Assembly (NCBI GenBank): GCA_951802425.1
Contig: OX637798.1
Coordinates: 434,001-498,000 of the forward strand
DNA: 64,000 nucleotides
Reading direction: 5' to 3'
Origin: Clavaria fumosa
Lineage: Eukaryota; Basidiomycota; Agaricomycetes; Agaricales; Clavariaceae
Made by a program: the position numbers and the translations under genes
Notes under the pieces: model-generated
The model's input: the letters and a program-made list of their open reading frames with translations, nothing else
What the model was told of the DNA's origin: nothing
The model's database searches: none
Part shown: positions 1-64,000 of the stretch, one piece after another
Layout: every line of letters begins with the position of its first letter
Numbering within the stretch: position 1 is the stretch's first letter

Positions 1-198
1 TGCGAACTATACAGTGGTAAGCTGGAGACTAGGTATGGGAGAGCTTGGGTCAGACAAGTGGAGGTACTCGTCTGAGCCAGGGAGAGCTTGGGTCATGTTA
101 GGGCCTGTCCCATCTTGATAGTAGTGCCGGAAATCGACTTGTTGGTGACCTATGCTGGAAACTCGCTAAGACCTATCAACTGTTGAGCACAGTCGAGA
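1..198. other. Left edge, short fragment shared with the transposase-like gene
   Basis: No gene is visible. Two near-copies of 'gagagcttgggtca' lie at about 39 and 81. Bases 155-198 (ctggaaactcgc... to ...gcacagtcgag) are nearly identical to 13,213-13,257, the 5' end and upstream flank of the transposase-like gene. This is a roughly 45-bp remnant of a second copy of that element, lying directly against repeat copy A. Similarity is judged by eye. Confidence 0.5.
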
Positions 199-1566
199 AT
201 GCTCGGTCCCGGAAGGTCGCGAAGACGTCTGAGGAGATGTAAGAGCGAGGAAAGACAAGTATAGAGGAGGAAGACGTCGTTGGGAAGGTCGCGAAGTCGG
301 TAAACTAAGTGTAAAGGAGGTAATTGATGAGGAGGGGGGAAATGGGTGACGCTGAGAGGGTCGCGAAGTCGACCGACGAAGCGTGAAGAAAGGAATAGAC
401 GAAGTGGGAGAAAGTCACAACGTGGAGAAGGTCGCGAGGTCGACCGACGAAGCGTAGAGAAGGAAAAAGACGAGGTGAAAGAAATAGACAATGTTGGAAG
501 GGTCGCGGTGGTCGCGACGGTGTTGAGAAATGTGTCGGTGAAGGCGATGACTTTGCCAACCGATGGGTGAACCTGTAGGGTTCCAAGATCAGTACCAAGA
601 CGATTAATAGAGAATACTTAGATCGCACAAGTTGTAGGAGCGCAGAGGGTGAGTTAGGACAGAGTAGAGTGTGTCTTGGCAATCTTGTGGTCACCAAGAG
701 AGACAAGACCTATCAATCGCGATGGTTCCAAGCTCAAAGGGCGTACTAGCCTCAAGCTTAAACCAATGTGCGTCAATATCAAGTCTACCGTACGAGAAGT
801 ACATGCGAGACTTATATACGTGCGTACAGAGAGTATAACGAAAAAGGGAAAGTACAGAGGTCACCAGGCGACAAGACTATGGTAGTACGGGGTATGTTTA
901 GTCGTAAAGTGACTAGGCGCGTGTTCTACTAAGGTCGCGAGGGGTTAGGTATGCATAGGTAAGGTCGCGAAGATGACCTGTCACGGGTCGTGACCTAGTT
1001 AAATAAGTATATACGTCGCTATAACTACGGAGGGATTCTCGGATCATAAGTAATGTAATTATAGACGACTGAGGAGAAGAAGGGACGCATATTTGAAGTG
1101 TTCATATAGCTGACCGTTGGTGGCGCGTTTGAGTGTTAAGGTTGCAAGGTCATAAGAGCGATCACGTGGGTGACGCTAGTGACACAGGTGACCTACGGGC
1201 GGGTAGTCACATGGGTAATGCTCGTAACGCTGGTAACATATTGGCGCTGGTAGTGGTAGCGCCGGGGGTGCCGCTCGGCAAGTCACGTGCTGGTGGAAGT
1301 AGACGCATATCAGTGTGTCGCGCATAGGATTGGTGGATCCAGGCGAAGTATGCGCGTAGGGTGAAGTAGTAGGAAGCGTCGCGAATACAGCATGGTGGTC
1401 GCGAGTGTCGTGTGAGCGCGGGGGAAGTTGGAGAGGTTTCCGGAAGGAGATAGCGGGTTTCGGAAGTGGGTAGAGGGGTACACGAGGTGGTAGAGGGTCG
1501 TCGGGAGGGCCATAGATGTTGGTGGGGTCGGCTTGGGTAAAGGAAAAATGAATGGGTCCTGACAAT
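199..1566 (-). repeat. Dispersed CpG-rich repeat, copy A (fullest copy)
   Basis: About 1.37 kb read on the minus strand. It starts at 'caggacccattcatttttcc' (about 1,566) and ends at 'ccttccgggaccgagcat' (about 199). Copy B (21,625-22,918, +) and copy C (38,601-39,176, +) align along it. It has no credible ORF, no poly-A tail and no clear terminal inverted repeats, so the class is unknown; a non-autonomous element is possible. It interrupts or replaces the 3' end of the LINE reverse transcriptase. Unlike B and C it keeps many intact CpGs, such as TCGCGA and GCGCGC. Boundaries rest on eye alignment and may be off by about 10 bp. Confidence 0.7.
215..570. repeat. 72-bp tandem array with GGTCGCGA at each unit start
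   Basis: The octamer GGTCGCGA starts at 215, 287, 359 and 430, with ggtcgcgg at 501 and another GGTCGCGA at 510, giving periods of 72, 72, 71 and 71 bp. The two central units share 'gcgaagtcgaccgacgaagcgt'-type sequence and purine-rich filler. Further single GGTCGCGA copies lie at about 931, 962 and 1,391 inside the same repeat. Confidence 0.8.
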
Positions 1567-3640
1567 CCCGCGGTATCGTCTCCAGTGCTGGCGAGTTGTA
1601 TATAATATAGCAGATGGGCGACAGGGGGCATCCCTGGTCTAGTCCGGCATTGATCCCGAGTGGGTCCGAGTGGTAGTCATCAAACCAAATGTTGGTGGTG
1701 CGTCCTCAAAGCTTCTCCCCCAGCCATCTTGTGTATTCTCGTGGTATACCGCGTAGCCACATTTTGTGCTGTAGGGTTCGGACATCAATGCTGGGGAACA
1801 CACCTTTTATATCCAGGAACAGGGCTGAGACTACGTGGTGGGTGCGCCATGCATCCTTGATGTATTTTGTCACCAGGTGGAGAGCGTCCGTTGCTGTCCA
1901 TCCTGGTCTGGCCCCGAAGTGTTGTCTGGGCAGGAGTTGGTATTTCTCTAGTATATATGTCAGGTCCTCCGCAACGGCCATGGAGAGCGGCTTGGCGAGC
2001 ATTCTGAGGAGCACTATCGGCCTGTATGATTTGGGGAGGGTGTAGTCCGCACGCTTGGGCTTGCGCAGTACCACGGTATCATAGTTTTTCCAGGCCTTCG
2101 GGTACGTGTTGAGTACGAATGTGGCCTTGTAAATCTTTACAAGGTGCGGTACGAGATTGTCGGCTGCTTGCTTCAGCGCTGCGTTGGCGATATCATCCTC
2201 CATTACTGCCTTGAACGGTTTCAGTTTCCTTATCATCCTACGTACCTGGTCCTCTGTGATGTGTCGAAACTTGGTGACTGGACTTGGGTACACTGTTTCA
2301 TCGTAGGTGTGTGGGATCTGGGGAGGTGGGGGGAAGATGACTGAGTGCAGCGCCATACTTTTGTCCTCGTTGGTGGTGGCCATGTCCAGGTCCCCTCCCA
2401 GGGGGTTCTTTAGATTGGGGAGACATGCGCGTGAGCTCCCATCGCCTCCTGTGTTAGTGTACCTGTGAATGGTCCAGATAGATTGGTCCGTGGCATCCTC
2501 GAGCCATGCCTTCCAGTGTTCCTCTTTGCTCTGTCTGATTAGCTGAGAGTATGCATTTCTGGCTCGTCGTGCCTCTTCGTGGACCGGATGTGTCGGGGTG
2601 AGTCTTCGTCCATAGGATCGTCGGTTTGTCCTCCTGGCATTTGCTCTGGCCTTGGATAGGTCCTGGGTCCACCATCACTTGGTGTGTGGGCAAACTCTCG
2701 CCATTGGGACTGCCTTCTCTGTGGCTGACCGTAGGGCATTTTCGACAATTCGGACTGCATTGTCGAGGTCGAGGGTTGTGCGTATGCGTTGCGGAGGGGG
2801 TTCCTCCTCGAGTGCCTCCTGTAGTGATGTCCTGAAGGATTCCCAGTCCGCGGCACGCCAGTTGCGCCTTGCTACCTCACGAGCCTTTAGGGTGGGGATC
2901 TCGATCGTCGTTAGGATTGGGAGGTGGTCGGCTTTGGGCGGGGCTTTCCCTGGCGCTGTGTCGCAGTGTATCAGTGCTTCCATGAGTGCGGGAGAGAGAA
3001 AGACGTTGTCTGGCCGTGACCAGTTCTTCGTTGTGGAGAGTTGTAGTGTGGGGGTGCCCTTGGGTAGTCCGAGTTCGAGCCCCTGTGTCGCTATCAGATC
3101 TAACAGGGGGTGGGCCATCTCCAGTTCCCAGTTGGTGAACAGCTGCGTGTTGGAGTCATCCTCCCACATCGGGTGGTGCCGGTTGAAGTCCCCCAGCACG
3201 ATGTCATGAACCGGGAGATGGGGGGGGCGAAGTGGGGCGGTGGGTAGGTTTGGGCCCGGCGGGTTGTCTGCATTTGTATCTCGGTTGTCAGCAGCATCAA
3301 GCCATGATCTTACCATGTGTATTGCGTCCGAGTGTGTGCAGTCGTTGTATATGTTGATGAGTCGTAACGTACCGAACTCCCCCCATAGCTGGATGCCTGT
3401 GACGTCTGGCGAGTCGATGGCGAGGTCCATCCACCTTGATGTGTCCAGGCGAGGGCTCACTAGTATGGCTGACCTTGTGCGGTTTGCGATGTCTGCATTG
3501 TTTCTGTTTCTGTTTTTGTTGTGCGTCCTGTTAAGAAAATCAATGTGCGGTTCCTGTACTGGGCATAGGTCGTATTTCTCGGGGTCGAGGCTGTTGATAA
3601 GGTGTAGCATGTTGTCCAATGACTTGCGGGTGTTTTGCTG
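1567..3640 (-). pseudogene. LINE ORF2: AP-endonuclease and partial reverse transcriptase, two TGA stops
   Basis: Translation from about 3,640 gives an N-terminus starting IWQQNTRKSLDNML and then an apurinic-endonuclease fold: QEPHIDF, the central DVTGIQLWGEFGTLRLINIY block, and GDFNRHHPMWEDD. A TGA at 2,675-2,677 breaks the frame, but translation continues in the same frame. The reverse-transcriptase start follows, with SYRPIVLLRMLAK, FGARPGWTATDAL and ALFLDIKGVFPSIDV. A second TGA lies at 1,706-1,708, and the frame then runs through GLDQGCPLSP until copy A begins near 1,566. There is no indel, only two TGA codons, one probably a former CGA. No ATG is obvious at the start because a MITE sits just upstream. 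The gene cannot make an active polymerase. Confidence 0.85.
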
Positions 3641-3660
3641 CCATATTCTCAGTCAGGATT

Positions 3661-3797
3661 CATCAGCAAAACAGCTCGGCTAAATGTAAGTATGGACTGG
3701 TATGGACTGGTGTGTAACACCCCAAATTGTCTTGGGGTGTTACATACTGGTCCATACTTCTCTATATGAACAATTTAGCTGAGCTGTTTTGCTGATG
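3661..3797. mobile_element. Palindromic MITE (family 'catcagcaaaacagct'), complete copy
   Basis: A 137-bp element whose ends are inverted repeats: catcagcaaaacagctcggc at 3,661 and the matching gctgagctgttttgctgatg ending at 3,797. The centre is a near-perfect hairpin, gtgtaacacccca / tggggtgttaca. It lies between LINE ORF1 and ORF2. Relatives sit at 14,557, 32,592 and 52,083. It has no coding capacity. Confidence 0.8.
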
Positions 3798-3823
3798 TTG
3801 GGAGCGTTCTTCGGGTCTTGGGA

Positions 3824-6316
3824 TCATTGATGGGGTCGTTGTGAGCTGTCAGTTACCTGTCGTTCGCTTCTGGATGGTGGTGGTGGTGTTTGTGTCGGTG
3901 CCGGTGATGCGGTTGTGGTCGTGGTCACGGGCGCGGGTGCAGGTGCGGGTTCGGGCGCAGGCGCAGGTGCGGGCACGGGAGACTGCCTTCGTTCTACTGC
4001 TGGGGCTGCAGTTATAGTTAACAACGGGGCCGGGGCCGGGGCCGGGGTTGGGGTCGGAGCCCGGCTGCCATTGCTGTCGGCGTCCACGGGCTGGGGTGGT
4101 GCGGGAGGTGCGGGAGGTGCGGGAGAGGGTCTGGGTCCGGGTTCGGATCCGAATCCGGTCGTTGGCTGGGTCTGAGGATGCGGCTGAGGCTGAGGTTTGG
4201 GTTGGGGCTGATGCTGGGGTGGCAGTTCCGTCGGTGTGGCTGGTGTAGTCGTTCTGCTGGTTCCGGGTGCGGGCGCTCCCGTGAGCGCCGCTGCTCTCGC
4301 GGGGTGCATCCAACGATCCAGATACGTTTGGGTCCCGGGGGTTGTGGCCCCCAGTGTTATCGCAAAACCGTGGTGTGTTTGTGGGCCGTTTCTTTTGTTC
4401 CTTGCGTTGTTGGGCTGCTCTGTGTTGGCTCTCCCCTTACCTTTGTCTCTGCTGGACCATCCGCTGTCTCCTCGTGGGGGTAGGAAGGCTGGGGGAGTCG
4501 GTCTGGAAGGGCGTCTGTCCTGTACCGGTTGGGGCATGGCGTTCCGAGTGTGCGGCGTTGGCGTCCCCGACGGTGCTATCGCTGTTGCTGTTGGCGTCGG
4601 TGTCGGTGTTGGTGCTGGTGTCGTTACGGCCTGGAACCTAGCCCACGGTGTCGCTTGGTGGGTGGCCCTGGCTCGGTTGGGCGTCGTGATGTTGGGCCTA
4701 GTCGTAGATGTGGGTGAGGGAGCCGGGGAGTCGCTTTGTTGTGCTAGTTCCCACGACGATGGGTCGTCAACTATGGGGTAGTACCTGTATTTGTTCTCTG
4801 GGAGGTGTCGGTTTACTCTATCGCACTCGGCTCTGAATATAGGGCACTTCCTGTCGCTAGCTGTGTGGTCGTCTGACTTGCAGTTGGCACAGAATCTTGT
4901 CCTGTCTTCAACGGGGCAATCTGCAGTGCGGTGGATGCGGCCGCATATGGCGCAGGTGTCGTGTATCTGCGGGCAGTTCGCCGCAAAGTGTCTGTGTGCA
5001 TATCCTTGGCATTTGAGGCAGCGCCTCGCCTCCTGGATGTCTTTGCGCCCGAAGACTTTCTTGCCTTCAATGATTAGGCCTTCTTTCAATACCTTGTTGG
5101 CTTGTCTTGCCGTTCTGAGGGTTAGTAGGACGAAAGCCATTCGTTGGTTCACCGCTCGTCGTTTCGGGTCTTTCAGGTATTTGGCTTCTGCGATCGCCCC
5201 CGCTGGGAGGTCGTTGACAATCTCGACCGTGGTGGTGCTGGTGTTAGGGTCAAACGAGATTGGTACGTACTCACATATTACTCTGTATCCCTGTCCTCTG
5301 ACTCTAATTGGCATTCCATAGTGGTCGGTGAAGCCCTTCTTGACGTCGTCCCGCCTGAGCCATTCTGCAGCCCCTTCGTTGGCCATGAGGTAAAGAACGC
5401 GCCTGCGTTGTAGCTTCTGGGCACCGACGAAAAGCCTGTCGAGGGGTGGGCGGCCTGGTATCGCGTCGCCCATTAGATCTATAGCTGCATTAGCTTTCTC
5501 TACTAATACTTTCTCCATTAGTGAGTCATCCTGGCATGCCGAGGGGTCATCGCCTGGTGTGTCTCTTTCGATTATGACCTGGCGTCGTCTGTCCTGAGAT
5601 CGCGCCATTACCTCCTCATGCCCTGGCGTGAGGGCTGCTTGTACTGCCGCTGCGTATGATCGTGGGGAGGGGTCGCCTGTGCGTTGGAGGTTGTTGGCGT
5701 AGTTGTTCCCTTCAGGAGGGTTTTGATCTGCGTCTCCTCTTCTCGGGGTGTTGCGTGAGGCCGACTCTGTCCGTTGGGTGAGCTCGTTCATGGTTGAGTT
5801 TAGCTGGTTGCATAGGTTCTGTAGGGCATGCGTCTCCTCTTTTAGCTCTTCCAGGGCAGCGGAGTTGGCTTGCGTTCTTGCAAGGAGCTGCGCGACGGCC
5901 TGTCTGGCCTCGACCGCAGCTCCATCGAGTCTGTCGATGGTGGGAGCGATCACATCATTGACTTTCTCGGCCAGGGACTTGGGATCCAGTGGCTCTTCTA
6001 TCGCGTTCAGGAGCACAGCAGTGGCATTGATCCCGTCGAGCGCCTGCTTGGGGATGCGTGCCACGTTGTGCGTGATTCTCGTTAGGGCCGCGGCCAGGGT
6101 CGTCGCGTTGATGGTGCCGTTCGGTGGGAGCCAGCCTTCCTTTTCCATCATGGCCTTTGCCTGGGCTCTGATGTCACTGGCGTGGTCGTCATCGTCATCG
6201 TCTCTGGCATTGGGTTGGTTGGGTGCTGGCGTTTGGTTTGGCAGGGGGTTGCGTGCTCGCGACGCACGGCCTCCTCTTGCCGCGTCTGTTCGAAGTCCCC
6301 CACTATTCGTGGACAT
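3824..6316 (-). CDS. LINE ORF1, nucleic-acid-binding Gag-like protein
   Basis: An uninterrupted 830-residue ORF. It would package element RNA. Visible parts are an N-terminal Arg/Asn/Asp-rich tail, a probable coiled coil near residues 150-185 (ALEELKEETHALQNL), and a basic central domain. A run of CCHC-type knuckles starts near residue 433: CLKCQGYAHRHFAANC, then CAICGRIHRTADC, then CANCKSDDHTASDRKC. A long Pro/Thr/Ala low-complexity C-terminus covers about 520-830. The knuckle series followed by a downstream endonuclease/RT ORF is the Tad1/I-type LINE layout. It starts at the first ATG after the leader. It is the only intact frame of this LINE. Confidence 0.85.
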   Translation of the reverse strand: MSTNSGGLRTDAARGGRASRARNPLPNQTPAPNQPNARDDDDDDHASDIRAQAKAMMEKEGWLPPNGTINATTLAAALTRITHNVARIPKQALDGINATAVLLNAIEEPLDPKSLAEKVNDVIAPTIDRLDGAAVEARQAVAQLLARTQANSAALEELKEETHALQNLCNQLNSTMNELTQRTESASRNTPRRGDADQNPPEGNNYANNLQRTGDPSPRSYAAAVQAALTPGHEEVMARSQDRRRQVIIERDTPGDDPSACQDDSLMEKVLVEKANAAIDLMGDAIPGRPPLDRLFVGAQKLQRRRVLYLMANEGAAEWLRRDDVKKGFTDHYGMPIRVRGQGYRVICEYVPISFDPNTSTTTVEIVNDLPAGAIAEAKYLKDPKRRAVNQRMAFVLLTLRTARQANKVLKEGLIIEGKKVFGRKDIQEARRCLKCQGYAHRHFAANCPQIHDTCAICGRIHRTADCPVEDRTRFCANCKSDDHTASDRKCPIFRAECDRVNRHLPENKYRYYPIVDDPSSWELAQQSDSPAPSPTSTTRPNITTPNRARATHQATPWARFQAVTTPAPTPTPTPTATAIAPSGTPTPHTRNAMPQPVQDRRPSRPTPPAFLPPRGDSGWSSRDKGKGRANTEQPNNARNKRNGPQTHHGFAITLGATTPGTQTYLDRWMHPARAAALTGAPAPGTSRTTTPATPTELPPQHQPQPKPQPQPHPQTQPTTGFGSEPGPRPSPAPPAPPAPPQPVDADSNGSRAPTPTPAPAPAPLLTITAAPAVERRQSPVPAPAPAPEPAPAPAPVTTTTTASPAPTQTPPPPSRSERQVTDSSQRPHQ

Positions 6317-6445
6317 TCAGAGGGCGAGAGTATAAGTACACTGAGAGAGTTGTATAGACTAGAATACTAGGCAGCTGAGCGAGTGAGCGTCCTTGCTCGT
6401 TTTCTTCACTTGCTTTTTCGCAGGTGTTGGTGTGGTTGCCTCCCA

Positions 6446-6636
6446 TGAAGGCTTGGGTATCATTGTGAGCATACATTGCCTGAGCATTGTATTGCAATGA
6501 TGTGAGGTGTGGTTGGTGTCGCATCAGTACTCGAAATGAGCCAAGAGCACCTTCATTTGCATCATTTGTGGGTGGCATCCAGGCTAATTCCTTTTCCTCC
6601 ATGGTGGCCTCATCAATCAGACCACCAGGTGCAAAT
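6446..6636 (-). pseudogene. C-terminal part of the transposase-like gene, cut off by Copia
   Basis: Minus-strand reading from 6,631 gives APGGLIDEAT, then KELAWMPPTNDANEGALGSF and YNAQAMYAHNDTQAFM. This continues in frame from ...CFTSEF at about 11,636 once Copia and one CAAAT copy are removed. The LINE 5' leader begins immediately after QAFM, so the true C-terminus is not here. Confidence 0.75.
6632..6636. repeat. Copia target-site duplication, left copy (CAAAT)
   Basis: CAAAT directly precedes the 5' LTR. The identical pentamer follows the 3' LTR at 11,631-11,635. Confidence 0.9.
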
Positions 6637-7009
6637 TGTTGGATTTCTATTCTATTACTTAGTTTCCTTACCTATCTTCGTCGTTTTGGCTCATAGTATG
6701 CAGTGTAGATCATCTGACATACTTTACATGTTTGGTTGCAGTGCAACCAAAGGTCTCTGACTGTATCTATGTATCAGTAGTGTAGGAGATCTGGTTGTAG
6801 AGCAACTAGACCCTTCTTACTGTAGTTATGATTCGCTTTTGTTACACCATAAGCACTGCTAGTAGTTACATGACTGTACTTAACCCATGGGGCAAAATCT
6901 GGGTGCAGCATCGGTTCTAGTGCTCACTCATTGCCCCAAGGTACTTACCTATCACCTATAACAATCGGTTCTAGTGCTCACTCATTGCCCCAAGTTATCA
7001 TAATCAACA
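6637..7009 (+). repeat. Copia 5' LTR
   Basis: 373 bp, TGTTGG...AACA. It contains two copies of 'atcggttctagtgctcactcattgcccca' near its 3' end (about 6,910 and 6,963). It would carry the promoter and transcript start. Confidence 0.95.
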
Positions 7010-7077
7010 GATTATGAGACCCGGACCTAGGGACTTATAAACACATCAATTGACTATCCAACTTCGCTTTTCTTGCA

Positions 7078-10000
7078 ATGACGAAACCAACCGATGATTT
7101 CTTGAAGGTTCCAAAGCTATCTGCTGATGGGAGCAACTGGGTTACCTATAGGGACCGATTACGATGGGCATTGGATGCTAGAGGCATCCTGAATCACCTA
7201 GAAGGAACTCCTGCTCAGCCAGCACAGCCAGACGAACCAAGTGACCCACAGACCTTGGAAGCTTATGAAGGACGATTGGAGAAATGGAGAATGGCCCAGG
7301 CCACTGTTAAACAGTGCATTGCGAGCACTGTACCCGATTCCATCTTCAATCGTATAAAGGGAAAGACGCAGGCAAAGGATATCTGGGAAGGTATTACTGC
7401 GATATTCCAGACCAGATCTCGAATGGTTGCTGTGGATCTTCGAAGGAAACTTCAGGACGAACGATGTGGGGAGTCTGGTGATGTCCGAGCCCATTTTGAC
7501 AAACTTTCTGACATGTTTGAGCGACTATCATCGATGGGAATGACTCTCACAGATGATGAATATGCGACGATCCTCCTTGGCTCACTTCCTGGCTCATATG
7601 ACCCGATTATCACCTCCATGACGACCACAATGGCCCTGGAGAAGAGAGAGATATCCCCAGAGACGATTATGCACATTGCTATTGATGAATATGACCGCCG
7701 TTTGGTCAAGAATCGATCCAAACCCAAGAAGGATGATCGAGATGTCGCATTTACAACCAGTTTCTCAAAGGGAGGCAGAACTGGACAGTCTGAGCGCAGA
7801 TGCTTCAATTGCAATATGAAGGGTCACATTAAACGATTCTGCTATGCGAAGGGTGGTGGAAGGGAAGGTCAAGGACCTACTAGGAGGCCAGGGAAGGACC
7901 AGGCGAATGTGGCGAGCACAGAGGCACCCTATGACGATGATGAAGGAGTTTGGATTGCTGTGGACAAAGATATGGTCAACAGCAATATGGGACGAATAGC
8001 CCAGGACTACCTTGACGAAGACGACCTCTGGTTCATGCACACTGACTTCGATGATGTGTCTCCTAGCCTTGGCAACACTTCCTTCCTTTCTGGGAATGAT
8101 CTACAGGTAGCCCAAACTGAGGAACCTGTTTTGGACGATGCTATGGCTGCAGGGATTGGGTCAGAGGGAGGAATGGATGTTGAACTGTATGACTCTGCAG
8201 CAGATAAACGAACCTTCCAGGCTGTAGGAAAGGGAGATATGGAGGTTACTGTCCCAAATGGCAAATCCTCGACCACTTTCCTGCTGAAGGATGTCCTCTA
8301 TGCTCCTGATATGGGTGTCACCATCATCTCCATCAGTAAACTCACCGCTTCTGGCTATGGAATTTGGTTCCATGGCAATTCCTGCAGGATCTTTGACCAG
8401 AATCAAAGGCGTTTGGGAGAAATCTTCGTCAGTTCGAATGGCCTATATCGTGTTGACCATGGGGAAGTAGCTGCGAAGGTGGAATTGACCTCATTAGCAG
8501 ATCTTCATCGAAAATTGGCTCACATCGCACCTGAGACAATCAAGAAGATGGTGAAGGAAGGGATGGTGACAGGGATAGAATTGGACGATTCTGGAGAGCT
8601 GACATCTTGTGCATCATGTGAGTATGCAAAGATGACGAGGAAGCCTATCCAGAAAGTGCGGTACGACCCTCAGGCGAAGAGATTTGGAGAAGAGATCCAT
8701 TCTGACCTTTGGGGCCCCTCACCAGTCCAAACCTTGAATGGACGATCCTACTACTGCTCCTTCATCGATGATTGCACCCGATGGCTTCACCTGAAGCTCC
8801 AGCGAACCAAGGACGAGACTTTTGTGTCCTACAAGGAGTTTGAAGCATGGGCAAAGACTCAGCATGGTGTGGGGATAAAGAGGCTGCGATCTGACCGAGG
8901 TGGAGAGTATTTGAGTATAGAATTTTCCAATCACTTGAAAATTCATGGTACTGAGCGAAGGCTTACCACTCATGACACCCCAGAACACAATGGAATCGCT
9001 GAACACGTTAACCGTCGGCTTCTTGAGAAAGGACGAGCCCTTCTTCACCAGAGCCAGCTGCCGAAATACCTGTGGGGAGAAGCCATTACACATGCGGTAT
9101 GGTTGAAGAATCGCTCCTACACTCGAGTTCTTGGCAGAACACCATTTGAAGCCCTCTATGGGAAGAAACCCGACCTTGGGAACCTTCCAGAGTGGGGATG
9201 TCAAGTCTGGGTTCATGATAGAGATGGAACGAAGCTAGAGGGAAGGGCAAACCTTGGGAATTGGGTTGGTTTTGATGCAGAGAGTACTCATGCTCACAGA
9301 ATCTATTGGCCAGGACAGCGAAAAGTGTCTGTGGAACGAGATGTCAAATTTGGTGCTATTGAAATCACTATTCCAGGCCCACTGATCGAGGGGGAGAGAC
9401 AGGACGATACTACAGTCATCGATCAGCCGGCCAGCACCCCTATCGACACTCCAATCCATATCCCCACTGAACCAAGGCCCAAACGAACGATTAAACCATC
9501 TGAATATGTCCAACGACTCCAGTCTGGTGAAGGAACCACCAAGGGACACTATAGGAGTGGAAAGCAGGTTGGCACATCGATTCCACATGGAGTACAGACT
9601 CCAGAAATGATGGGGGCTTTTGGAGAATGTGTGCAGACTGTGGAAATGGAAGGAACAGATTTTGCGATGATTTCAGGTGTTATTGAAGGACCTGACCCAC
9701 TCACCTTACACCAGGCCAAGCGACGAGATGACTGGCCAAGGTGGGAGGAGGCTATCCTGAAGGAGTTGAAGGCATTGGAGGCTGCGAAGACTTGGACCCT
9801 TGTCAAACGACCACCTGACAAGAATATTATCAGCAGCAAGTGGGTCTTTGTCATTAAATATGGTCCTACAGGCGAGGTTATCAAGTATAAAGCTCGACTC
9901 GTCGCCAGAGGCTTCACCCAGATCCATGGAGTCGATTATACTGAGACATTTGCTCCAGTTGCCAAGCTTTCGAGTTTCCGCATGCTCCTAGCCATGGCAG

Positions 10001-11250
10001 CACGAAGGGATTGGCCTATCGATGTTTTTGACTTCAACAGTGCATTTTTGAATGGGAGACTGGAGGAGGGTGAGGAATTGTACATGGACCAGCCTCCAGG
10101 GTATGAGAAGGGCGAAGGAATGGTTGCCAAGCTTCACAGGACCATCTATGGGCTGAAACAAGCTGGTTGGAAGTGGTATGAAACATTGGTTGCCACATTA
10201 GTTGGTTTGGGGTTTCAACGCGCTGAGTCTGACTTTGGAGTCTTCTACATTCACCATGCTCATCACTCAGTTGTTCTGGCGATCCATGTTGATGACTGCA
10301 CCATTACTGGCACGTCTGCCATGATCTTGGATGACTACAAGCAGCGCATTGGTGAACAGTTTGGAATCACTGACCTAGGGCCCATACACTGGTTACTAGG
10401 GATCCAGGTCACCAGAAATCGATTGGAACACACCATTTCCCTTTCCCAGCGAAAGTATATCGACTCTATACTCTCCCGTTTCAATCTTGCCGAGGCCCAA
10501 CCGCTATTTCTTCCGTTTGACCCCCATGTTTCATTGTCAAGGTCTCACTGTCCCACAACCCCTGATGACATTTCTTACATGAAGAAAGTGCCATATCGCG
10601 AGGCCATTGGTTCCCTCATGTATCTGGCAGTTGGGACTCGACCTGACATTGCTTTTGCTGTGTCTACACTCTCCCAATACTTGGAGAACCCTGGCAAACC
10701 TCACTGGGAAGCAGCTAAACGTGTCTTTCGCTACCTTCTGGGCACAAGAGACCTATCTCTGGTGTATGGGGGAGTTGAGAAAGAGATGGAAGGTTTTACC
10801 GATGCTGATGGTGCCTCTCAGGAGCATAGGCATGCGATTTCTGGGTATGCATTCATCATGGATGGAGGAGCAATTTCTTGGAGTTCTCGCAAGCAAGAGC
10901 TTGTTACCCTGTCCACAGCTGAAGCAGAGTATGTGGCAGCGACCCATGCGGCGAAGGAGGCGATCTGGTTGAAGAGATTCATTAGTGAGGTCTTCCTACC
11001 CCTTCCCAAACCGATGATTCTCCACTGTGACAACCAGGCAGCTATCTCACTTGCTGCCAATGCCAACTACCATGCCAGGACGAAGCACATCGACATTCGC
11101 TACCATTTCATTCGTTCCATGCTCGAAAATGGTTCCATCCACCTTGTCTATTGTCCTTCTAATGATATGACTGCCGATATCCTCACCAAGGCTTTACCCA
11201 TTGCAAAGATCAAGTGCCATGTATCTTCGCTTGGACTGCATGCCACTTGA
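7078..11250 (+). CDS. Copia Gag-Pol polyprotein with deleted protease active site
   Basis: A 1,390-residue single ORF starting at ATG 7,078, 68 bp after the LTR. The order is UBN2-type Gag (about 1-230); CCHC knuckle CFNCNMKGHIKRFC (242-255); protease region (about 370-430); integrase HHCC (HRKLAH near 477, CASC near 513); and the DDE core (D in EIHSDLWGP about 543, D in DRGGEY about 606, E in EHNGIAE). Reverse transcriptase (FAPVAKLSSFR, catalytic HVDDC about 1,072) and RNase H (DADGAS about 1,242, STAEAEY) follow. At 371-380 the protein reads YDSAADKRTF. In related basidiomycete elements, as I recall them, about 20-25 residues including the catalytic DSG lie between YDS and AADKRTF, so an in-frame deletion probably removed the protease active site. 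Everything else is open. Confidence 0.93.
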   Translation: MTKPTDDFLKVPKLSADGSNWVTYRDRLRWALDARGILNHLEGTPAQPAQPDEPSDPQTLEAYEGRLEKWRMAQATVKQCIASTVPDSIFNRIKGKTQAKDIWEGITAIFQTRSRMVAVDLRRKLQDERCGESGDVRAHFDKLSDMFERLSSMGMTLTDDEYATILLGSLPGSYDPIITSMTTTMALEKREISPETIMHIAIDEYDRRLVKNRSKPKKDDRDVAFTTSFSKGGRTGQSERRCFNCNMKGHIKRFCYAKGGGREGQGPTRRPGKDQANVASTEAPYDDDEGVWIAVDKDMVNSNMGRIAQDYLDEDDLWFMHTDFDDVSPSLGNTSFLSGNDLQVAQTEEPVLDDAMAAGIGSEGGMDVELYDSAADKRTFQAVGKGDMEVTVPNGKSSTTFLLKDVLYAPDMGVTIISISKLTASGYGIWFHGNSCRIFDQNQRRLGEIFVSSNGLYRVDHGEVAAKVELTSLADLHRKLAHIAPETIKKMVKEGMVTGIELDDSGELTSCASCEYAKMTRKPIQKVRYDPQAKRFGEEIHSDLWGPSPVQTLNGRSYYCSFIDDCTRWLHLKLQRTKDETFVSYKEFEAWAKTQHGVGIKRLRSDRGGEYLSIEFSNHLKIHGTERRLTTHDTPEHNGIAEHVNRRLLEKGRALLHQSQLPKYLWGEAITHAVWLKNRSYTRVLGRTPFEALYGKKPDLGNLPEWGCQVWVHDRDGTKLEGRANLGNWVGFDAESTHAHRIYWPGQRKVSVERDVKFGAIEITIPGPLIEGERQDDTTVIDQPASTPIDTPIHIPTEPRPKRTIKPSEYVQRLQSGEGTTKGHYRSGKQVGTSIPHGVQTPEMMGAFGECVQTVEMEGTDFAMISGVIEGPDPLTLHQAKRRDDWPRWEEAILKELKALEAAKTWTLVKRPPDKNIISSKWVFVIKYGPTGEVIKYKARLVARGFTQIHGVDYTETFAPVAKLSSFRMLLAMAARRDWPIDVFDFNSAFLNGRLEEGEELYMDQPPGYEKGEGMVAKLHRTIYGLKQAGWKWYETLVATLVGLGFQRAESDFGVFYIHHAHHSVVLAIHVDDCTITGTSAMILDDYKQRIGEQFGITDLGPIHWLLGIQVTRNRLEHTISLSQRKYIDSILSRFNLAEAQPLFLPFDPHVSLSRSHCPTTPDDISYMKKVPYREAIGSLMYLAVGTRPDIAFAVSTLSQYLENPGKPHWEAAKRVFRYLLGTRDLSLVYGGVEKEMEGFTDADGASQEHRHAISGYAFIMDGGAISWSSRKQELVTLSTAEAEYVAATHAAKEAIWLKRFISEVFLPLPKPMILHCDNQAAISLAANANYHARTKHIDIRYHFIRSMLENGSIHLVYCPSNDMTADILTKALPIAKIKCHVSSLGLHAT

Positions 11251-11257
11251 GGGGGAG

Positions 11258-11630
11258 TGTTGGATTTCTATTCTATTACTTAGTTTCCTTACCTATCTTC
11301 GTCGTTTTGGCTCATAGTATGCAGTGTAGATCATCTGACATACTTTACATGTTTGGTTGCAGTGCAACCAAAGGTCTCTGACTGTATCTATGTATCAGTA
11401 GTGTAGGAGATCTGGTTGTAGAGCAACTAGACCCTTCTTACTGTAGTTATGATTCGCTTTTGTTACACCATAAGCACTGCTAGTAGTTACATGACTGTAC
11501 TTAACCCATGGGGCAAAATCTGGGTGCAGCATCGGTTCTAGTGCTCACTCATTGCCCCAAGGTACTTACCTATCACCTATAACAATCGGTTCTAGTGCTC
11601 ACTCATTGCCCCAAGTTATCATAATCATCA
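11258..11630 (+). repeat. Copia 3' LTR
   Basis: 373 bp, essentially identical to the 5' LTR. It follows the probable polypurine tract gagggggag and is followed by the second CAAAT at 11,631-11,635. Confidence 0.95.
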
Positions 11631-13239
11631 CAAATTCAGAAGTGAAGCATTTCCATGTCACAGCTGCTCCTTCAAAAAATGCAACCAACACTTCTCTCAG
11701 ATGAGGCAGAGAAGGTGCAATTGTTTGCACTGCTGCAACTGCTGCTGGTGTCTGCCACATCTGTCCATCCATTGCACCAGTTTCCCATGTGATAGAGTCC
11801 CCAACAAGAAAGCTTGGGTCTCCTATGACCCTTTGTATGTGTCTGTAAACCTTTTGGTGTAATGGGCCCAAGTCCAACATGTTGACCTTCACAGCCCCAG
11901 ACATGTGAACACTTCTCATGTATGGATGTGACACAGCTTGTGCATACAATGCCAGAACTGCAAGCTCAGTCAGTGTTGCAGTGCAATGGAGTGCTTTCCA
12001 CAGATTCTCTTCCATATGACTGAATCTCAAGGCCTGCTTTTTCTCCTTGACATACTCCAGGAACTTGACAAATTGAGGCTTGTGCTGTATGAGGACAGCT
12101 GCAGCTTCACAATGGGACTGAAAGCGATTGTTGGAAGTGCCAGGAAATGTAAATGCTTGCTTCACATTAGACATCCACCACCACCGGAATGAATCATGAT
12201 GCCCCTTTTTGTCATTTTTATTATTGAAAATTTCTCCTGCAATCTGTGCTGCTTTCACCCCACCACGAGTTGTCATCTGAAATGCTCGTTCCTGTGCAGG
12301 TGTTGCCACACCATCAGCTGGAGATTTGTCTTTCAAGATTGCTGCATTGTCTCTGTTTGCCAACAATACAGGAGGTTCAACACCATTCTTCTCCCACCAA
12401 GCCATCATAGCTGCATTCCCTCCACGGACTGTGTTGAGATCTTTGTGGCAGCCACACCCAGCCCAGATAAACAGCTTCAGGATTCTTTTCTCATCATCTG
12501 ACAATTGGTCATAGTGGTCTTTCCCCAAGTCTTTGGTCAATTGCTCCATAGAGACAGCATGCCTTTCAGCCTTCTCTTCCTCAGAAAGAGTATCCCACTT
12601 CTTTTTGCCTCCAGCAAGATTTATCATTCTTTTCTGTGCTTCAAAGAAGTGGGGCAGAAGTTCCTGATTTGATCTTTCTGCAATCTGGTCCTCTCCAAGA
12701 CACTGGTATGTGGCCAACATTTTCTCCTTCTCTAGAAGTTTCACATCCTTCTTTTCCTTAGCACAATGATCAGTGTGCATCCCATTCAACTTGATGAAAA
12801 TATCTACTGCCCGGAGCAAGTGCCCTTCACATTTTCCAAGAGGGCTTTGGTTGTACATATCTGCAATATTTCCCAGCAGATTTTTCCAAGCCTTAACAGA
12901 CTCTGCACTACTTCCATCCAAAGCAGGATAGACACCCATCAGACGAGTGGTATGCTCTGTCCCTTTGCTCTGGCAACCTGATTCATATGATTCTGCTTTG
13001 AGGTTGACATGCTGTGAAGTGTAGTTGATGGCCCTATGAGTTGTGCCATCTGCACTGAATGTCATCCCCTCAGCATTCAGCATCTCATATCCCAACTGAA
13101 TCTGTGCAGCATAGTAGCCCTCTACCACAGCTCGAGACACTGTGCGTCTACTGACATGTCCAACCACAGATATTCCAGCAGTTTTGAATATTGCTTGGAT
13201 GACATCTCCAACATACTCCTGGAAACTCGCTAATACCAT
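11631..13239 (-). pseudogene. Transposase-like gene of unclassified family, N-terminal and central part
   Basis: An open frame of about 535 codons ends at the Copia junction (...CFTSEF) and continues at 6,631. I recognise it as a family common in Agaricomycete genomes but cannot name it. Features are an acidic motif ADGTTHR near residue 63, a HTDHCAKEKKD segment near 155, an AGCGCHKDLN cysteine/histidine motif near 262, a basic/Trp region (HHDSFRWWW), and an acidic LPPTND/NEGALGSF region past the break. A conserved Asp, then a C/H cluster, then late acidic residues would suit an RNase H-fold transposase, but this is inference. The listed start is the ATG in tgaatggtattag; earlier exons may be missing. 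Without Copia and the LINE the frame has no stop, so decay began with those insertions. Confidence 0.6.
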
Positions 13240-13408
13240 TCAACTGTTGAGCACAGTCGAGGATCATCAGGAAAAAGAACCCCCAGCAGTAGCTATCAGC
13301 ATAGACTATGTAGACTACACAGACTGTATAGACTGCTGTAGCATATGTAGTGAGAAAAATAGTAATACATAGAAGGTATGGATTACTATATAGCATGCAA
13401 TAGACTGG
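13240..13408. other. Upstream flank of the transposase-like gene
   Basis: No ORF. It starts with the 'caactgttgagcacagtcga' block also found at 178-197. It then has 'catcaggaaaaa', which also follows repeat copy B at about 22,919, and short 'gactatgtagacta' repeats leading into the minisatellite. Confidence 0.5.
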
Positions 13409-13780
13409 GTAGCATATTATGAGTGCATTGTAGTCACGGTAGTAGAGCCTATGTACTATGTTGAGCCTAGTAGCATATTATGAGTGCATTGTAGTCATGG
13501 TAGTAGAGCCTATGTACTATGTTGAACCTAGTAGCATATTATGAGTGCATTGTAGTCACGGTAGTAGAGCCTATGTACTATGTTGAGCCTAATAGCATAT
13601 TATGAGTGCATTGTAGTTACAGTAGTAGAGCCTATGTACTATGTTGAGCCTAGTAGCATATTATGAGTGCATTGTAGTCACAGTAGTAGAGCCTATGTAC
13701 TATGTTGAGCCTAGTAGCATATTATGAGTGCATAGTAGTAATAGTAGTAGAGCCTATGTACTATGTTGAGCCTAGTAGCA
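13409..13780. repeat. 61-bp minisatellite, six units
   Basis: Six consecutive 61-bp units (13,409-13,774), each reading gtagcatattatgagtgcat...actatgttgagccta, plus a six-base start of a seventh. Units differ at a few sites, mostly c/t and g/a changes inside tagtcacggtag. There are no unique spacers, so it is not a CRISPR array. Confidence 0.95.
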
Positions 13781-14013
13781 ACTAGTGATAGTGCTGTTGG
13801 GTAGGATAGTAAGCCTTTGTACTACATTGAATTGACAGCACAGATGTTGTCATGATTATGATATAATCAGGAGCTGAGTGGAGGTGAGGTGAATTCCAGT
13901 GCAAGGTTGAAGCAATAAACTCATGAGTGTTTCAGCATGCTATAGATTAGGATTAAAATGAACAATTCATGATATTGTGCAGTATATGACAAGTACATAG
14001 AGTAGTCTCTTTT

Positions 14014-14246
14014 TGTTAGGATTGCTTACATAAGCCATCCCAAAGAGGAGTTGTGGAGAAACTGGGGAGGGTTGTTGGAAGGTCACATGACCTGTGGCTG
14101 GGGTCAGATTACATAATTGTAAGATCACATGACCTGGAGCCTGGGCATGTCATGTGATCCAAGGGTCTGAGCATGGGAACACAGTATCTTTTCCTCTTTT
14201 GTACTCTTTCCCCCTACATTTAAGTTGTGTGAGACCCAGTCTGATA
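14014..14246 (+). repeat. Solo LTR of the E1/E2 Gypsy family
   Basis: It begins TGTTAGGATTGCTTACATAAGCC and ends GAGACCCAGTCTGATA, like the E1/E2 LTRs, with a 5-bp target duplication CTTTT on both sides (14,009-14,013 and 14,247-14,251). It lacks about 58 internal bp present in the 291-bp LTR. Most CpGs are TpG or CpA here, for example gcatgtcatgtgatccaag against gcgcatcacgtgatccgag, so it is old. It defines the LTR termini as TG...TA. Confidence 0.9.
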
Positions 14247-14556
14247 CTTTTGGACTAAAATTGTTACAAAGATTTGTACTCCATAAATGAATGCATATCA
14301 GTATACTTGTTGAGATAAAATTGAGCTGCTGAATCAAGAGCATTATTTCTGGTCCATGAGATAGGTACATCTGCTGATCCAAAGTGAGGAATCAACAGAC
14401 AACTGTGCCAAATCCTATCAATGCTGACTACTTCAGCATTTGCAGAATTTTGTCAAGTAGACAAAATAATCTGATACATGCCAGTTGCTAGATTAAAGCT
14501 TGTAAGTGGTCTGTACCAGTGAACATATGCTAAAGGATGTGGTACTATGCCCAGGC
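14247..14556. other. AT-rich spacer
   Basis: No gene, no clear repeat and no structural RNA seen. Confidence 0.5.
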
Positions 14557-14783
14557 CATCAGCAAAACAGCTTGGCTAAATGTAAGTATGGACTGGTATG
14601 GACTGGTGTGTAACACCCCAAGTTGTCTTGGGGTGTTACATACCAGTCCATACCTCTCTACTGTACCATTTCATTCAATTGACCAGGTGGTGTGATGCAT
14701 TCCTCTGGTCAAATTTTGAATTGACTGAAAGTAGAAGTCAAGTGTCACATGAGGGATAATTGACTGCCCCTCCACCAGTATAT
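14557..14783 (+). mobile_element. Left half of a DNA transposon split by E1 and the inversion
   Basis: It starts with the MITE-family terminus catcagcaaaacagcttggc and carries the gtgtaacacccca hairpin (about 14,607-14,640). It then has 'tactgtaccatttcattcaattgacc'. The inverted partner of the last block, 'ggtcaattgaatggaatggtacagta', is the reverse complement of 32,628-32,653. E1 begins at 14,784 after TATAT. The other end of this element lies at 32,592-32,770, now in direct orientation. Confidence 0.75.
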
Positions 14784-15074
14784 TGTTAGGATCGCTTATG
14801 TAAGCCATCCCAAAGTGCAGTTGTGGAGAAACTGGGGAGGGTTGTTGGAAGGTCACATGACCTGTGGCTGGGTCGGATTATGTAATCATGTAAGATCACA
14901 TGACCTGGGGCCTGGGCGCATCACGTGATCCGAGGGTCCGAGCGTGGGAACGCCGGCAAGTGCCGAAGCGTTCGCTATAAGTACTTTCGCTTTTCCTTTT
15001 TTGTACTCTTTTCCCCTTATCTTAGTATTGTCGTCATGACCTTACACTTAAGTTGTGTGAGACCCAGTCTGATA
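14784..15074 (+). repeat. E1 5' LTR
   Basis: 291 bp. It carries gggtcgg and cctggggcc variants shared with the 5' LTR of E2 but not with its own 3' LTR. Confidence 0.93.
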
Positions 15075-15653
15075 TAATACTAAGATCTGCCTGTCTGCCC
15101 TAGCCCTGTGTCCTAACCCGGCTAGCCTGGACCCTTAATTTCAAACTGTGACACGTTGTCACAGCTCAGCCCCTATCATCCTCTTCTCCTTTACCCTGCC
15201 CGCAGTGTGTAACAGAACCGTGCGAAATTTTTACTGTGTGTAGATACACATGACCAGACCAGGAGGAAGTCAACTGTGACCCTCCCCAAGTGATACCAAG
15301 TGCCCAAGGCCCAGAACTTTGTTTTACAGCTACGTACCAGTGAATTGTGTAGTGTACAGGGCAAGGAAAGGCCCCTACATAGTCTTTCTGTAGTTTCCTG
15401 GTCCAGTGGACAGGGCCCTTGCTCTGTGACCATTGTCAGAAGGGCACATGGGCAACTCATTAGGAGTTGTGGAGCGACCACCTGGGACACCATTTGGGCC
15501 CCACGTTAACAAAAGTTTCATAGAATAAGAGTTCTATAGGTACATACTGTAAGTACACAGAAGAGCAGCCTAAGAGGACAGGACTGTTAAGAGATCGAAG
15601 AAATCCTGAGTGCCCAAGGCCTGGAACTTTATTTACAGCATCCAGGGCCTGTG

Positions 15654-16496
15654 ATGGCAGACCATGTCACCCCGCCTGTAGCCCAACCTATGAGGCTTGA
15701 CCTATCTGTTGCCCCCTTTGATGGGCAGAAAAGGAACTTCCATATGTTCCTCCAATCCCTTCACCTCCTGTTTATGGTGAACCCGACTGTCTATGCTGTG
15801 GACCTGGTGAAGGTCCTTTTTGCTCTGAGCAAAATTACTGGAGAAGGATTCGCTGCAGAGTGGGCGAATATGAAAGTGGAAGAGATCCTGGGTAGTGGCG
15901 AGGCCGGAACCTGGGCAGAGTTTGTGGAGGAGATGAAGCGCGCATTCGATGACCCAAATGACTGTGCGACTGCCCTTGCCGATATTGCAGGGCTGAAACA
16001 GGGTGCCATGACAGCACCAGAGTTCTTTGCGAAATTCGAGACGCTGTCCTGACGGGCGAAGTTGAGTGCAGAGAAGGACTCAGGAATCCTAGTCCATTGG
16101 CTGGAGTTGAACCTGAGTAGGAGGTTGGTGGAGAGAATCTATGGTGTCTCCCCGATGCCAGAGACATATGGAGAATGGAAGGTGCTGGCTGAGAGGCTTG
16201 ATGCCCAGCAAAGGTGACTGGATGGGATACTCACGGAACGGACACCGCAACCCACTGTGACCCCCGCGCGACCCACCGCGACCCTACCGCGACCTGCCGT
16301 GACCGTTTCGCGACCTCTTGTGACCCCTCTGCTGTGTACTCCAGATGTGGCCATGGCCTGAGGATGGGCCCCTGCTGATGAGAGATGTTGTTTCTGATGC
16401 CACCAGACTGGCCATGCTGTCCGTTTCTGCCCCCTGCCTGATACGCGTCTGCAGGTCCCAAGGGCCCAAACCCAGGCAGCACCATGTGCCCCCCAA
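15654..16496 (+). pseudogene. E1 Gag, broken by TGA codons
   Basis: Reading from ATG 15,654 gives MADHVTPPV, then a retrotransposon Gag domain (VAPFDGQKRNFHMFLQSL, FDDPNDCATALADI). A TGA lies at 16,050-16,052, followed in frame by RAKLSAEKDSGILVHWLEL. Further TGAs lie near 16,215, 16,360 and inside the zinc knuckle near 16,397; the knuckle otherwise reads CF-CHQTGHAVRFC. The last two and the first are also in E2. The protein would coat element RNA; it cannot be made whole without readthrough. Confidence 0.85.
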
Positions 16497-19400
16497 ATGG
16501 CGGAGGGATATGAGAAAGAGATTGCACGGCTCCGAGCTTGCATAGAGCTGTGTGTGAGAGAGAGGAGGACTCCCACTGGGGAGAAGAAGTGTGCCAGCCC
16601 CCTTTCCGTCCCTGTGCCTGCTGCAAGTATACCCCGATATACTATCTTGCAGCGGAGACATACCCGAATTGGGGCTGAGGTGAAGGAGGAAGTGAGACTG
16701 GCAGAGCGCCTAACCAGAGTGTGGCCAGAAGTGCGGAAACATGTGCCACGAGAGCTAGCCATCCAGGTGCACTTGGAGGCTTTCAGCACTGGCAAAGGGA
16801 CCACAATGAAGGCCCTTGTTGACTCAGGGTGCACCAACTGCTTCATGGATTTGGAGTGGGCGAAAGGAGTGGGACTGGAGCCATCTCTCCTGCTGAACCC
16901 AATCACCATGTATAATGTGGATGGGACACAGAACAGGGATGGAAAGGTCCGATATGGGATAGAGGTGCTGGTGAGAGTTGGTGACCACCAGGAGCGGATC
17001 CACTTTCTGCTGGGAAAGACCCAGTCCCACAAGGTCATCCTTGGGCATGACTGGCTCAAGCGGCATAACCCGGATATCGACTGGCAGAAGGCAGAGCTGA
17101 GCCTTACCCACTGCCCCCCACAGTGTTCCTCATCCCCTCGAGCCTCTGCACCCCTGAAAACGAGTACCCTCGCATCCACGAGTATTCTGGACACCCGTTT
17201 TTCCAACTCTGGCCCTACCCCCGATTGGCCCAGCTGCTACCCTTTGGTGTTTAGTGAAGCGAAGTGGGATGAACTTCCCCGCTCCCGACCAGACTTCGAT
17301 ATTAAGATCGAGTTCAAAAAGGACCCTGAGCACCTCTCCTCCAAGCTGTATTCTTTGACACGGCAGGAGATGGTGGAGATGAACCGTTGGGTGGATGAGC
17401 AGCTTGCTTCTGGACAAATCCGGCCCTCGAAATTCCCGTATGCCAGCCCCTTCTTCTTCAAACATGAGAAGGACAAACTGTGGCCAATCATCGACTACTT
17501 GAGGCTGAATGCACACCTGATCAAGGACAAGTACCCCCTCCCCCGCATCCCAGACACAGTGGATGTGCTTAAAGGAGTGTTGATCTACTCTAAGATTGAT
17601 GCAAAAGGAGGTTTCCCATCTATGCAGGTCTGGCCTGAGCACCAGCACCGCTGCGCCTTCCTGACACCCCGTGGACTCTTCGAACCAGCTGTCATGTGGT
17701 TTGGACTGCAGAATGCCCCTGCTACCTTCCAACGCTTCATGAATCATGTGTTGAGGGAGGAGATTGCAGGAGGACATGTGAGGGCCTATGTGGATGATGT
17801 CATTGTGTTTGCAGAGGACTTGGCTACACACCAGTACTGGATGGATCGGGTCTTGAGGAAGTTTGGAGAGAATGGGTTGTGTCTCAAACTCAGTAAATGC
17901 GAGTTTGAGAAGAGTGAGATCATCTTCCTGGGGATGAAGATCTCCCACAACAGACTAGAGCATGATCCGGCCAAGGGTGCGGCAGTCTGAGATTGGCCAC
18001 GTCCTAAGAATGTGAAGGATGTCCAGAGGTTCAATGGGATGCTGAACTACCTCCGCCGGCACATCCCGAATCTTTCTGCCTGGGCAAAGCCACTCTTCTG
18101 GCTGACTGGGAATGTTCCATGGAAATGGGAGGAGGAGGAGGAAGCAGCCTTCTGAGATCTCCACCAGGCACTCGTATCGGCCCCGGTCTTGGCTCTGCCT
18201 CAGGACAAAGGGAGATGGAAGGTAGAGACAGATGCAAGCAACCTGGCAACTGGTGGAGTGCTCTCGCAGCAGCAGACAGATGGAACCTGGAGAGTTGTTG
18301 ACTATATCTCCAAGGCCCTCACTGCAGCTGAGAAGAACTACGATGTGTACAACAAGGAGTTCTTGGCTGTGATTCGGGCACTTCGTGAGTGGCGAGCATA
18401 CCTCATTGGAGCAGAGGAGACGATCGAGATCTGGACGGACCATGCAAACCTCCAGTACTTCTGGAAGCCCCAGAAGTTGAAGCTGAGGCAGGTTCGTTGG
18501 GTTGGAGAGCTCCAGTGCTTTGACTTTGAGATAAAGTATAGCACTGGCAAGTTGAATACAAAGGCAGATGCACTCTCCCAGAGACTGGACTATGGAGAGA
18601 TGGTGGAGGAGGATGCACCGGTGCAGGTTTTCCTGGAAACGGAAGTCCGTGTGTCATTCACATCGGAAATGGAGACACTACTCCAGAAAAATAGCACGGT
18701 ACACATACAGAAGCTGGAGGAGCTTGATGATGAGTGGACACGAGATTGTGCTGGACTCTGGCGAAAGGGGATAGTCACTTGGGTCCCCCTAGGAGCTCGT
18801 GAGGCCGTTCTCAAGTTTGAGCATGACCTCCCTGCTGCTGGACACCCTGGGCCCTGGAAGTTGAGAGCAGCACTAGTGAAGGGTTATTGGTGGCCAGACA
18901 TGGTAAAAGATGCGGATCAGTATGCCCAGGGGTGTGAGACATGCCAGCGGACGAAGCCCGACCGTACCAAGTGTGCTGCCCCACTGCACCCCCATCTGGT
19001 GCCCGATGGTCCCTGGTCGGTGATCTCATGGGACATAGTCGGTCCCCTCCCCCTCTCCCGTGGACATAATGCCATCCTTGTTATTGTCGACAAATTCACG
19101 AAACGGACACTGCTCGAAGCGATCGGGCTCGACCTCACAGGACTTGGAGCAGCGTGTCTCCTCCAGGATCGAGTGTTTCGTGACCATGGAGTCCCTCACA
19201 AGGTTGTGAGTGACCGGGGGTCCCAGTTCGTGTCCCGCTTCATGAAGGAGTTCTACTCCATGATCCGGGTAAAGGCAAATCCAAGTACTGCCTTTCATCC
19301 GCAGACTGATGGACAGACGGAATGGGCGAACCAGGAGATGGAGATCTATCTCCGGGCTTACGTGGACCATCTCCAGGATGACTGGGCTGAATGGTTGTCC

Positions 19401-20102
19401 ACTGCGGAGTTTGCTCTTAATAATCGTGAGCACTCAGCAACAGGACAGACACCTTTCTTCCTCGATTATGGATGACACCCATGGAATGGGGGGCTCCAGC
19501 CACCTTCTGAGGTGAACCCGGCGGCGGACGAGTGGATGGCTAAGCTCACGGAGTCCCGAAGAGCAGCCAAGGAGGCAATGGAGAAAGCAGTGGCAGCGAT
19601 GAAGAAGAGCTACGATAAGGGGAAACGCCCAAGTCGGGAGTACTCTGAGGGAGATCTGGTCTGGCTGGATACTAGAAACTTGAAGATGGACCGGCCCTGT
19701 AAAAAGCTTGACAACAAGAGAGCAGGCCCCTTTGCAGTTGAGGAGAAGGTGGGACCTGCTGGGTATCGCCTCAAGCTCCCTTGGGCCTGGCGCATCCATC
19801 GGGTCTTCAATGAGTTGCTGTTGACACCATACCACCCCCCTTCCTTCCCTTCTCAGAACCTGCCTCCCCCTCCGCCCCCTACAATTGATGATGACCACCT
19901 GGAGTATGATGTGGAGGCGATCCTTGATGTTAAGAAGGTGGGGCGTGGAGTGAGATACCTGGTGAAGTGGTTGGGATACCCTGTAGAGGAGAACACTTGG
20001 GAGCCACGATGGAACCTCACCAATGTGGCACTGCTTCTCCGGGACTTCTTCCTTGCTCACCCCGACAAGGCCAAGCTAGCTGGTCGGGACGCCCAGCCTT
20101 AA
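16497..20102 (+). pseudogene. E1 Pol: protease, RT, RNase H, integrase, chromodomain; TGA-interrupted
   Basis: Domains in order: retropepsin LVDSGCTNCFMDLEWA (about 16,810); reverse transcriptase with YVDDVIVF (about 17,790); RNase H with VETDASNLATGG (about 18,220); integrase with a zinc finger ending CETCQRTK (about 18,937), WDIVGPLP and DRGSQF; and a chromodomain (YDVEAILDVKK...RYLVKWLGYPVEENTWEP, about 19,905-20,010). TGAs interrupt at 17,988-17,990, about 18,154 (TTC TGA GAT) and 19,473-19,475. E2 has TGA at the first and third sites but CAA at the second, as expected from a CGA decaying either way. The chromodomain suggests targeting to histone-marked heterochromatin, as known for chromoviruses. 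Confidence 0.92.
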
Positions 20103-20113
20103 GAGGGGGGTGA

Positions 20114-20404
20114 TGTTAGGATTGCTTATGTAAGCCATCCCAAGGTGCAGTTGTGGAGAAACTGGGGAGGGTTATTGGAAGGTCACATGACCTGTGGCTG
20201 GGTTGGATTATGTAATCATGTAAGATCACATGACCTGGTGCCTGGGCGCATCACGTGATCCGAGGGTCCGAGCGTGGGAACGCCGGCAAGTGCCGAAGCG
20301 TTTGCTATAAGTACTTTCGCTTTTCCTTTTTTGTACTCTTTCCCCCTTATCTTAGTATTGTCGTCATGACCTTACGCTTAATTTGTGTGAGACCCAGTCT
20401 GATA
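20114..20404 (+). repeat. E1 3' LTR
   Basis: 291 bp, differing from the 5' LTR at about nine sites. It is preceded by the polypurine tract aagagggggg (20,101-20,110) and followed by ATCAT. Confidence 0.93.
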
Positions 20405-20700
20405 ATCATCCCATGGCACAATTGCTCCGACGCTTGGACTCATTAAGAATTTCCCTTTACAGATCGGTCCGTGCATGTTCCATGTTCAAATGCAAGTGGC
20501 AGACATGCTCCCCTGCGAGGTTCTTGTCAGATGACCATTTTTTATGCTAACTGGCTTGCAAACAATCGATCATCCCCACGGGGCTCAGGATCTCATTCTG
20601 AACAATCCAAACACAGGGGAACGAATCATAGTGCCAACAAAAGAGCGAATCCCGATCTGCAAGACATTGAAGAAATTGCATCCGGATTTTTGATGGCTGG
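20405..20700 (+). pseudogene. Retropepsin-like fragment, second half
   Basis: Read from 20,410 in frame: HGTIAPTLGLIKNFPLQIGP, then a PCEVLVR-stop-PFFML stretch, later LILNNPNTGERIIVPTKERI. The pattern resembles the C-terminal half of aspartic-protease domains found in unclassified fungal retroelement proteins. Its N-terminal half (DQGSSIVAMRRDVWEKL) is on the minus strand at 38,600-38,387. The two join in frame across ATCAT if E2 and the inversion are removed. A TGA lies in the expected GRPFF position, probably a former CGA. Family recall is from memory; the join is seen in the sequence. Confidence 0.6.
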
Positions 20701-20754
20701 AGCCTCGAACATCTGCAAACCTATGGACTCACCTCTGGTCAATGCAGACACGGA

Positions 20755-21120
20755 AACTATATGCAGGCTATCATGCATTATGAATTGTAATTACAAATCA
20801 GACTCATGCATCAGTAATCAATTGTGTCATGCATTACCAATTTATAATTACAAATCAGACTCATGCATCAGTAGTTGTAATTGTTAATCAATTGTGTCAT
20901 GCATTAGCCTATATGAAGCATTGCATGCAGGCTATCATGCATTATGAATTGTAATTACAAATCAGACTCATGCATCAGTAACTGTAATTATTAATCAATT
21001 GTGTCATGCATCAGCTTATATGGAGCATTGCATCTAGGTAAACATGTATTATGCATTGTGATTACAAATCAGACTTGTGCATCAGTAATTGTAATTACAA
21101 ATCAACTTGGTGCATCATCA
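20755..21120. repeat. AT-rich irregular direct repeats
   Basis: Four to five imperfect copies of 'attacaaatcagactcatgcatcagta' alternate with 'atcaattgtgtcatgcatta' and 'gcatgcaggctatcatgcattatgaattg'. There is no ORF of note. Confidence 0.8.
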
Positions 21121-21624
21121 AAAGCAAAAATTCAACATTGAGCAGCCCTGTGCCTGGTCCCTCAAGATATGATAAATTATATATCAGAAAATCGGCAAAA
21201 ATCAGGAGATTCTGAATCTGAACATGACATGTTTGTATCTGCTTTCATTCAGAGTCAATTTGCAAAATACACAAAATATATTTGTTTTTCCTCAATTCTG
21301 CAGTACTCTGGCTTAAAATGGATAGCTAGAGGATTCACACACAACCTGTGGACATATGGAAAGGGTGTGAATTAGTTTAACAACCCTCCCACCATCTCTG
21401 TCACCTCCTGGAATCCATTACCAGGAATTAGAGTGTTAATGGCCTGGGAGCATGGCTATTTGTTAGATTGCAAAATCCAGCCATCAGACTAGACCATATG
21501 ACATATAATACAACCTCACAAAATCCCATAATATTTGGTGCAGATCTACAGATTCCCCATGTCTATTTCCCCAAAATTCTCAAAATCTCTCCCCAGATAG
21601 CCCCCTTTGTCAAATCACATATTT
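21121..21624. other. Spacer without recognisable content
   Basis: AT-rich sequence. The short ORFs here resemble nothing I recognise. No repeat shared with other parts of the window was seen. Confidence 0.5.
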
Positions 21625-22918
21625 GTCAGGACCCATTCATTTTTCCCCTATCCAAGCCAACACTATCGACACCTATGACCCTCCCAATGACCCTCTACCA
21701 CCTCGCGAGCCCCTCTACACACTTCCAAAACCCACTCTCCCCTTCCGGAAGCCTCTCCAACCTCCCCCACACTCACATGACACTCACAACCACCAAGCCG
21801 TACTCGTGATGCCTCCTACTATCTCACTGCACACACATACTCCACCTGGACCCACCAATTCCATGTGTGACATGCTGTTGCCCATCTTCTTCCACCAGCA
21901 CATGACTTGCCACATGGCACCCCCGGCGCTACTGCTACCAGCACCAATACATTGCCAGTGTTATGGCTGTTACCCACATGACTTCCTGCCCAAGGTCACC
22001 TGCATCACTAGCATCACCCACATGACCATTCCTATGACCTTGCAACCTTAACACTCAAACATGCCACCAACGGTCAGTGGTATATACCTTTCAAATTATG
22101 TTCCCCTTCTTCTCCTCAGTCAACTATAACTACGTAGCTCATGATCTGAGGATCCCCCTGTAGTTATAGTTATGTATATACTTATTTAACTAGGTTGTGA
22201 CCTGTGACAGGTCATCTTCATGACCTTACCTATGCATTCCCAACCCCTTGCAACCTTAGTAGAACATGCGCACAGTCACTCCTTGACTAGTTATACCCTG
22301 TACTACTATAGTCTCGTCACCTGGCAACCTTTTTACTTTTCCTTTTCTATTATACTCTCTGTATGTATGTATATAAAGTCTCGCATGTACTTACAGTACT
22401 CTAGACTTGATATTGATGCACTTTGGTTTAAGCTTGAGGCCACAATGCCCCTTGAGCTTGGAACCATCACGATTGATAGGTCTTGTCTCTCTTGGTGACC
22501 TCAACATTGCCAAGGCACTTCTGCTTTACTCTGACTTGTCCTCCACACTTAAGTATTTCCTTTACTTTGTCTTGGTATTGATCTTTGAACCTTACAGGTT
22601 CTCCTGTTGGTTGGCAAAGTCATTGCCTTCACCGACACACTTCTTAACACCATCACGACTACCCATGACCCTTCCAATATCATCTCTTTCCTTCACCTTG
22701 TCTTTCTCTTCCTTATGCTTCATCGGTCGACCTCACAACCTTCTCAGCATTACCTATTTCTCCCACCTGGTCTATTTCTGTTTTTACGCTTCGACAGTCA
22801 ACCTCATGACCTTCTCAGCAACATCTCTTGTCTCCTCACTTGTCTCTTTCCATCTTATGCCTTGTCTACTGACTTTGTGACCTTCTTAACATCTCTGTGA
22901 CCTTCCAGGACCAAGCAT
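21625..22918 (+). repeat. Dispersed repeat, copy B (CpG-depleted)
   Basis: It aligns along the reverse complement of copy A from 'tttgtcaggacccattcattttt' to 'ccttccaggaccaagcat'. The GGTCGCGA sites of copy A appear here as tttgtgacctt, ctcacaacctt and similar. Followed by 'catcaggaaaaaaag', a sequence also upstream of the transposase-like gene. Confidence 0.8.
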
Positions 22919-23010
22919 CATCAGGAAAAAAAGTTCAAACAATATAGTACTATGTAGTCATGGTAGCAGCAGTAGCTCAGTAGCTAGTAACGAGTTATAT
23001 AGACCCAGTA

Positions 23011-23130
23011 GATCCCATATATTGCTCTGTAGTAATGGTAGTTCCCATATATTGCTCTGTAGTAACAGTAGTTCCCATATATTGCTCTGTAGTAATGGTA
23101 GTTCTTATATATTGCTCTGTAGCACTGAGT
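23011..23130. repeat. 30-bp tandem repeat, four units
   Basis: Four head-to-tail 30-bp units of gttcccatatattgctctgtagtaatggta type, the first and last diverged. The bases on either side (22,919-23,010 and 23,131-23,350) hold no gene. Confidence 0.9.
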
Positions 23131-23355
23131 AGATCCCATACAATGCACCAGAGTATACAAAGGACATAAATGTGATTCAATGGTACATGGTAGTTCACTT
23201 GTCTCAAATGGTAGCCCGGGTTGATACTACAGTAGACTATGGTAGTGCTATGTGCCGCTTCCTGCTGCCACCACTGCTCCTTCCTTCCTCTGCACACCAG
23301 CCACCACAAAATCAATGGCCCAGGTCCCCGCTGTCAGTCTGGGACTGCAGTAGGG

Positions 23356-23698
23356 TGTCAACAAGTGTTGGGTTGACTCCCGGGTATTCGAGGGACTCAG
23401 GTAGGGTCGGCCGAATGGGAGCAAAGCAAGGATGTGATAGAAAGTAACAACCTAAGGGATTGTTACAGGTGAATACGGCTACTTATATACTACAGGGGAG
23501 TGAGTCATAGCGCAGCATGGAAGAAGCATGTAGTCCGTGCACAAGGGGTGAGGCCGAGTATGACTCATGCATGATAGCATAAGAGGGGTGCGGCATGAGG
23601 CATGTGATACATGGGAAGGGGATGTGTGACGCATGTTGTGATAGGTGAAAAGGGGGGTGTGACGTACGAAAGGGGGGTGAAGCGGAAGAACTCTAACA
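23356..23698 (-). repeat. 3' LTR of the 7-kb chromovirus
   Basis: 343 bp, TGTTAGAG...TTGACA in the sense strand. Differences from the 5' LTR are at catgcatgat / catgcgtgat, ggatgtg / ggacgtg and gacgca / gacaca, all CpG transitions. Confidence 0.95.
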
Positions 23699-23736
23699 TT
23701 ATCCCCCCTCAGTGGTCCGTCGTCTCGACGGGCCCG

Positions 23737-24489
23737 CTAGGCCTCCGGACTCTCCTGTCGTTCGCGTGGTTGTGGCTCCGTCGGCGGTTCGAGTTCGGTG
23801 GGGGGGTCGATGCTCGTGTCGCGTGTGTCGGGCACGAGAGGGTGTTCGTAGGCGTCGGCGGGGACAATCCACGGGGTCATGACGTCGGTGGAAACTGGTA
23901 TGACCCAGGGGGGGCCTGTGCGACTATGGTGTACAGCCCATTCTTCTTGTAAGATAGGCTCCGGTGGTAACAGGACCTCGAATCGCAGCCTTGAGTTCCG
24001 AGAGTTCACCCATATCTCAACGAGGATGGGGGAAGCACGGAGGACGCGTCGCTGTTGCTCAAACTGCAGTCCTCGCAGTTCGGTCCACATCACGCGGCTA
24101 AAGCTTACGCTGAGCCGCTCGGCCATCCTGCGGAGCCAGACGTCGTCTTCAGGCTCTAGGAGCTCTCGGTTTTGTCGAAATTGTGGTATCCGCGAAGGGG
24201 GGTCATCCGTCATCAGCGGTGGGGGGTCTAGTCCCAATACTCGGCATGCATGGGGGATCCGCACTGCGTCTAAGATATGGCGCATACGGGCAGTTGTTCC
24301 AGGGGACGACGGGGGGTGTTGGAGTGCCGGTGGCGTACCTCGCGGGTCTGGTCCAGGTCGCAGGTCGAGCGCGGGTCGTTGGCGAGTGGTCTCAGCAGGG
24401 GGTGGGCGCGGTAGGTGGTTCGGCCATCCCGCCGCACGGCGAGTGTAAGTTCCGCGGCGTGGGGGTTGAGGAGTATGGTCGGGCGGCAT
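23737..24489 (-). CDS. Accessory ORF downstream of Pol in the chromovirus
   Basis: An open 250-codon frame between the chromodomain and the 3' LTR, on the element's sense strand. The first 80 residues are Pro/Arg-rich and probably disordered. The middle (about 85-200) looks folded, with DDVWLRRMAERLSVSFSRVM, LRGLQFEQQRRVLRASPILV and a Trp-rich EEWAVHHSRTGPPWVIPV stretch. The tail is Pro/Glu-rich. There is no signal peptide and no hydrophobic segment, so it is not an envelope protein by appearance. I do not recognise the family. Its survival in a young element suggests it is translated, perhaps from a subgenomic or readthrough product. Confidence 0.6.
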   Translation of the reverse strand: MPPDHTPQPPRRGTYTRRAAGWPNHLPRPPPAETTRQRPALDLRPGPDPRGTPPALQHPPSSPGTTARMRHILDAVRIPHACRVLGLDPPPLMTDDPPSRIPQFRQNRELLEPEDDVWLRRMAERLSVSFSRVMWTELRGLQFEQQRRVLRASPILVEIWVNSRNSRLRFEVLLPPEPILQEEWAVHHSRTGPPWVIPVSTDVMTPWIVPADAYEHPLVPDTRDTSIDPPTELEPPTEPQPRERQESPEA

Positions 24490-24590
24490 GGTAGCAGGTA
24501 TTGGTTGTAAGGGGAGAGGAGGAAGGTGTTTGGTGGGCGAAGTCGCTCGTGGTTTTCTTTTTAAGTGCTCGACCCTGAGTGTGTGATTGC

Positions 24591-27500
24591 TCAGGTAAAA
24601 GACACCGTGAAAGAACGTGCCGCCTCAGGGTGTCTCCGGTGGAAGTCTGCGATCGCTTCGGCCGCTTTCTTCAGGTTCGCCTTCGGCTCCCACGTGTTGT
24701 CTTCGTGGGGGTAACCAGTCCATTTTACCAGATACTGTAACTTACGCCTGTGTCTCCGGCTCTTCAATACTTCCTCCACGTCATATTGCAAGTGGTCGTC
24801 GATTAATTCGGGAGGTGGGCGTTCGTCCGGAGTCTGATTGGGGAACTTTCCTTCCTTATACGGCGTAAGTAGTACCTCGTTGAACACCAGGTGGATCTTC
24901 CAAGTTGCTGGCAGATTGAGTCAGTAGGCGGCCGGTCCCACTTTTTCCACAACCACGAATGGGCCAACCCTTCTGTCTGTGAGCTTTTCTGATGGTCGTT
25001 CCGTATTCAGGTTAGTGGCGTCTAGCCAGACCAGGTTCCCTTTCTTGTAGTCCAGTGTTTTTTTATTTTTATGTTTATCGTAGGCGGTTTTCATATAATG
25101 TGCGGCTTTCTCCAGGGCCTTCTTGGCGTTCTCTCTGGCTTTCTGTAATTTTGCAGCGAAGTCGGAGGCCTCTGGGGTGTGTGGCACGTCGGGCAGGCTA
25201 ATATCGCCCATACGAGGGTGAAAGCCGTAATTTAGGAAGAAGGGGCTATATTTGGTGGCAGAGTGTTGTCGGTTATTCAGAGCAAATTCCGCGGTGGGCA
25301 ACCAGTCCGACCAATCGTCTTGCATGAAATCAATGTATGAACGTAGGTATATCTCTATCTCTTGGTTCATTCTTTCCGTTTGTCCGTCGGTTTGCGGGTG
25401 ATAGGCGGTACTCGGGTTCCCCTTTATCCCAATAATTTTGTAGAACTCCCCCATGAAGTTCGAGACGAACTGGGATCCTCGGTCGCTTATCACCTTGCAG
25501 GGCACTCCATGGCTACGAAGTACGCGGTCTCGTAGGATTTTTGCTGCTCCTAGTGCCGTGAGCTTCGTATCCGTGGCTTCCAGTAGGGTCATTTTCGTAA
25601 GCTTGTCACATATTACGAGAATGGCATTGTGCGTGGCAGATTTTGACAGCAGTCCGATTAAGTCCCAAGTGATGGTGTGCCATGGGCAAGGAGGTATTGC
25701 ATGGGGGTGCAAGGGCGCGCGTCGCTTTGTGCGGTCAGGCTTCGTCCTTTGGCATTTTTCGCAGCCAGCCACATACTCCGTTACGTCTTCCTTGACCCCT
25801 GGCCACATGAACTGTCGGGTGACACTTTCCAACGTCTTCTCGGGTCCAGGGTGCCCTCCGAGTGGGGAGTCATGTAGCTCCATTAGCACCTTGTGTACTA
25901 GGTCCTGGGGTACCCAGATCTTTCCTTGGTGTCGGAAGAGTCCATCCGTACCTTTTTTGTAGGGTGTTGCTTTAGGCGGCATAGTGTTTGTGTGTGCCTC
26001 CAGGAGCAATTGATCAATTGTCGGCTCGGGGATTAAGAGTGTGGCAAGGCGCTGGGCCGGGAAAACCTGTACTAAGGGTTTTTCGTACTTGTCCGTTCCC
26101 TCCCAGTGGTCCGGCCGTCGGGAGAGAGCGTCCGCTTTCATGTTTGTTTTTCCCGGTTTGTATTTCACTTCAAAATTGAAGCACTGTAATTTTGACTGCC
26201 ATCGCGTTTGTCTAGGGTTGAGTTTTTGGCTTTTTTGAAAATACTGAAGGTTTGCATGGTCGGTGTGGATTTCAAAAGGATCCTTGGCCCCCAGTAAGTA
26301 GTGGCGCCACTCCTCTAGTCCCCTAATGATTGCTAAAAACTCCTTGTCATATGTTGCATAATTCATCTCCGCCGGGGAGAAGGTTTTCGAGATGAAATCT
26401 ACCAGTCGCCAGACGCCGTCGGGTTGCTGCTGTGACAGTACCCCTCCGGTGGCGTAATTACTCGCGTCTACTTCCATTTTCCACTTGCCTTCATCTTGTG
26501 GGATTGCTAGCACTACATCGCTTTGCAGTATATCGATTAGGCGTCTCCAGGCTCGTTCTTGTCGGTCCGTCCAGATATACGGTGCGTTGTCGCTTAGTAG
26601 TTCGTATAGCGGTTTGGCGATGGTAGCGAATCCCTGTATGAATCTTCGGAAATAGTTTAGTAGGCCGATCCCCTTTTGGAGAGCGTGTTTGTTCCTCGGC
26701 ACCGGCCAATCGGCTATCCCTTTGCATTTTTTGGGCGAGTGCCGGATGCTCCCCTCCGAGATTAGTAGTCCTAGGAATGTGACTTCTGACTGTTCTATCT
26801 TGCACTTCGATTCGCGGACGCAGAGGTCGTTTTCCTGTAATATCCTGAATACCTCGTGCAGTAGGCGTCGGTGTTCCTCAATCGTCTCTGTCGCCACGAG
26901 GATGTCATCGATGTACATGAACACCTTTCCAGTGGCTATCAGTGTACGGAAGATGTAGTTCATTCTTCTTTGGAAGACCGAAGGGGCATTCATCAGTCTG
27001 AACTGCATCACCGTGGGCCATACCGTGCCGTATTTGGTGATTATCGCGGCGAGGTGTTGTGCCCACTCGGCCATTGCAATGTTCCAGTAACCCCATTCCA
27101 CATCTACGCTTGTGAACACCTTAGCCTTCTTTAGGCTGGCCACTGTCTTGTCGATCCTAGGTAGCGGGTATATGTCCTTGACACAAAACGAGTTCAAGCG
27201 CTTGTAATCGATGATGGGTCGCAGCTTGTCCCCTTCATCCTTGAAGAAAATCGGACTAACGTAGTCCGATTCCCCCCAAACTAGTCGGCTGTTCTCCAAA
27301 TTTTCTTTGAGCCAAGCTTTCAAAGCCTCGTCTTCCCTATTGGTGAGCGGGTAGACTTTCGAGCGCAAGAAACCGGGGTCGTTTTTGAATTTGATTTCGT
27401 AATCGATTCCCGGTAAAGATTTGGGTAGTTTCTGGCCGGTCTTTCCAGCAAACACCTGGGGGTATAAGGTCTTCCAGTCAGGTGTGGTGGTTGTGTCATG

Positions 27501-28058
27501 TAGGTTTCGGAGGCCATAGCCATAGTCCACGATGTGGCAGTCCTTTCTTTTGCATTTGTCAAAGCGAATGTATTTTTCAAACCACCAGATACTGGGGTTA
27601 TGGTATCGGAGCCAATCGTGTCCCAGAATCGCCGGGTGGCCGGTAACTCGTCCCAGTAGGAACTGCTTGATCTCGACGTGGCCTCCAATGTTGAGTCGTA
27701 GAGCCACCGAATGTTTAAAAGCCCCTGATACATTCGTGGTGCCATCGATATTTTTGAATATTATAGGAGTTTCGAGTTTTGCAAGATTCATTTTCCTGGC
27801 GGTGGCCCATTCCAGGTCCATAACAGACATCGTACAGCCAGAGTCGATTAGCAGTTTGATGTCATAGGTCTCTTTAGTGTCCAAGGTGGTTACGAATCCT
27901 GGCATGTCCAATTGCCGTTCTCCTCCTTTCCCATATGTGGTTCTGGGGTCGGTGTCCCAGTCTACATCATCATTATACCCTGGGAGTTTCTTAGAGGTGA
28001 GGTCCTTGAGGGTGTGCTTAGCCCTCTCAGCCTCTTTTGGCAATGGGAACAATGGCAT
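24591..28058 (-). CDS. Chromovirus Pol: protease, RT, RNase H, integrase, chromodomain
   Basis: The main frame (24,921-28,058, 1,045 residues from the first ATG) contains retropepsin LIDSGCTMSVMDLEWA, reverse transcriptase with YIDDILVA, RNase H with EVDASNYATGG, an integrase zinc finger ending CEKCQRTK, WDLIG, and DRGSQFVSNFM. A single TGA at 24,921-24,923, in GPAAY-stop-LNLPATWKIH and most likely a former CGA, separates it from the last piece, 24,887-24,591. That piece holds a chromodomain (YDVEEVLKSRRHRRKLQYLV, WTGYPHEDNTWEP). The frame stays open upstream of the ATG toward the Gag stop and is -1 relative to Gag, so Pol is probably made by -1 frameshifting near 28,125. Without readthrough the chromodomain is lost. 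Confidence 0.92.
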
Positions 28059-28123
28059 ATTATTTGCAGGTTGTTTTACATGGCGGCGGGCCGGAACAAT
28101 ATAAAAGGATCCTGCCTTAGCAC

Positions 28124-29416
28124 TCAGGCGGATCCTTGCTGAAAATCCTCTTCTCCTACGTTCGACGTCGCTGCAGTCGTCTCTGGTCCAGGTGTCGGTG
28201 CTCTGGGCCTCTGTTGGATATGCAATTGATCTCTCAATTGCGCGATTGTGTTCTCCATCTCCTCGAAGTCGCTTCGAGTAGTAATAGAGGCGGCATAAGA
28301 AGGGTTGAACGATGTGAGGGAGGCCGGATGCGATTGTGGATAGGCGGGCACTGGGTATGGAGACAGCGGGGGCGGTGCATAGTACCCAGGGGGCGACTGC
28401 ATTTCAAATGCACTGCCGAGTCTCGCTTGCTGTCTGGGCATGGCGCGACGTTGGGGTGGCTCTGGGCACAACCGTGCGGGGTGTCCAACTTGTCCGCAAT
28501 TGTAACAAACAAGCGGGCGGCGGGGGCCACTCCCTCGGCTCGTGTCCATAGGGGTGCCTTGTCTCGTTCCGGGTGGGGGCTGCCTGTTCCACTGTGCAGG
28601 CGGCGGTCCTTGTTGTTGTTGTTGTTGTTGCTGCTGCTGGGGGCGCGGTTGCCATTGTGCCTGCTGTGGCTGTGTGGGTGGTGCATTCCACTGGTTCTGT
28701 CCTCCCCATACTGCCTGTGGTTGCCACTGGGGTGAGCGCCAGTAGCGGTTCTGCGGGGGTTGGCGCTGTACGGGCTGATTCCAGACGGGGCGTGGTGTTG
28801 CTTGTGCCCGCATCTCCCTTTGTACTGCCGTATGCAGTTGATGTTGTCTGTCGAGGCGTATAGCCAATACGCGAAAGGCTTGGTAGTCGGCGGGCTGGTC
28901 CGCACACGCGAGAATTTTCTCCATGAGTTTCGGGTGTAGTGCTCTCATTAGCAGAGCGTGGATCATGTTCCAGTGGGTATCTTCCTCGTACCTGGCTCGG
29001 CTCATCAAGGTCTCGAGCCTCTGGAAGAACTGCGCGGCGTCCATGCCTACTTGCTTGAAGTTGTTCAGTTCCTGAACAGCTAACGCTTGGTCTTCGATGG
29101 GAGCAAAAGTCTCCCTCATGCGTGCTTCGAATGTGGCCCAAATTACGTTCTCGCCTCCTGGTTCTAGTAAGACATTCGCGGCTTGGTTCGCCCACTCTGC
29201 CGCGTACTTCTCCGTCATGTGGCTCAAGCAAAACACCACCTTATGGAAGTCGGTAGGGTATTTCGCCTCGTTTAGTCGGAACTCTAGGCGTAAGCTCCTC
29301 AAGAACGTTTGGAACTCATGCCTTTCTCCAGTATATGGAACGATTTTCAGTGAAAACGCAGCAGGTGGGAGGGGCGCTGCTGGTGCGGGTTCGGCGTCGG
29401 GGGCTACGTCAGCCAT
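28124..29416 (-). CDS. Chromovirus Gag
   Basis: An intact 430-residue frame. The N-terminus is MADVAPDAEPAPAAPLPPAA, followed by a capsid-like domain (PYTGERHEFQTFLRSLRLEF, FAPIEDQALAVQELNNFKQV, YQAFRVLAIRLDRQ). A Gln/Pro-rich linker with an 11-Gln run (residues about 260-270) precedes the zinc knuckle CYNCGQVGHPARLC near residue 313. The start ATG is only a few bases after the stop of the upstream 134-residue ORF, so ribosomes may terminate and restart. Confidence 0.9.
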   Translation of the reverse strand: MADVAPDAEPAPAAPLPPAAFSLKIVPYTGERHEFQTFLRSLRLEFRLNEAKYPTDFHKVVFCLSHMTEKYAAEWANQAANVLLEPGGENVIWATFEARMRETFAPIEDQALAVQELNNFKQVGMDAAQFFQRLETLMSRARYEEDTHWNMIHALLMRALHPKLMEKILACADQPADYQAFRVLAIRLDRQHQLHTAVQREMRAQATPRPVWNQPVQRQPPQNRYWRSPQWQPQAVWGGQNQWNAPPTQPQQAQWQPRPQQQQQQQQQQGPPPAQWNRQPPPGTRQGTPMDTSRGSGPRRPLVCYNCGQVGHPARLCPEPPQRRAMPRQQARLGSAFEMQSPPGYYAPPPLSPYPVPAYPQSHPASLTSFNPSYAASITTRSDFEEMENTIAQLRDQLHIQQRPRAPTPGPETTAATSNVGEEDFQQGSA

Positions 29417-29420
29417 GCTC

Positions 29421-29825
29421 TCAATCTAGTTCTTCGAGGTAAATGCGCAGGGGGTCTTGGAAAATATCTATTCGTAGACGGTCTTGTAGTGAACCGAACG
29501 TAAGGTCGGTCTGCGCTTCAGTGGATCGGTATGTAGGGGGTGCTTCGTCGGTCTGCGTTGCTGCAGACAAGTGTGTAGGTTCTTCGAGTTCTTCGAGAGC
29601 GCTTTGGTAGTCGCTTTCTTCCTCGAGGGGATCTTCTTCTTCGGCTAGGAACTCCTGGGTTTCTTGCAGGTACGCTTCTTCTGCTGCGGCTTCAGTCAGT
29701 GCAGCTAATAACTGGTTTCGGAAGGTTCGCCACTCTGGCAGGTGTGCGATTGACAGTGGGTTGTTCGTGCTTGGATCTCTCGGTAGGCAAAGTCTTCTGG
29801 TAGCAAAGTGGTATCTCGGCGCCAA
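29421..29825 (-). CDS. Small acidic ORF upstream of Gag in the chromovirus
   Basis: 134 codons on the sense strand between the 5' LTR and Gag, ending 4 bp before the Gag ATG. A basic first third (MAPRYHFATRRLCLPR) is followed by a strongly acidic middle (EFLAEEEDPLEEESDY) with two related TQTDE / AQTDL motifs. I do not recognise a family. It could be a regulatory leader ORF or an accessory protein. Start choice is the first ATG in a long open frame. Confidence 0.5.
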   Translation of the reverse strand: MAPRYHFATRRLCLPRDPSTNNPLSIAHLPEWRTFRNQLLAALTEAAAEEAYLQETQEFLAEEEDPLEEESDYQSALEELEEPTHLSAATQTDEAPPTYRSTEAQTDLTFGSLQDRLRIDIFQDPLRIYLEELD

Positions 29826-30076
29826 CTGCGCAGCCTCGGATAGTCTTGAGTATAGGAATCTTTCGTAGGTCCTGGATTGTGGTGTGTTCGGCGGTGTCAG
29901 TTGTTCAAAGTCTGTATCGGTGTCCAGTCCAAGGAGGGCCCTCCTCCTAATCGATCGTTCGTACGATGTCCAAAAACGCGCCAGTTTTCTTCTCGAGATA
30001 CACGAGTCTTGCTTCGACTCGGGCGAGGGTGGGTGCCTAGGTCCATGAGGAGGTAGGCGGGGGAGAGGTTGTTACT

Positions 30077-30419
30077 TGTCAACAAGTGTTGGGTTGACTC
30101 CCGGGTATTCGAGGGACTCAGGTAGGGTCGGCCGAATGGGAGCAAAGCAAGGATGTGATAGAAAGTAACAACCTAAGGGATTGTTACAGGTGAATACGGC
30201 TACTTATATACTACAGGGGAGTGAGTCATAGCGCAGCATGGAAGAAGCATGTAGTCCGTGCACAAGGGGTGAGGCCGAGTATGACTCATGCGTGATAGCA
30301 TAAGAGGGGTGCGGCATGAGGCATGTGATACATGGGAAGGGGACGTGTGACACATGTTGTGATAGGTGAAAAGGGGGGTGTGACGTACGAAAGGGGGGTG
30401 AAGCGGAAGAACTCTAACA
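30077..30419 (-). repeat. 5' LTR of the 7-kb chromovirus
   Basis: 343 bp, directly followed by TAGGG and the CCG satellite. A leader without a clear tRNA-complementary primer site runs from 30,076 toward the 134-residue ORF. Confidence 0.95.
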
Positions 30420-30424
30420 TAGGG

Positions 30425-31455
30425 GGCCTGGGCCATTGCTGCTGCTGCTGCCGCCGCTGCCGCCACTGTCGCTGCCATCGCCGCCGCCGCCATCGCTGTC
30501 GTTGCCGCCGTCGTTGCCACCGCTGTTGCTGCCGTTGCCGCCATCACCGCCGCCGCCATCACTGTCATTGCCGCCGCTGTTGCCGCCATCGCCGCCGCCA
30601 CCGTCGCTGTCGTTGCCGCCGCTGTTGCCGCCATCGCCGCCGCCGCCGTCGCTGTCATTGCCGCCGCTGTTGCCGCCATCGCCGCCGCCGCCGTCGCTGT
30701 TGTTGCCGCCGTCGTTGCCACCGCTGTCGCCACCGTCGTTGCCACTGCTGTTGCCGCCGTCATTGCCACCGCTGTCGCCGCCGTTGCCGCCATCGCCGCC
30801 GCCGCCGTCGCTGTTGTTGCCGCCGCTGTTGCCGCCATTGCCGCCGCCGCCGTCACTGTCGTTGCCGCCATTGCCGCCGCCGCCGTCGCTGTCATTGCCG
30901 CCACCGTCATTGTCGTTGCTGCCGCCGTTGCTGTCGTTGCTGTCGCCCTTGCCGTTGCTGTCACTGCCGCCGCTGTCGTTGCCGCCGCCGTTGCTGTCAT
31001 TGCCGTCGCCCTCGCCGTTGCTGTCACTGCCACCACTGTCGCTGCCGCCGCTGTTGTTGCCGCCGCCGTCGCTGTCGTTGCTGCCGCCGTCGCTGCCGCT
31101 GCTGTCGTTGCCGCCGCCGTCACTGTCGTGTCGCTGTCGTTGCCGCCGCCATCGCCATTGCTGCCGCTGCTGTCGCCGCCGTCGCCGTCGCTGTTGTTGC
31201 TGCCACCGCCGTTGCTGTCGTTGCCGCCGCCGTCGCCATCGCCGTTGTTGCCACCACCGCCGTCGCTGTCATTGCCGCCACCGTCGCCGTTGCTGCCGCC
31301 GCCACCATCGTTGTTGCTGCCGCTGCCGTCGATGTTGCTGCCGCCGCTGCCACCCTCGCTGTTGCCGCCGCTGTTGCCGTCACTGTTGCCGCCGCCGCCG
31401 TCGCTGCCGCCGCTGTTGCTCTGTTGCTGCCGCCGCCGCCGCTGTTGCGTTGCTG
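30425..31455. repeat. CCG/TTG/TCG trinucleotide satellite with 45-bp higher-order unit
   Basis: About 1 kb built almost wholly from the triplets ccg, ttg, tcg, ctg, cca and atc. A 45-bp unit (ttgccgccatcgccgccgcc...gctgtcattgccgccgctg) recurs most clearly between 30,570 and 30,720. All reading phases stay open, which produces spurious Pro/Leu, Arg/Cys and Gly/Asn/Ala ORFs on both strands. Confidence 0.9.
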
Positions 31456-31479
31456 CTGCCGCTGCCGTCGTCGTAATTG

Positions 31480-31985
31480 CTGGAGGAGAGAGGGAGGGGG
31501 AGGAGAGAGGGAGGGAGGAGAGGGAGGAGAGGGAGGAGAGTGAGAGGGAGGAGAGTGAGAGAGAGGAGACGGAGAAGTGCCGCCGCACTCACCATCGCCC
31601 TGTAGATTAAAAAAATGAAAAGAATCATGGAAAAAAGGGAGAGGGCGCACCTGGTGGCCCCTCGCTGAGGGTGCCGCCGCTGCCGTGGTTGTCACTGAAG
31701 GAGAGGGAGAGGGAGAGGGAGGAGGTGCCGCCGCCGCCGCCGTCATCGCTGGAGGAGAGAGAGAGGGTGAGGGTACCGCCGCCGTCATCGTCATCACTGG
31801 AGGAGGGTGAGGGTGAGGGTGCTGCCGCCGTCGTCGTCATCGCTGGAGGTGAGGGTGAGGGTGCTGTCGCCGCTGTCGTCGTTGCTGTGGATGGGAGAAA
31901 GGGAGGAGAGAGGGTGAGGGTGCCGTCGCCGCTGTCGTCGTTGCTGGGGATGGGAGAAAGGGAGGAGAGAGGGTGATGGTGGGAG
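31480..31985. repeat. GA-rich tract and further tandem repeats beside the satellite
   Basis: A purine run of ggaggagagggaggagag type fills about 31,482-31,582. From about 31,690 units of ggagaGAGGGTGAGGGTGCCGTCGCCG...TCGTCGTTGCTG type repeat, with two close copies of 'gatgggagaaagggaggagagagggtga' at about 31,890 and 31,950. No gene. Confidence 0.75.
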
Positions 31986-32004
31986 GCAGAGAGAACGACA
32001 AGTT

Positions 32005-32180
32005 CAACACAGAGCATGTGACGACTTTCTGGGACGGCAATTCCCACCATGCCACAAGTACAGCAAGCTTACCAAATCAGTGACCCACAAATGCTCTGGC
32101 CCATTTCTCAGTCAATTCTCAAGCAATTCTCAAGATTTTTTTTTTTCATAAGACACTACTTGATCTGTAGATTAATGTGG
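32005..32180 (+). mobile_element. 5' fragment of the terminal-inverted-repeat family seen at 61,961
   Basis: 'gactttctgggacggcaattcccac' and, about 70 bp on, 'tcagtgacccac...ctcagtcaattct' align with 61,959-62,085 of the 1-kb element. The rest to 32,591 is AT-rich and carries nothing I can identify. Confidence 0.5.
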
Positions 32181-32591
32181 ATATGTCAAAAAAAATAATT
32201 GATATTTTCTGTACTAATTTACCAAAATAAATGGGTACCTAGCTTTATCCAAGCTTTGAACACCTTTTTGGAGCAATCTTTTGGAAGAGATCATATTCAT
32301 CCAAACTATCATGATTGATTTGATGTGTATAAATATATTACTGTCAAGTTGCCATCCAAGCCCCAAGCTGATGAACAATTATATCAGATTCATGGAATGC
32401 CTGGCCATTCTAATGGACCATGCAAGCCAGCAACTCCACCATGCTTTGACACTACCTTGATCATTGAAAACAAATCACAGTGGAAAGAGGATGGATTAAA
32501 AGGTTAGTCTAAGGCTATCAATTGTCTACAATTTGATGTCAACTTCAACTAGGTCTTCATGTAGCAAGATTTTTGATCTTCCAAAGCATCT

Positions 32592-32770
32592 CATCAGCAA
32601 AACAGCTCAGCTGAGTTGTCAGTATACTGTACCATTCCATTCAATTGACCTGTCATGCATCATGCACCTCCCCAAATTGGCCAAAAATCACACTGGTCAC
32701 ACATCATTTGAGGAATTGGTCAATTTGTAAGGTGAAATTCCCTTTTTGGGTGACAGTTACCTAATATATA
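32592..32770 (-). mobile_element. Right half of the split DNA transposon
   Basis: It begins catcagcaaaacagctcagctgag and contains tactgtaccattccattcaattgacc, matching the left half at 14,557-14,783 but in direct, not inverted, orientation. It ends in ATATA against the E2 3' LTR, the complement of the TATAT that precedes E1. Confidence 0.75.
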
Positions 32771-33061
32771 TATCAGACTGGGTCTCACACAACTTAAGCG
32801 TAAGGTCATGACGACAATACTAAGATAAGGGGAAAAGAGTACAAAAAAGGAAAAGCGAAAGTACTTATAGCGAACGCTTCGGCACTTGCCGGCGTTCCCA
32901 CGCTCGGACCCTCGGATCACGTGATGCGCCCAGGCACCAGGTCATGTGATCTTACATGATTACATAATCCAACCCAGCCACAGGTCATGTGACCTTCCAA
33001 CAACCCTCCCCAGTTTCTCCACAACTGCACTTTGGGATGGCTTACATAAGTGATCCTAACA
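32771..33061 (-). repeat. E2 3' LTR
   Basis: 291 bp. It carries gggttgg and cctggtgcc variants shared with the 3' LTR of E1. Confidence 0.93.
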
Positions 33062-33085
33062 TCACCCCCCTCTTAAGGCTGGGCG

Positions 33086-36000
33086 TCCCGACCAGCTAGC
33101 TTGGCCTTGTCAGGGTGAGCAAGGAAGAAGTCCCGGAGAAGCAGTGCCACATTGGTGAGGTTCCGTCATGGCTCCCAAGTGTTCTCCTCTACATGGTATC
33201 CCAACCACTTCACCAGGTATCTCACTCCACACCCCACCTTCTTAACATCAAGGATCGCCTCCACATCATACTCCAGGTGGTCATCATCAATCGTAGGGGG
33301 CGGAGGGGGAGGCAGGTTCTGGGAAGGGAAGGAAGGGGGGTGGTATGGTGTCAACAGCAACTCATTGAAGACCCGATGGATGCGCCAGGCCCGAGGGAGC
33401 TTGAGGCGATACCCAGCAGGTCCCACCTTCTCCTCAACTGCAAAGGGGCCTGCTCTCTTGTTGTCAAGCTTTTTACAGGGCCGGTCCATCTTCAAGTTTC
33501 TAGTATCCAGCCAGACCAGATCTCCCTCAGAGTACTCCCGACTTGGGCATTTCCCCTTATCGTAGCTCTTCTTCATCGCTGCCACTGCTTTCTCCATTGC
33601 CTCCTTGGCTGCTCTTCGGGACTCCGTGAGCTTAGCCATCCACTCGTCCGCTGCCGGGTTCACCTCAGAAGGTGGCCAGAGCCCCCCATTCCATGGGTGT
33701 CATCCATAATCGAGGAAGAAAGGTGTCTGTCCTGTTGCTGAGTGCTCACGATTATTAAGAGCAAACTCCGCAGTGGACAACCATTCAGCCCAGTCATCCT
33801 GGAGATGGTCCACATAAGCCCGGAGATAGATCTCCATCTCCTGGTTCGCCCGTTCTGTCTGTCCATCAGTCTGCAGATGAAAGGCAGTACTTGGATTTGC
33901 CTTTACCCGGATCATGGAGTAGAACTCCTTCATGAAGCGGGACACGAACTGGGACCCCCAGTCACTCACAACCTTGTGAGGGACTCCATGGTCACGAAAC
34001 ACTCGATCCCGGAGGAGACGCACCGCTCCAAGTCCTGTGAGGTCGAGCCCGATCGCTTCGAGCAGTGTCCGTTTCATGAATTTGTCGACAATAACAAGGA
34101 TGGCATTATGTCCACAGGAGAGGGGGAGGGGACCGACTATGTCCCATGAGATCACCGACCAGGGACCATCGGGCACCAGATGGGGGTGCAGTGGGGCAGC
34201 ACGCTTGGTACGGTCGGGCTTCGTCCGCTGGCATGTCTCACACCCCTGGGCATACCGATCCGCATCTTTTACCATGTCCGGCCACCAATAACCCTTCACT
34301 AGTGCTGCTCTCAACTTCCGGGGCCCAGGGTGTCCAGCAGCGGGGAGGTCATGCTCAAACTTGAGAACGGCCTCACGAGCTCCTAGGGGGACCCAGGTGA
34401 CTATCCCCTTTTGCCAGAGTCCAGCACGATCTCGTGTCCACTCATCATCAAGCTCCTCCGGCTTCTGTATGTGTACCGCGCTATTTTTCTGGAGTAGCAT
34501 CTCCATTTCCGATGTGAATGACACATGGACTTCCATTTCCAGGAAAACCTGCACTGGTGCATCCTCCTCCACCATCTCTCCATAGTCTGGTCTCCAGGAG
34601 AGTGCATCTGCCTTTGTGTTCGACTTGCCAGTGCGATACTTTATCTCAAAGTCAAAGCACTGGAGCTCTCCAACCCAACAAACCTGCCTCGGCTTCAACT
34701 TCTGGGGCTTCCGGAAGTACTGGAGGTTTGCATGGTCCGTCCAGATCTCAATCATCTCCTCTGCTCCAATGAGGTATGCTTGCCACTCGCGAAGTGCCCG
34801 AATCACAGCCAAGAACTCCTTGTTGTACACATCGTAGTTCTTCTCAGCTGCAGTGAGGGCCTTGGAGATATAGTCAACAACTCTCCAGGTTCCATCTGTC
34901 TGCTGCTGCGAGAGCACTCCACCAGTTGCCAGGTTGCTTGCATCTGTCTCTACCTTCCATCTCCCTTTGTCCTGAGGCAGAGCCAAGACCGGGGCTGATA
35001 TGAGTGCCTGGCGGAGATCTTGGAAGGCTGCTTCCTCCTCCTCCTCCCATTTCCACGGAACATTCCCAGTCAGCCGGAAGAGTGGCTTTGCCCAGGCAGA
35101 AAGATTCGGGATGTGCCGGCAGAGGTAGTTCAGCATCCCATTGAACCTCTGGACATCCTTCACATTCTTAGGACATGGCCAATCTCAGACTGCCGCACCC
35201 TTGGCCGGATCATGCTCTAGTCTGTTGTGGGAGATCTTCATCCCCAGGAAGATGATCTCACTCTTCTCAAACTCGCATTTACTGAGTTTGAGACACAACC
35301 CATTCTCTCCAAACTTCCTCAAGACCCGATCCATCCAGTACTGGTGTGTAGCCAAGTCCTCTGCAAACACAATGACATCATCCACATAGGCCCTCACATG
35401 TCCTCCTGCAATCTCCTCCCTCAACACATGATTCATGAAGCGTTGGAAGGTGGCAGGGGCATTCTGCAGTCCAAACCACATGACAGCTGGTTCGAAGAGT
35501 CCACGGGGTGTCAGGAAGGCACAGCGGTGCTGGTGCTCGGGCCAGACCTGCATAGATGGGAAACCTCCCTTTGCATCAATCTTAGAGTAGATCGACGCTC
35601 CTTTAAGCACATCCACTGTGTCTCGGATGCGGGGGAGGGGGTACTTGTCCTTGATCAGGTGTGCATTCAGCCTTGAGTAGTCGATGATTGGCCGCAGTTT
35701 GTCCTTCTCATGTTTGAAGAAGAAGGGGCTGGCATACGGGGATTTCGAGGGCCGGATTCGTCCAGAAGCAAGCTGCTCATCCACCCAACGGTTCATCTCC
35801 ACCATCTCCTGCTGTGTCAAAGAATACAGCTTGGAGGAGAGGTGCTCAGGGTCCTTTTTGAACTCGATCTTAATATTGAAGTCTGGTCGGGAGCAGGGAA
35901 GTTCATCCCACTTTGCTTCACTAAACACCAAAGGGTAGTGGCTGGGCCAATCGGGGGTAGGGCCAGAGTTGGGAAAACGGGTGTCCAGAATACTCGTGGA

Positions 36001-36678
36001 TGTGAGGGTACTCGTTTTCAGGGGTGCAGGGGCTCGAGGGGATGGGGAACACTGTGGGGGGCAGCGGGTAAGGCTCAGCTCTGCCTTCTGCCAGTCGATA
36101 TCCGGGTTATGCCACTTGAGCCAGTCATGCCCAAGGATGACCTTGTGGGACTGGGTCTTTCCCAGCAGAAAGTGGATCCGCTCCTGGTGGTCACCAACTC
36201 TCACCAGCACCTCTATCCCATACCGGACCTTTCCATTCCTGTTCTGCGTCCCATCCACATTATACATGGTGATTGGGTTCAGCAGGAGAGATGGCTCCAG
36301 TCCCACTCCTTTCGCCCACTCCAAATCCATGAAGCAGTTGGTGCACCCTGAGTCAACAAGGGCCTTCATTGTGGTCCCTTTGCCAGTGCTGAAAGCCTCC
36401 AAGTGCACCTGGATGGCTAGCTCTCGTGGCACATGTTTCCGCACTTCTGGCTGCACTCTGGTTAGGTGCTCTGCCAGTCTCACTTCCTCCTTCACCTCAG
36501 CCCCAATTCGGGTATGTCTCTGCTGCAAGATGGTATATTGGGGTATACTTGCAGCAGGCACAGGGACGGAAAGGGGGCTGGCACACTTCTTCTCCCCAGT
36601 GGGAGTCCTCCTCTCTCTCTCACACAGCTCTATGCAGGCTCGGAGCCATGCAATCTCTTTCTCATATCCCTCCGCCAT
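33086..36678 (-). pseudogene. E2 Pol, TGA-interrupted
   Basis: Frames 36,678-35,185, 35,163-33,700 and 33,663-33,166 are one Pol broken by TGA only. Retropepsin LVDSGCTNCFMDLEWA, RT YVDDVIVF, RNase H VETDASNLATGG, integrase CETCQRTK...WDIVGPLPLS and a chromodomain ending TWEP are all visible. The stops at 35,185-35,187 and 33,700-33,702 coincide with stops in E1. The one at 33,166-33,168 is private: E1 has CGA (Arg) at that codon. Confidence 0.92.
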
Positions 36679-37521
36679 TTGGGGGGCACATGGTGCTGCC
36701 TGGGTTTGGGCCCTTGGGACCTGCAGACGTGTATCAGGCAGGGGGCAGAAATGGACAGCATGGCCAGTCTGGTGGCATCAGAAACAACGTCTCTCATCAG
36801 CAGGGGCCCATCCTCAGGCCATGGCCACATCCGGAGTACACAGCAGAGGGGTCACAAGAGGTCGCGAAATGGTCACGGCAGGTCACGGTAGGGTTGCGGT
36901 GGGTTGCGTGGGGGTTGCAATGGGTTGCGGTGTCCGTTCCATGACTATCGTGTCAAATCGCCTTTGCTGCGCATCCAGTCTTTCTGCCAGCACTTTCCAT
37001 TCTCCATAAGTCTCTGGCATTGGGGAGACACCATAGATCCTCTCCACCAACCTCCTACTCAAGTTCAACTCCAGCCAATGGACCAGGATTCCTGAGTCCT
37101 TTTCTGCACTCAACTCCGCCCGTCAGAACAGCATCTCGAATCTCGCAAAGAACTCTGGTGCCGTCATGGCACCCTGTTTCAACCCTGCAATATCGGCAAG
37201 GGCAGTTGCACGGTTGTTCGGGTCATCAAACGCCCACTTCGTCTCCTCCACAAACTCCACCCAGGTTCCGGCCTCGCCACTACCCAGGATCTCTTCCACT
37301 TTCATATTCGCCCATTCAGCAGTGAATCCATCTCCAGTAATTTTGCTCAAAGCAAAGAGGACCTTCACCAGGTCCGTAGCATAGGTAGTTGGGTTCGCCA
37401 TAAACAAGAGGCGAAGTGATCAGAGGAACGTACGGAAGTTCCTTTTCTGCCCATCAAAGGGGGCAACAGATAGGTCAAGCCTCATAGGTTGGGCTACAGG
37501 CGGGGCGACATGGTCTGCCAT
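36679..37521 (-). pseudogene. E2 Gag, TGA-interrupted
   Basis: ATG at 37,521 starts MADHVAPPVAQPMRLDLSVAPF. A TGA near 37,425 replaces the CAA of E1 (FLQSL), and another at about 37,123 is shared with E1. The zinc knuckle reads CF-stop-CHQTGHAVHFC with the same TGA as E1. Confidence 0.85.
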
Positions 37522-38095
37522 CACAGGCCCTGGATACTGTAAATAAAGTTCTGGGCCTTGGGCACTCAGGATTTCTTCGATCTCTTAACAGTCCTGTCCT
37601 CTTAGGCTGCTCTTCTGTGTACTTATGTACCTATAGAACTCTTATTCTATGAAACTTTTGTTAACGTGGGGCCTGAATGGTGTCCCAGGTGGTTGCTCCA
37701 CAACTCCTAATGAGTTGCCCGTGCGCCCTTCTGACAATGGTCACAGAGCAAGGGCCCTGTCCACTGGACCAGGAAACTACAGAAAGACTATGTAGGGGCC
37801 TTTCCTTGCCCTGTACACTACACAATTCACTGGTATGTAGCTGTAAAACAAAGTTCCGGGCCTTGGGCACTTGGTATCACTTGGGGAGGGTCACAGTTGA
37901 CTTCCTCCTGGTCTGGTCATGTGTATCTACACACAGTAAAAATTTCGTGCAGTTCTGTTACACACCGCGGGCAGGGTAAAGGAGAAGAGGATGATAGGGG
38001 CTGAGCTGTGACAACGTGTCACAGTTTGAAATTAAGGGTCCAGGCTAGCCGGGTTAGGACACAGGGCTAGGGCAGACAGGCAGATCTTAGTATTA

Positions 38096-38386
38096 TATCA
38101 GACTGGGTCTCACACAACTTAAGCGTAAGGTCATGACGACAATACTAAGATAAGGGGAAAAGAGTACAAAAAAGGAAAAGCGAAAGTACTTATAGTGAAC
38201 GCTTTGGCACTTGCCGGCGTTCCCACGCTCGGACCCTCGGATCACGTGATGCGCCCAGGCCCCAGGTCATGTGATCTTACATGATTACATAATCCGACCC
38301 AGCCACAGGTCATGTGACCTTCCAACAACCCTCCCCAGTTTCTCCACAACTGCACCTTGGGATGGCTTACATAAGCGATCCTAACA
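38096..38386 (-). repeat. E2 5' LTR
   Basis: 291 bp with gggtcgg and cctggggcc variants (read in sense), like the 5' LTR of E1. Confidence 0.93.
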
Positions 38387-38600
38387 ATGATTCCATGTGG
38401 ATCACTCGTTCGGAGTGCAGCGGATTGCCGAGCTTCTCCCACACATCCCGCCGCATTGCTACAATAGAGCTACCCTGGTCGAGAAGGCACTCCGCAGCGA
38501 TTCAACTGTCCAATATGCCTTCAACGATGCGGAGCAGAGTGGCATCGACTGCCACTACAAGATCTGAGGTGTCTGGAGCCATAACATTCATGTAGAGCGT
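38387..38600 (-). pseudogene. Retropepsin-like fragment, first half
   Basis: Minus-strand reading gives MNVMAPDTSDLVVAVDATLL, a TGA, then LLDQGSSIVAMRRDVWEKL and PLRSERVIHMES. DQGSSIV is in the position of the catalytic D-x-G motif of aspartic proteases from fungal retroelements. Translation continues in frame at 20,410 if E2 and one copy of ATCAT are removed and the inversion is undone. Confidence 0.6.
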
Positions 38601-39176
38601 GAGGATCTCCCTGTAGTTATAGTTATGTATATGCTTATTTAACCAGGTTGTGACCCATGACCAGTCATCTTTGCAACCTTACCTATGCCTTCCTAACCCC
38701 TCACAACCTTAGTAGAACACATGCCTAGTCACTATACAACTAAACATACCCCGTACTACTATAGCTCTGTTGCTTGGAGACCTCTGTACCTTTCCTAATT
38801 AGTTCTACTCTCTCTATGCATGTATATAAGTCTCACATGTACATACAGTACTGTAGACTTGATATTGATGCACTTTGGTTTAAGCTTGAGCTTGGGACCA
38901 TAGTGATTGATAGGTCTTGTCTCACTTGTGACCTCAACAACACCAAGACACACTCTACTTCCTTCTAACTCATCCTCCATGCTCATATAAACTTGCACAC
39001 CTAAGTATTTTCCTTCATTTGTCTTGGTACTGATCCCTCGAACCCCACAGGGACTCCCATTGGTTGGCAAAGTCATTGCCTTCACCAACATATCTCTCGA
39101 CACTGTCGCAACCACTTGTGACCCTCTCAACAATATCTATTTCTCCCAACTCATCTGTTTCTCTTTCTACACTTCA
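38601..39176 (+). repeat. Dispersed repeat, copy C (truncated, CpG-depleted)
   Basis: 'gaggatctccctgtagttatagttatgtatatgcttatttaac' and what follows to 'tttctacacttcatctggg' align with copy B from about 22,147 onward. CpGs are mostly lost. Confidence 0.75.
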
Positions 39177-41450
39177 TCTGGGAAGCTTATGAGTGGCCCA
39201 CAAGGTCATGGGAAGCATACAGACAGCCTGAGGCGGCAATATTTACTGAGACAACTGCTGAACACTGCTACAAACACCAGTATAGGACACCTACGGTTAA
39301 CCAGCCTAACTAGCTGGTGGTGCAGGGCCTCAGTGTCATTGCAAATTAGGCAGTGTTTGTTGGTCAGGTGGGTGGCACAGTGTGCAAATGGGAATCCTTG
39401 GTGTGCCTGGTCTGCACAGCTGGCTGAAAAAGAAAATATAGGTGTGCTTATCCACATTCTCTCCATACCTCCTCATACATTTTTGTCCAGATCCTGAAAA
39501 TCCAACCTCTCTGATCAAACGTCAAGAAGCCTATCACCACAAATATGATGCAATGTCCAAGGAAGAAAAAGCAAGTCTGTGCTCACCTAATCTCCACTGC
39601 ATAACAAAATATATGTGACCTGGTCAATAGCATTCGAGACATTGGGGCAGAGAAAGCTGAGACAGAACCTAACACGTATCGAGGAAATGGAAAGAAAATC
39701 AGAAGTCAGAATCTATTTTTTTAAAAAAAAAGAGAGGCGTACCCTCTACTGCGAACGTCCACTTTTCGAGTGATCGAACAGAGCAGAGCCAAATTTATGG
39801 CCTAGGGATCGCGTGTCTGAGGAATGCCAGAACAACAAAGGTATACCAGGCCCACTCTGAGACTTTTTGGTGGCAGCAATTTACAGCGGATATAGATGTA
39901 TGAGTATGCCAGTGTAATAGCTTTGCTGGCTGGTAATGCGATGTGCAGTAAGTACATAGGGGGAGGTGGCAAAGAAGGGGGCATTGAATGCGCGGTTTGA
40001 TCACGCTCCCTGTCGGCATCCTTGATTCGCAGTGTTGGTGCAAAAAAAGAAGTAAATAACATGACCCGGTTCAAGTGTGAGACGGAGAGGTGGAAAAATC
40101 GAGTGGGCAAGCTTCATTAACCGATACGTGCTGCAACATCCATTTCTCCTGTTCGCGAGGCCCGCGACGTTTGCCCAAGCGCCTGTTTCAGATATAATAG
40201 AGGTGGAAACAAGAAGCATCTACGATCACGTCAAGCATACCCTGACAGATAAGTGATGGCACCGACGCAACTGCATGAGATCTGCCAATTGGAGGGTGCG
40301 CATGTCCACTGGAGGACGAGGGGCCGGGAAGTACACGGTTCGTCTAGGCACGAACGACCCAGGCTCACCAGCGAGACAGACACAAGTCGGGTCTCCTGTG
40401 TCAAGGCGATGCGTGATTGGCAAGTAGAATCACAGTTTCGAAACATGAAATGCAGAAGATGAGAAAGAATGTTAGCAGCATTGATTATTTCTTCGCGCGT
40501 CAGGGGAGTTGAACAATACACAAGGTGTCCAGTCCTCGTGACGTTGAAGCACCAGGAGGTGTGGTTACTATGGCCATGATTGACAAAACACGGGCAGAAA
40601 GCGGAGAGACCTCATCCGCTGACGCATGTTCGCTGCTGTCAGAGCGCCGTCGCTGCTTGCAGGTGGGACTGGCCTTTTGTATTACGTTTCATGTCCTCGA
40701 CTGGCGTCCAACTAATCCCACCTATTCGGCAAGGAAGTAGCGAGGACTAAGCTTTGCACCCTGCTTGTGATATGCTTCGGCTATGGCTCTTCCTTCGCCA
40801 ATGCACGTCTCATGATTGAGTATGCCCAGACCTTGTGGCGCGGTATTGTTGCAACCGCTGCAAAAACAAACGTTAATGAAACAGCAAGGAACGAGCGCAG
40901 AGAATTGAGAGACATACCCGTATGCAAGGTTGCAGATGGAATGGTGGGAGGGTTTGATGGAGCGCCGATGTTGGGGGTAACATGGTGGTCGTCGCCGCCA
41001 TCCCACATGACGATGGCGATGATAAGGCGCCACTGACGATCAGCAGAGATGAGATGAATTGGTTACGACGGACGTTGATCCGAACGATGTGCCCGCTGAC
41101 CGCGACGTGGGCCGAGTCGAGGTTTGTTAGGATGAATGGAAGAGCACCGCACTTGTGTAACACCAATCACTGCAATCTCATCCGTGCCAAATATCGGGTC
41201 AACTGAAGCAGGCCATATCTCTCTCTTCCTCTCAAGGCCTCGCTCGTCGTCGTGCCCAACGTCGACCGCTACCGTCTTCTTCACCGTTCTCAACGCCCAC
41301 CTCGACCCCTTTATCAACATTTGACCCTTTTCTAGACTCTGTCGCAGCCGCCATTTCAATTACAGTATATTTTAAAAACGCTCTCACGCCGTTCTCTGCG
41401 CTCCCGTCCCTTGCAGCCCTGACCCAACTTCCCTGCGCCCATCCAGCGCC
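39177..41450. other. Long spacer upstream of the Cla4-like gene
   Basis: I see no recognisable gene in 2.3 kb. Several short ORFs occur on both strands. One at 39,466-39,206 (-) has HCLICNDTEALHHQLVRLV but lacks any support. An A/T run lies at about 39,715-39,735. The last few hundred bases must hold the promoter and leader of the kinase gene. Confidence 0.5.
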
Positions 41451-44354
41451 ATGTCGTCCTCCTACCAGTCCTTGACACCGACAAGGCCCGCGCCCCAAGC
41501 ACCTATACGACGTCCAGCAGACTCCATGTATTCCAACACCTCCGACAACCCGTCATCCGTCTCCGTTTCCACCCTCGCTTCCGTCGGCTACAATTTCATG
41601 GGTTCCGCCTTAACTTATACATCATCGTATTCTGGCATCGGCGGATCCCCACACAGACTGAATTCCGAATCACCCTTTGGCTCCCAAGTCGTCAGAAGCG
41701 GACCCGTCACCGTGAAAGAAGACGGTTTCGCAAGTTTCCTCTGGAGACCGAAGTGGCTGGTGTTGAAGGAACAATCATTAGCTATACATAAGAACGAGGT
41801 CTGTCCCATCCATTCGGGAATTAGGTCGATTGACTGCGATGATGATCGTGCCTTCATCTCCCCTCCGTCGCTTATTTCCACTAGACTTCACCACAGCAAG
41901 CGGTTATCTGGCTTAAAGATATCTCGAACATCGAACGAACGGACTTGAAACCTTACTGCCTCCTTTTAGAAACCAAAGACAAGAAATATTTCCTTGCGTT
42001 GAAGAGCGATGAGGAACTCTACTCATGGCAGGACGATGTCTATACACGAAGTCCTCTCATGGGTGTCAGCAATCCAACCAATTTCGTTCATAAAGTCCAT
42101 GTCGGTTTTGATCCTATTACTGGCCACTTTACCGTGAGTGCTTCTGGTCGGCCCATCGACAACCTGCCTCTCAAACAACACACAATCCCTAGGGCATGCC
42201 CGAGCAGTGGAGCAAACTGCTCACTAAGTCCGCCATTACCCGCGAAGACTATGCCCGCGACCCGCAGGCCGTGCTAGACGTGCTCGAGTTCTACACGGAC
42301 CACCAGAAGCGCGAGCTGGAAGATATGACCGCTCTCATGGGACGCTCCACTTCCACTTCCTCCACGGGCAGCTCCCCATCCTCACTCGCCCAATACGGCC
42401 TTCCAGACACTGGAGCTCCCGCGCGCTTCAACGCCGGTACCGGCCTCGGGGGCATGGCCAAGCTCGGTTCCTCGTCGTCCGTCTCCGTCGACACGCGGCC
42501 GCAGCTGAAGCGCCTCGAGTCAGCTCCCGCGGGCGCTAATGGCGACTCACCAAGCTCCGCCGCGAGCGCCGTGTCGCCCGTCAGCACTGTGCGCGGGACA
42601 GCGGCGGACCACATCAACGGAGGTACGCATGGCCTCCTATCCGCCACGCGCCAGCTGCCGCAGGCCTCGCGCCCCGCCCCGCCGCGGCCACTGCTCACGC
42701 CCAACCGGGCAGCCCCGCCGACGCCGGTGTCCAAGATAGACACCCTACCGTCGTCCGCGGACCTACGCGCACGACAGAAGGCGCAGGGCCCGTCATCGTC
42801 AGGCGTGGGAGGCAATAGGATGCCACCGAGGAAGGAGTCATTGACGTCGAACACGGCTGACTCACAGGGCGCGTCGGGTGCAGCAGCGTCGTCATCTGCA
42901 ACGGCGCAACGGGATCAGAGAGATCATCAGAGAGAGCAGAGAGACAGGCTGCAGGAGGAGGACGAGAGGCCGCAGCCGACGTCGGCCAAGTCTCCCCCTG
43001 CCAAGTCTCCCCCTGCCAAGTCTACGCTGCCTGCGGGCCAGCCGGCGTCTGCGACGCTGGGGATACCCGCGGGATCGGCACCCGTCAGACCTCTGCAGCC
43101 CAATAAGGTGAAGATCGCCCCTTTGCCAGAGAAGGAAAAAAGCTTGGCTGCTGCTGCTGCTGCACTCGAGAAGCCCAAGGAGAAACATGAGAAGGAGAAG
43201 AGAATCAGCACCATGACGGAAGTGCAGATCATGGAGAAACTGAGGCAGGTCGTGTCACCCGATGATCCAAAGACTTTATACAGCAAGATCAAGAAAGTCG
43301 GACAAGGGTGAGCCCCGCTCATTGCATCATCCGAGATTCGGGCTTAATCCTTTTCTTTTCCTTTTCTTTAGTGCTTCGGGACATGTATATGTTGCGAAGA
43401 CTCTGGCGACCGGGAAGAAGGTCGCCATCAAGGAGATGGACTTGTCGCACCAGCCTCGGAAAGAGCTGATCGTCAACGAGATCCTTGTCATGAAGGAGTC
43501 GCAACATCCAAACATAGTCAACTTCCTCGAGTCGTATCTTGTGAAAAGCAACGAACTCTGGGTCGTGATGGAGTTCATGGAGGGAGGTGCGCTCACGGAC
43601 ATCATTGAGAATAACACGCTCGAGGAAGACCAGATCTCGAGTATCTGTCTGGAGGTAGGTCACTCAACCGTTTTTCAGTAATACGACCACCATGACGTTG
43701 GACTACTGCAGACGTGCAAAGGCTTGTGTCATCTCCATAGTCAGTCGATCATCCACCGCGACATCAAGTCAGACAACGTGCTGCTAGATGCACAGGGTCA
43801 TGTGAAGATCAGTGCGTGTTCTATTTGGCCGTGCAGCACGACCTCTATATCTTGACACCCTTCGTCTAGCTGACTTTGGCTTCTGTGCCAAACTGACGGA
43901 CCAGAAGTCTAAACGTGCTACGATGGTAGGGACGCCTTACTGGATGGCGCCCGAAGTGGTGAAGCAGAAGGAATACGGCGCTAAGGTCGACATCTGGTCA
44001 CTCGGAATTATGGCGATCGAGATGATAGAGAACGAGCCGCCCTATCTCGACGAGGAGCCACTCAAAGCGCTGTATCTGATTGCGACTAACGGCACGCCCA
44101 CGCTCAAAAAGCCCGAGGCGCTCAGCCAGGAGCTGAAAAACTTTTTGGCTGTTTGCCTGTGCGTCGACGTCTCGAGCCGTGCAACTGCCAACGAGCTGCT
44201 GGAGGTGCGAGAGCGTCTCATTTGTTCTCTTAGAAATGAGCCATCCCGCTAATCGATGACATTCGTTATCCGCTTGCAGCACGAGTTCTTGAGGAAGTCA
44301 TGTGCACTGTCGGGGCTCGCGCCCTTGCTACGATTCAGAACGAAGCCATCATGA
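41451..44354 (+). CDS. CLA4: p21-activated protein kinase, Cla4-like (PH, CRIB, kinase)
   Basis: A Ser/Thr kinase acting downstream of Cdc42/Rac in polarity, septum formation and hyphal growth. Seven exons: 41,451-41,798; 41,885-42,133; 42,193-43,307; 43,372-43,654; 43,712-43,811; 43,870-44,204; 44,280-44,354. Together they encode 834 residues. A PH domain lies at about 85-190 ([34 protein letters not shown]). The CRIB follows ([20 protein letters not shown], split by intron 2), then a long Pro/Ser-rich linker. The kinase shows [37 protein letters not shown] and [11 protein letters not shown], all catalytic residues present. PH plus CRIB plus PAK kinase is the Cla4 layout, not Ste20, which lacks PH. 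Splice sites were chosen by frame and motif continuity. The pheromone gene is about 2.6 kb downstream. Confidence 0.92.
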
Positions 44355-44760
44355 TCCCACCCCTTTTCCTTATCCCTCTTTCTTTCATCCGAGGTGATGT
44401 TCGATGCTTGTGTCTTCAACGACTGTGACCACGGTACTTTGGTCTTCCCCCTTCTCATGCCATTCATCACATCCCCCAGCCCTCTCCGATAGTGAACCCT
44501 TTTCGTTGCATTGACCGAAGATTTCCTCCTTGATTTGAGCTCTGTTTCCCAGCATTATGCCCTGTGTGGTCAAATATGTATAATCTTTCAGTTGCTGCTG
44601 TCTGCAAAATCCTTTGGGCGGCGTGTACATAGATGGTGTATAAGAAAGCATGTGAATGCGGGTTGACTGAAGTGGTTGATTGGAAGGAAAGGTAAAGGAA
44701 TAGAAAGCAAAGGATGACAGACATGACGATGACGATGCAATGACTGTAGGACATTGCGTG

Positions 44761-46319
44761 TTAGAACCTACTAGCAAGAAGGGCGCGGTACAGAGTATTG
44801 GCCTCTTCGAAACGGGAATTGCGCAGTGTGAAGTGTGCCATCTCCGCAGAATCCGCGTCTGAAGAGGGCTGAACGATGTCATGCTTGATGAGAGAGTGGT
44901 AAAAGCGACATAGCTGACAAATAGAACGTGTGAAATTGGAGGCCCAGGATGAAACGCGCGAGATGGGAAACTGACGTTCTGAACGCCCTTGGCAAAACGG
45001 TCGTCACCAACTAGACCGTCCCGTTCTTGCTTCTCGGCAGCGTCCAGCCATTCGATACTTTCATGTATGAACCAGCCAAGGACTTCTGTGCGGACGAGAT
45101 CCGCAACCGTGGTCTGGCCACCCGTAGCGTTGTCTAAGACGGTGGTTGGGTCATGGAGAAGCCGACCCATGAGATCAAAGGAAGCCAAAGTGGGTGGCAG
45201 ACGCTTGAGGACCTCGATGTATCTGGATGTGAGCTGCAAATTCGAGAAAGAGCATGACACGGAGAATAGCGCAAGAAAAAGTGTGTACGCTATTGAGGGA
45301 TTGTGGGAGACGATTAGCGCGAGGTCGAGCGACGTCACCATGGTCGTAGACGCTAGTTGAGATATTGAAGGGGCGAGACTCTATGATTGTCAGAGGATAA
45401 GAAAGAGGCGAACGTCGCGCAGCCAAAAATTTCATGGCTCACGCGTTGCTCAGCAAGAGTGAGTACACGCTCGCGGGCTGCGAGAAGAAGGATCATTGCA
45501 TGCGCAATCCTCTCATTTTCTTGGTCTTTCCGTGACGCTGCGCAGACTTTACCAGACGACGACAGTCCAATCGACTCAGAAGGCGTGGCAGGGGTGGGAC
45601 AAAGTGTGGTTCGTGGACTGCGCCGTGCGTCGAGGTTGAGAGGCTCCAAATTTTCGGATCTAATCAGCAGAAGGTTCGTCACTGCCGTGAGATGACAAGG
45701 GCCAACGAAATACATCGATTTATTGTGCTTGTCCACCTTGTATGCCTCGCCGTCCAAAAAAAGTTCTGAGAGTTTGAATTCTGGTGGCAGCGGTGATCGT
45801 GCCAGATCGTTTGGAGATCTAAAGCCAATCTGTTTGCTTTCAGTGAGCTTGCACGAGATAGTACATTAATTATCACGTACGTCACTACCATCGCCTTTCA
45901 AGATTTTCCATAAAACCCAAACTAGCTGTAGGTTCTCCACCGGTCCACCGGCACCAGCAATTTTGAGGGCTTGATCTCTCTCACTGACGAAAGCTTTGTG
46001 GAGCACAGAATTGAACGGGTTGATGACCATCGGGTATGGCGCATATAGTGAGTATAAGATATAAGCAACGAGGATGCGCTGGTATAGCTTGAAAGGAAGG
46101 TAAGTACTGTGATGCGAGACACATTCAGGCGCAAGCACAGACTTGAGCGGGGGGGTCTAGGAGAGGCAATAAGGCATCTAGAGCCACCTGAAATCTTGCG
46201 GTAGGTTGCACAAGCTGAGAAAAGGCCTGAGCAGCAGCAGAGCACGGCAGCGTATACGCCCTAGATAGCAAGTGGCTCACGGAAGCCTGCAAAGATGGAG
46301 GGTGATTTACGCTGGGCAT
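44761..46319 (-). CDS. CCR4-NOT complex subunit 11 (CNOT11) homologue, frame shifted at a C7 run
   Basis: A subunit of the CCR4-NOT deadenylase complex, acting in mRNA decay. Exons (minus): 46,319-45,881; 45,829-45,443; 45,380-44,976; 44,913-44,761. Conserved blocks are YLPFKLYQRILVAYILYSLY...NPFNSVLHKAF near the N-terminus, PLPPEFKLSELFLDGEAYKV in the middle, and the C-terminal CNOT11 helical domain (SLDLALIVSHNPSIAYTLF, RTEVLGWFIHESIEWLDAAE, LCRFYHSLIKHDIVQ). Within exon 1 the frame changes at seven C's (46,149-46,155). The exons sum to 1,384 nt, and removing one C gives 461 codons and a continuous ...LLDPPLKSVLAPE. This is either a sequencing error or a true lesion. Assignment is by recalled family pattern. 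Confidence 0.78.
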
Positions 46320-46795
46320 TTCGTGAGTAAGCCTCAAGGAGCCAGATCTCGCGGAGCTGCCAACCAGCTACAGTACAGCTACAGACTGTCGTAGGCCAGT
46401 TTGCAGGGGCGGGTCATGTGATTTGTAACCGCAATAGCAGCAGCATGATAAGCATAGCCACCGCGCTGCCACAATTAACCTACTCGGCGGTTGCCAAGTT
46501 CTGGATACCTACGATTCTACACCCGTCTATCACGCGTCGAGGCGCCTTTGTCTCACACAAAAGGTTCTGGTCGGGACACTTTTGTTTACAGCTAGTCTTC
46601 GGCATCATGGCCAGCTAGCTTGAGCAACCGCTGCGCGCGTTATCACCATGGAGGCATCCTTCAGAAACAATTCCATCCCGCGAACATAACAACGTTCCCT
46701 GCACAATTGTCTCGGTCGCCAGCTGCTTCTTGATTGTCTAGCACCTCACTCTTCACTGTGCGGCTTGTTGTTATTCACATGACGGGCTCGCTGGG

Positions 46796-46803
46796 CTATA
46801 AAA
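46796..46803 (+). promoter_or_regulatory. TATA box of the pheromone gene
   Basis: gctataaaac at about 46,795-46,804 lies roughly 130 bp before the start codon. A pyrimidine-rich leader (catcttcatcttcatctac) runs up to the ATG. Confidence 0.6.
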
Positions 46804-46927
46804 CAACCTTCAAACTTCGCATTGGAGGCTTTCCTTCCTCATACAGCAAAGCATCTCCAACGGCTTCTTCTTCCATCAACCATTCCTACTGCTAGTTCAG
46901 TCCTTAACCATCTTCATCTTCATCTAC

Positions 46928-47110
46928 ATGGACTCATTCTCAACAATTGCACTTTCTCTTCCCGGCTCCACGCCCGCTGCTCCTACCGCTGCTGAGGACG
47001 TGCTCCTATCGCAGTCGACACACCGCAATGACGAGGAGGGCTCCTCAGAAGTCCCTGTTGACCACGAGGACAATCTTTACATCACTCGAACCTGGTGTGT
47101 AGTGGCGTGA
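46928..47110 (+). CDS. Mating-type lipopeptide pheromone precursor (CaaX)
   Basis: A 60-codon single-exon gene. The protein starts MDSFSTIALSLPGSTPAAPT, is acidic in the middle (THRNDEEGSSEVPVDHEDN) and ends LYITRTWCVVA-stop. The last four residues CVVA form a farnesylation/CaaX box, and the MD-F start and small size are typical of basidiomycete pheromone precursors. Processing commonly occurs at a charged dipeptide 10-14 residues before the cysteine; E47-D48 fits, giving a mature peptide near NLYITRTWC after CaaX cleavage and methylation. Such peptides are secreted through an ABC exporter and bind STE3-type receptors of another mating type. A TATA box and CT-rich leader precede it. A splice donor overlapping the CaaX codons could give an alternative non-CaaX end, which I think unlikely. 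Confidence 0.8.
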   Translation: MDSFSTIALSLPGSTPAAPTAAEDVLLSQSTHRNDEEGSSEVPVDHEDNLYITRTWCVVA

Positions 47111-47970
47111 AGCAGCTGGCGTGTATTGGTAAATGTCTCTCCTGCTCGCCTCATTCTGTTACACGCTAACCACGCCTCTGTGCTTTAGGCAGCAACTCTT
47201 ATTCTTTTTCTTTCCATTGTCGTCCCGTCTCGCCACGCAATGAATATGACTATCGTAACATTAGAAATCACTGCATTTTGCCCACCCTCTTTTTTCTTTA
47301 TAATTCAGCCGGGTACCGAATTTTCATTGTAATCTATTCGATGGGAGGACGTTTGCGGTCGTCACGAACATTCTTTATCTGTTTATCATAGTTCCTTCGT
47401 AGAGCGTATGTGAAATATGAAGTACTATTTTTTAAAAATTCGGAATCTGAAGTTAACCATGGTGTGGATGACTTGTTCTCTGGGTAAATGGTACATGCAG
47501 CTATAGATAATACTTGCCGCAGAGGTAACTGATCTGAAAATGCGTTCTCTAGCAACACCAAGATTGGAACATCAGCAGGCAGTGATCGGGAACTCGTCAC
47601 AAGGCTATCCTGTTCGAATATACGCTCTAGGTGTGGTGTTGTCCCTCTCATTGAGCTCCCATGCAGTCATTCAAGATACGGTAGTTACTGTCACTGGATG
47701 GATTCAGTATGCGCATTGATGAAGCAACAGCTCCATTTGCGGCAGATGTCAACATCAGACATGCATTGCGTGGCAATCGTCACGGTGAGGCACAAGGATT
47801 GGACTAGCAGGGAGCTGGATCAGGAAGAACGAGTACAGTACCATGAATAAGAAAAGCTCTTGCAAGCAAGGGAACACTTAGACACATCCGGATCACAACT
47901 AGAATTGTTGCATTGGTGCTTCTAGCTCACGATACACAGAGGCCGCATGTCCAGCTCCTTTTTTTTTTGT
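47111..47970. other. Spacer between pheromone gene and trehalose gene
   Basis: No STE3 receptor or second CaaX gene was found. A 105-codon minus-strand ORF (47,651-47,334, MRGTTPHLERIFEQ) is AT-rich and resembles nothing I know. The poly-T run at about 47,960 may belong to the 3' end of a neighbour. Confidence 0.5.
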
Positions 47971-50900
47971 TCACGCCACATTCGCAAATTGCCATAAGAC
48001 TTCGCTCGTCTTCTCCGCATCCAGCTTCCAACGCGCGTCTGTGCTCTTCCCGCTCGTCGAGCACGTCTCTGCATGGTTAATCTCTTTCAAACGACGAAGC
48101 AGCTTCTCATCGCCACCCATCACAAGCACAAAGCCGAACCCAACCTCCGCCCCCGCCGCCTCGTTCTCGTCCTCGTGCATCATCCACGCAGCCGCCCCCC
48201 GTCCGGCTAGCGGTGAGTGCAAAGGCCCTGCCGGGTGTAGGATCGCCCCAACAGCTGTAGAGCGCGATACGTTGTCGGGCAAGATCAGGAACGAGTTCGC
48301 ACCAGGAACTATGCGTAAGCCGTAACGCTCGCCTAGGCTGTGATCGCGAGTGTGAAGACAAGAAAAAAGAGCTCGAAACTCGGAGGAGAGCTTTACCTAT
48401 CAAAGATGTGGTTCTGCGCTTCCGCAGCCTGCCTACGTGCCCATTGACAGTCTTTGCAGTCCTGGGAAGACGCCGCACCGGTCCAAAAACGCCAGACCAC
48501 TGAAGCCTCACGTTCTTCTATAAACGAGCCTGGCGTTCGTTCGGTGAACTATCTTCCGGCTTCAATCCCCAAAAGAAAAAGAAAAAACTGGGCACGCATG
48601 GGAACCCACATAGTGCAATATCTCAAGACAAGCACTCTTCCAGGTTAAGTTATAATTGACCACCATATTTGTCCACGCCGCGGGAACATTCCGGCTAGGT
48701 ATTGTCCTGATGAAGCAGCCGTTCTCCGCGCTGAGGCAAACCGAGTCAGCTTTCCATCCCATACTTAACAAGGTAACCTCCGAGCAATAATATTAACTCA
48801 CACGATGCCGAGGTTGGGAATCCTTTCTGCAACCTGTTCCATGACGCCCTTAACCGGCATCCCACTCAACAACCACACTTGATTCCTTTCATCCTGGACG
48901 AGGCGGCTCAGCAGCTGCATCACATCCTCGGGCGGTGCAAACGGCTGCATCAGTCCCACGCGTGTCACGTCGCGCTGCCAGAGCGTCCCTTCAAAGTCGA
49001 GGAGCAACAACCGCGTCCGCGAATGCCGATAACGCGGCAGCAAGCCGCGCACGTCAAACTCTGGGATTGTTGACAAATCTTCACGATGATGTTCCGTGTT
49101 GGCGCGCAAGCAACGTGTCAGGAACGTCGTCACAAACGTTTGCGCGGTCTGCGTGATGACGTGACTGTGAAGTTCCTACAACACACAAAAAGCATGAGAC
49201 GAAGGCACCCTTTGTATATCAGCTTACCTCCCAGCGGATCAGAGCCTCTTCGTCAGACATTGTCAATGCCTACATCGTGGTACTAAGCCCCGCCCCACAC
49301 CTTCTGAAGCAATAAGACGGACCTGATGGATAGCCTTGGCCGTCCCCCGGGTGTCCCAAGGATTAATGGCAATACATGAACGGAACCCGCTGTAACTATA
49401 CGACCCAGTGAACTATACAAAGGTGAGCTCAAGTAGCAAAGAAATCCGGCTGCCCATGATCACATACCTCGCTTAAGATCAACGGACGATGTCTCCCCTC
49501 TTGACATTCTACAAACTCATGCGTCCTAATGATGCTCGTCAGGTAACTATTGCCAGGGAGGACGGAGTTGACGCTCCCTACCTAAGAGCCATGCCCTCCC
49601 GCAAGCTAGTAACCAAGAATGCGTCCGCAACAGTAAGGAGAGCAAGATACTGCGAAAACGTGAGGTCCTGTGTGTGCAGGAACACCACGGGCTGGTAGGT
49701 CAGCGTGGAGAAACGCGAGTTGATGTGTGACACGATGTCCGCCACGCCTCCCGCGAGCTCGTTCGACTCGGTCGTCTGCAGCGCCACCTGGATCAACACC
49801 ACCTGTAGAATTTGGAGGGGACTCATCAGACAAGGCAACCTACATTTTTGGATATAAAGAAGGGCCTCACCTTCTGTTGGAACTCGGGATTACTGTCCAG
49901 GAAGTGCTCAAAAGCTTGGATTTTTTGCCTGACACCCTGTGAAAACAAGGAAGTCGAAGTTGTATAGATCACTCGAAAGAGCAAACCTGAATGGTGTCCA
50001 ACTTGTCACGGCCCACTACGAGGTACATACCAGCATACCGCTGCTTCAGGATGCTGACCCACTCTGCCACTTCAGGATCTTGGCTGCGAAAATGAGTACA
50101 CTTTTCAACAGCCACCACAGGAGCCAAGCAAATATCCTCACCGCTTCTCCTTGAGTGCTCGAACGTCAATCCCCATCGGGAACACGCCCACGTCGACAAA
50201 ACGTCCGCCCCCGCCCTTTTCGAGGAGGATGCCCTTGGGGAGGGCTTCAAGGGACAATATGCGCGACACCGTCTGGCGGAAATGGCGCGCGTAGCTCGCC
50301 GTCTGGAAGCCAACGAGGTCCGCCCCGAGCACACCGCGCAGAAGCGCCTCGCGCACGGACAGGCAACGAAAGATCTCGGACGATGGGAACGCGACATGCA
50401 TGAAGAACCCGATCGGTGAGTGCGCCGGCAGCACCCGCCGTAGAAGCGAGGGGAGTAACATCAAATGGTAGTCGTTCACCCAAACTAGGAAACGAGAAGA
50501 AACCCTTTCATATGAGAAAATGAAAAAATGGGCACGGGTTGCTCACTTATGTCGCCTTCCTTGTAATTGGCAGCGATGACGTCAGCGAACCGTTGGTTGA
50601 CGGAAACGTACTGCTTGAATGATGCTGACTCGTAGAAGAGCTTCGTTTTGGGTGCGTCTGGCACAGCATAGTGCAAACATGGCCAGAGAACCTGAATCCA
50701 AGGTTTCAGCAAGAATGCGTAGAATAGCGAATGACCAACAATACGCACCTGATGACAGAACTCATCGTAACAGCTCTCAAACTCAGAGTCCGGAATCCAG
50801 ACGGGCACGCTCATGCGTTGTTCCACCATGGCGCGATCGACGGCGCGCCTGAGGTCGTCACCGAAACCATCGGTGTTAGTGCCGAGAGTCCCGACCCAGA

Positions 50901-51558
50901 GCGTGCGATGGAGCCGGTCAGCGACGCTATCCAATGCGTTCTTGAGCCCGCCATTGCAGTGCGAGTTGGGCTCAAGCTGCCATGGCGCGCGTAAAAGGTC
51001 CCCCATTGGCCGCCGCGACGTGGAGCGCACGCGCTGTACGCGCTGCGGCGACGACGATCCGCCCGTAGTAGTGCGTGAGTAGGCATATTTGCGCGTCACC
51101 GCGGACGACGGTGGAGATGAGGTGTTGCTATTGGAAGGGAGGGTGGTGGGGGTGGGGTGAACCTCGGTCGCGTCAGCGATGACTTGGGCCGCGGCGGCGA
51201 GGGTTGCACTCGTGAATTTGGAGAAAGGGTTGGCGTTCTCCGCAAGCGGAGTGTGTGTGGCAGGGCTGGCGGACTTGGAGACGTGTCTTGACTTATGAAT
51301 ACGTAACTGAGCAAAGGAGGAGTGTAGAGAAGAAATGGAGCTTACGTTCAAGAGGTCCTCGACAATGCTCCTCAGAGGTTCTTGCCCTTTAGCAACGCCA
51401 TTAAGGACAAAAGTCGCAGCACCACTGCTGAGTGAGGGAAGCGTGGGCTTTTGTCGGATATTGTGATCTGGAGTGGAAGGGGTCGACTCTCCCGAGGCGA
51501 TTGTGGTGGGCAGGAAGAGGGAAGCGACGACGATACGGTGTTGCCGAAGCGAATTCAT
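47971..51558 (-). CDS. Trehalose-6-phosphate synthase complex regulatory subunit (Tps3/Tsl1-like)
   Basis: A multi-exon gene (roughly nine or more exons) from ATG 51,558 to TGA 47,971. The N-terminus RQHRIVVASLFLPTT is the first strand of the GT20 fold. It is followed by a long Ser/Thr/Pro insert (about 51,480-51,000) before the synthase body (LHRTLWVGTLG, PDSEFESCYDEFCHQ, VNDYHLMLLPSLLRR, GFFMHVAFPSSEIFR, THEFVECQEGRHRPLILSEF). The HAD-type phosphatase domain starts at about 48,990 with LLLLDFEGTLW. Catalytic trehalose phosphatases have D-x-D-G-T there; Glu replaces the second Asp, so this domain is probably inactive. The insert plus degenerate phosphatase point to the Tps3/Tsl1 regulatory subunit of the trehalose synthase complex, used in stress and carbon storage. 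Introns were inferred from in-frame GT-AG joins, not proven. Confidence 0.8.
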
Positions 51559-52082
51559 CGTCAACCACGATGACTAGAGATGATAGGGCGAAGGGAGAGG
51601 ATGATGATGCTTTCTCCGTTCCCTTCCTGCGCGCATGCCGCGATCTCCACCCTTTAATTATTATAAAGTTGATTTGATCACGCGCACGTCTGCGGCTGCT
51701 ATGAGTGGTGTGCGTGGGTTTTCTTCTCCGTCTCCACCCGACACAATGGTGTGAACGTTGAACAGCAAAGCAAAATCCCCCCTTTTTTTTTTTTTTTCAT
51801 CACACAAATGCCATTGAACGTTTCACGCATCGACAAACCCCTTATATCGCATATAGTCGATAAGTTTCTGTTGTAGCTATCCAGCACATACAGCCGAAGA
51901 TAGGCAATCGCGGTCATCACCGCAGAGTTGAGAAAGGGCGCGGATGTCCGTACGGTCATCCGCCCGCATACGACAGAGAACGAGAACGTGTCGGCCGGAC
52001 TCGTGCGAAGAGTGAAAAGTTCAGTCAGTACCCGGCCTTCTGTCGTACTCCCACTTACAATGGCTAACGCTATGCTAAGGCC
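51559..52082. other. Divergent intergenic region, trehalose gene / dioxygenase
   Basis: It holds the promoters of both flanking genes. A 19-base T run lies at about 51,782-51,800. No gene was recognised among the short ORFs. Confidence 0.5.
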
Positions 52083-52212
52083 CATCAGCAAAATAGTTCC
52101 GCTAGATGTAAGTATAAAAATGGTATGGACTTGTACCTCAAGATGTAGGTGTGTACATGTAGGTGTTACATAGCGGAGTCCATACTGTCAAACTGGTTCT
52201 ACTGATCTGATG
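52083..52212. mobile_element. Diverged MITE of the 'catcagcaaaacagct' family
   Basis: catcagcaaaatagttccgctagatgtaagtat at the left and atactgtcaaactggttctactgatctgatg at the right are imperfect inverted repeats. The inner tggtatggac and ggtgttacat words match the 3,661 copy. It lies about 330 bp upstream of the dioxygenase start. Confidence 0.65.
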
Positions 52213-52541
52213 CTACTTCACAGCTGCTGCAAAACCTTCGCCTAATACAAGCGCCTAAACACAAGCACGAGTTGGCTAATCCATGACTCAACCTTTAACC
52301 GACACAATTGATTTTTTAGTTAGGCCATTGGCTCTGCCGAGCAACAACGTCATCTCTGGTCAGGTGACTCAGCCGTATCGGACGGAGCTAAAAGGACAAA
52401 GTATTATAAACACGCAGCTAAGCTGGTGACGAAAGGTATGGAGGTGTATTTTATATTGTTAATTTTTCATGATGGATCCGAACCCCTTTCTTTTGCGTGA
52501 TAGATGCGCGTATTGCACTTTCCACTTCTATCATCTCCACC

Positions 52542-53545
52542 ATGCCACCCGACAAACAAATATTTTTTGTCCCTAAGCAGTCTGTCCCTTTGTACCTCAT
52601 CGCGTACTCGGTCGTCCGCAATTTGTACACCAGCTTCTCACCTCTCTGGTCCTTCCGAGCTGGTGCATGGAACCCTCAAGCGGACGTAGAAGGCCCATTC
52701 TACCTTGTTTCTCCGCCTCGGCGCGACATCGAGTCTGGCAAGGCTGTCTTCGCGTCCAAGGAGCTCATTGACGGTACACTTTTTTTGTCATACTTCCTCT
52801 GACAAACAAACCGTTTAACTCCCCCCCCTCCAGAGTACGGAGCATTTCTCCTGACAGGCAAAGTGATTGGCGCTGACGGAGCCCCCCTTGCGGGCGCCAC
52901 AATCGACATGTGGCAAGTACGTCTGTTCCTCCCGTTCTCTCACTACCTTAACCGCTGACCCGAAACTACCGTCTCTCCATTACCTGCTGCCCATTTTTAC
53001 TAGGCCGACACGAAAGGCAATTACTACTGCTTCACCTACAATCTCCGGGGCACCGTTACTACTGACAGAAATGGCGCCTTCGAGATCCTTACTGTCCCTT
53101 GCTGCCGCTACGGCTTTTCTACTAACGTCTCCCGCCCCTCACACTTCCACATCAAGGTCTACCCGCCCCAGGGCGACAAAACGGACTCACAACCGTTCAC
53201 GACGCAGCAGTACCTATGCCCTAATAACGACGTTCGGGATTTGGAAAACGACATGTACGCCAGTCTTCAGCTTTATCTGCTTATTAATGAACTCATTCTT
53301 TTATTACTCACAGGACAAAATATATCATGCATGAGAATCGCCCCGTCAATATGCTTAAAGCTTGGGCAGTCCCAGACAGCTCCGGCAAGACTTTCCAAGA
53401 GCTCCCGCCGCTCCAGGACAACGCTGAGGCGCAAGCTAAAAAGGACGATTGGAACAAGCGCATTGCTGACGCTGGCTCTAGTGCCAAGGTCATTTCGGGT
53501 GCTCACTGCGAGTTGAGGCTTAATTCAGTCAAGGGGTGGTTCTAG
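52542..53545 (+). CDS. Intradiol ring-cleavage dioxygenase
   Basis: A non-haem Fe(III) enzyme that opens catechol-type rings between the two hydroxyls, used in aromatic and lignin-fragment breakdown. Exons 52,542-52,773; 52,834-52,916; 53,004-53,254; 53,314-53,545 give 265 residues. Motifs are DVEGPFYLVSPPRRDIESG near 45-65, GKVIGADGAPLAGATIDMWQ, then ADTKGNYY with a ligand Tyr candidate. Further on come LRGTVTTDRNGAFEILTVPC and RPSHFHIKVYPP with the His-x-His iron ligands. No secretion signal is evident, so it is probably cytoplasmic. The C-terminus (DDWNKRIADAGSSAKVISG) is unremarkable. The exact substrate (catechol, hydroxyquinol or other) cannot be told. Its 3' end is 124 bp from that of the convergent MICOS gene. 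Confidence 0.88.
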
Positions 53546-53669
53546 CCGTTACCTATCACCTATATGTCGGAGTCTTGTTATATTATAATAGTGAAGCGTA
53601 TCCGCCTTGCCACTTTCTGGAATCGAGAGGCACGGCAATATGGTTAATGAGCATCTATCATGTACTGCA

Positions 53670-54745
53670 TCACTGCGTTTGCATCTCGTCACCCTGTTTT
53701 TCCTTCTGGTATCCTGCCTCATCTATGCGGCCATCCCCATCGTCCTGAAGGCCAGACTCCGGGTTCACCGCACCTCCCACCCCTTCCGCCACAGCGGCGG
53801 CAGCCACCAGCCCGACCACATCCTCTTCCGCTTCCACCGCCTTCTTGCCTCTCCTCCACCGGAAACCCTCTCTCAGCTTAAGGCCCGTGAAACGCTGCAC
53901 CCCGTCCCGAGCACGCTCCACGCCATCCACTACGCGCTCCCGCCCGCGCGCAGTCCACGTCTGCGCGCGGAGCCACCCTTCCCGGGCATGCACGCTCACG
54001 AGCGTGTGTGCGCGCGCGACCCGCGGCAGGTAGGTCTCCTCGAATGCGCGCAGGCGTGCAGACACGTTCCACAGCGTGTGTGGCAGCCAGTAGTATAGCG
54101 CCGCGACCCCCAGCGCCGTGGGCAGCAGCACCCGCGCTGCCACGCCCCCGCCTACCGCACCGCGCCGGCTGCGCTGCCGCGCGAGCACGGACCCGGAGAG
54201 AGTTGCCACGCCGACATAGAGCAGACCAGGCATCAGCGCCTCCTCTGGTGACAAGAGCGACTTGATACCGTCTACGCGGATTTCCGGATTGCTATCTCAA
54301 ATTTCTGGAGTTTGCGGGCGATGGATATGTGACCTACTTTCAACCTCGTGCTCGAAAGTGATCCAGCGCGATACAACGCCATGTAATTTGGCGTAGACAT
54401 CTGCATAGGCTTGCGTGGTCGCCCGCCGGACGTCGCCAATCCGCCGCTCGAGCGGAGACGGCTCGTCAATGACGAGAAGCAACTCTGTACCGGAGGATGG
54501 GTAAATTGGAAGCTGTAATGATTTAGCCGCTGCCAGTAGGTAGAGAGGGGGAACGGGGCACCCCACAAAAAAACTACCAACCTACCTTTGTCCGACAACT
54601 CTGGTCGACGACGGCTAGAGAGGCTGCGGCGGATGCAAACAAAATCCTTCGCGACTGAGAAAGGTGAGACGAGCTAGAGGTAGGGCGCGAATGGCGAGCG
54701 GAGTGGACGACGTACACCTCGCATCCGCAACATTGTGCTCGCCAT
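53670..54745 (-). CDS. MICOS complex subunit Mic26/Mic27 (apolipoprotein O family)
   Basis: An inner-mitochondrial-membrane protein that helps shape crista junctions and binds cardiolipin. Four exons (54,745-54,716; 54,654-54,586; 54,512-54,338; 54,271-53,670) give 291 residues. The first intron uses GTACGT after ATGCGAGGT. Family landmarks are LPIYPSSGTELLLVIDEPSP near the N-terminus, RWITFEHEVENGIKSLLSPE across intron 3, and MPGLLYVGVATLSGSVLARQ and RVLLPTALGVAALYYWLPHT as the two hydrophobic segments. The LSPEE-MPGLLYVG core is the APOO signature. The C-terminal 130 residues are Arg/Glu-rich and then acidic. The splice choice that ends exon 3 at GAAA joins VE to NGIKS, as in relatives. Confidence 0.87.
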
Positions 54746-54872
54746 CCTGGTTCGTGGAACGCGGGAGAGAATATTTACAAATTCATTTGATCCCGCCAGA
54801 ATAGGAAACATTGGAGTTTTTGTAGAATACTAGCAAATTTACAATAATGCGCAATACTGTAACTGACATGCT

Positions 54873-57800
54873 CTATTGATACCATTGTTCTCGCAGGCGC
54901 TTCCTATTCACCATTGGCTTGGTTATCATAATCGCAATTGCCAGCCCCGAAACAGTGAGCACCAGCTGGGCCTTATTGAAATCTGCCTTGAGCACGTCAA
55001 ACGTGTTCGACGGTGCCACCCTGGTGAAGAACAGATCCAGGCCATACGCGAACACCAATGACGTCGACTCGAGCAGCGCCGGGGCTGTCAATATGCGGCG
55101 GATGTTAGCCACCTACCAAGAGGTCGGATATTAGCGTCAACATGATGCGGGTGGCCGTTGGCATTTGGTACATAGGTCACGGACCTGGTACATGTGCGAC
55201 AGCACTCGTTGCGAGTCTTCATGTATAATGGGCTCGTATGGTATGAGAAACTCCTCGTGCTCCTCGGCTGTTAGTTTCCGGTCTGGTCGCCTAGGATCTA
55301 GTAGTCGTCGCGGAACCGAGTAGATCTTGTGACCGCGAGTAGCCACTAAGATTGAACGCTTCAGAACGCCATCATGGAAGAAAATGAGAGGTAAGTAACC
55401 AATGATGTCCTTGTAAGTCACTCCGAATTTGGTGGTGGTCGGAGACATGGCCGTCGTAGCAAAGAGAGTAACGTAGGATTGTTCGAGAACATTCACGGTC
55501 AACTTGCCGCTCGAGAAGGATGACATATCGGAACTTCGAGTTTCCTCGTCAACGTTGCCTTCGTAAAGCTCGACTGTGACTATTCTATAGCCTTTCGAAG
55601 CCGTCGCATCACCGACTATGGGGTCGTAGTAATGATATACAAGCCAGTTCTCCGTTAACGTTGCTTTGACATCGCAGACGCCAGAGGATGTGGAAGGGAC
55701 GATCACCCGGTATACGGTACTCCCCTTGACAGCGTCCACGAGGTAGATTCCACACCATCTGCCTCCAGACGATGCGGTCAACACAATGAAAAGATGGGGG
55801 TTCAGGTACTTGTACAGAGTTGAACGATTGCCTAAGACCCTGCCGATAGATGCGACGGGCCCGCGAGGCGAAGCTGGAGGCACGATCTCTTGAATCTTTT
55901 CATACGGAGGAAAAGATAAAGACCAGGTCGGGTATGCAACAAAGAGGTTGCTCGAGTCCAGATTTTCGGCGAATTGGTGGCCCGTCAAGTGGTCCTTGCC
56001 TTTGGTAGTAGTGCGTAGGAAGAAATGAAGCGAAGGGGCGGTCCTAGCGAACGACGCCCATATATCAGATGTTTCTGGATATACATGGGCCTGTACATCT
56101 CCGGTCAGTTATAGCAGAAGTAAACAAGAGTGACGGAATGCATACGCGGAGGGACTCGTCCAGAAGGACCACAAACTTGTTCTCATCTTGGAAGAATGTC
56201 TGGACTACACGACCATTTACTGGCTCTACGCCTTGGAGAAGCTGATTGCTCGGCGAGACCCTCCTCGAGTCTTCCCCAGTTAACGCGTCCACGTGAAACA
56301 GAACGGTGCCGATCTCAGACTAGACAAGTGAACTGATTAACAAAAAACGATGCCAACGACGGAAAGATGGAACTACTCACCTCAGATCTGCGTTCTGTCA
56401 CAATCACCACCTGTGGACTAATTTGTTCTCCATTCCCACTAGCATCCAAATTACCGACAGCGCGAGTAACAAAGATTTTGAGCGGGACGATCCGACCTTC
56501 CACAGCGCGTCCCAAGTTCAAAGTGCGACTCCACAGGATGTTTCCGTTACTCGAGTCTATGCCAAAAGCTTTACCATAATCTGTGGCGGCAACAATGATT
56601 TGTCTGAATCCAAATGGGTCTCTGGAAAAAGGATCTGCGATATCCACAGAGATGGCAGAAGCATAACTGCCTGTGGCGAAACGGTTCATGAAGTTCCATA
56701 GATACGTTGGAAAGTGCTTCAGGAGACACCTCAGTGTCCCAGACACATTTTTAAGAAACCCTGAGTACATACCTGAGCGTCCTTGATTTGCCTCGTGAGT
56801 CTATTGAAGAAACTAACACCCTGTAGGGCTAAGCGTGCAGCTTTCTTCTCTGGTAGCTCGATGAGCTGGGCCGCACTGATAGACGCTAATGACTCTTCTC
56901 GTGTCCACTGCAAATCGCTTTGCTGCCACAGCTGTACAGATCCAGTGGTTGTAGTCAACGCATAACGTGTTATTACCGTCCATCCAGACGGATTAGCGGC
57001 GTCCACTGCGACCTAGTACACAGAGTGAGACGAATATGAGTGAAGACAATAAATAGACGCACATGAGAAATGATGCCATGCTTGACGGTATCAAAGGGGA
57101 ATGTGTAGCCATGGACAAGACCTTTTCCATCCGCCAGATGAGGAGCAAAGATTTGTGCAGATGCGGCCTGGAATGTCCGAGATATAATTCACTTGTATCA
57201 ACCGGGACATGGGGCTCACGTTCAGAATATGGGACCAATATACGCGAGCTATATATATGCGCCCTTCTTTGTCGTAGCCGCCCGAATAGATGGAGTCGGA
57301 GGTATGAGGGGAGGATGCCTGCTTTGCATTTAGGTATATTAACTCCAAACCAGCCTAGCACCAGACGTACAGATCCTTCAAATTCCCAAAATCCCGTTAA
57401 ACCAGACGGTGAACTTCCGTCCAACTTCAGCGCCTGACTTGAACCGTCACTCTTGAATCCCAAGAAAATGCCCCTATCGGTTAAACCCGCATCGATCATC
57501 TTAATGTATGTCGCATCTTTTATGACAGCGACTTTTGCATTTAGTTGAGGAGAAAGTGAAAATGTCTTAATAACGCCCTGCTCCAGCCAGGCAATAAGAC
57601 CTCGGGAGACGGCATGCAAAGCAAGGAGGTCAGAGGGATAGTTGGATATAGAGGATGCCACCGCAACGCTGTTGAGAAGCGCGCCGTCCATCGAGAGGGA
57701 GGTGACGTGCAACGTGTAAGAAGCAAACGACTTGGCGACACCAATGACATAGACCTCGGAATTCGTTGAGACCAACTTATCGTAGATGACAAGTGACCTG

Positions 57801-58507
57801 AATTATGAGAATTAAGCAAAACAATCCTCGCCCCTATAATCTAGTCGGCTTACCCTTGGTCCTCAGATTTCCATGTCCACTTAATTTCACCCATTGCGCC
57901 GCCCAGTCTAGAGACCTCATTACCGTTGATTAGCACGAGAAAATCCGAGCTGCCCCTGACAAAGGCAATTGAAGCCACGGAAGATTCAGACGTGGGTGTG
58001 TTCCTATCATCGAGCGCGTGAAGTCGCCGCTCCAAAAGAAGATGGCCCGTTAAGGCGTCAAAGGCACGAAAATTAGCTCCCCCAGGTCCAGATAGCGATG
58101 CCACCACTGGAGTGAGGTTAATGAACGCTGTACGAGGGAGCAGAAATAGCACTAACCGTTCTTTTTTCTTCGAAACAACAGTACGGGGTCGTCAGGTCCG
58201 TAAACATGCCTCCAAACTGTGCTCTTTGGGTTGGAATGTGGCGTGAACAGTGGCAATAGAACGAACCAAGAGACCCATCCATAGGGTCGAGAGCGGCAAG
58301 CACGCTGCTCTCGGTGACAGTCAGTATCACGCTACGCGTCTGTGTCTTCGAATGCCCGACACGATGGAAGACAGGTGCCATGTTAGCAGAATGAGTTAGC
58401 GGTACGCCAATGAAAGTTTTGTGCCAGTTGATAGTGCCACCGTCTGGTTGGCCCAGTGCAACCGTAGAGGATGCACATAGCGCGAGTACGAGTACAGACA
58501 GTCTCAT
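54873..58507 (-). CDS. EMC1: ER membrane protein complex subunit 1 (EMC1)
   Basis: A large lumenal/transmembrane subunit of the EMC insertase, which inserts tail-anchored and multipass proteins into the ER membrane. About ten exons; the ATG at 58,507 begins a clear signal peptide ([20 protein letters not shown]). Then come PQQ-like propeller blades ([20 protein letters not shown] joining [17 protein letters not shown]), and the DUF1620 C-terminal domain ([59 protein letters not shown]). A final membrane segment [17 protein letters not shown] leads to the conserved basic tail [10 protein letters not shown]. Internal exon ends are approximate. The start lies 13 bp from that of the divergent phosphatase gene. 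Confidence 0.9.
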
Positions 58508-58520
58508 CTGCACTCTGCCG

Positions 58521-59930
58521 ATGTGGACGTGTCTTGCAACCTCGCCCTCGGTGGCTGTGACTCTCAGCTAGAGCGCAGCATCACCATTACAGCAAAAACC
58601 TTGATGCCTCTCTACAGACCAGACAGATGGATAGAGCAACTTATGACTTGCCAACACCTCCCCGAAGCAGACATGAAACTCCTTTGCGACAAAGTGCGCT
58701 CAATACTGATGGAGGAATCGAATATCCAGCCCGTCTCTAGCCCCGTAACTATCTGTGGTGACATCCACGGCCAATTTTGGGATCTTCTCGAATTGCTACG
58801 GAAGGGCGGCAACGCTCCTGAGACAAGTTATATCTTCATGGCACGTATGTTGTTGGTAGGGATCGCAGAGGACGCGCCGCTCAACCGAGACGTGTGCAGG
58901 GAGACTTTGTGGATCGGGGCCATTACAGCCTGGAGACGGTGTCCTTGTTGCTTGCTCTAAAGGCGAGGTGAACAGGATACGGTCTTGCCGCCGCCTTCTC
59001 ATATCTGAATTATGAGTAGATATCCTGACAGAATTACGCTATTACGGGGGAATCATGAAAGTAGGCAGATAACGCAGGTTTACGGTTTCTATGGTGCGTA
59101 TTCTCATATCCTAGCTCAAAACTTGACTCGAACCGCGGTAGACGAATGCCAACAAAAGTATGGCAGTGCTACTGTGTGGAAAGCATGCTGCAGTGTTTTC
59201 GATTTCTTAAATCTCGCTGCTGTTGGTTGCATTACATTTTAGCCTGCTGGTATCCGAGTCTGATAGGCGCACAGATCGTAGACGGAGAGACCCTCTGCGT
59301 CCACGGCGGGCTATCACCTGAGATTCGCACTCTGGACCAGATACGCGTACTCTCAAGAGCGCAAGAAATCCCACACGAAGGGGCATTTTGCGGTATGCCT
59401 CGTTTTACCGCTCTCTTGCGCCCTGGAACTCTCTCCTAATAATCCGCCTTCTTTGGTAGATCTCATGTGGTCAGATCCGGATAATGTTGAGAATTGGGCT
59501 GTCAGTCCACGGGGGGCCGGTTGGTTGTTTGGCGACCGCGTCACTCGGGAGGTGTGCCTCTGCCTCTATGATTGTCCTGGGAAATCCTGTGACTCAACGA
59601 GTGCCGTCTCAGTTCAATCATGTCAATTCCTTGTCCCTGATCGCCCGCGCGCACCAGCTCGTGCAAGAAGGATACAAATATATGTTCGACAATGAGCTCG
59701 TCACCGTATGGTCAGCGCCCAACTATTGCTATCGGTGCGGGAACTTGGCCTCCATACTAACCATTGGCGACGATGGGTCAAAGAGGTTCACCGTGTATCT
59801 TGCTGCTGAGGAGAACGATCGAGATAAAGCGATGCAGACTCGGAGGATGGTGAGTCGTCCTTTCCCACGTCGAAATTTATTAGACGTTGATCTCACGTTA
59901 ACGCAGAGTACAATGCCATATTTTGTGTAG
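58521..59930 (+). CDS. SIT4: Ser/Thr protein phosphatase, PP6 type (Sit4/Ppe1)
   Basis: The catalytic subunit of PP6, a metal-dependent phosphatase in cell-cycle, TOR and stress signalling. My model has nine exons: 58,521-58,528; 58,618-58,840; 58,900-58,967; 59,020-59,093; 59,142-59,221; 59,275-59,392; 59,460-59,551; 59,613-59,849; 59,907-59,930. It encodes 307 residues, close to the usual 305. Metal and catalytic motifs are [51 protein letters not shown], and [20 protein letters not shown] then [11 protein letters not shown]. The C-terminus TMPYFV resembles the PYFL tail of PP6. [13 protein letters not shown] favours PP6 over PP4. The first eight-base exon (MWT...) is tentative; an unspliced start at 58,523 would add about 35 unusual residues. 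Intron 2 needs a GC donor. Confidence 0.9.
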
Positions 59931-60244
59931 ACACGAAAGTTAATTTTTCATCATCACCACGGCTAGGATTATGTTGAATGAATGACCCATAAATCAGTGG
60001 AGCATGAATGGAAAGTAGTCAATCATGACAGAAATCTGCAAAACCGCAAGTCGCATGGGACTTACGGCGAAATCTGGACTACATACATATTCTAGATTAA
60101 GCCCATGGTATGTACTAGATGGCAAGCCTTGTTTGCTCGCTGGTGCATATCAATGGTGGGACGGAAACAGTACACGATCTGACGTACGCGGCACACAAAT
60201 ACCAAACAAAGATGCTTTGTCTACTGGGATGAGTCTTGGTAATT

Positions 60245-61663
60245 TCAACCCGCAACCGTATCATCCATAAGACGTGCATCGTTTGGTATCGTGGGCTCGT
60301 TTAATGGCGTAGTGGGCGTCACTGAGTCGAATATTGGAACAAGGGGGTCGGAGATGAATATGTTATTGCCGTGGATGTTGATAAATGAATACTGAAGATC
60401 ATTAGTGAGTGAGAAAAGACAACGGACGGATGGACAATATCAGGGAATAGGGAAGGTACGAACCTCCGCTAGCTCAGCGCCGCTCTGTCTATTGTAGTTC
60501 TGGTAAACTAAATTTGGCTGCAAAGGCTGGTGTGAGCCCCATCCTGCTGGAAATCAAGATGATTTATACGCACCTCGCTTCTGAACGGCCTGAGGCCTGC
60601 CGCCTCCATCAGGGCCCACAACTCCAATACCTCGGGAAACGTTTTCGTCCACAGGTGAATCTCGAGTAGGAGTTGTCCAAACGGCAACGGCTTTTTGGCG
60701 GCGATGTATTGCTGCAGGAGCGAGGTGAATGTAATGAATTCGTTGCCTTCAACATCGATCTTCAGTACGTCTATGTGTGTGTGTCCTAGAGAGCCCGACA
60801 TGAGCTTCGTGTGTAGAGCTGGCTTGCCAAAAGAAAACTCACCATTCAGTCTCATAAGTTCATCAAGGGTATACCTTGTCTTCCGGGCAGCTGATCCTTT
60901 GGAATCAGCGGCGACCAGCTCGTATCGCTGAAAGTGGGTGCGATGCTGCTGGGCAAGAGGCACGGCGAATCGCCGGATGGTGTGGTCGTACGCCCAAATT
61001 CGACAGTGCGTACGGTCAAGAATCGCCCGTTCAAAAGAAACCCCGAAGTTCATTCCTGTAACCAAAGTGAGCTCTACGACAACGAGAAGCCGCGTGGCGG
61101 GATTACGCGTCAGAGCGCACCGATCGTGTAAACAACGCAGTCCTGCTTGGTCTCTATCCTAGACAGGCCACAGAACCACTTCCCTCCGTCCCCCATATCT
61201 CCTATCCGCTCCAACTCGAATGGACAATCAAAAACGGCCGGAAAAAAGTCCCCTAAACGAGCAGAGGTAAAAAGACCATGATAGGCTCGTCGACCCAAAA
61301 AATGGGGACTCACACACGGTGTAGGCTGGCCATGGCTTCTTGTCTGGGGGGAACCTTTAATCGGAACGAAGAAATATTGAGTTGTCTCATCCATTTTGCG
61401 ACTGACGAAAAGCGAGGGTTTACTCACATGACAACGTCAGACGGATTCGGGCCAAACTTTCTGATCATGGCCTGCCTCTCTCGCAGCATCCACGAGTACG
61501 TGCGTTCTGCTCTCGCCAATTTGGAAAATAAGTCATTGTCCTTGGGAGGATAGGCATAGAGTGGTACGCTGTGTTGCCAGTGCAACAGCGAGTAAAGGGT
61601 AACCGAAAGCACGATGAGAAGGAGCAAGAGATAGCGAGGGGACCGGTGCCAGACTATTGGCAT
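60245..61663 (-). CDS. FkbM-type methyltransferase (METTL24-like), membrane anchored
   Basis: Six exons: 61,663-61,428; 61,354-61,314; 61,252-61,121; 61,055-60,574; 60,517-60,464; 60,391-60,245. They give 363 residues with every join in frame. The N-terminus MPIVWHRSPRYLLLLLIVLS continuing VTLYSLLHW is a signal anchor, so the enzyme should face the secretory-pathway lumen. The catalytic part has KWFCGLSRI, CVVYTIG then MNFGVSFERAILDRTHCRIW (SAM-binding region), DVLKIDVEGNEFITF (FkbM signature), and FGQLLLEIHLW. The tail PNLVYQNYNRQSGAELAE then YSFINIHG matches fungal relatives as I recall them. Substrate unknown; O-methylation of a glycan or lipid is a guess from the family. Convergent with the phosphatase gene, 314 bp apart. 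Confidence 0.85.
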
Positions 61664-61960
61664 ACTGTAGCGTATTGCGGGCAGATCCCGTCCTAGCGCT
61701 CAGCAGGTTCGCTGCGCAGAGTTCATCGCCAAGTCCGGCTATTAGTTCTCACATGCTGCAACCCTATTCCCACGTGGTGCTAAGCAGTTCGTAAAGCAGT
61801 TCATGCAATGTATTACCTTGCTTGGTCAAGCCCTCTCAAAGTTCACAATTGTGGCTGTGGCTGATTAGCGCTGATTCATTGATACTTGTTTACAATTATT
61901 TATAAGATAGGCCGCATTCACAAACAGTAAGATCACATGATGTGAGACTCATCGTGACAC
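61664..61960. other. Spacer
   Basis: Promoter side of the methyltransferase gene. No gene or repeat was recognised. Confidence 0.5.
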
Positions 61961-62948
61961 TTTGTGGGGACGGGCAATCCCCACTAAGAGCGCGTGACGC
62001 TTACATAAGCAAAAATGCGCCCAAGCCCTTGATTTCACTGACCCAAAGATATTTTACTCTCTCCTCAGTCAATTCTGAAGCATTTGGCATGGGGTTTTTT
62101 GTAAACACAGACTCTTTTATATGTAGATTACAGGAAAAATACAGACATAATTCAAAACATCTCCACTCATGTACAATTACAGCAGAAACATAAGGGGTCA
62201 TGACATAAAACCTTGTACCTATCACAGGGCATACTTCTAGTCCCCCAGATTGTCTGTCCCTCCAATAACAAAGTCTTCACTTGTGAAAATGGTATAATAG
62301 TGCTTACCTAGGTGTTCCAAAGCTCCAAATTCTTCCCCCCAGGTACACAAGGTCCCCTAAGGTGACAGAAGGATGAAATTGGCCTGAAATGCAGAGAAAA
62401 CAGTAAATTAAATGATAAGATAGGTAAATATGAAGTTTGGGAGGCTTAAGTTGTAACCTAGATTGCACACAAAGTGCACACAGAGTGTTTGAAAGTGGGG
62501 GGAGAATGAGAGCCACAGAATGAGGCCACAGAAACCTGCAGGAAACCTTGCAGTGTGTGCGCACAGCCACTGATTACATAAGCGCACAAGTCCAGCAGTG
62601 CCAAATCTGTGGGCCTCATAGAGCCTTCTACACACATTTTGGAACTTACTTTTGCTGAGAGGAAATATTCAGAAATATTATTTGAACATTTTGTTCAAGA
62701 TGGAATTTTTTTAAATGTCTTTGTTGTTTAGATAGCAACACTATCTCAATAAATAGGGCATTTTTCGAAAATCCATCTTGAACAAAAGTTTTTGAATTTA
62801 ATTTCAGACATCTTTTACACTCAAAGTTTTCTTGTAGCTGTTGTGTGGAAGGCTCTATACTGAGATGTGTTTTTGGGTCAGAGCCTTAGAGGCAGAATGC
62901 TTATATAAGCATCATGCACTCTTAGTGGGGATTGCCCGTCCCCACACT
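61961..62948. mobile_element. 1-kb terminal-inverted-repeat element, non-coding
   Basis: The left end (tttgtggggacgggcaatcc then ccactaagagcgcgtgacgcttacataagc) is repeated inverted at the right (gcttatataagcatcatgcactcttagtgg then ggattgcccgtccccaca, to about 62,948). The inverted repeats are about 48 bp with a few C/T differences. The interior is AT-rich and has no ORF of a transposase, so it is a non-autonomous DNA transposon. A related fragment lies at 32,005-32,180. Confidence 0.85.
62684..62798. repeat. Internal palindrome inside the 1-kb element
   Basis: ttttgttcaagatgga (about 62,688-62,703) is inverted as tccatcttgaacaaaa (about 62,780-62,795), with A/T-rich inner parts that also partly pair. 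It may be a smaller MITE nested in the larger one. Confidence 0.65.
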
Positions 62949-63340
62949 TTGTGATGCAATGTGACAACATGTGGCAGTTTGCCAGCACAACACCACTCTG
63001 CTGCAAGGGAGAAGAACACAGTCATACATTTTCCTTGCTCCCCTCTATTTTTCTTCTTTTCTGGCTGTAATTGCCTAGGTTTGTGATGTTGGAAGCACAT
63101 CTTCGGGCATTGGGAAAATTTTCGCAATTTGTCACGTGTCTGTCACTCCATTTGCTTATCTCAAACCTTGCAATTGCTACTCCTTATATATGCAACACCC
63201 TTCAATTGAAAATTCCAGAACCACAAATTCATTTTAATTATATGTCTGCATAAATCTGTGGTTTTATTTTTATTTCAAATATCTAGGGGTAGGTTCCTTA
63301 GGCAAAATACAGCTTTGTCACGCAATTGAACATGTGATCT
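62949..63340. other. AT-rich spacer between two DNA transposons
   Basis: No gene was recognised. Short ORFs only. Confidence 0.5.
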
Positions 63341-64000
63341 TAGGGCCCGTTCGGCAGCAGTTTCTCGCGCGAAAATATCGAGCCTCTACCACAATCTGAC
63401 CAGTCCGAGATTAGATAGAGCTTTCTGTGATTGAGAAATTAGTCATGTTCACCGAACACAAATACTAGATTATTATTCAATCTCTACTGTATGCACACAT
63501 GGTCAGAACATCTTCTGGAGACTATGCACGCCTGAGACTGCAACAGAAGATGGTCTTGATGGCAGTCTTGGCTGGCGCAGCTGCTGTTCATCAGGTTGCT
63601 TCTCGGTACTATGACAAGACTCCCAGGAATACGTCAAAGCTCACAGGACTGGACTGGGTCAATGAGCTAAATCAAGGTCACCATACTCGCTTCTACGACA
63701 ACCTTGGGATGAACCGACATGTGTTCCATGCCTTGATACAAGCTTTGATCTCAAAGGCTGAGCTGGGCGACACCAAGCATGTAACGCTTGAGGAACAGCT
63801 GGCGGTGTTCCTATATTTCAGCGTGACTGGTTGCTCTATTCGGAAGCTCCAGGAACGGTTTCAGAGGAGCGCTGACACAATCTCAAAGTGGGTAGCTCTT
63901 GCGCTCACACCTTGTCACTGCTCTTAATTTAAGATGGACTTGATAGGATTTTGCATCGGCTTGTGAATGCGTTCACATCCAATCAGTTTTACCCAAGTTA
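63341..64000 (+). mobile_element. PIF/Harbinger-like transposon, 5' part (runs off the window)
   Basis: The element probably starts at about 63,341 with gggcccgttcggcagcag, a terminus style common in PIF/Harbinger elements. It is followed by a leader and the transposase gene. The right end lies beyond the window. Confidence 0.6.
63499..64000 (+). CDS. Harbinger-like transposase, N-terminal part
   Basis: Exon 1 is 63,499-63,887 (MVRTSSGDYARLRLQQKMVL...). An intron 63,888-63,946 (gtgggt...gatag, 59 bp) joins exon 2 in frame (...DTISK then ILHRLVNAFTSNQFYPS). YYDKTPRNTSKLTGLDWVNE, FYDNLGMNRHVFHALIQALI and EEQLAVFLYFSVTGCSIRKL form the helix-turn-helix N-terminal domain typical of fungal Harbinger transposases (DDE_Tnp_4 group). 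The catalytic DDE part must follow outside the window. No stop or frameshift is seen, so this copy may be intact. Confidence 0.8.

Follow-up and report, generated by a model that had tools for sequence, protein, structure and literature searches.

A probable inversion by ectopic recombination between two Ty3/Gypsy copies in Clavaria fumosa, read from a single genome assembly

The locus considered here, from the basidiomycete Clavaria fumosa, holds two copies of one long terminal repeat (LTR) retrotransposon in opposite orientation, and neither of them is flanked by its own target-site duplication (TSD). The question that it raises is how each copy came to stand beside one half of the duplication of the other, and what this says about the order of the sequence between them. 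Ectopic recombination between LTR retrotransposons occurs in fungi, where homologous dispersed copies are substrates for rearrangement, as the two copies would be here, and inversions mediated by transposons are usually inferred from the comparison of chromosomes or strains. The stretch of DNA analyzed, called the window, is 64,000 nucleotides long, and all coordinates are given in its numbering. A protein search yielded 176 hits; among the 120 listed, those with a species name belong to Agaricomycetes, the best one matching at 68% across 41% of the query. An earlier note had proposed an inversion of about 12.4 kb between the two copies; we consider an inversion by ectopic recombination between them the best explanation, with a probability of about 0.8, based on the evidence presented below.

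The first copy, E1, occupies positions 14784–20404 of the + strand (5621 bp) and the second, E2, positions 32771–38386 of the − strand (5616 bp), at a distance of 12,366 bp. Both start with TGTTAGG, end with CTGATA, and have LTRs of 291 bp; when the window is compared with itself, they appear as inverted blocks of 4855 bp (96%) and 765 bp (98%). The Pfam domains of both are ordered as in Ty3/Gypsy elements, namely protease, reverse transcriptase, RNase H, and integrase, in two separate frames per element, and this order, the LTRs, and the short TSDs place them in that group, with the protease and integrase core of E2 matching below the curated cut-offs. Over 5616 bp, 192 substitutions separate the two copies (∼3.4%), and 176 of them are transitions; 104 substitutions oppose CpG to TpG or CpA, and 34 oppose TpG to CpA.

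Regarding the body of E2, element positions ∼712–1860 (window ∼37675–36527), which probably correspond to gag as judged by position, form a divergent haplotype with many non-CpG differences. Among 28 copies compared, nearly its whole length is common only to L071, while L077 carries just a few of its sites, e.g., 712–713 and 839–840; three of the 28 (L055, L063, and L067) aligned poorly and were dropped from one comparison of the family. The haplotype suggests recombination between subfamilies of E.

E1 is preceded by TATAT (14779–14783, + strand) and followed by ATCAT (20405–20409, + strand), whereas E2, read on its own strand, is preceded by ATCAT (38391–38387) and followed by TATAT (32770–32766). 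Thus, neither element has a 5-bp duplication of its own, and both duplications are matched crosswise, as had been noticed earlier and is borne out here: from the 5-mer frequencies of the window, a random pair matches with p = 0.0011, and both crosswise matches would arise by chance with a probability of ∼1e-6. A baseline for this family was obtained from 30 other copies, chosen among the top matches to pieces of E1; 11 without an end at the expected place were dropped, and the 19 with both ends found had an exact 5-bp TSD in 16 cases, one mismatch in one, and no match in two (12, 1, and 1 in a batch of 14, and 4, 0, and 1 in a batch of five). Because of the way they were picked, these copies are young. 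Of the two unmatched copies, one lies on C5, with its 5′ end at 1707508 on the − strand (L059, L089), and has the flanks CTCCA/GTTAT; the other lies on C9, at ∼1389393–1395007 on the + strand (L110, L111), and has GGTGA/TAAGT. Provided that the two ends belong to one element in each case, these copies are candidates for further ectopic exchanges.

The crosswise flanks would be accounted for by two insertions of one abundant Ty3/Gypsy family, of which the first, alpha, would have entered a repeat, A, at TATAT, and the second, beta, would have entered another repeat, B, at ATCAT in the opposite orientation. A reciprocal crossover between alpha and beta, i.e., ectopic or non-allelic homologous recombination, would then have inverted everything between the crossover points. 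The present E1 and E2 would be the two chimeric products, their target duplications having been exchanged.

The empty site of insertion alpha is found in the other copies of repeat A. The sequence to the left of E1 has at least 39 other genomic matches of 180 bases or more; seven of the 39 other long matches listed (the best 40 of 98 candidates) were read, and in all seven the left part is followed without a break by the sequence to the left of E2 in reverse complement, with the junction reading exactly CCAGTATATATTAGG or its reverse complement. In the window, repeat A lies at 13265–14783 (+ strand) outside the inverted segment, and at 30420–32770 (+ strand, next to E2) and 22919–23355 (+ strand, 99.8% to L104 and L105) inside it. 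Thus, one side of the repeat is 13265–14783, the other is 32770–30420 plus 23355–22919, and a further element, E3, fills the gap. The part at 30420–31440 is a GC-rich tandem repeat, for which the alignment to other copies is only ∼74%. The end at 13265 was seen in three of the seven loci, and the end at 22919 in both loci that were extended.

Repeat A is a probable DNA transposon. On the + strand, CATCAGGAAAAA stands at each of its two termini (13265 and 22919), which are therefore direct where inverted ends would be expected; by eye, the repeat has 2-bp flanks (AT/AT and CC/CC) in the window and in one other copy. The earlier note had described a transposon whose ends are now direct instead of inverted and whose halves rejoin at TATAT. 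This description stands, but the pieces that it named, 14557–14783 and 32592–32770, are only the middle of the larger repeat, the ends of which are at 13265 and 22919; the outer ends of these pieces, at 14557 and 32592, read by eye CATCAGCAAAACAGCT and its inverse. The join is thereby lengthened from a few hundred bases to ∼4.3 kb, including the tandem repeat of ∼1 kb. In addition, a piece at 14013–14180, within repeat A and its other copies, resembles portions of the E LTR (∼80–94% similarity), and is perhaps an older LTR captured by the repeat.

The empty site of insertion beta is found in a similar way. The sequence to the right of E1 also has at least 39 other genomic matches, and in all 19 loci read, out of the 39 other matches listed (the best 40 of 137 candidates), it is directly preceded by the sequence that lies beyond E2. 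The site itself reads ATCAT in six of these loci and ATCCT in 13. The left half of repeat B in the window, 38387–38600 (− strand), is a fragment of an aspartyl-protease-like pseudogene, and the right half, 20405–20761 (+ strand), is in frame with it relative to the paralogue L033; this has an open frame across the site, and the two window pieces align to its residues 47–117 and 117–213. Where a split retropepsin ORF had been proposed, the halves do join in frame at ATCAT, but each window piece contains one in-frame stop, so that repeat B is a pseudogene here, and the Asp_protease_2 match of the paralogue is weak (E 8.6e-5, 23.6 bits versus a curated cut-off of 24.3). Another multicopy repeat is present in direct copies at 22147–22438 and 38600–38890, which would turn inverted around the B fragment once the inversion is undone.

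E3, at 23356–30419 (− strand) within repeat A, is a different Gypsy-type LTR element that serves as an internal control. Both of its flanks are inside the segment, and it retains a matching TAGGG duplication, as the exchange predicts.

The LTRs provide a further line of evidence, given that both LTRs of one insertion are identical at the start. LTR site 31 is G in the 5′ LTR of E2 and in the 3′ LTR of E1. The LTRs of the other copies compared have A there: all 28 of the 5′ LTRs, and all 12 of the 3′ LTRs covering the site (two more did not cover it). The 30-mer with G at this site occurs at two places in the 48.8-Mb assembly, 20130–20159 (+ strand) in the E1 3′ LTR and 38341–38370 (− strand) in the E2 5′ LTR, compared to 478 places for the form with A. 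This distribution, hereafter G31, supports the pair of LTRs that would be expected of insertion beta under the exchange.

A second private variant, T126, is distributed differently. Its 28-mer is found at two places genome-wide, 20220–20247 (+ strand) and 32928–32955 (− strand), i.e., in both 3′ LTRs, while the form with G occurs at 224 places, and this would be predicted neither by the exchanged nor by the present pairing unless a conversion is added; no single pairing of the LTRs would explain both G31 and T126. Summed differences amount to 15 (9+6) for the present pairing, 13 (4+9) for the exchanged one, and 11 (4+7) when 5′ is compared with 5′ and 3′ with 3′, hence the totals do not favor the exchanged pairing. 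T126 would most likely stem from a gene conversion involving the two 3′ LTRs, before, with, or after the inversion, and convergence or a polishing error is a possible source as well. The proposed chimerism of E1 and E2 is partly supported, by one of these markers, G31, which is in the exchanged pair, T126 being in both 3′ LTRs.

The presumed LTR pair of beta is divergent, with three CpG-type and six other differences, two of which (sites 190–191) are, by eye, a TG/CA pair at a lost CpG; the other LTR pairs had no non-CpG difference in 14 of 14 cases, which is partly an effect of choosing best-match copies. The E1 3′ LTR (20114–20404) carries non-CpG changes at sites 61, 229, and 269 that were not found together in the other LTRs compared. 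A donor subfamily was considered as the source of these private changes, but a genome-wide search for the 29-mer with T at site 269 found it only in this LTR and thus gave no donor for this change.

Regarding the length of the inverted segment, the 12.4 kb proposed earlier is a minimum, because the breakpoints must be within E1 and E2. Site 31 differs between E1 and E2 in the 5′ and in the 3′ LTRs, in opposite senses; if it was not converted, the crossover would lie between 14814 and 20144 in E1, with its mirror at 38356–33031 in E2, and the inverted length would be ∼12.9 to 23.5 kb. Placing the crossover from internal variants was rejected: past element position 2117, the sites that distinguish L071 from two ordinary copies are divided between six shared with E1 and six shared with E2, and none of these 12 is in the non-CpG list.

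The segment between E1 and E2 consists of the B fragment, other repeats, repeat A, and E3, and only repeats were recognised in it, so an effect of the inversion on genes is unlikely. The frames scanned with Pfam within 23740–30071 (− strand) contained retroelement domains or nothing, the scan covering frames of 200 codons or more outside the tandem-repeat frames at 30.2–31.8 kb and two overlapping frames at 28.1–28.9 kb. Non-transposon domains appear rightward, from ∼42 kb. Outside the segment, 7054–11250 encodes a Copia-type polyprotein in an uninterrupted frame of 1398 aa.

The proposal of the earlier note, an inversion between the two inverted Gypsy copies, is in general strengthened by the paralogous empty sites (7/7 and 19/19), G31, and the intact duplication of E3, while T126 requires an added conversion and the LTR totals do not single out the exchanged pairing. 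The other ways to read the locus differ in how well they accommodate these data. One falls within the explanation favored here, namely a real but polymorphic inversion, in which the nuclei of a dikaryon, or the cells, differ in orientation and the assembly displays one of the two. As E1 and E2 are ∼3.4% apart, they could recombine again, and T126 suggests a second exchange; we regard this case as rather unlikely. If E1 and E2 kept recombining, the segment might flip repeatedly and both orientations might coexist, e.g., one in each nucleus of the dikaryon, which is a doubtful extension. Were it true, G31 and T126 would be traces of two or more separate exchanges between E1 and E2.

Another reading, which we judge unlikely, is an assembly artefact, in which the original order is preserved in the organism, with A intact around alpha and B around beta, and the flanks were misjoined through the 5.6-kb copies. 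The unflipped order does restore all joins, the run of repeats on the left is ∼7.1 kb and so longer than E1 alone, and A itself (13265–14783) is multicopy. Moreover, a crossover in the cell and one in the assembler look the same in the sequence alone. Five tandem TTAGGG units were found nowhere in the assembly, which is uninformative about its quality, although telomere-to-telomere completeness cannot be demonstrated in this way. Against an artefact, the assembly comprises 48.8 Mb in 17 contigs despite 478 exact copies of the LTR 30-mer, which suggests that copies of 5.6 kb were as a rule spanned; of the 19 other copies in which both ends were located, 16 have flanks that match, and the window contains no N. 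In addition, T126, being common to both 3′ LTRs, points to a real exchange, unless it was copied by polishing. We thus favor an event in the living genome, which would have involved its recombination machinery.

Finally, that E1 and E2 are unrelated insertions with decayed duplications, accidental crosswise matches, and no rearrangement is hardly credible: two of the 19 other copies delimited at both ends do have unmatched flanks, but the crosswise agreement has a chance of ∼1e-6, two different repeats are broken precisely at these sites in a crosswise manner, G31 pairs the copies at two places versus 478, and the paralogous empty sites contradict it.

An inversion by ectopic recombination between E1 and E2 can be compared with a published case. 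The inversion 2z3 of Drosophila buzzatii was generated by the transposon Galileo and is read in the report on it as a product of ectopic recombination, in which two oppositely oriented copies occupy the breakpoints, the target duplications are exchanged, and the copies are chimeric; the non-inverted chromosomes were sequenced, and many variable sites place the exchange within 141 bp (PMC2775673). Like the copies described there, E1 and E2 are homologous, lie in opposite orientation at the breakpoints, and have exchanged target duplications. Unlike Galileo, which is a DNA transposon, they are LTR retrotransposons that flank a short segment made of repeats, and here the empty sites come from paralogues only (7/7 and 19/19), with one marker of chimerism, in contrast to the data described for 2z3 (PMC2775673).

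Exchange between elements is an already known mechanism, and the change considered here is of an ordinary type, but its documentation from a single genome sequence is unusually complete. As the elements are inserted in repeats whose intact copies provide the empty sites, and as insertion-specific LTR variants are available, the polarity and mechanism of the change can be largely read from one assembly. The same test of flanks and LTR variants, applied to every copy of the family, could count past exchanges in this genome, and two of the 19 copies compared so far already have unmatched flanks.
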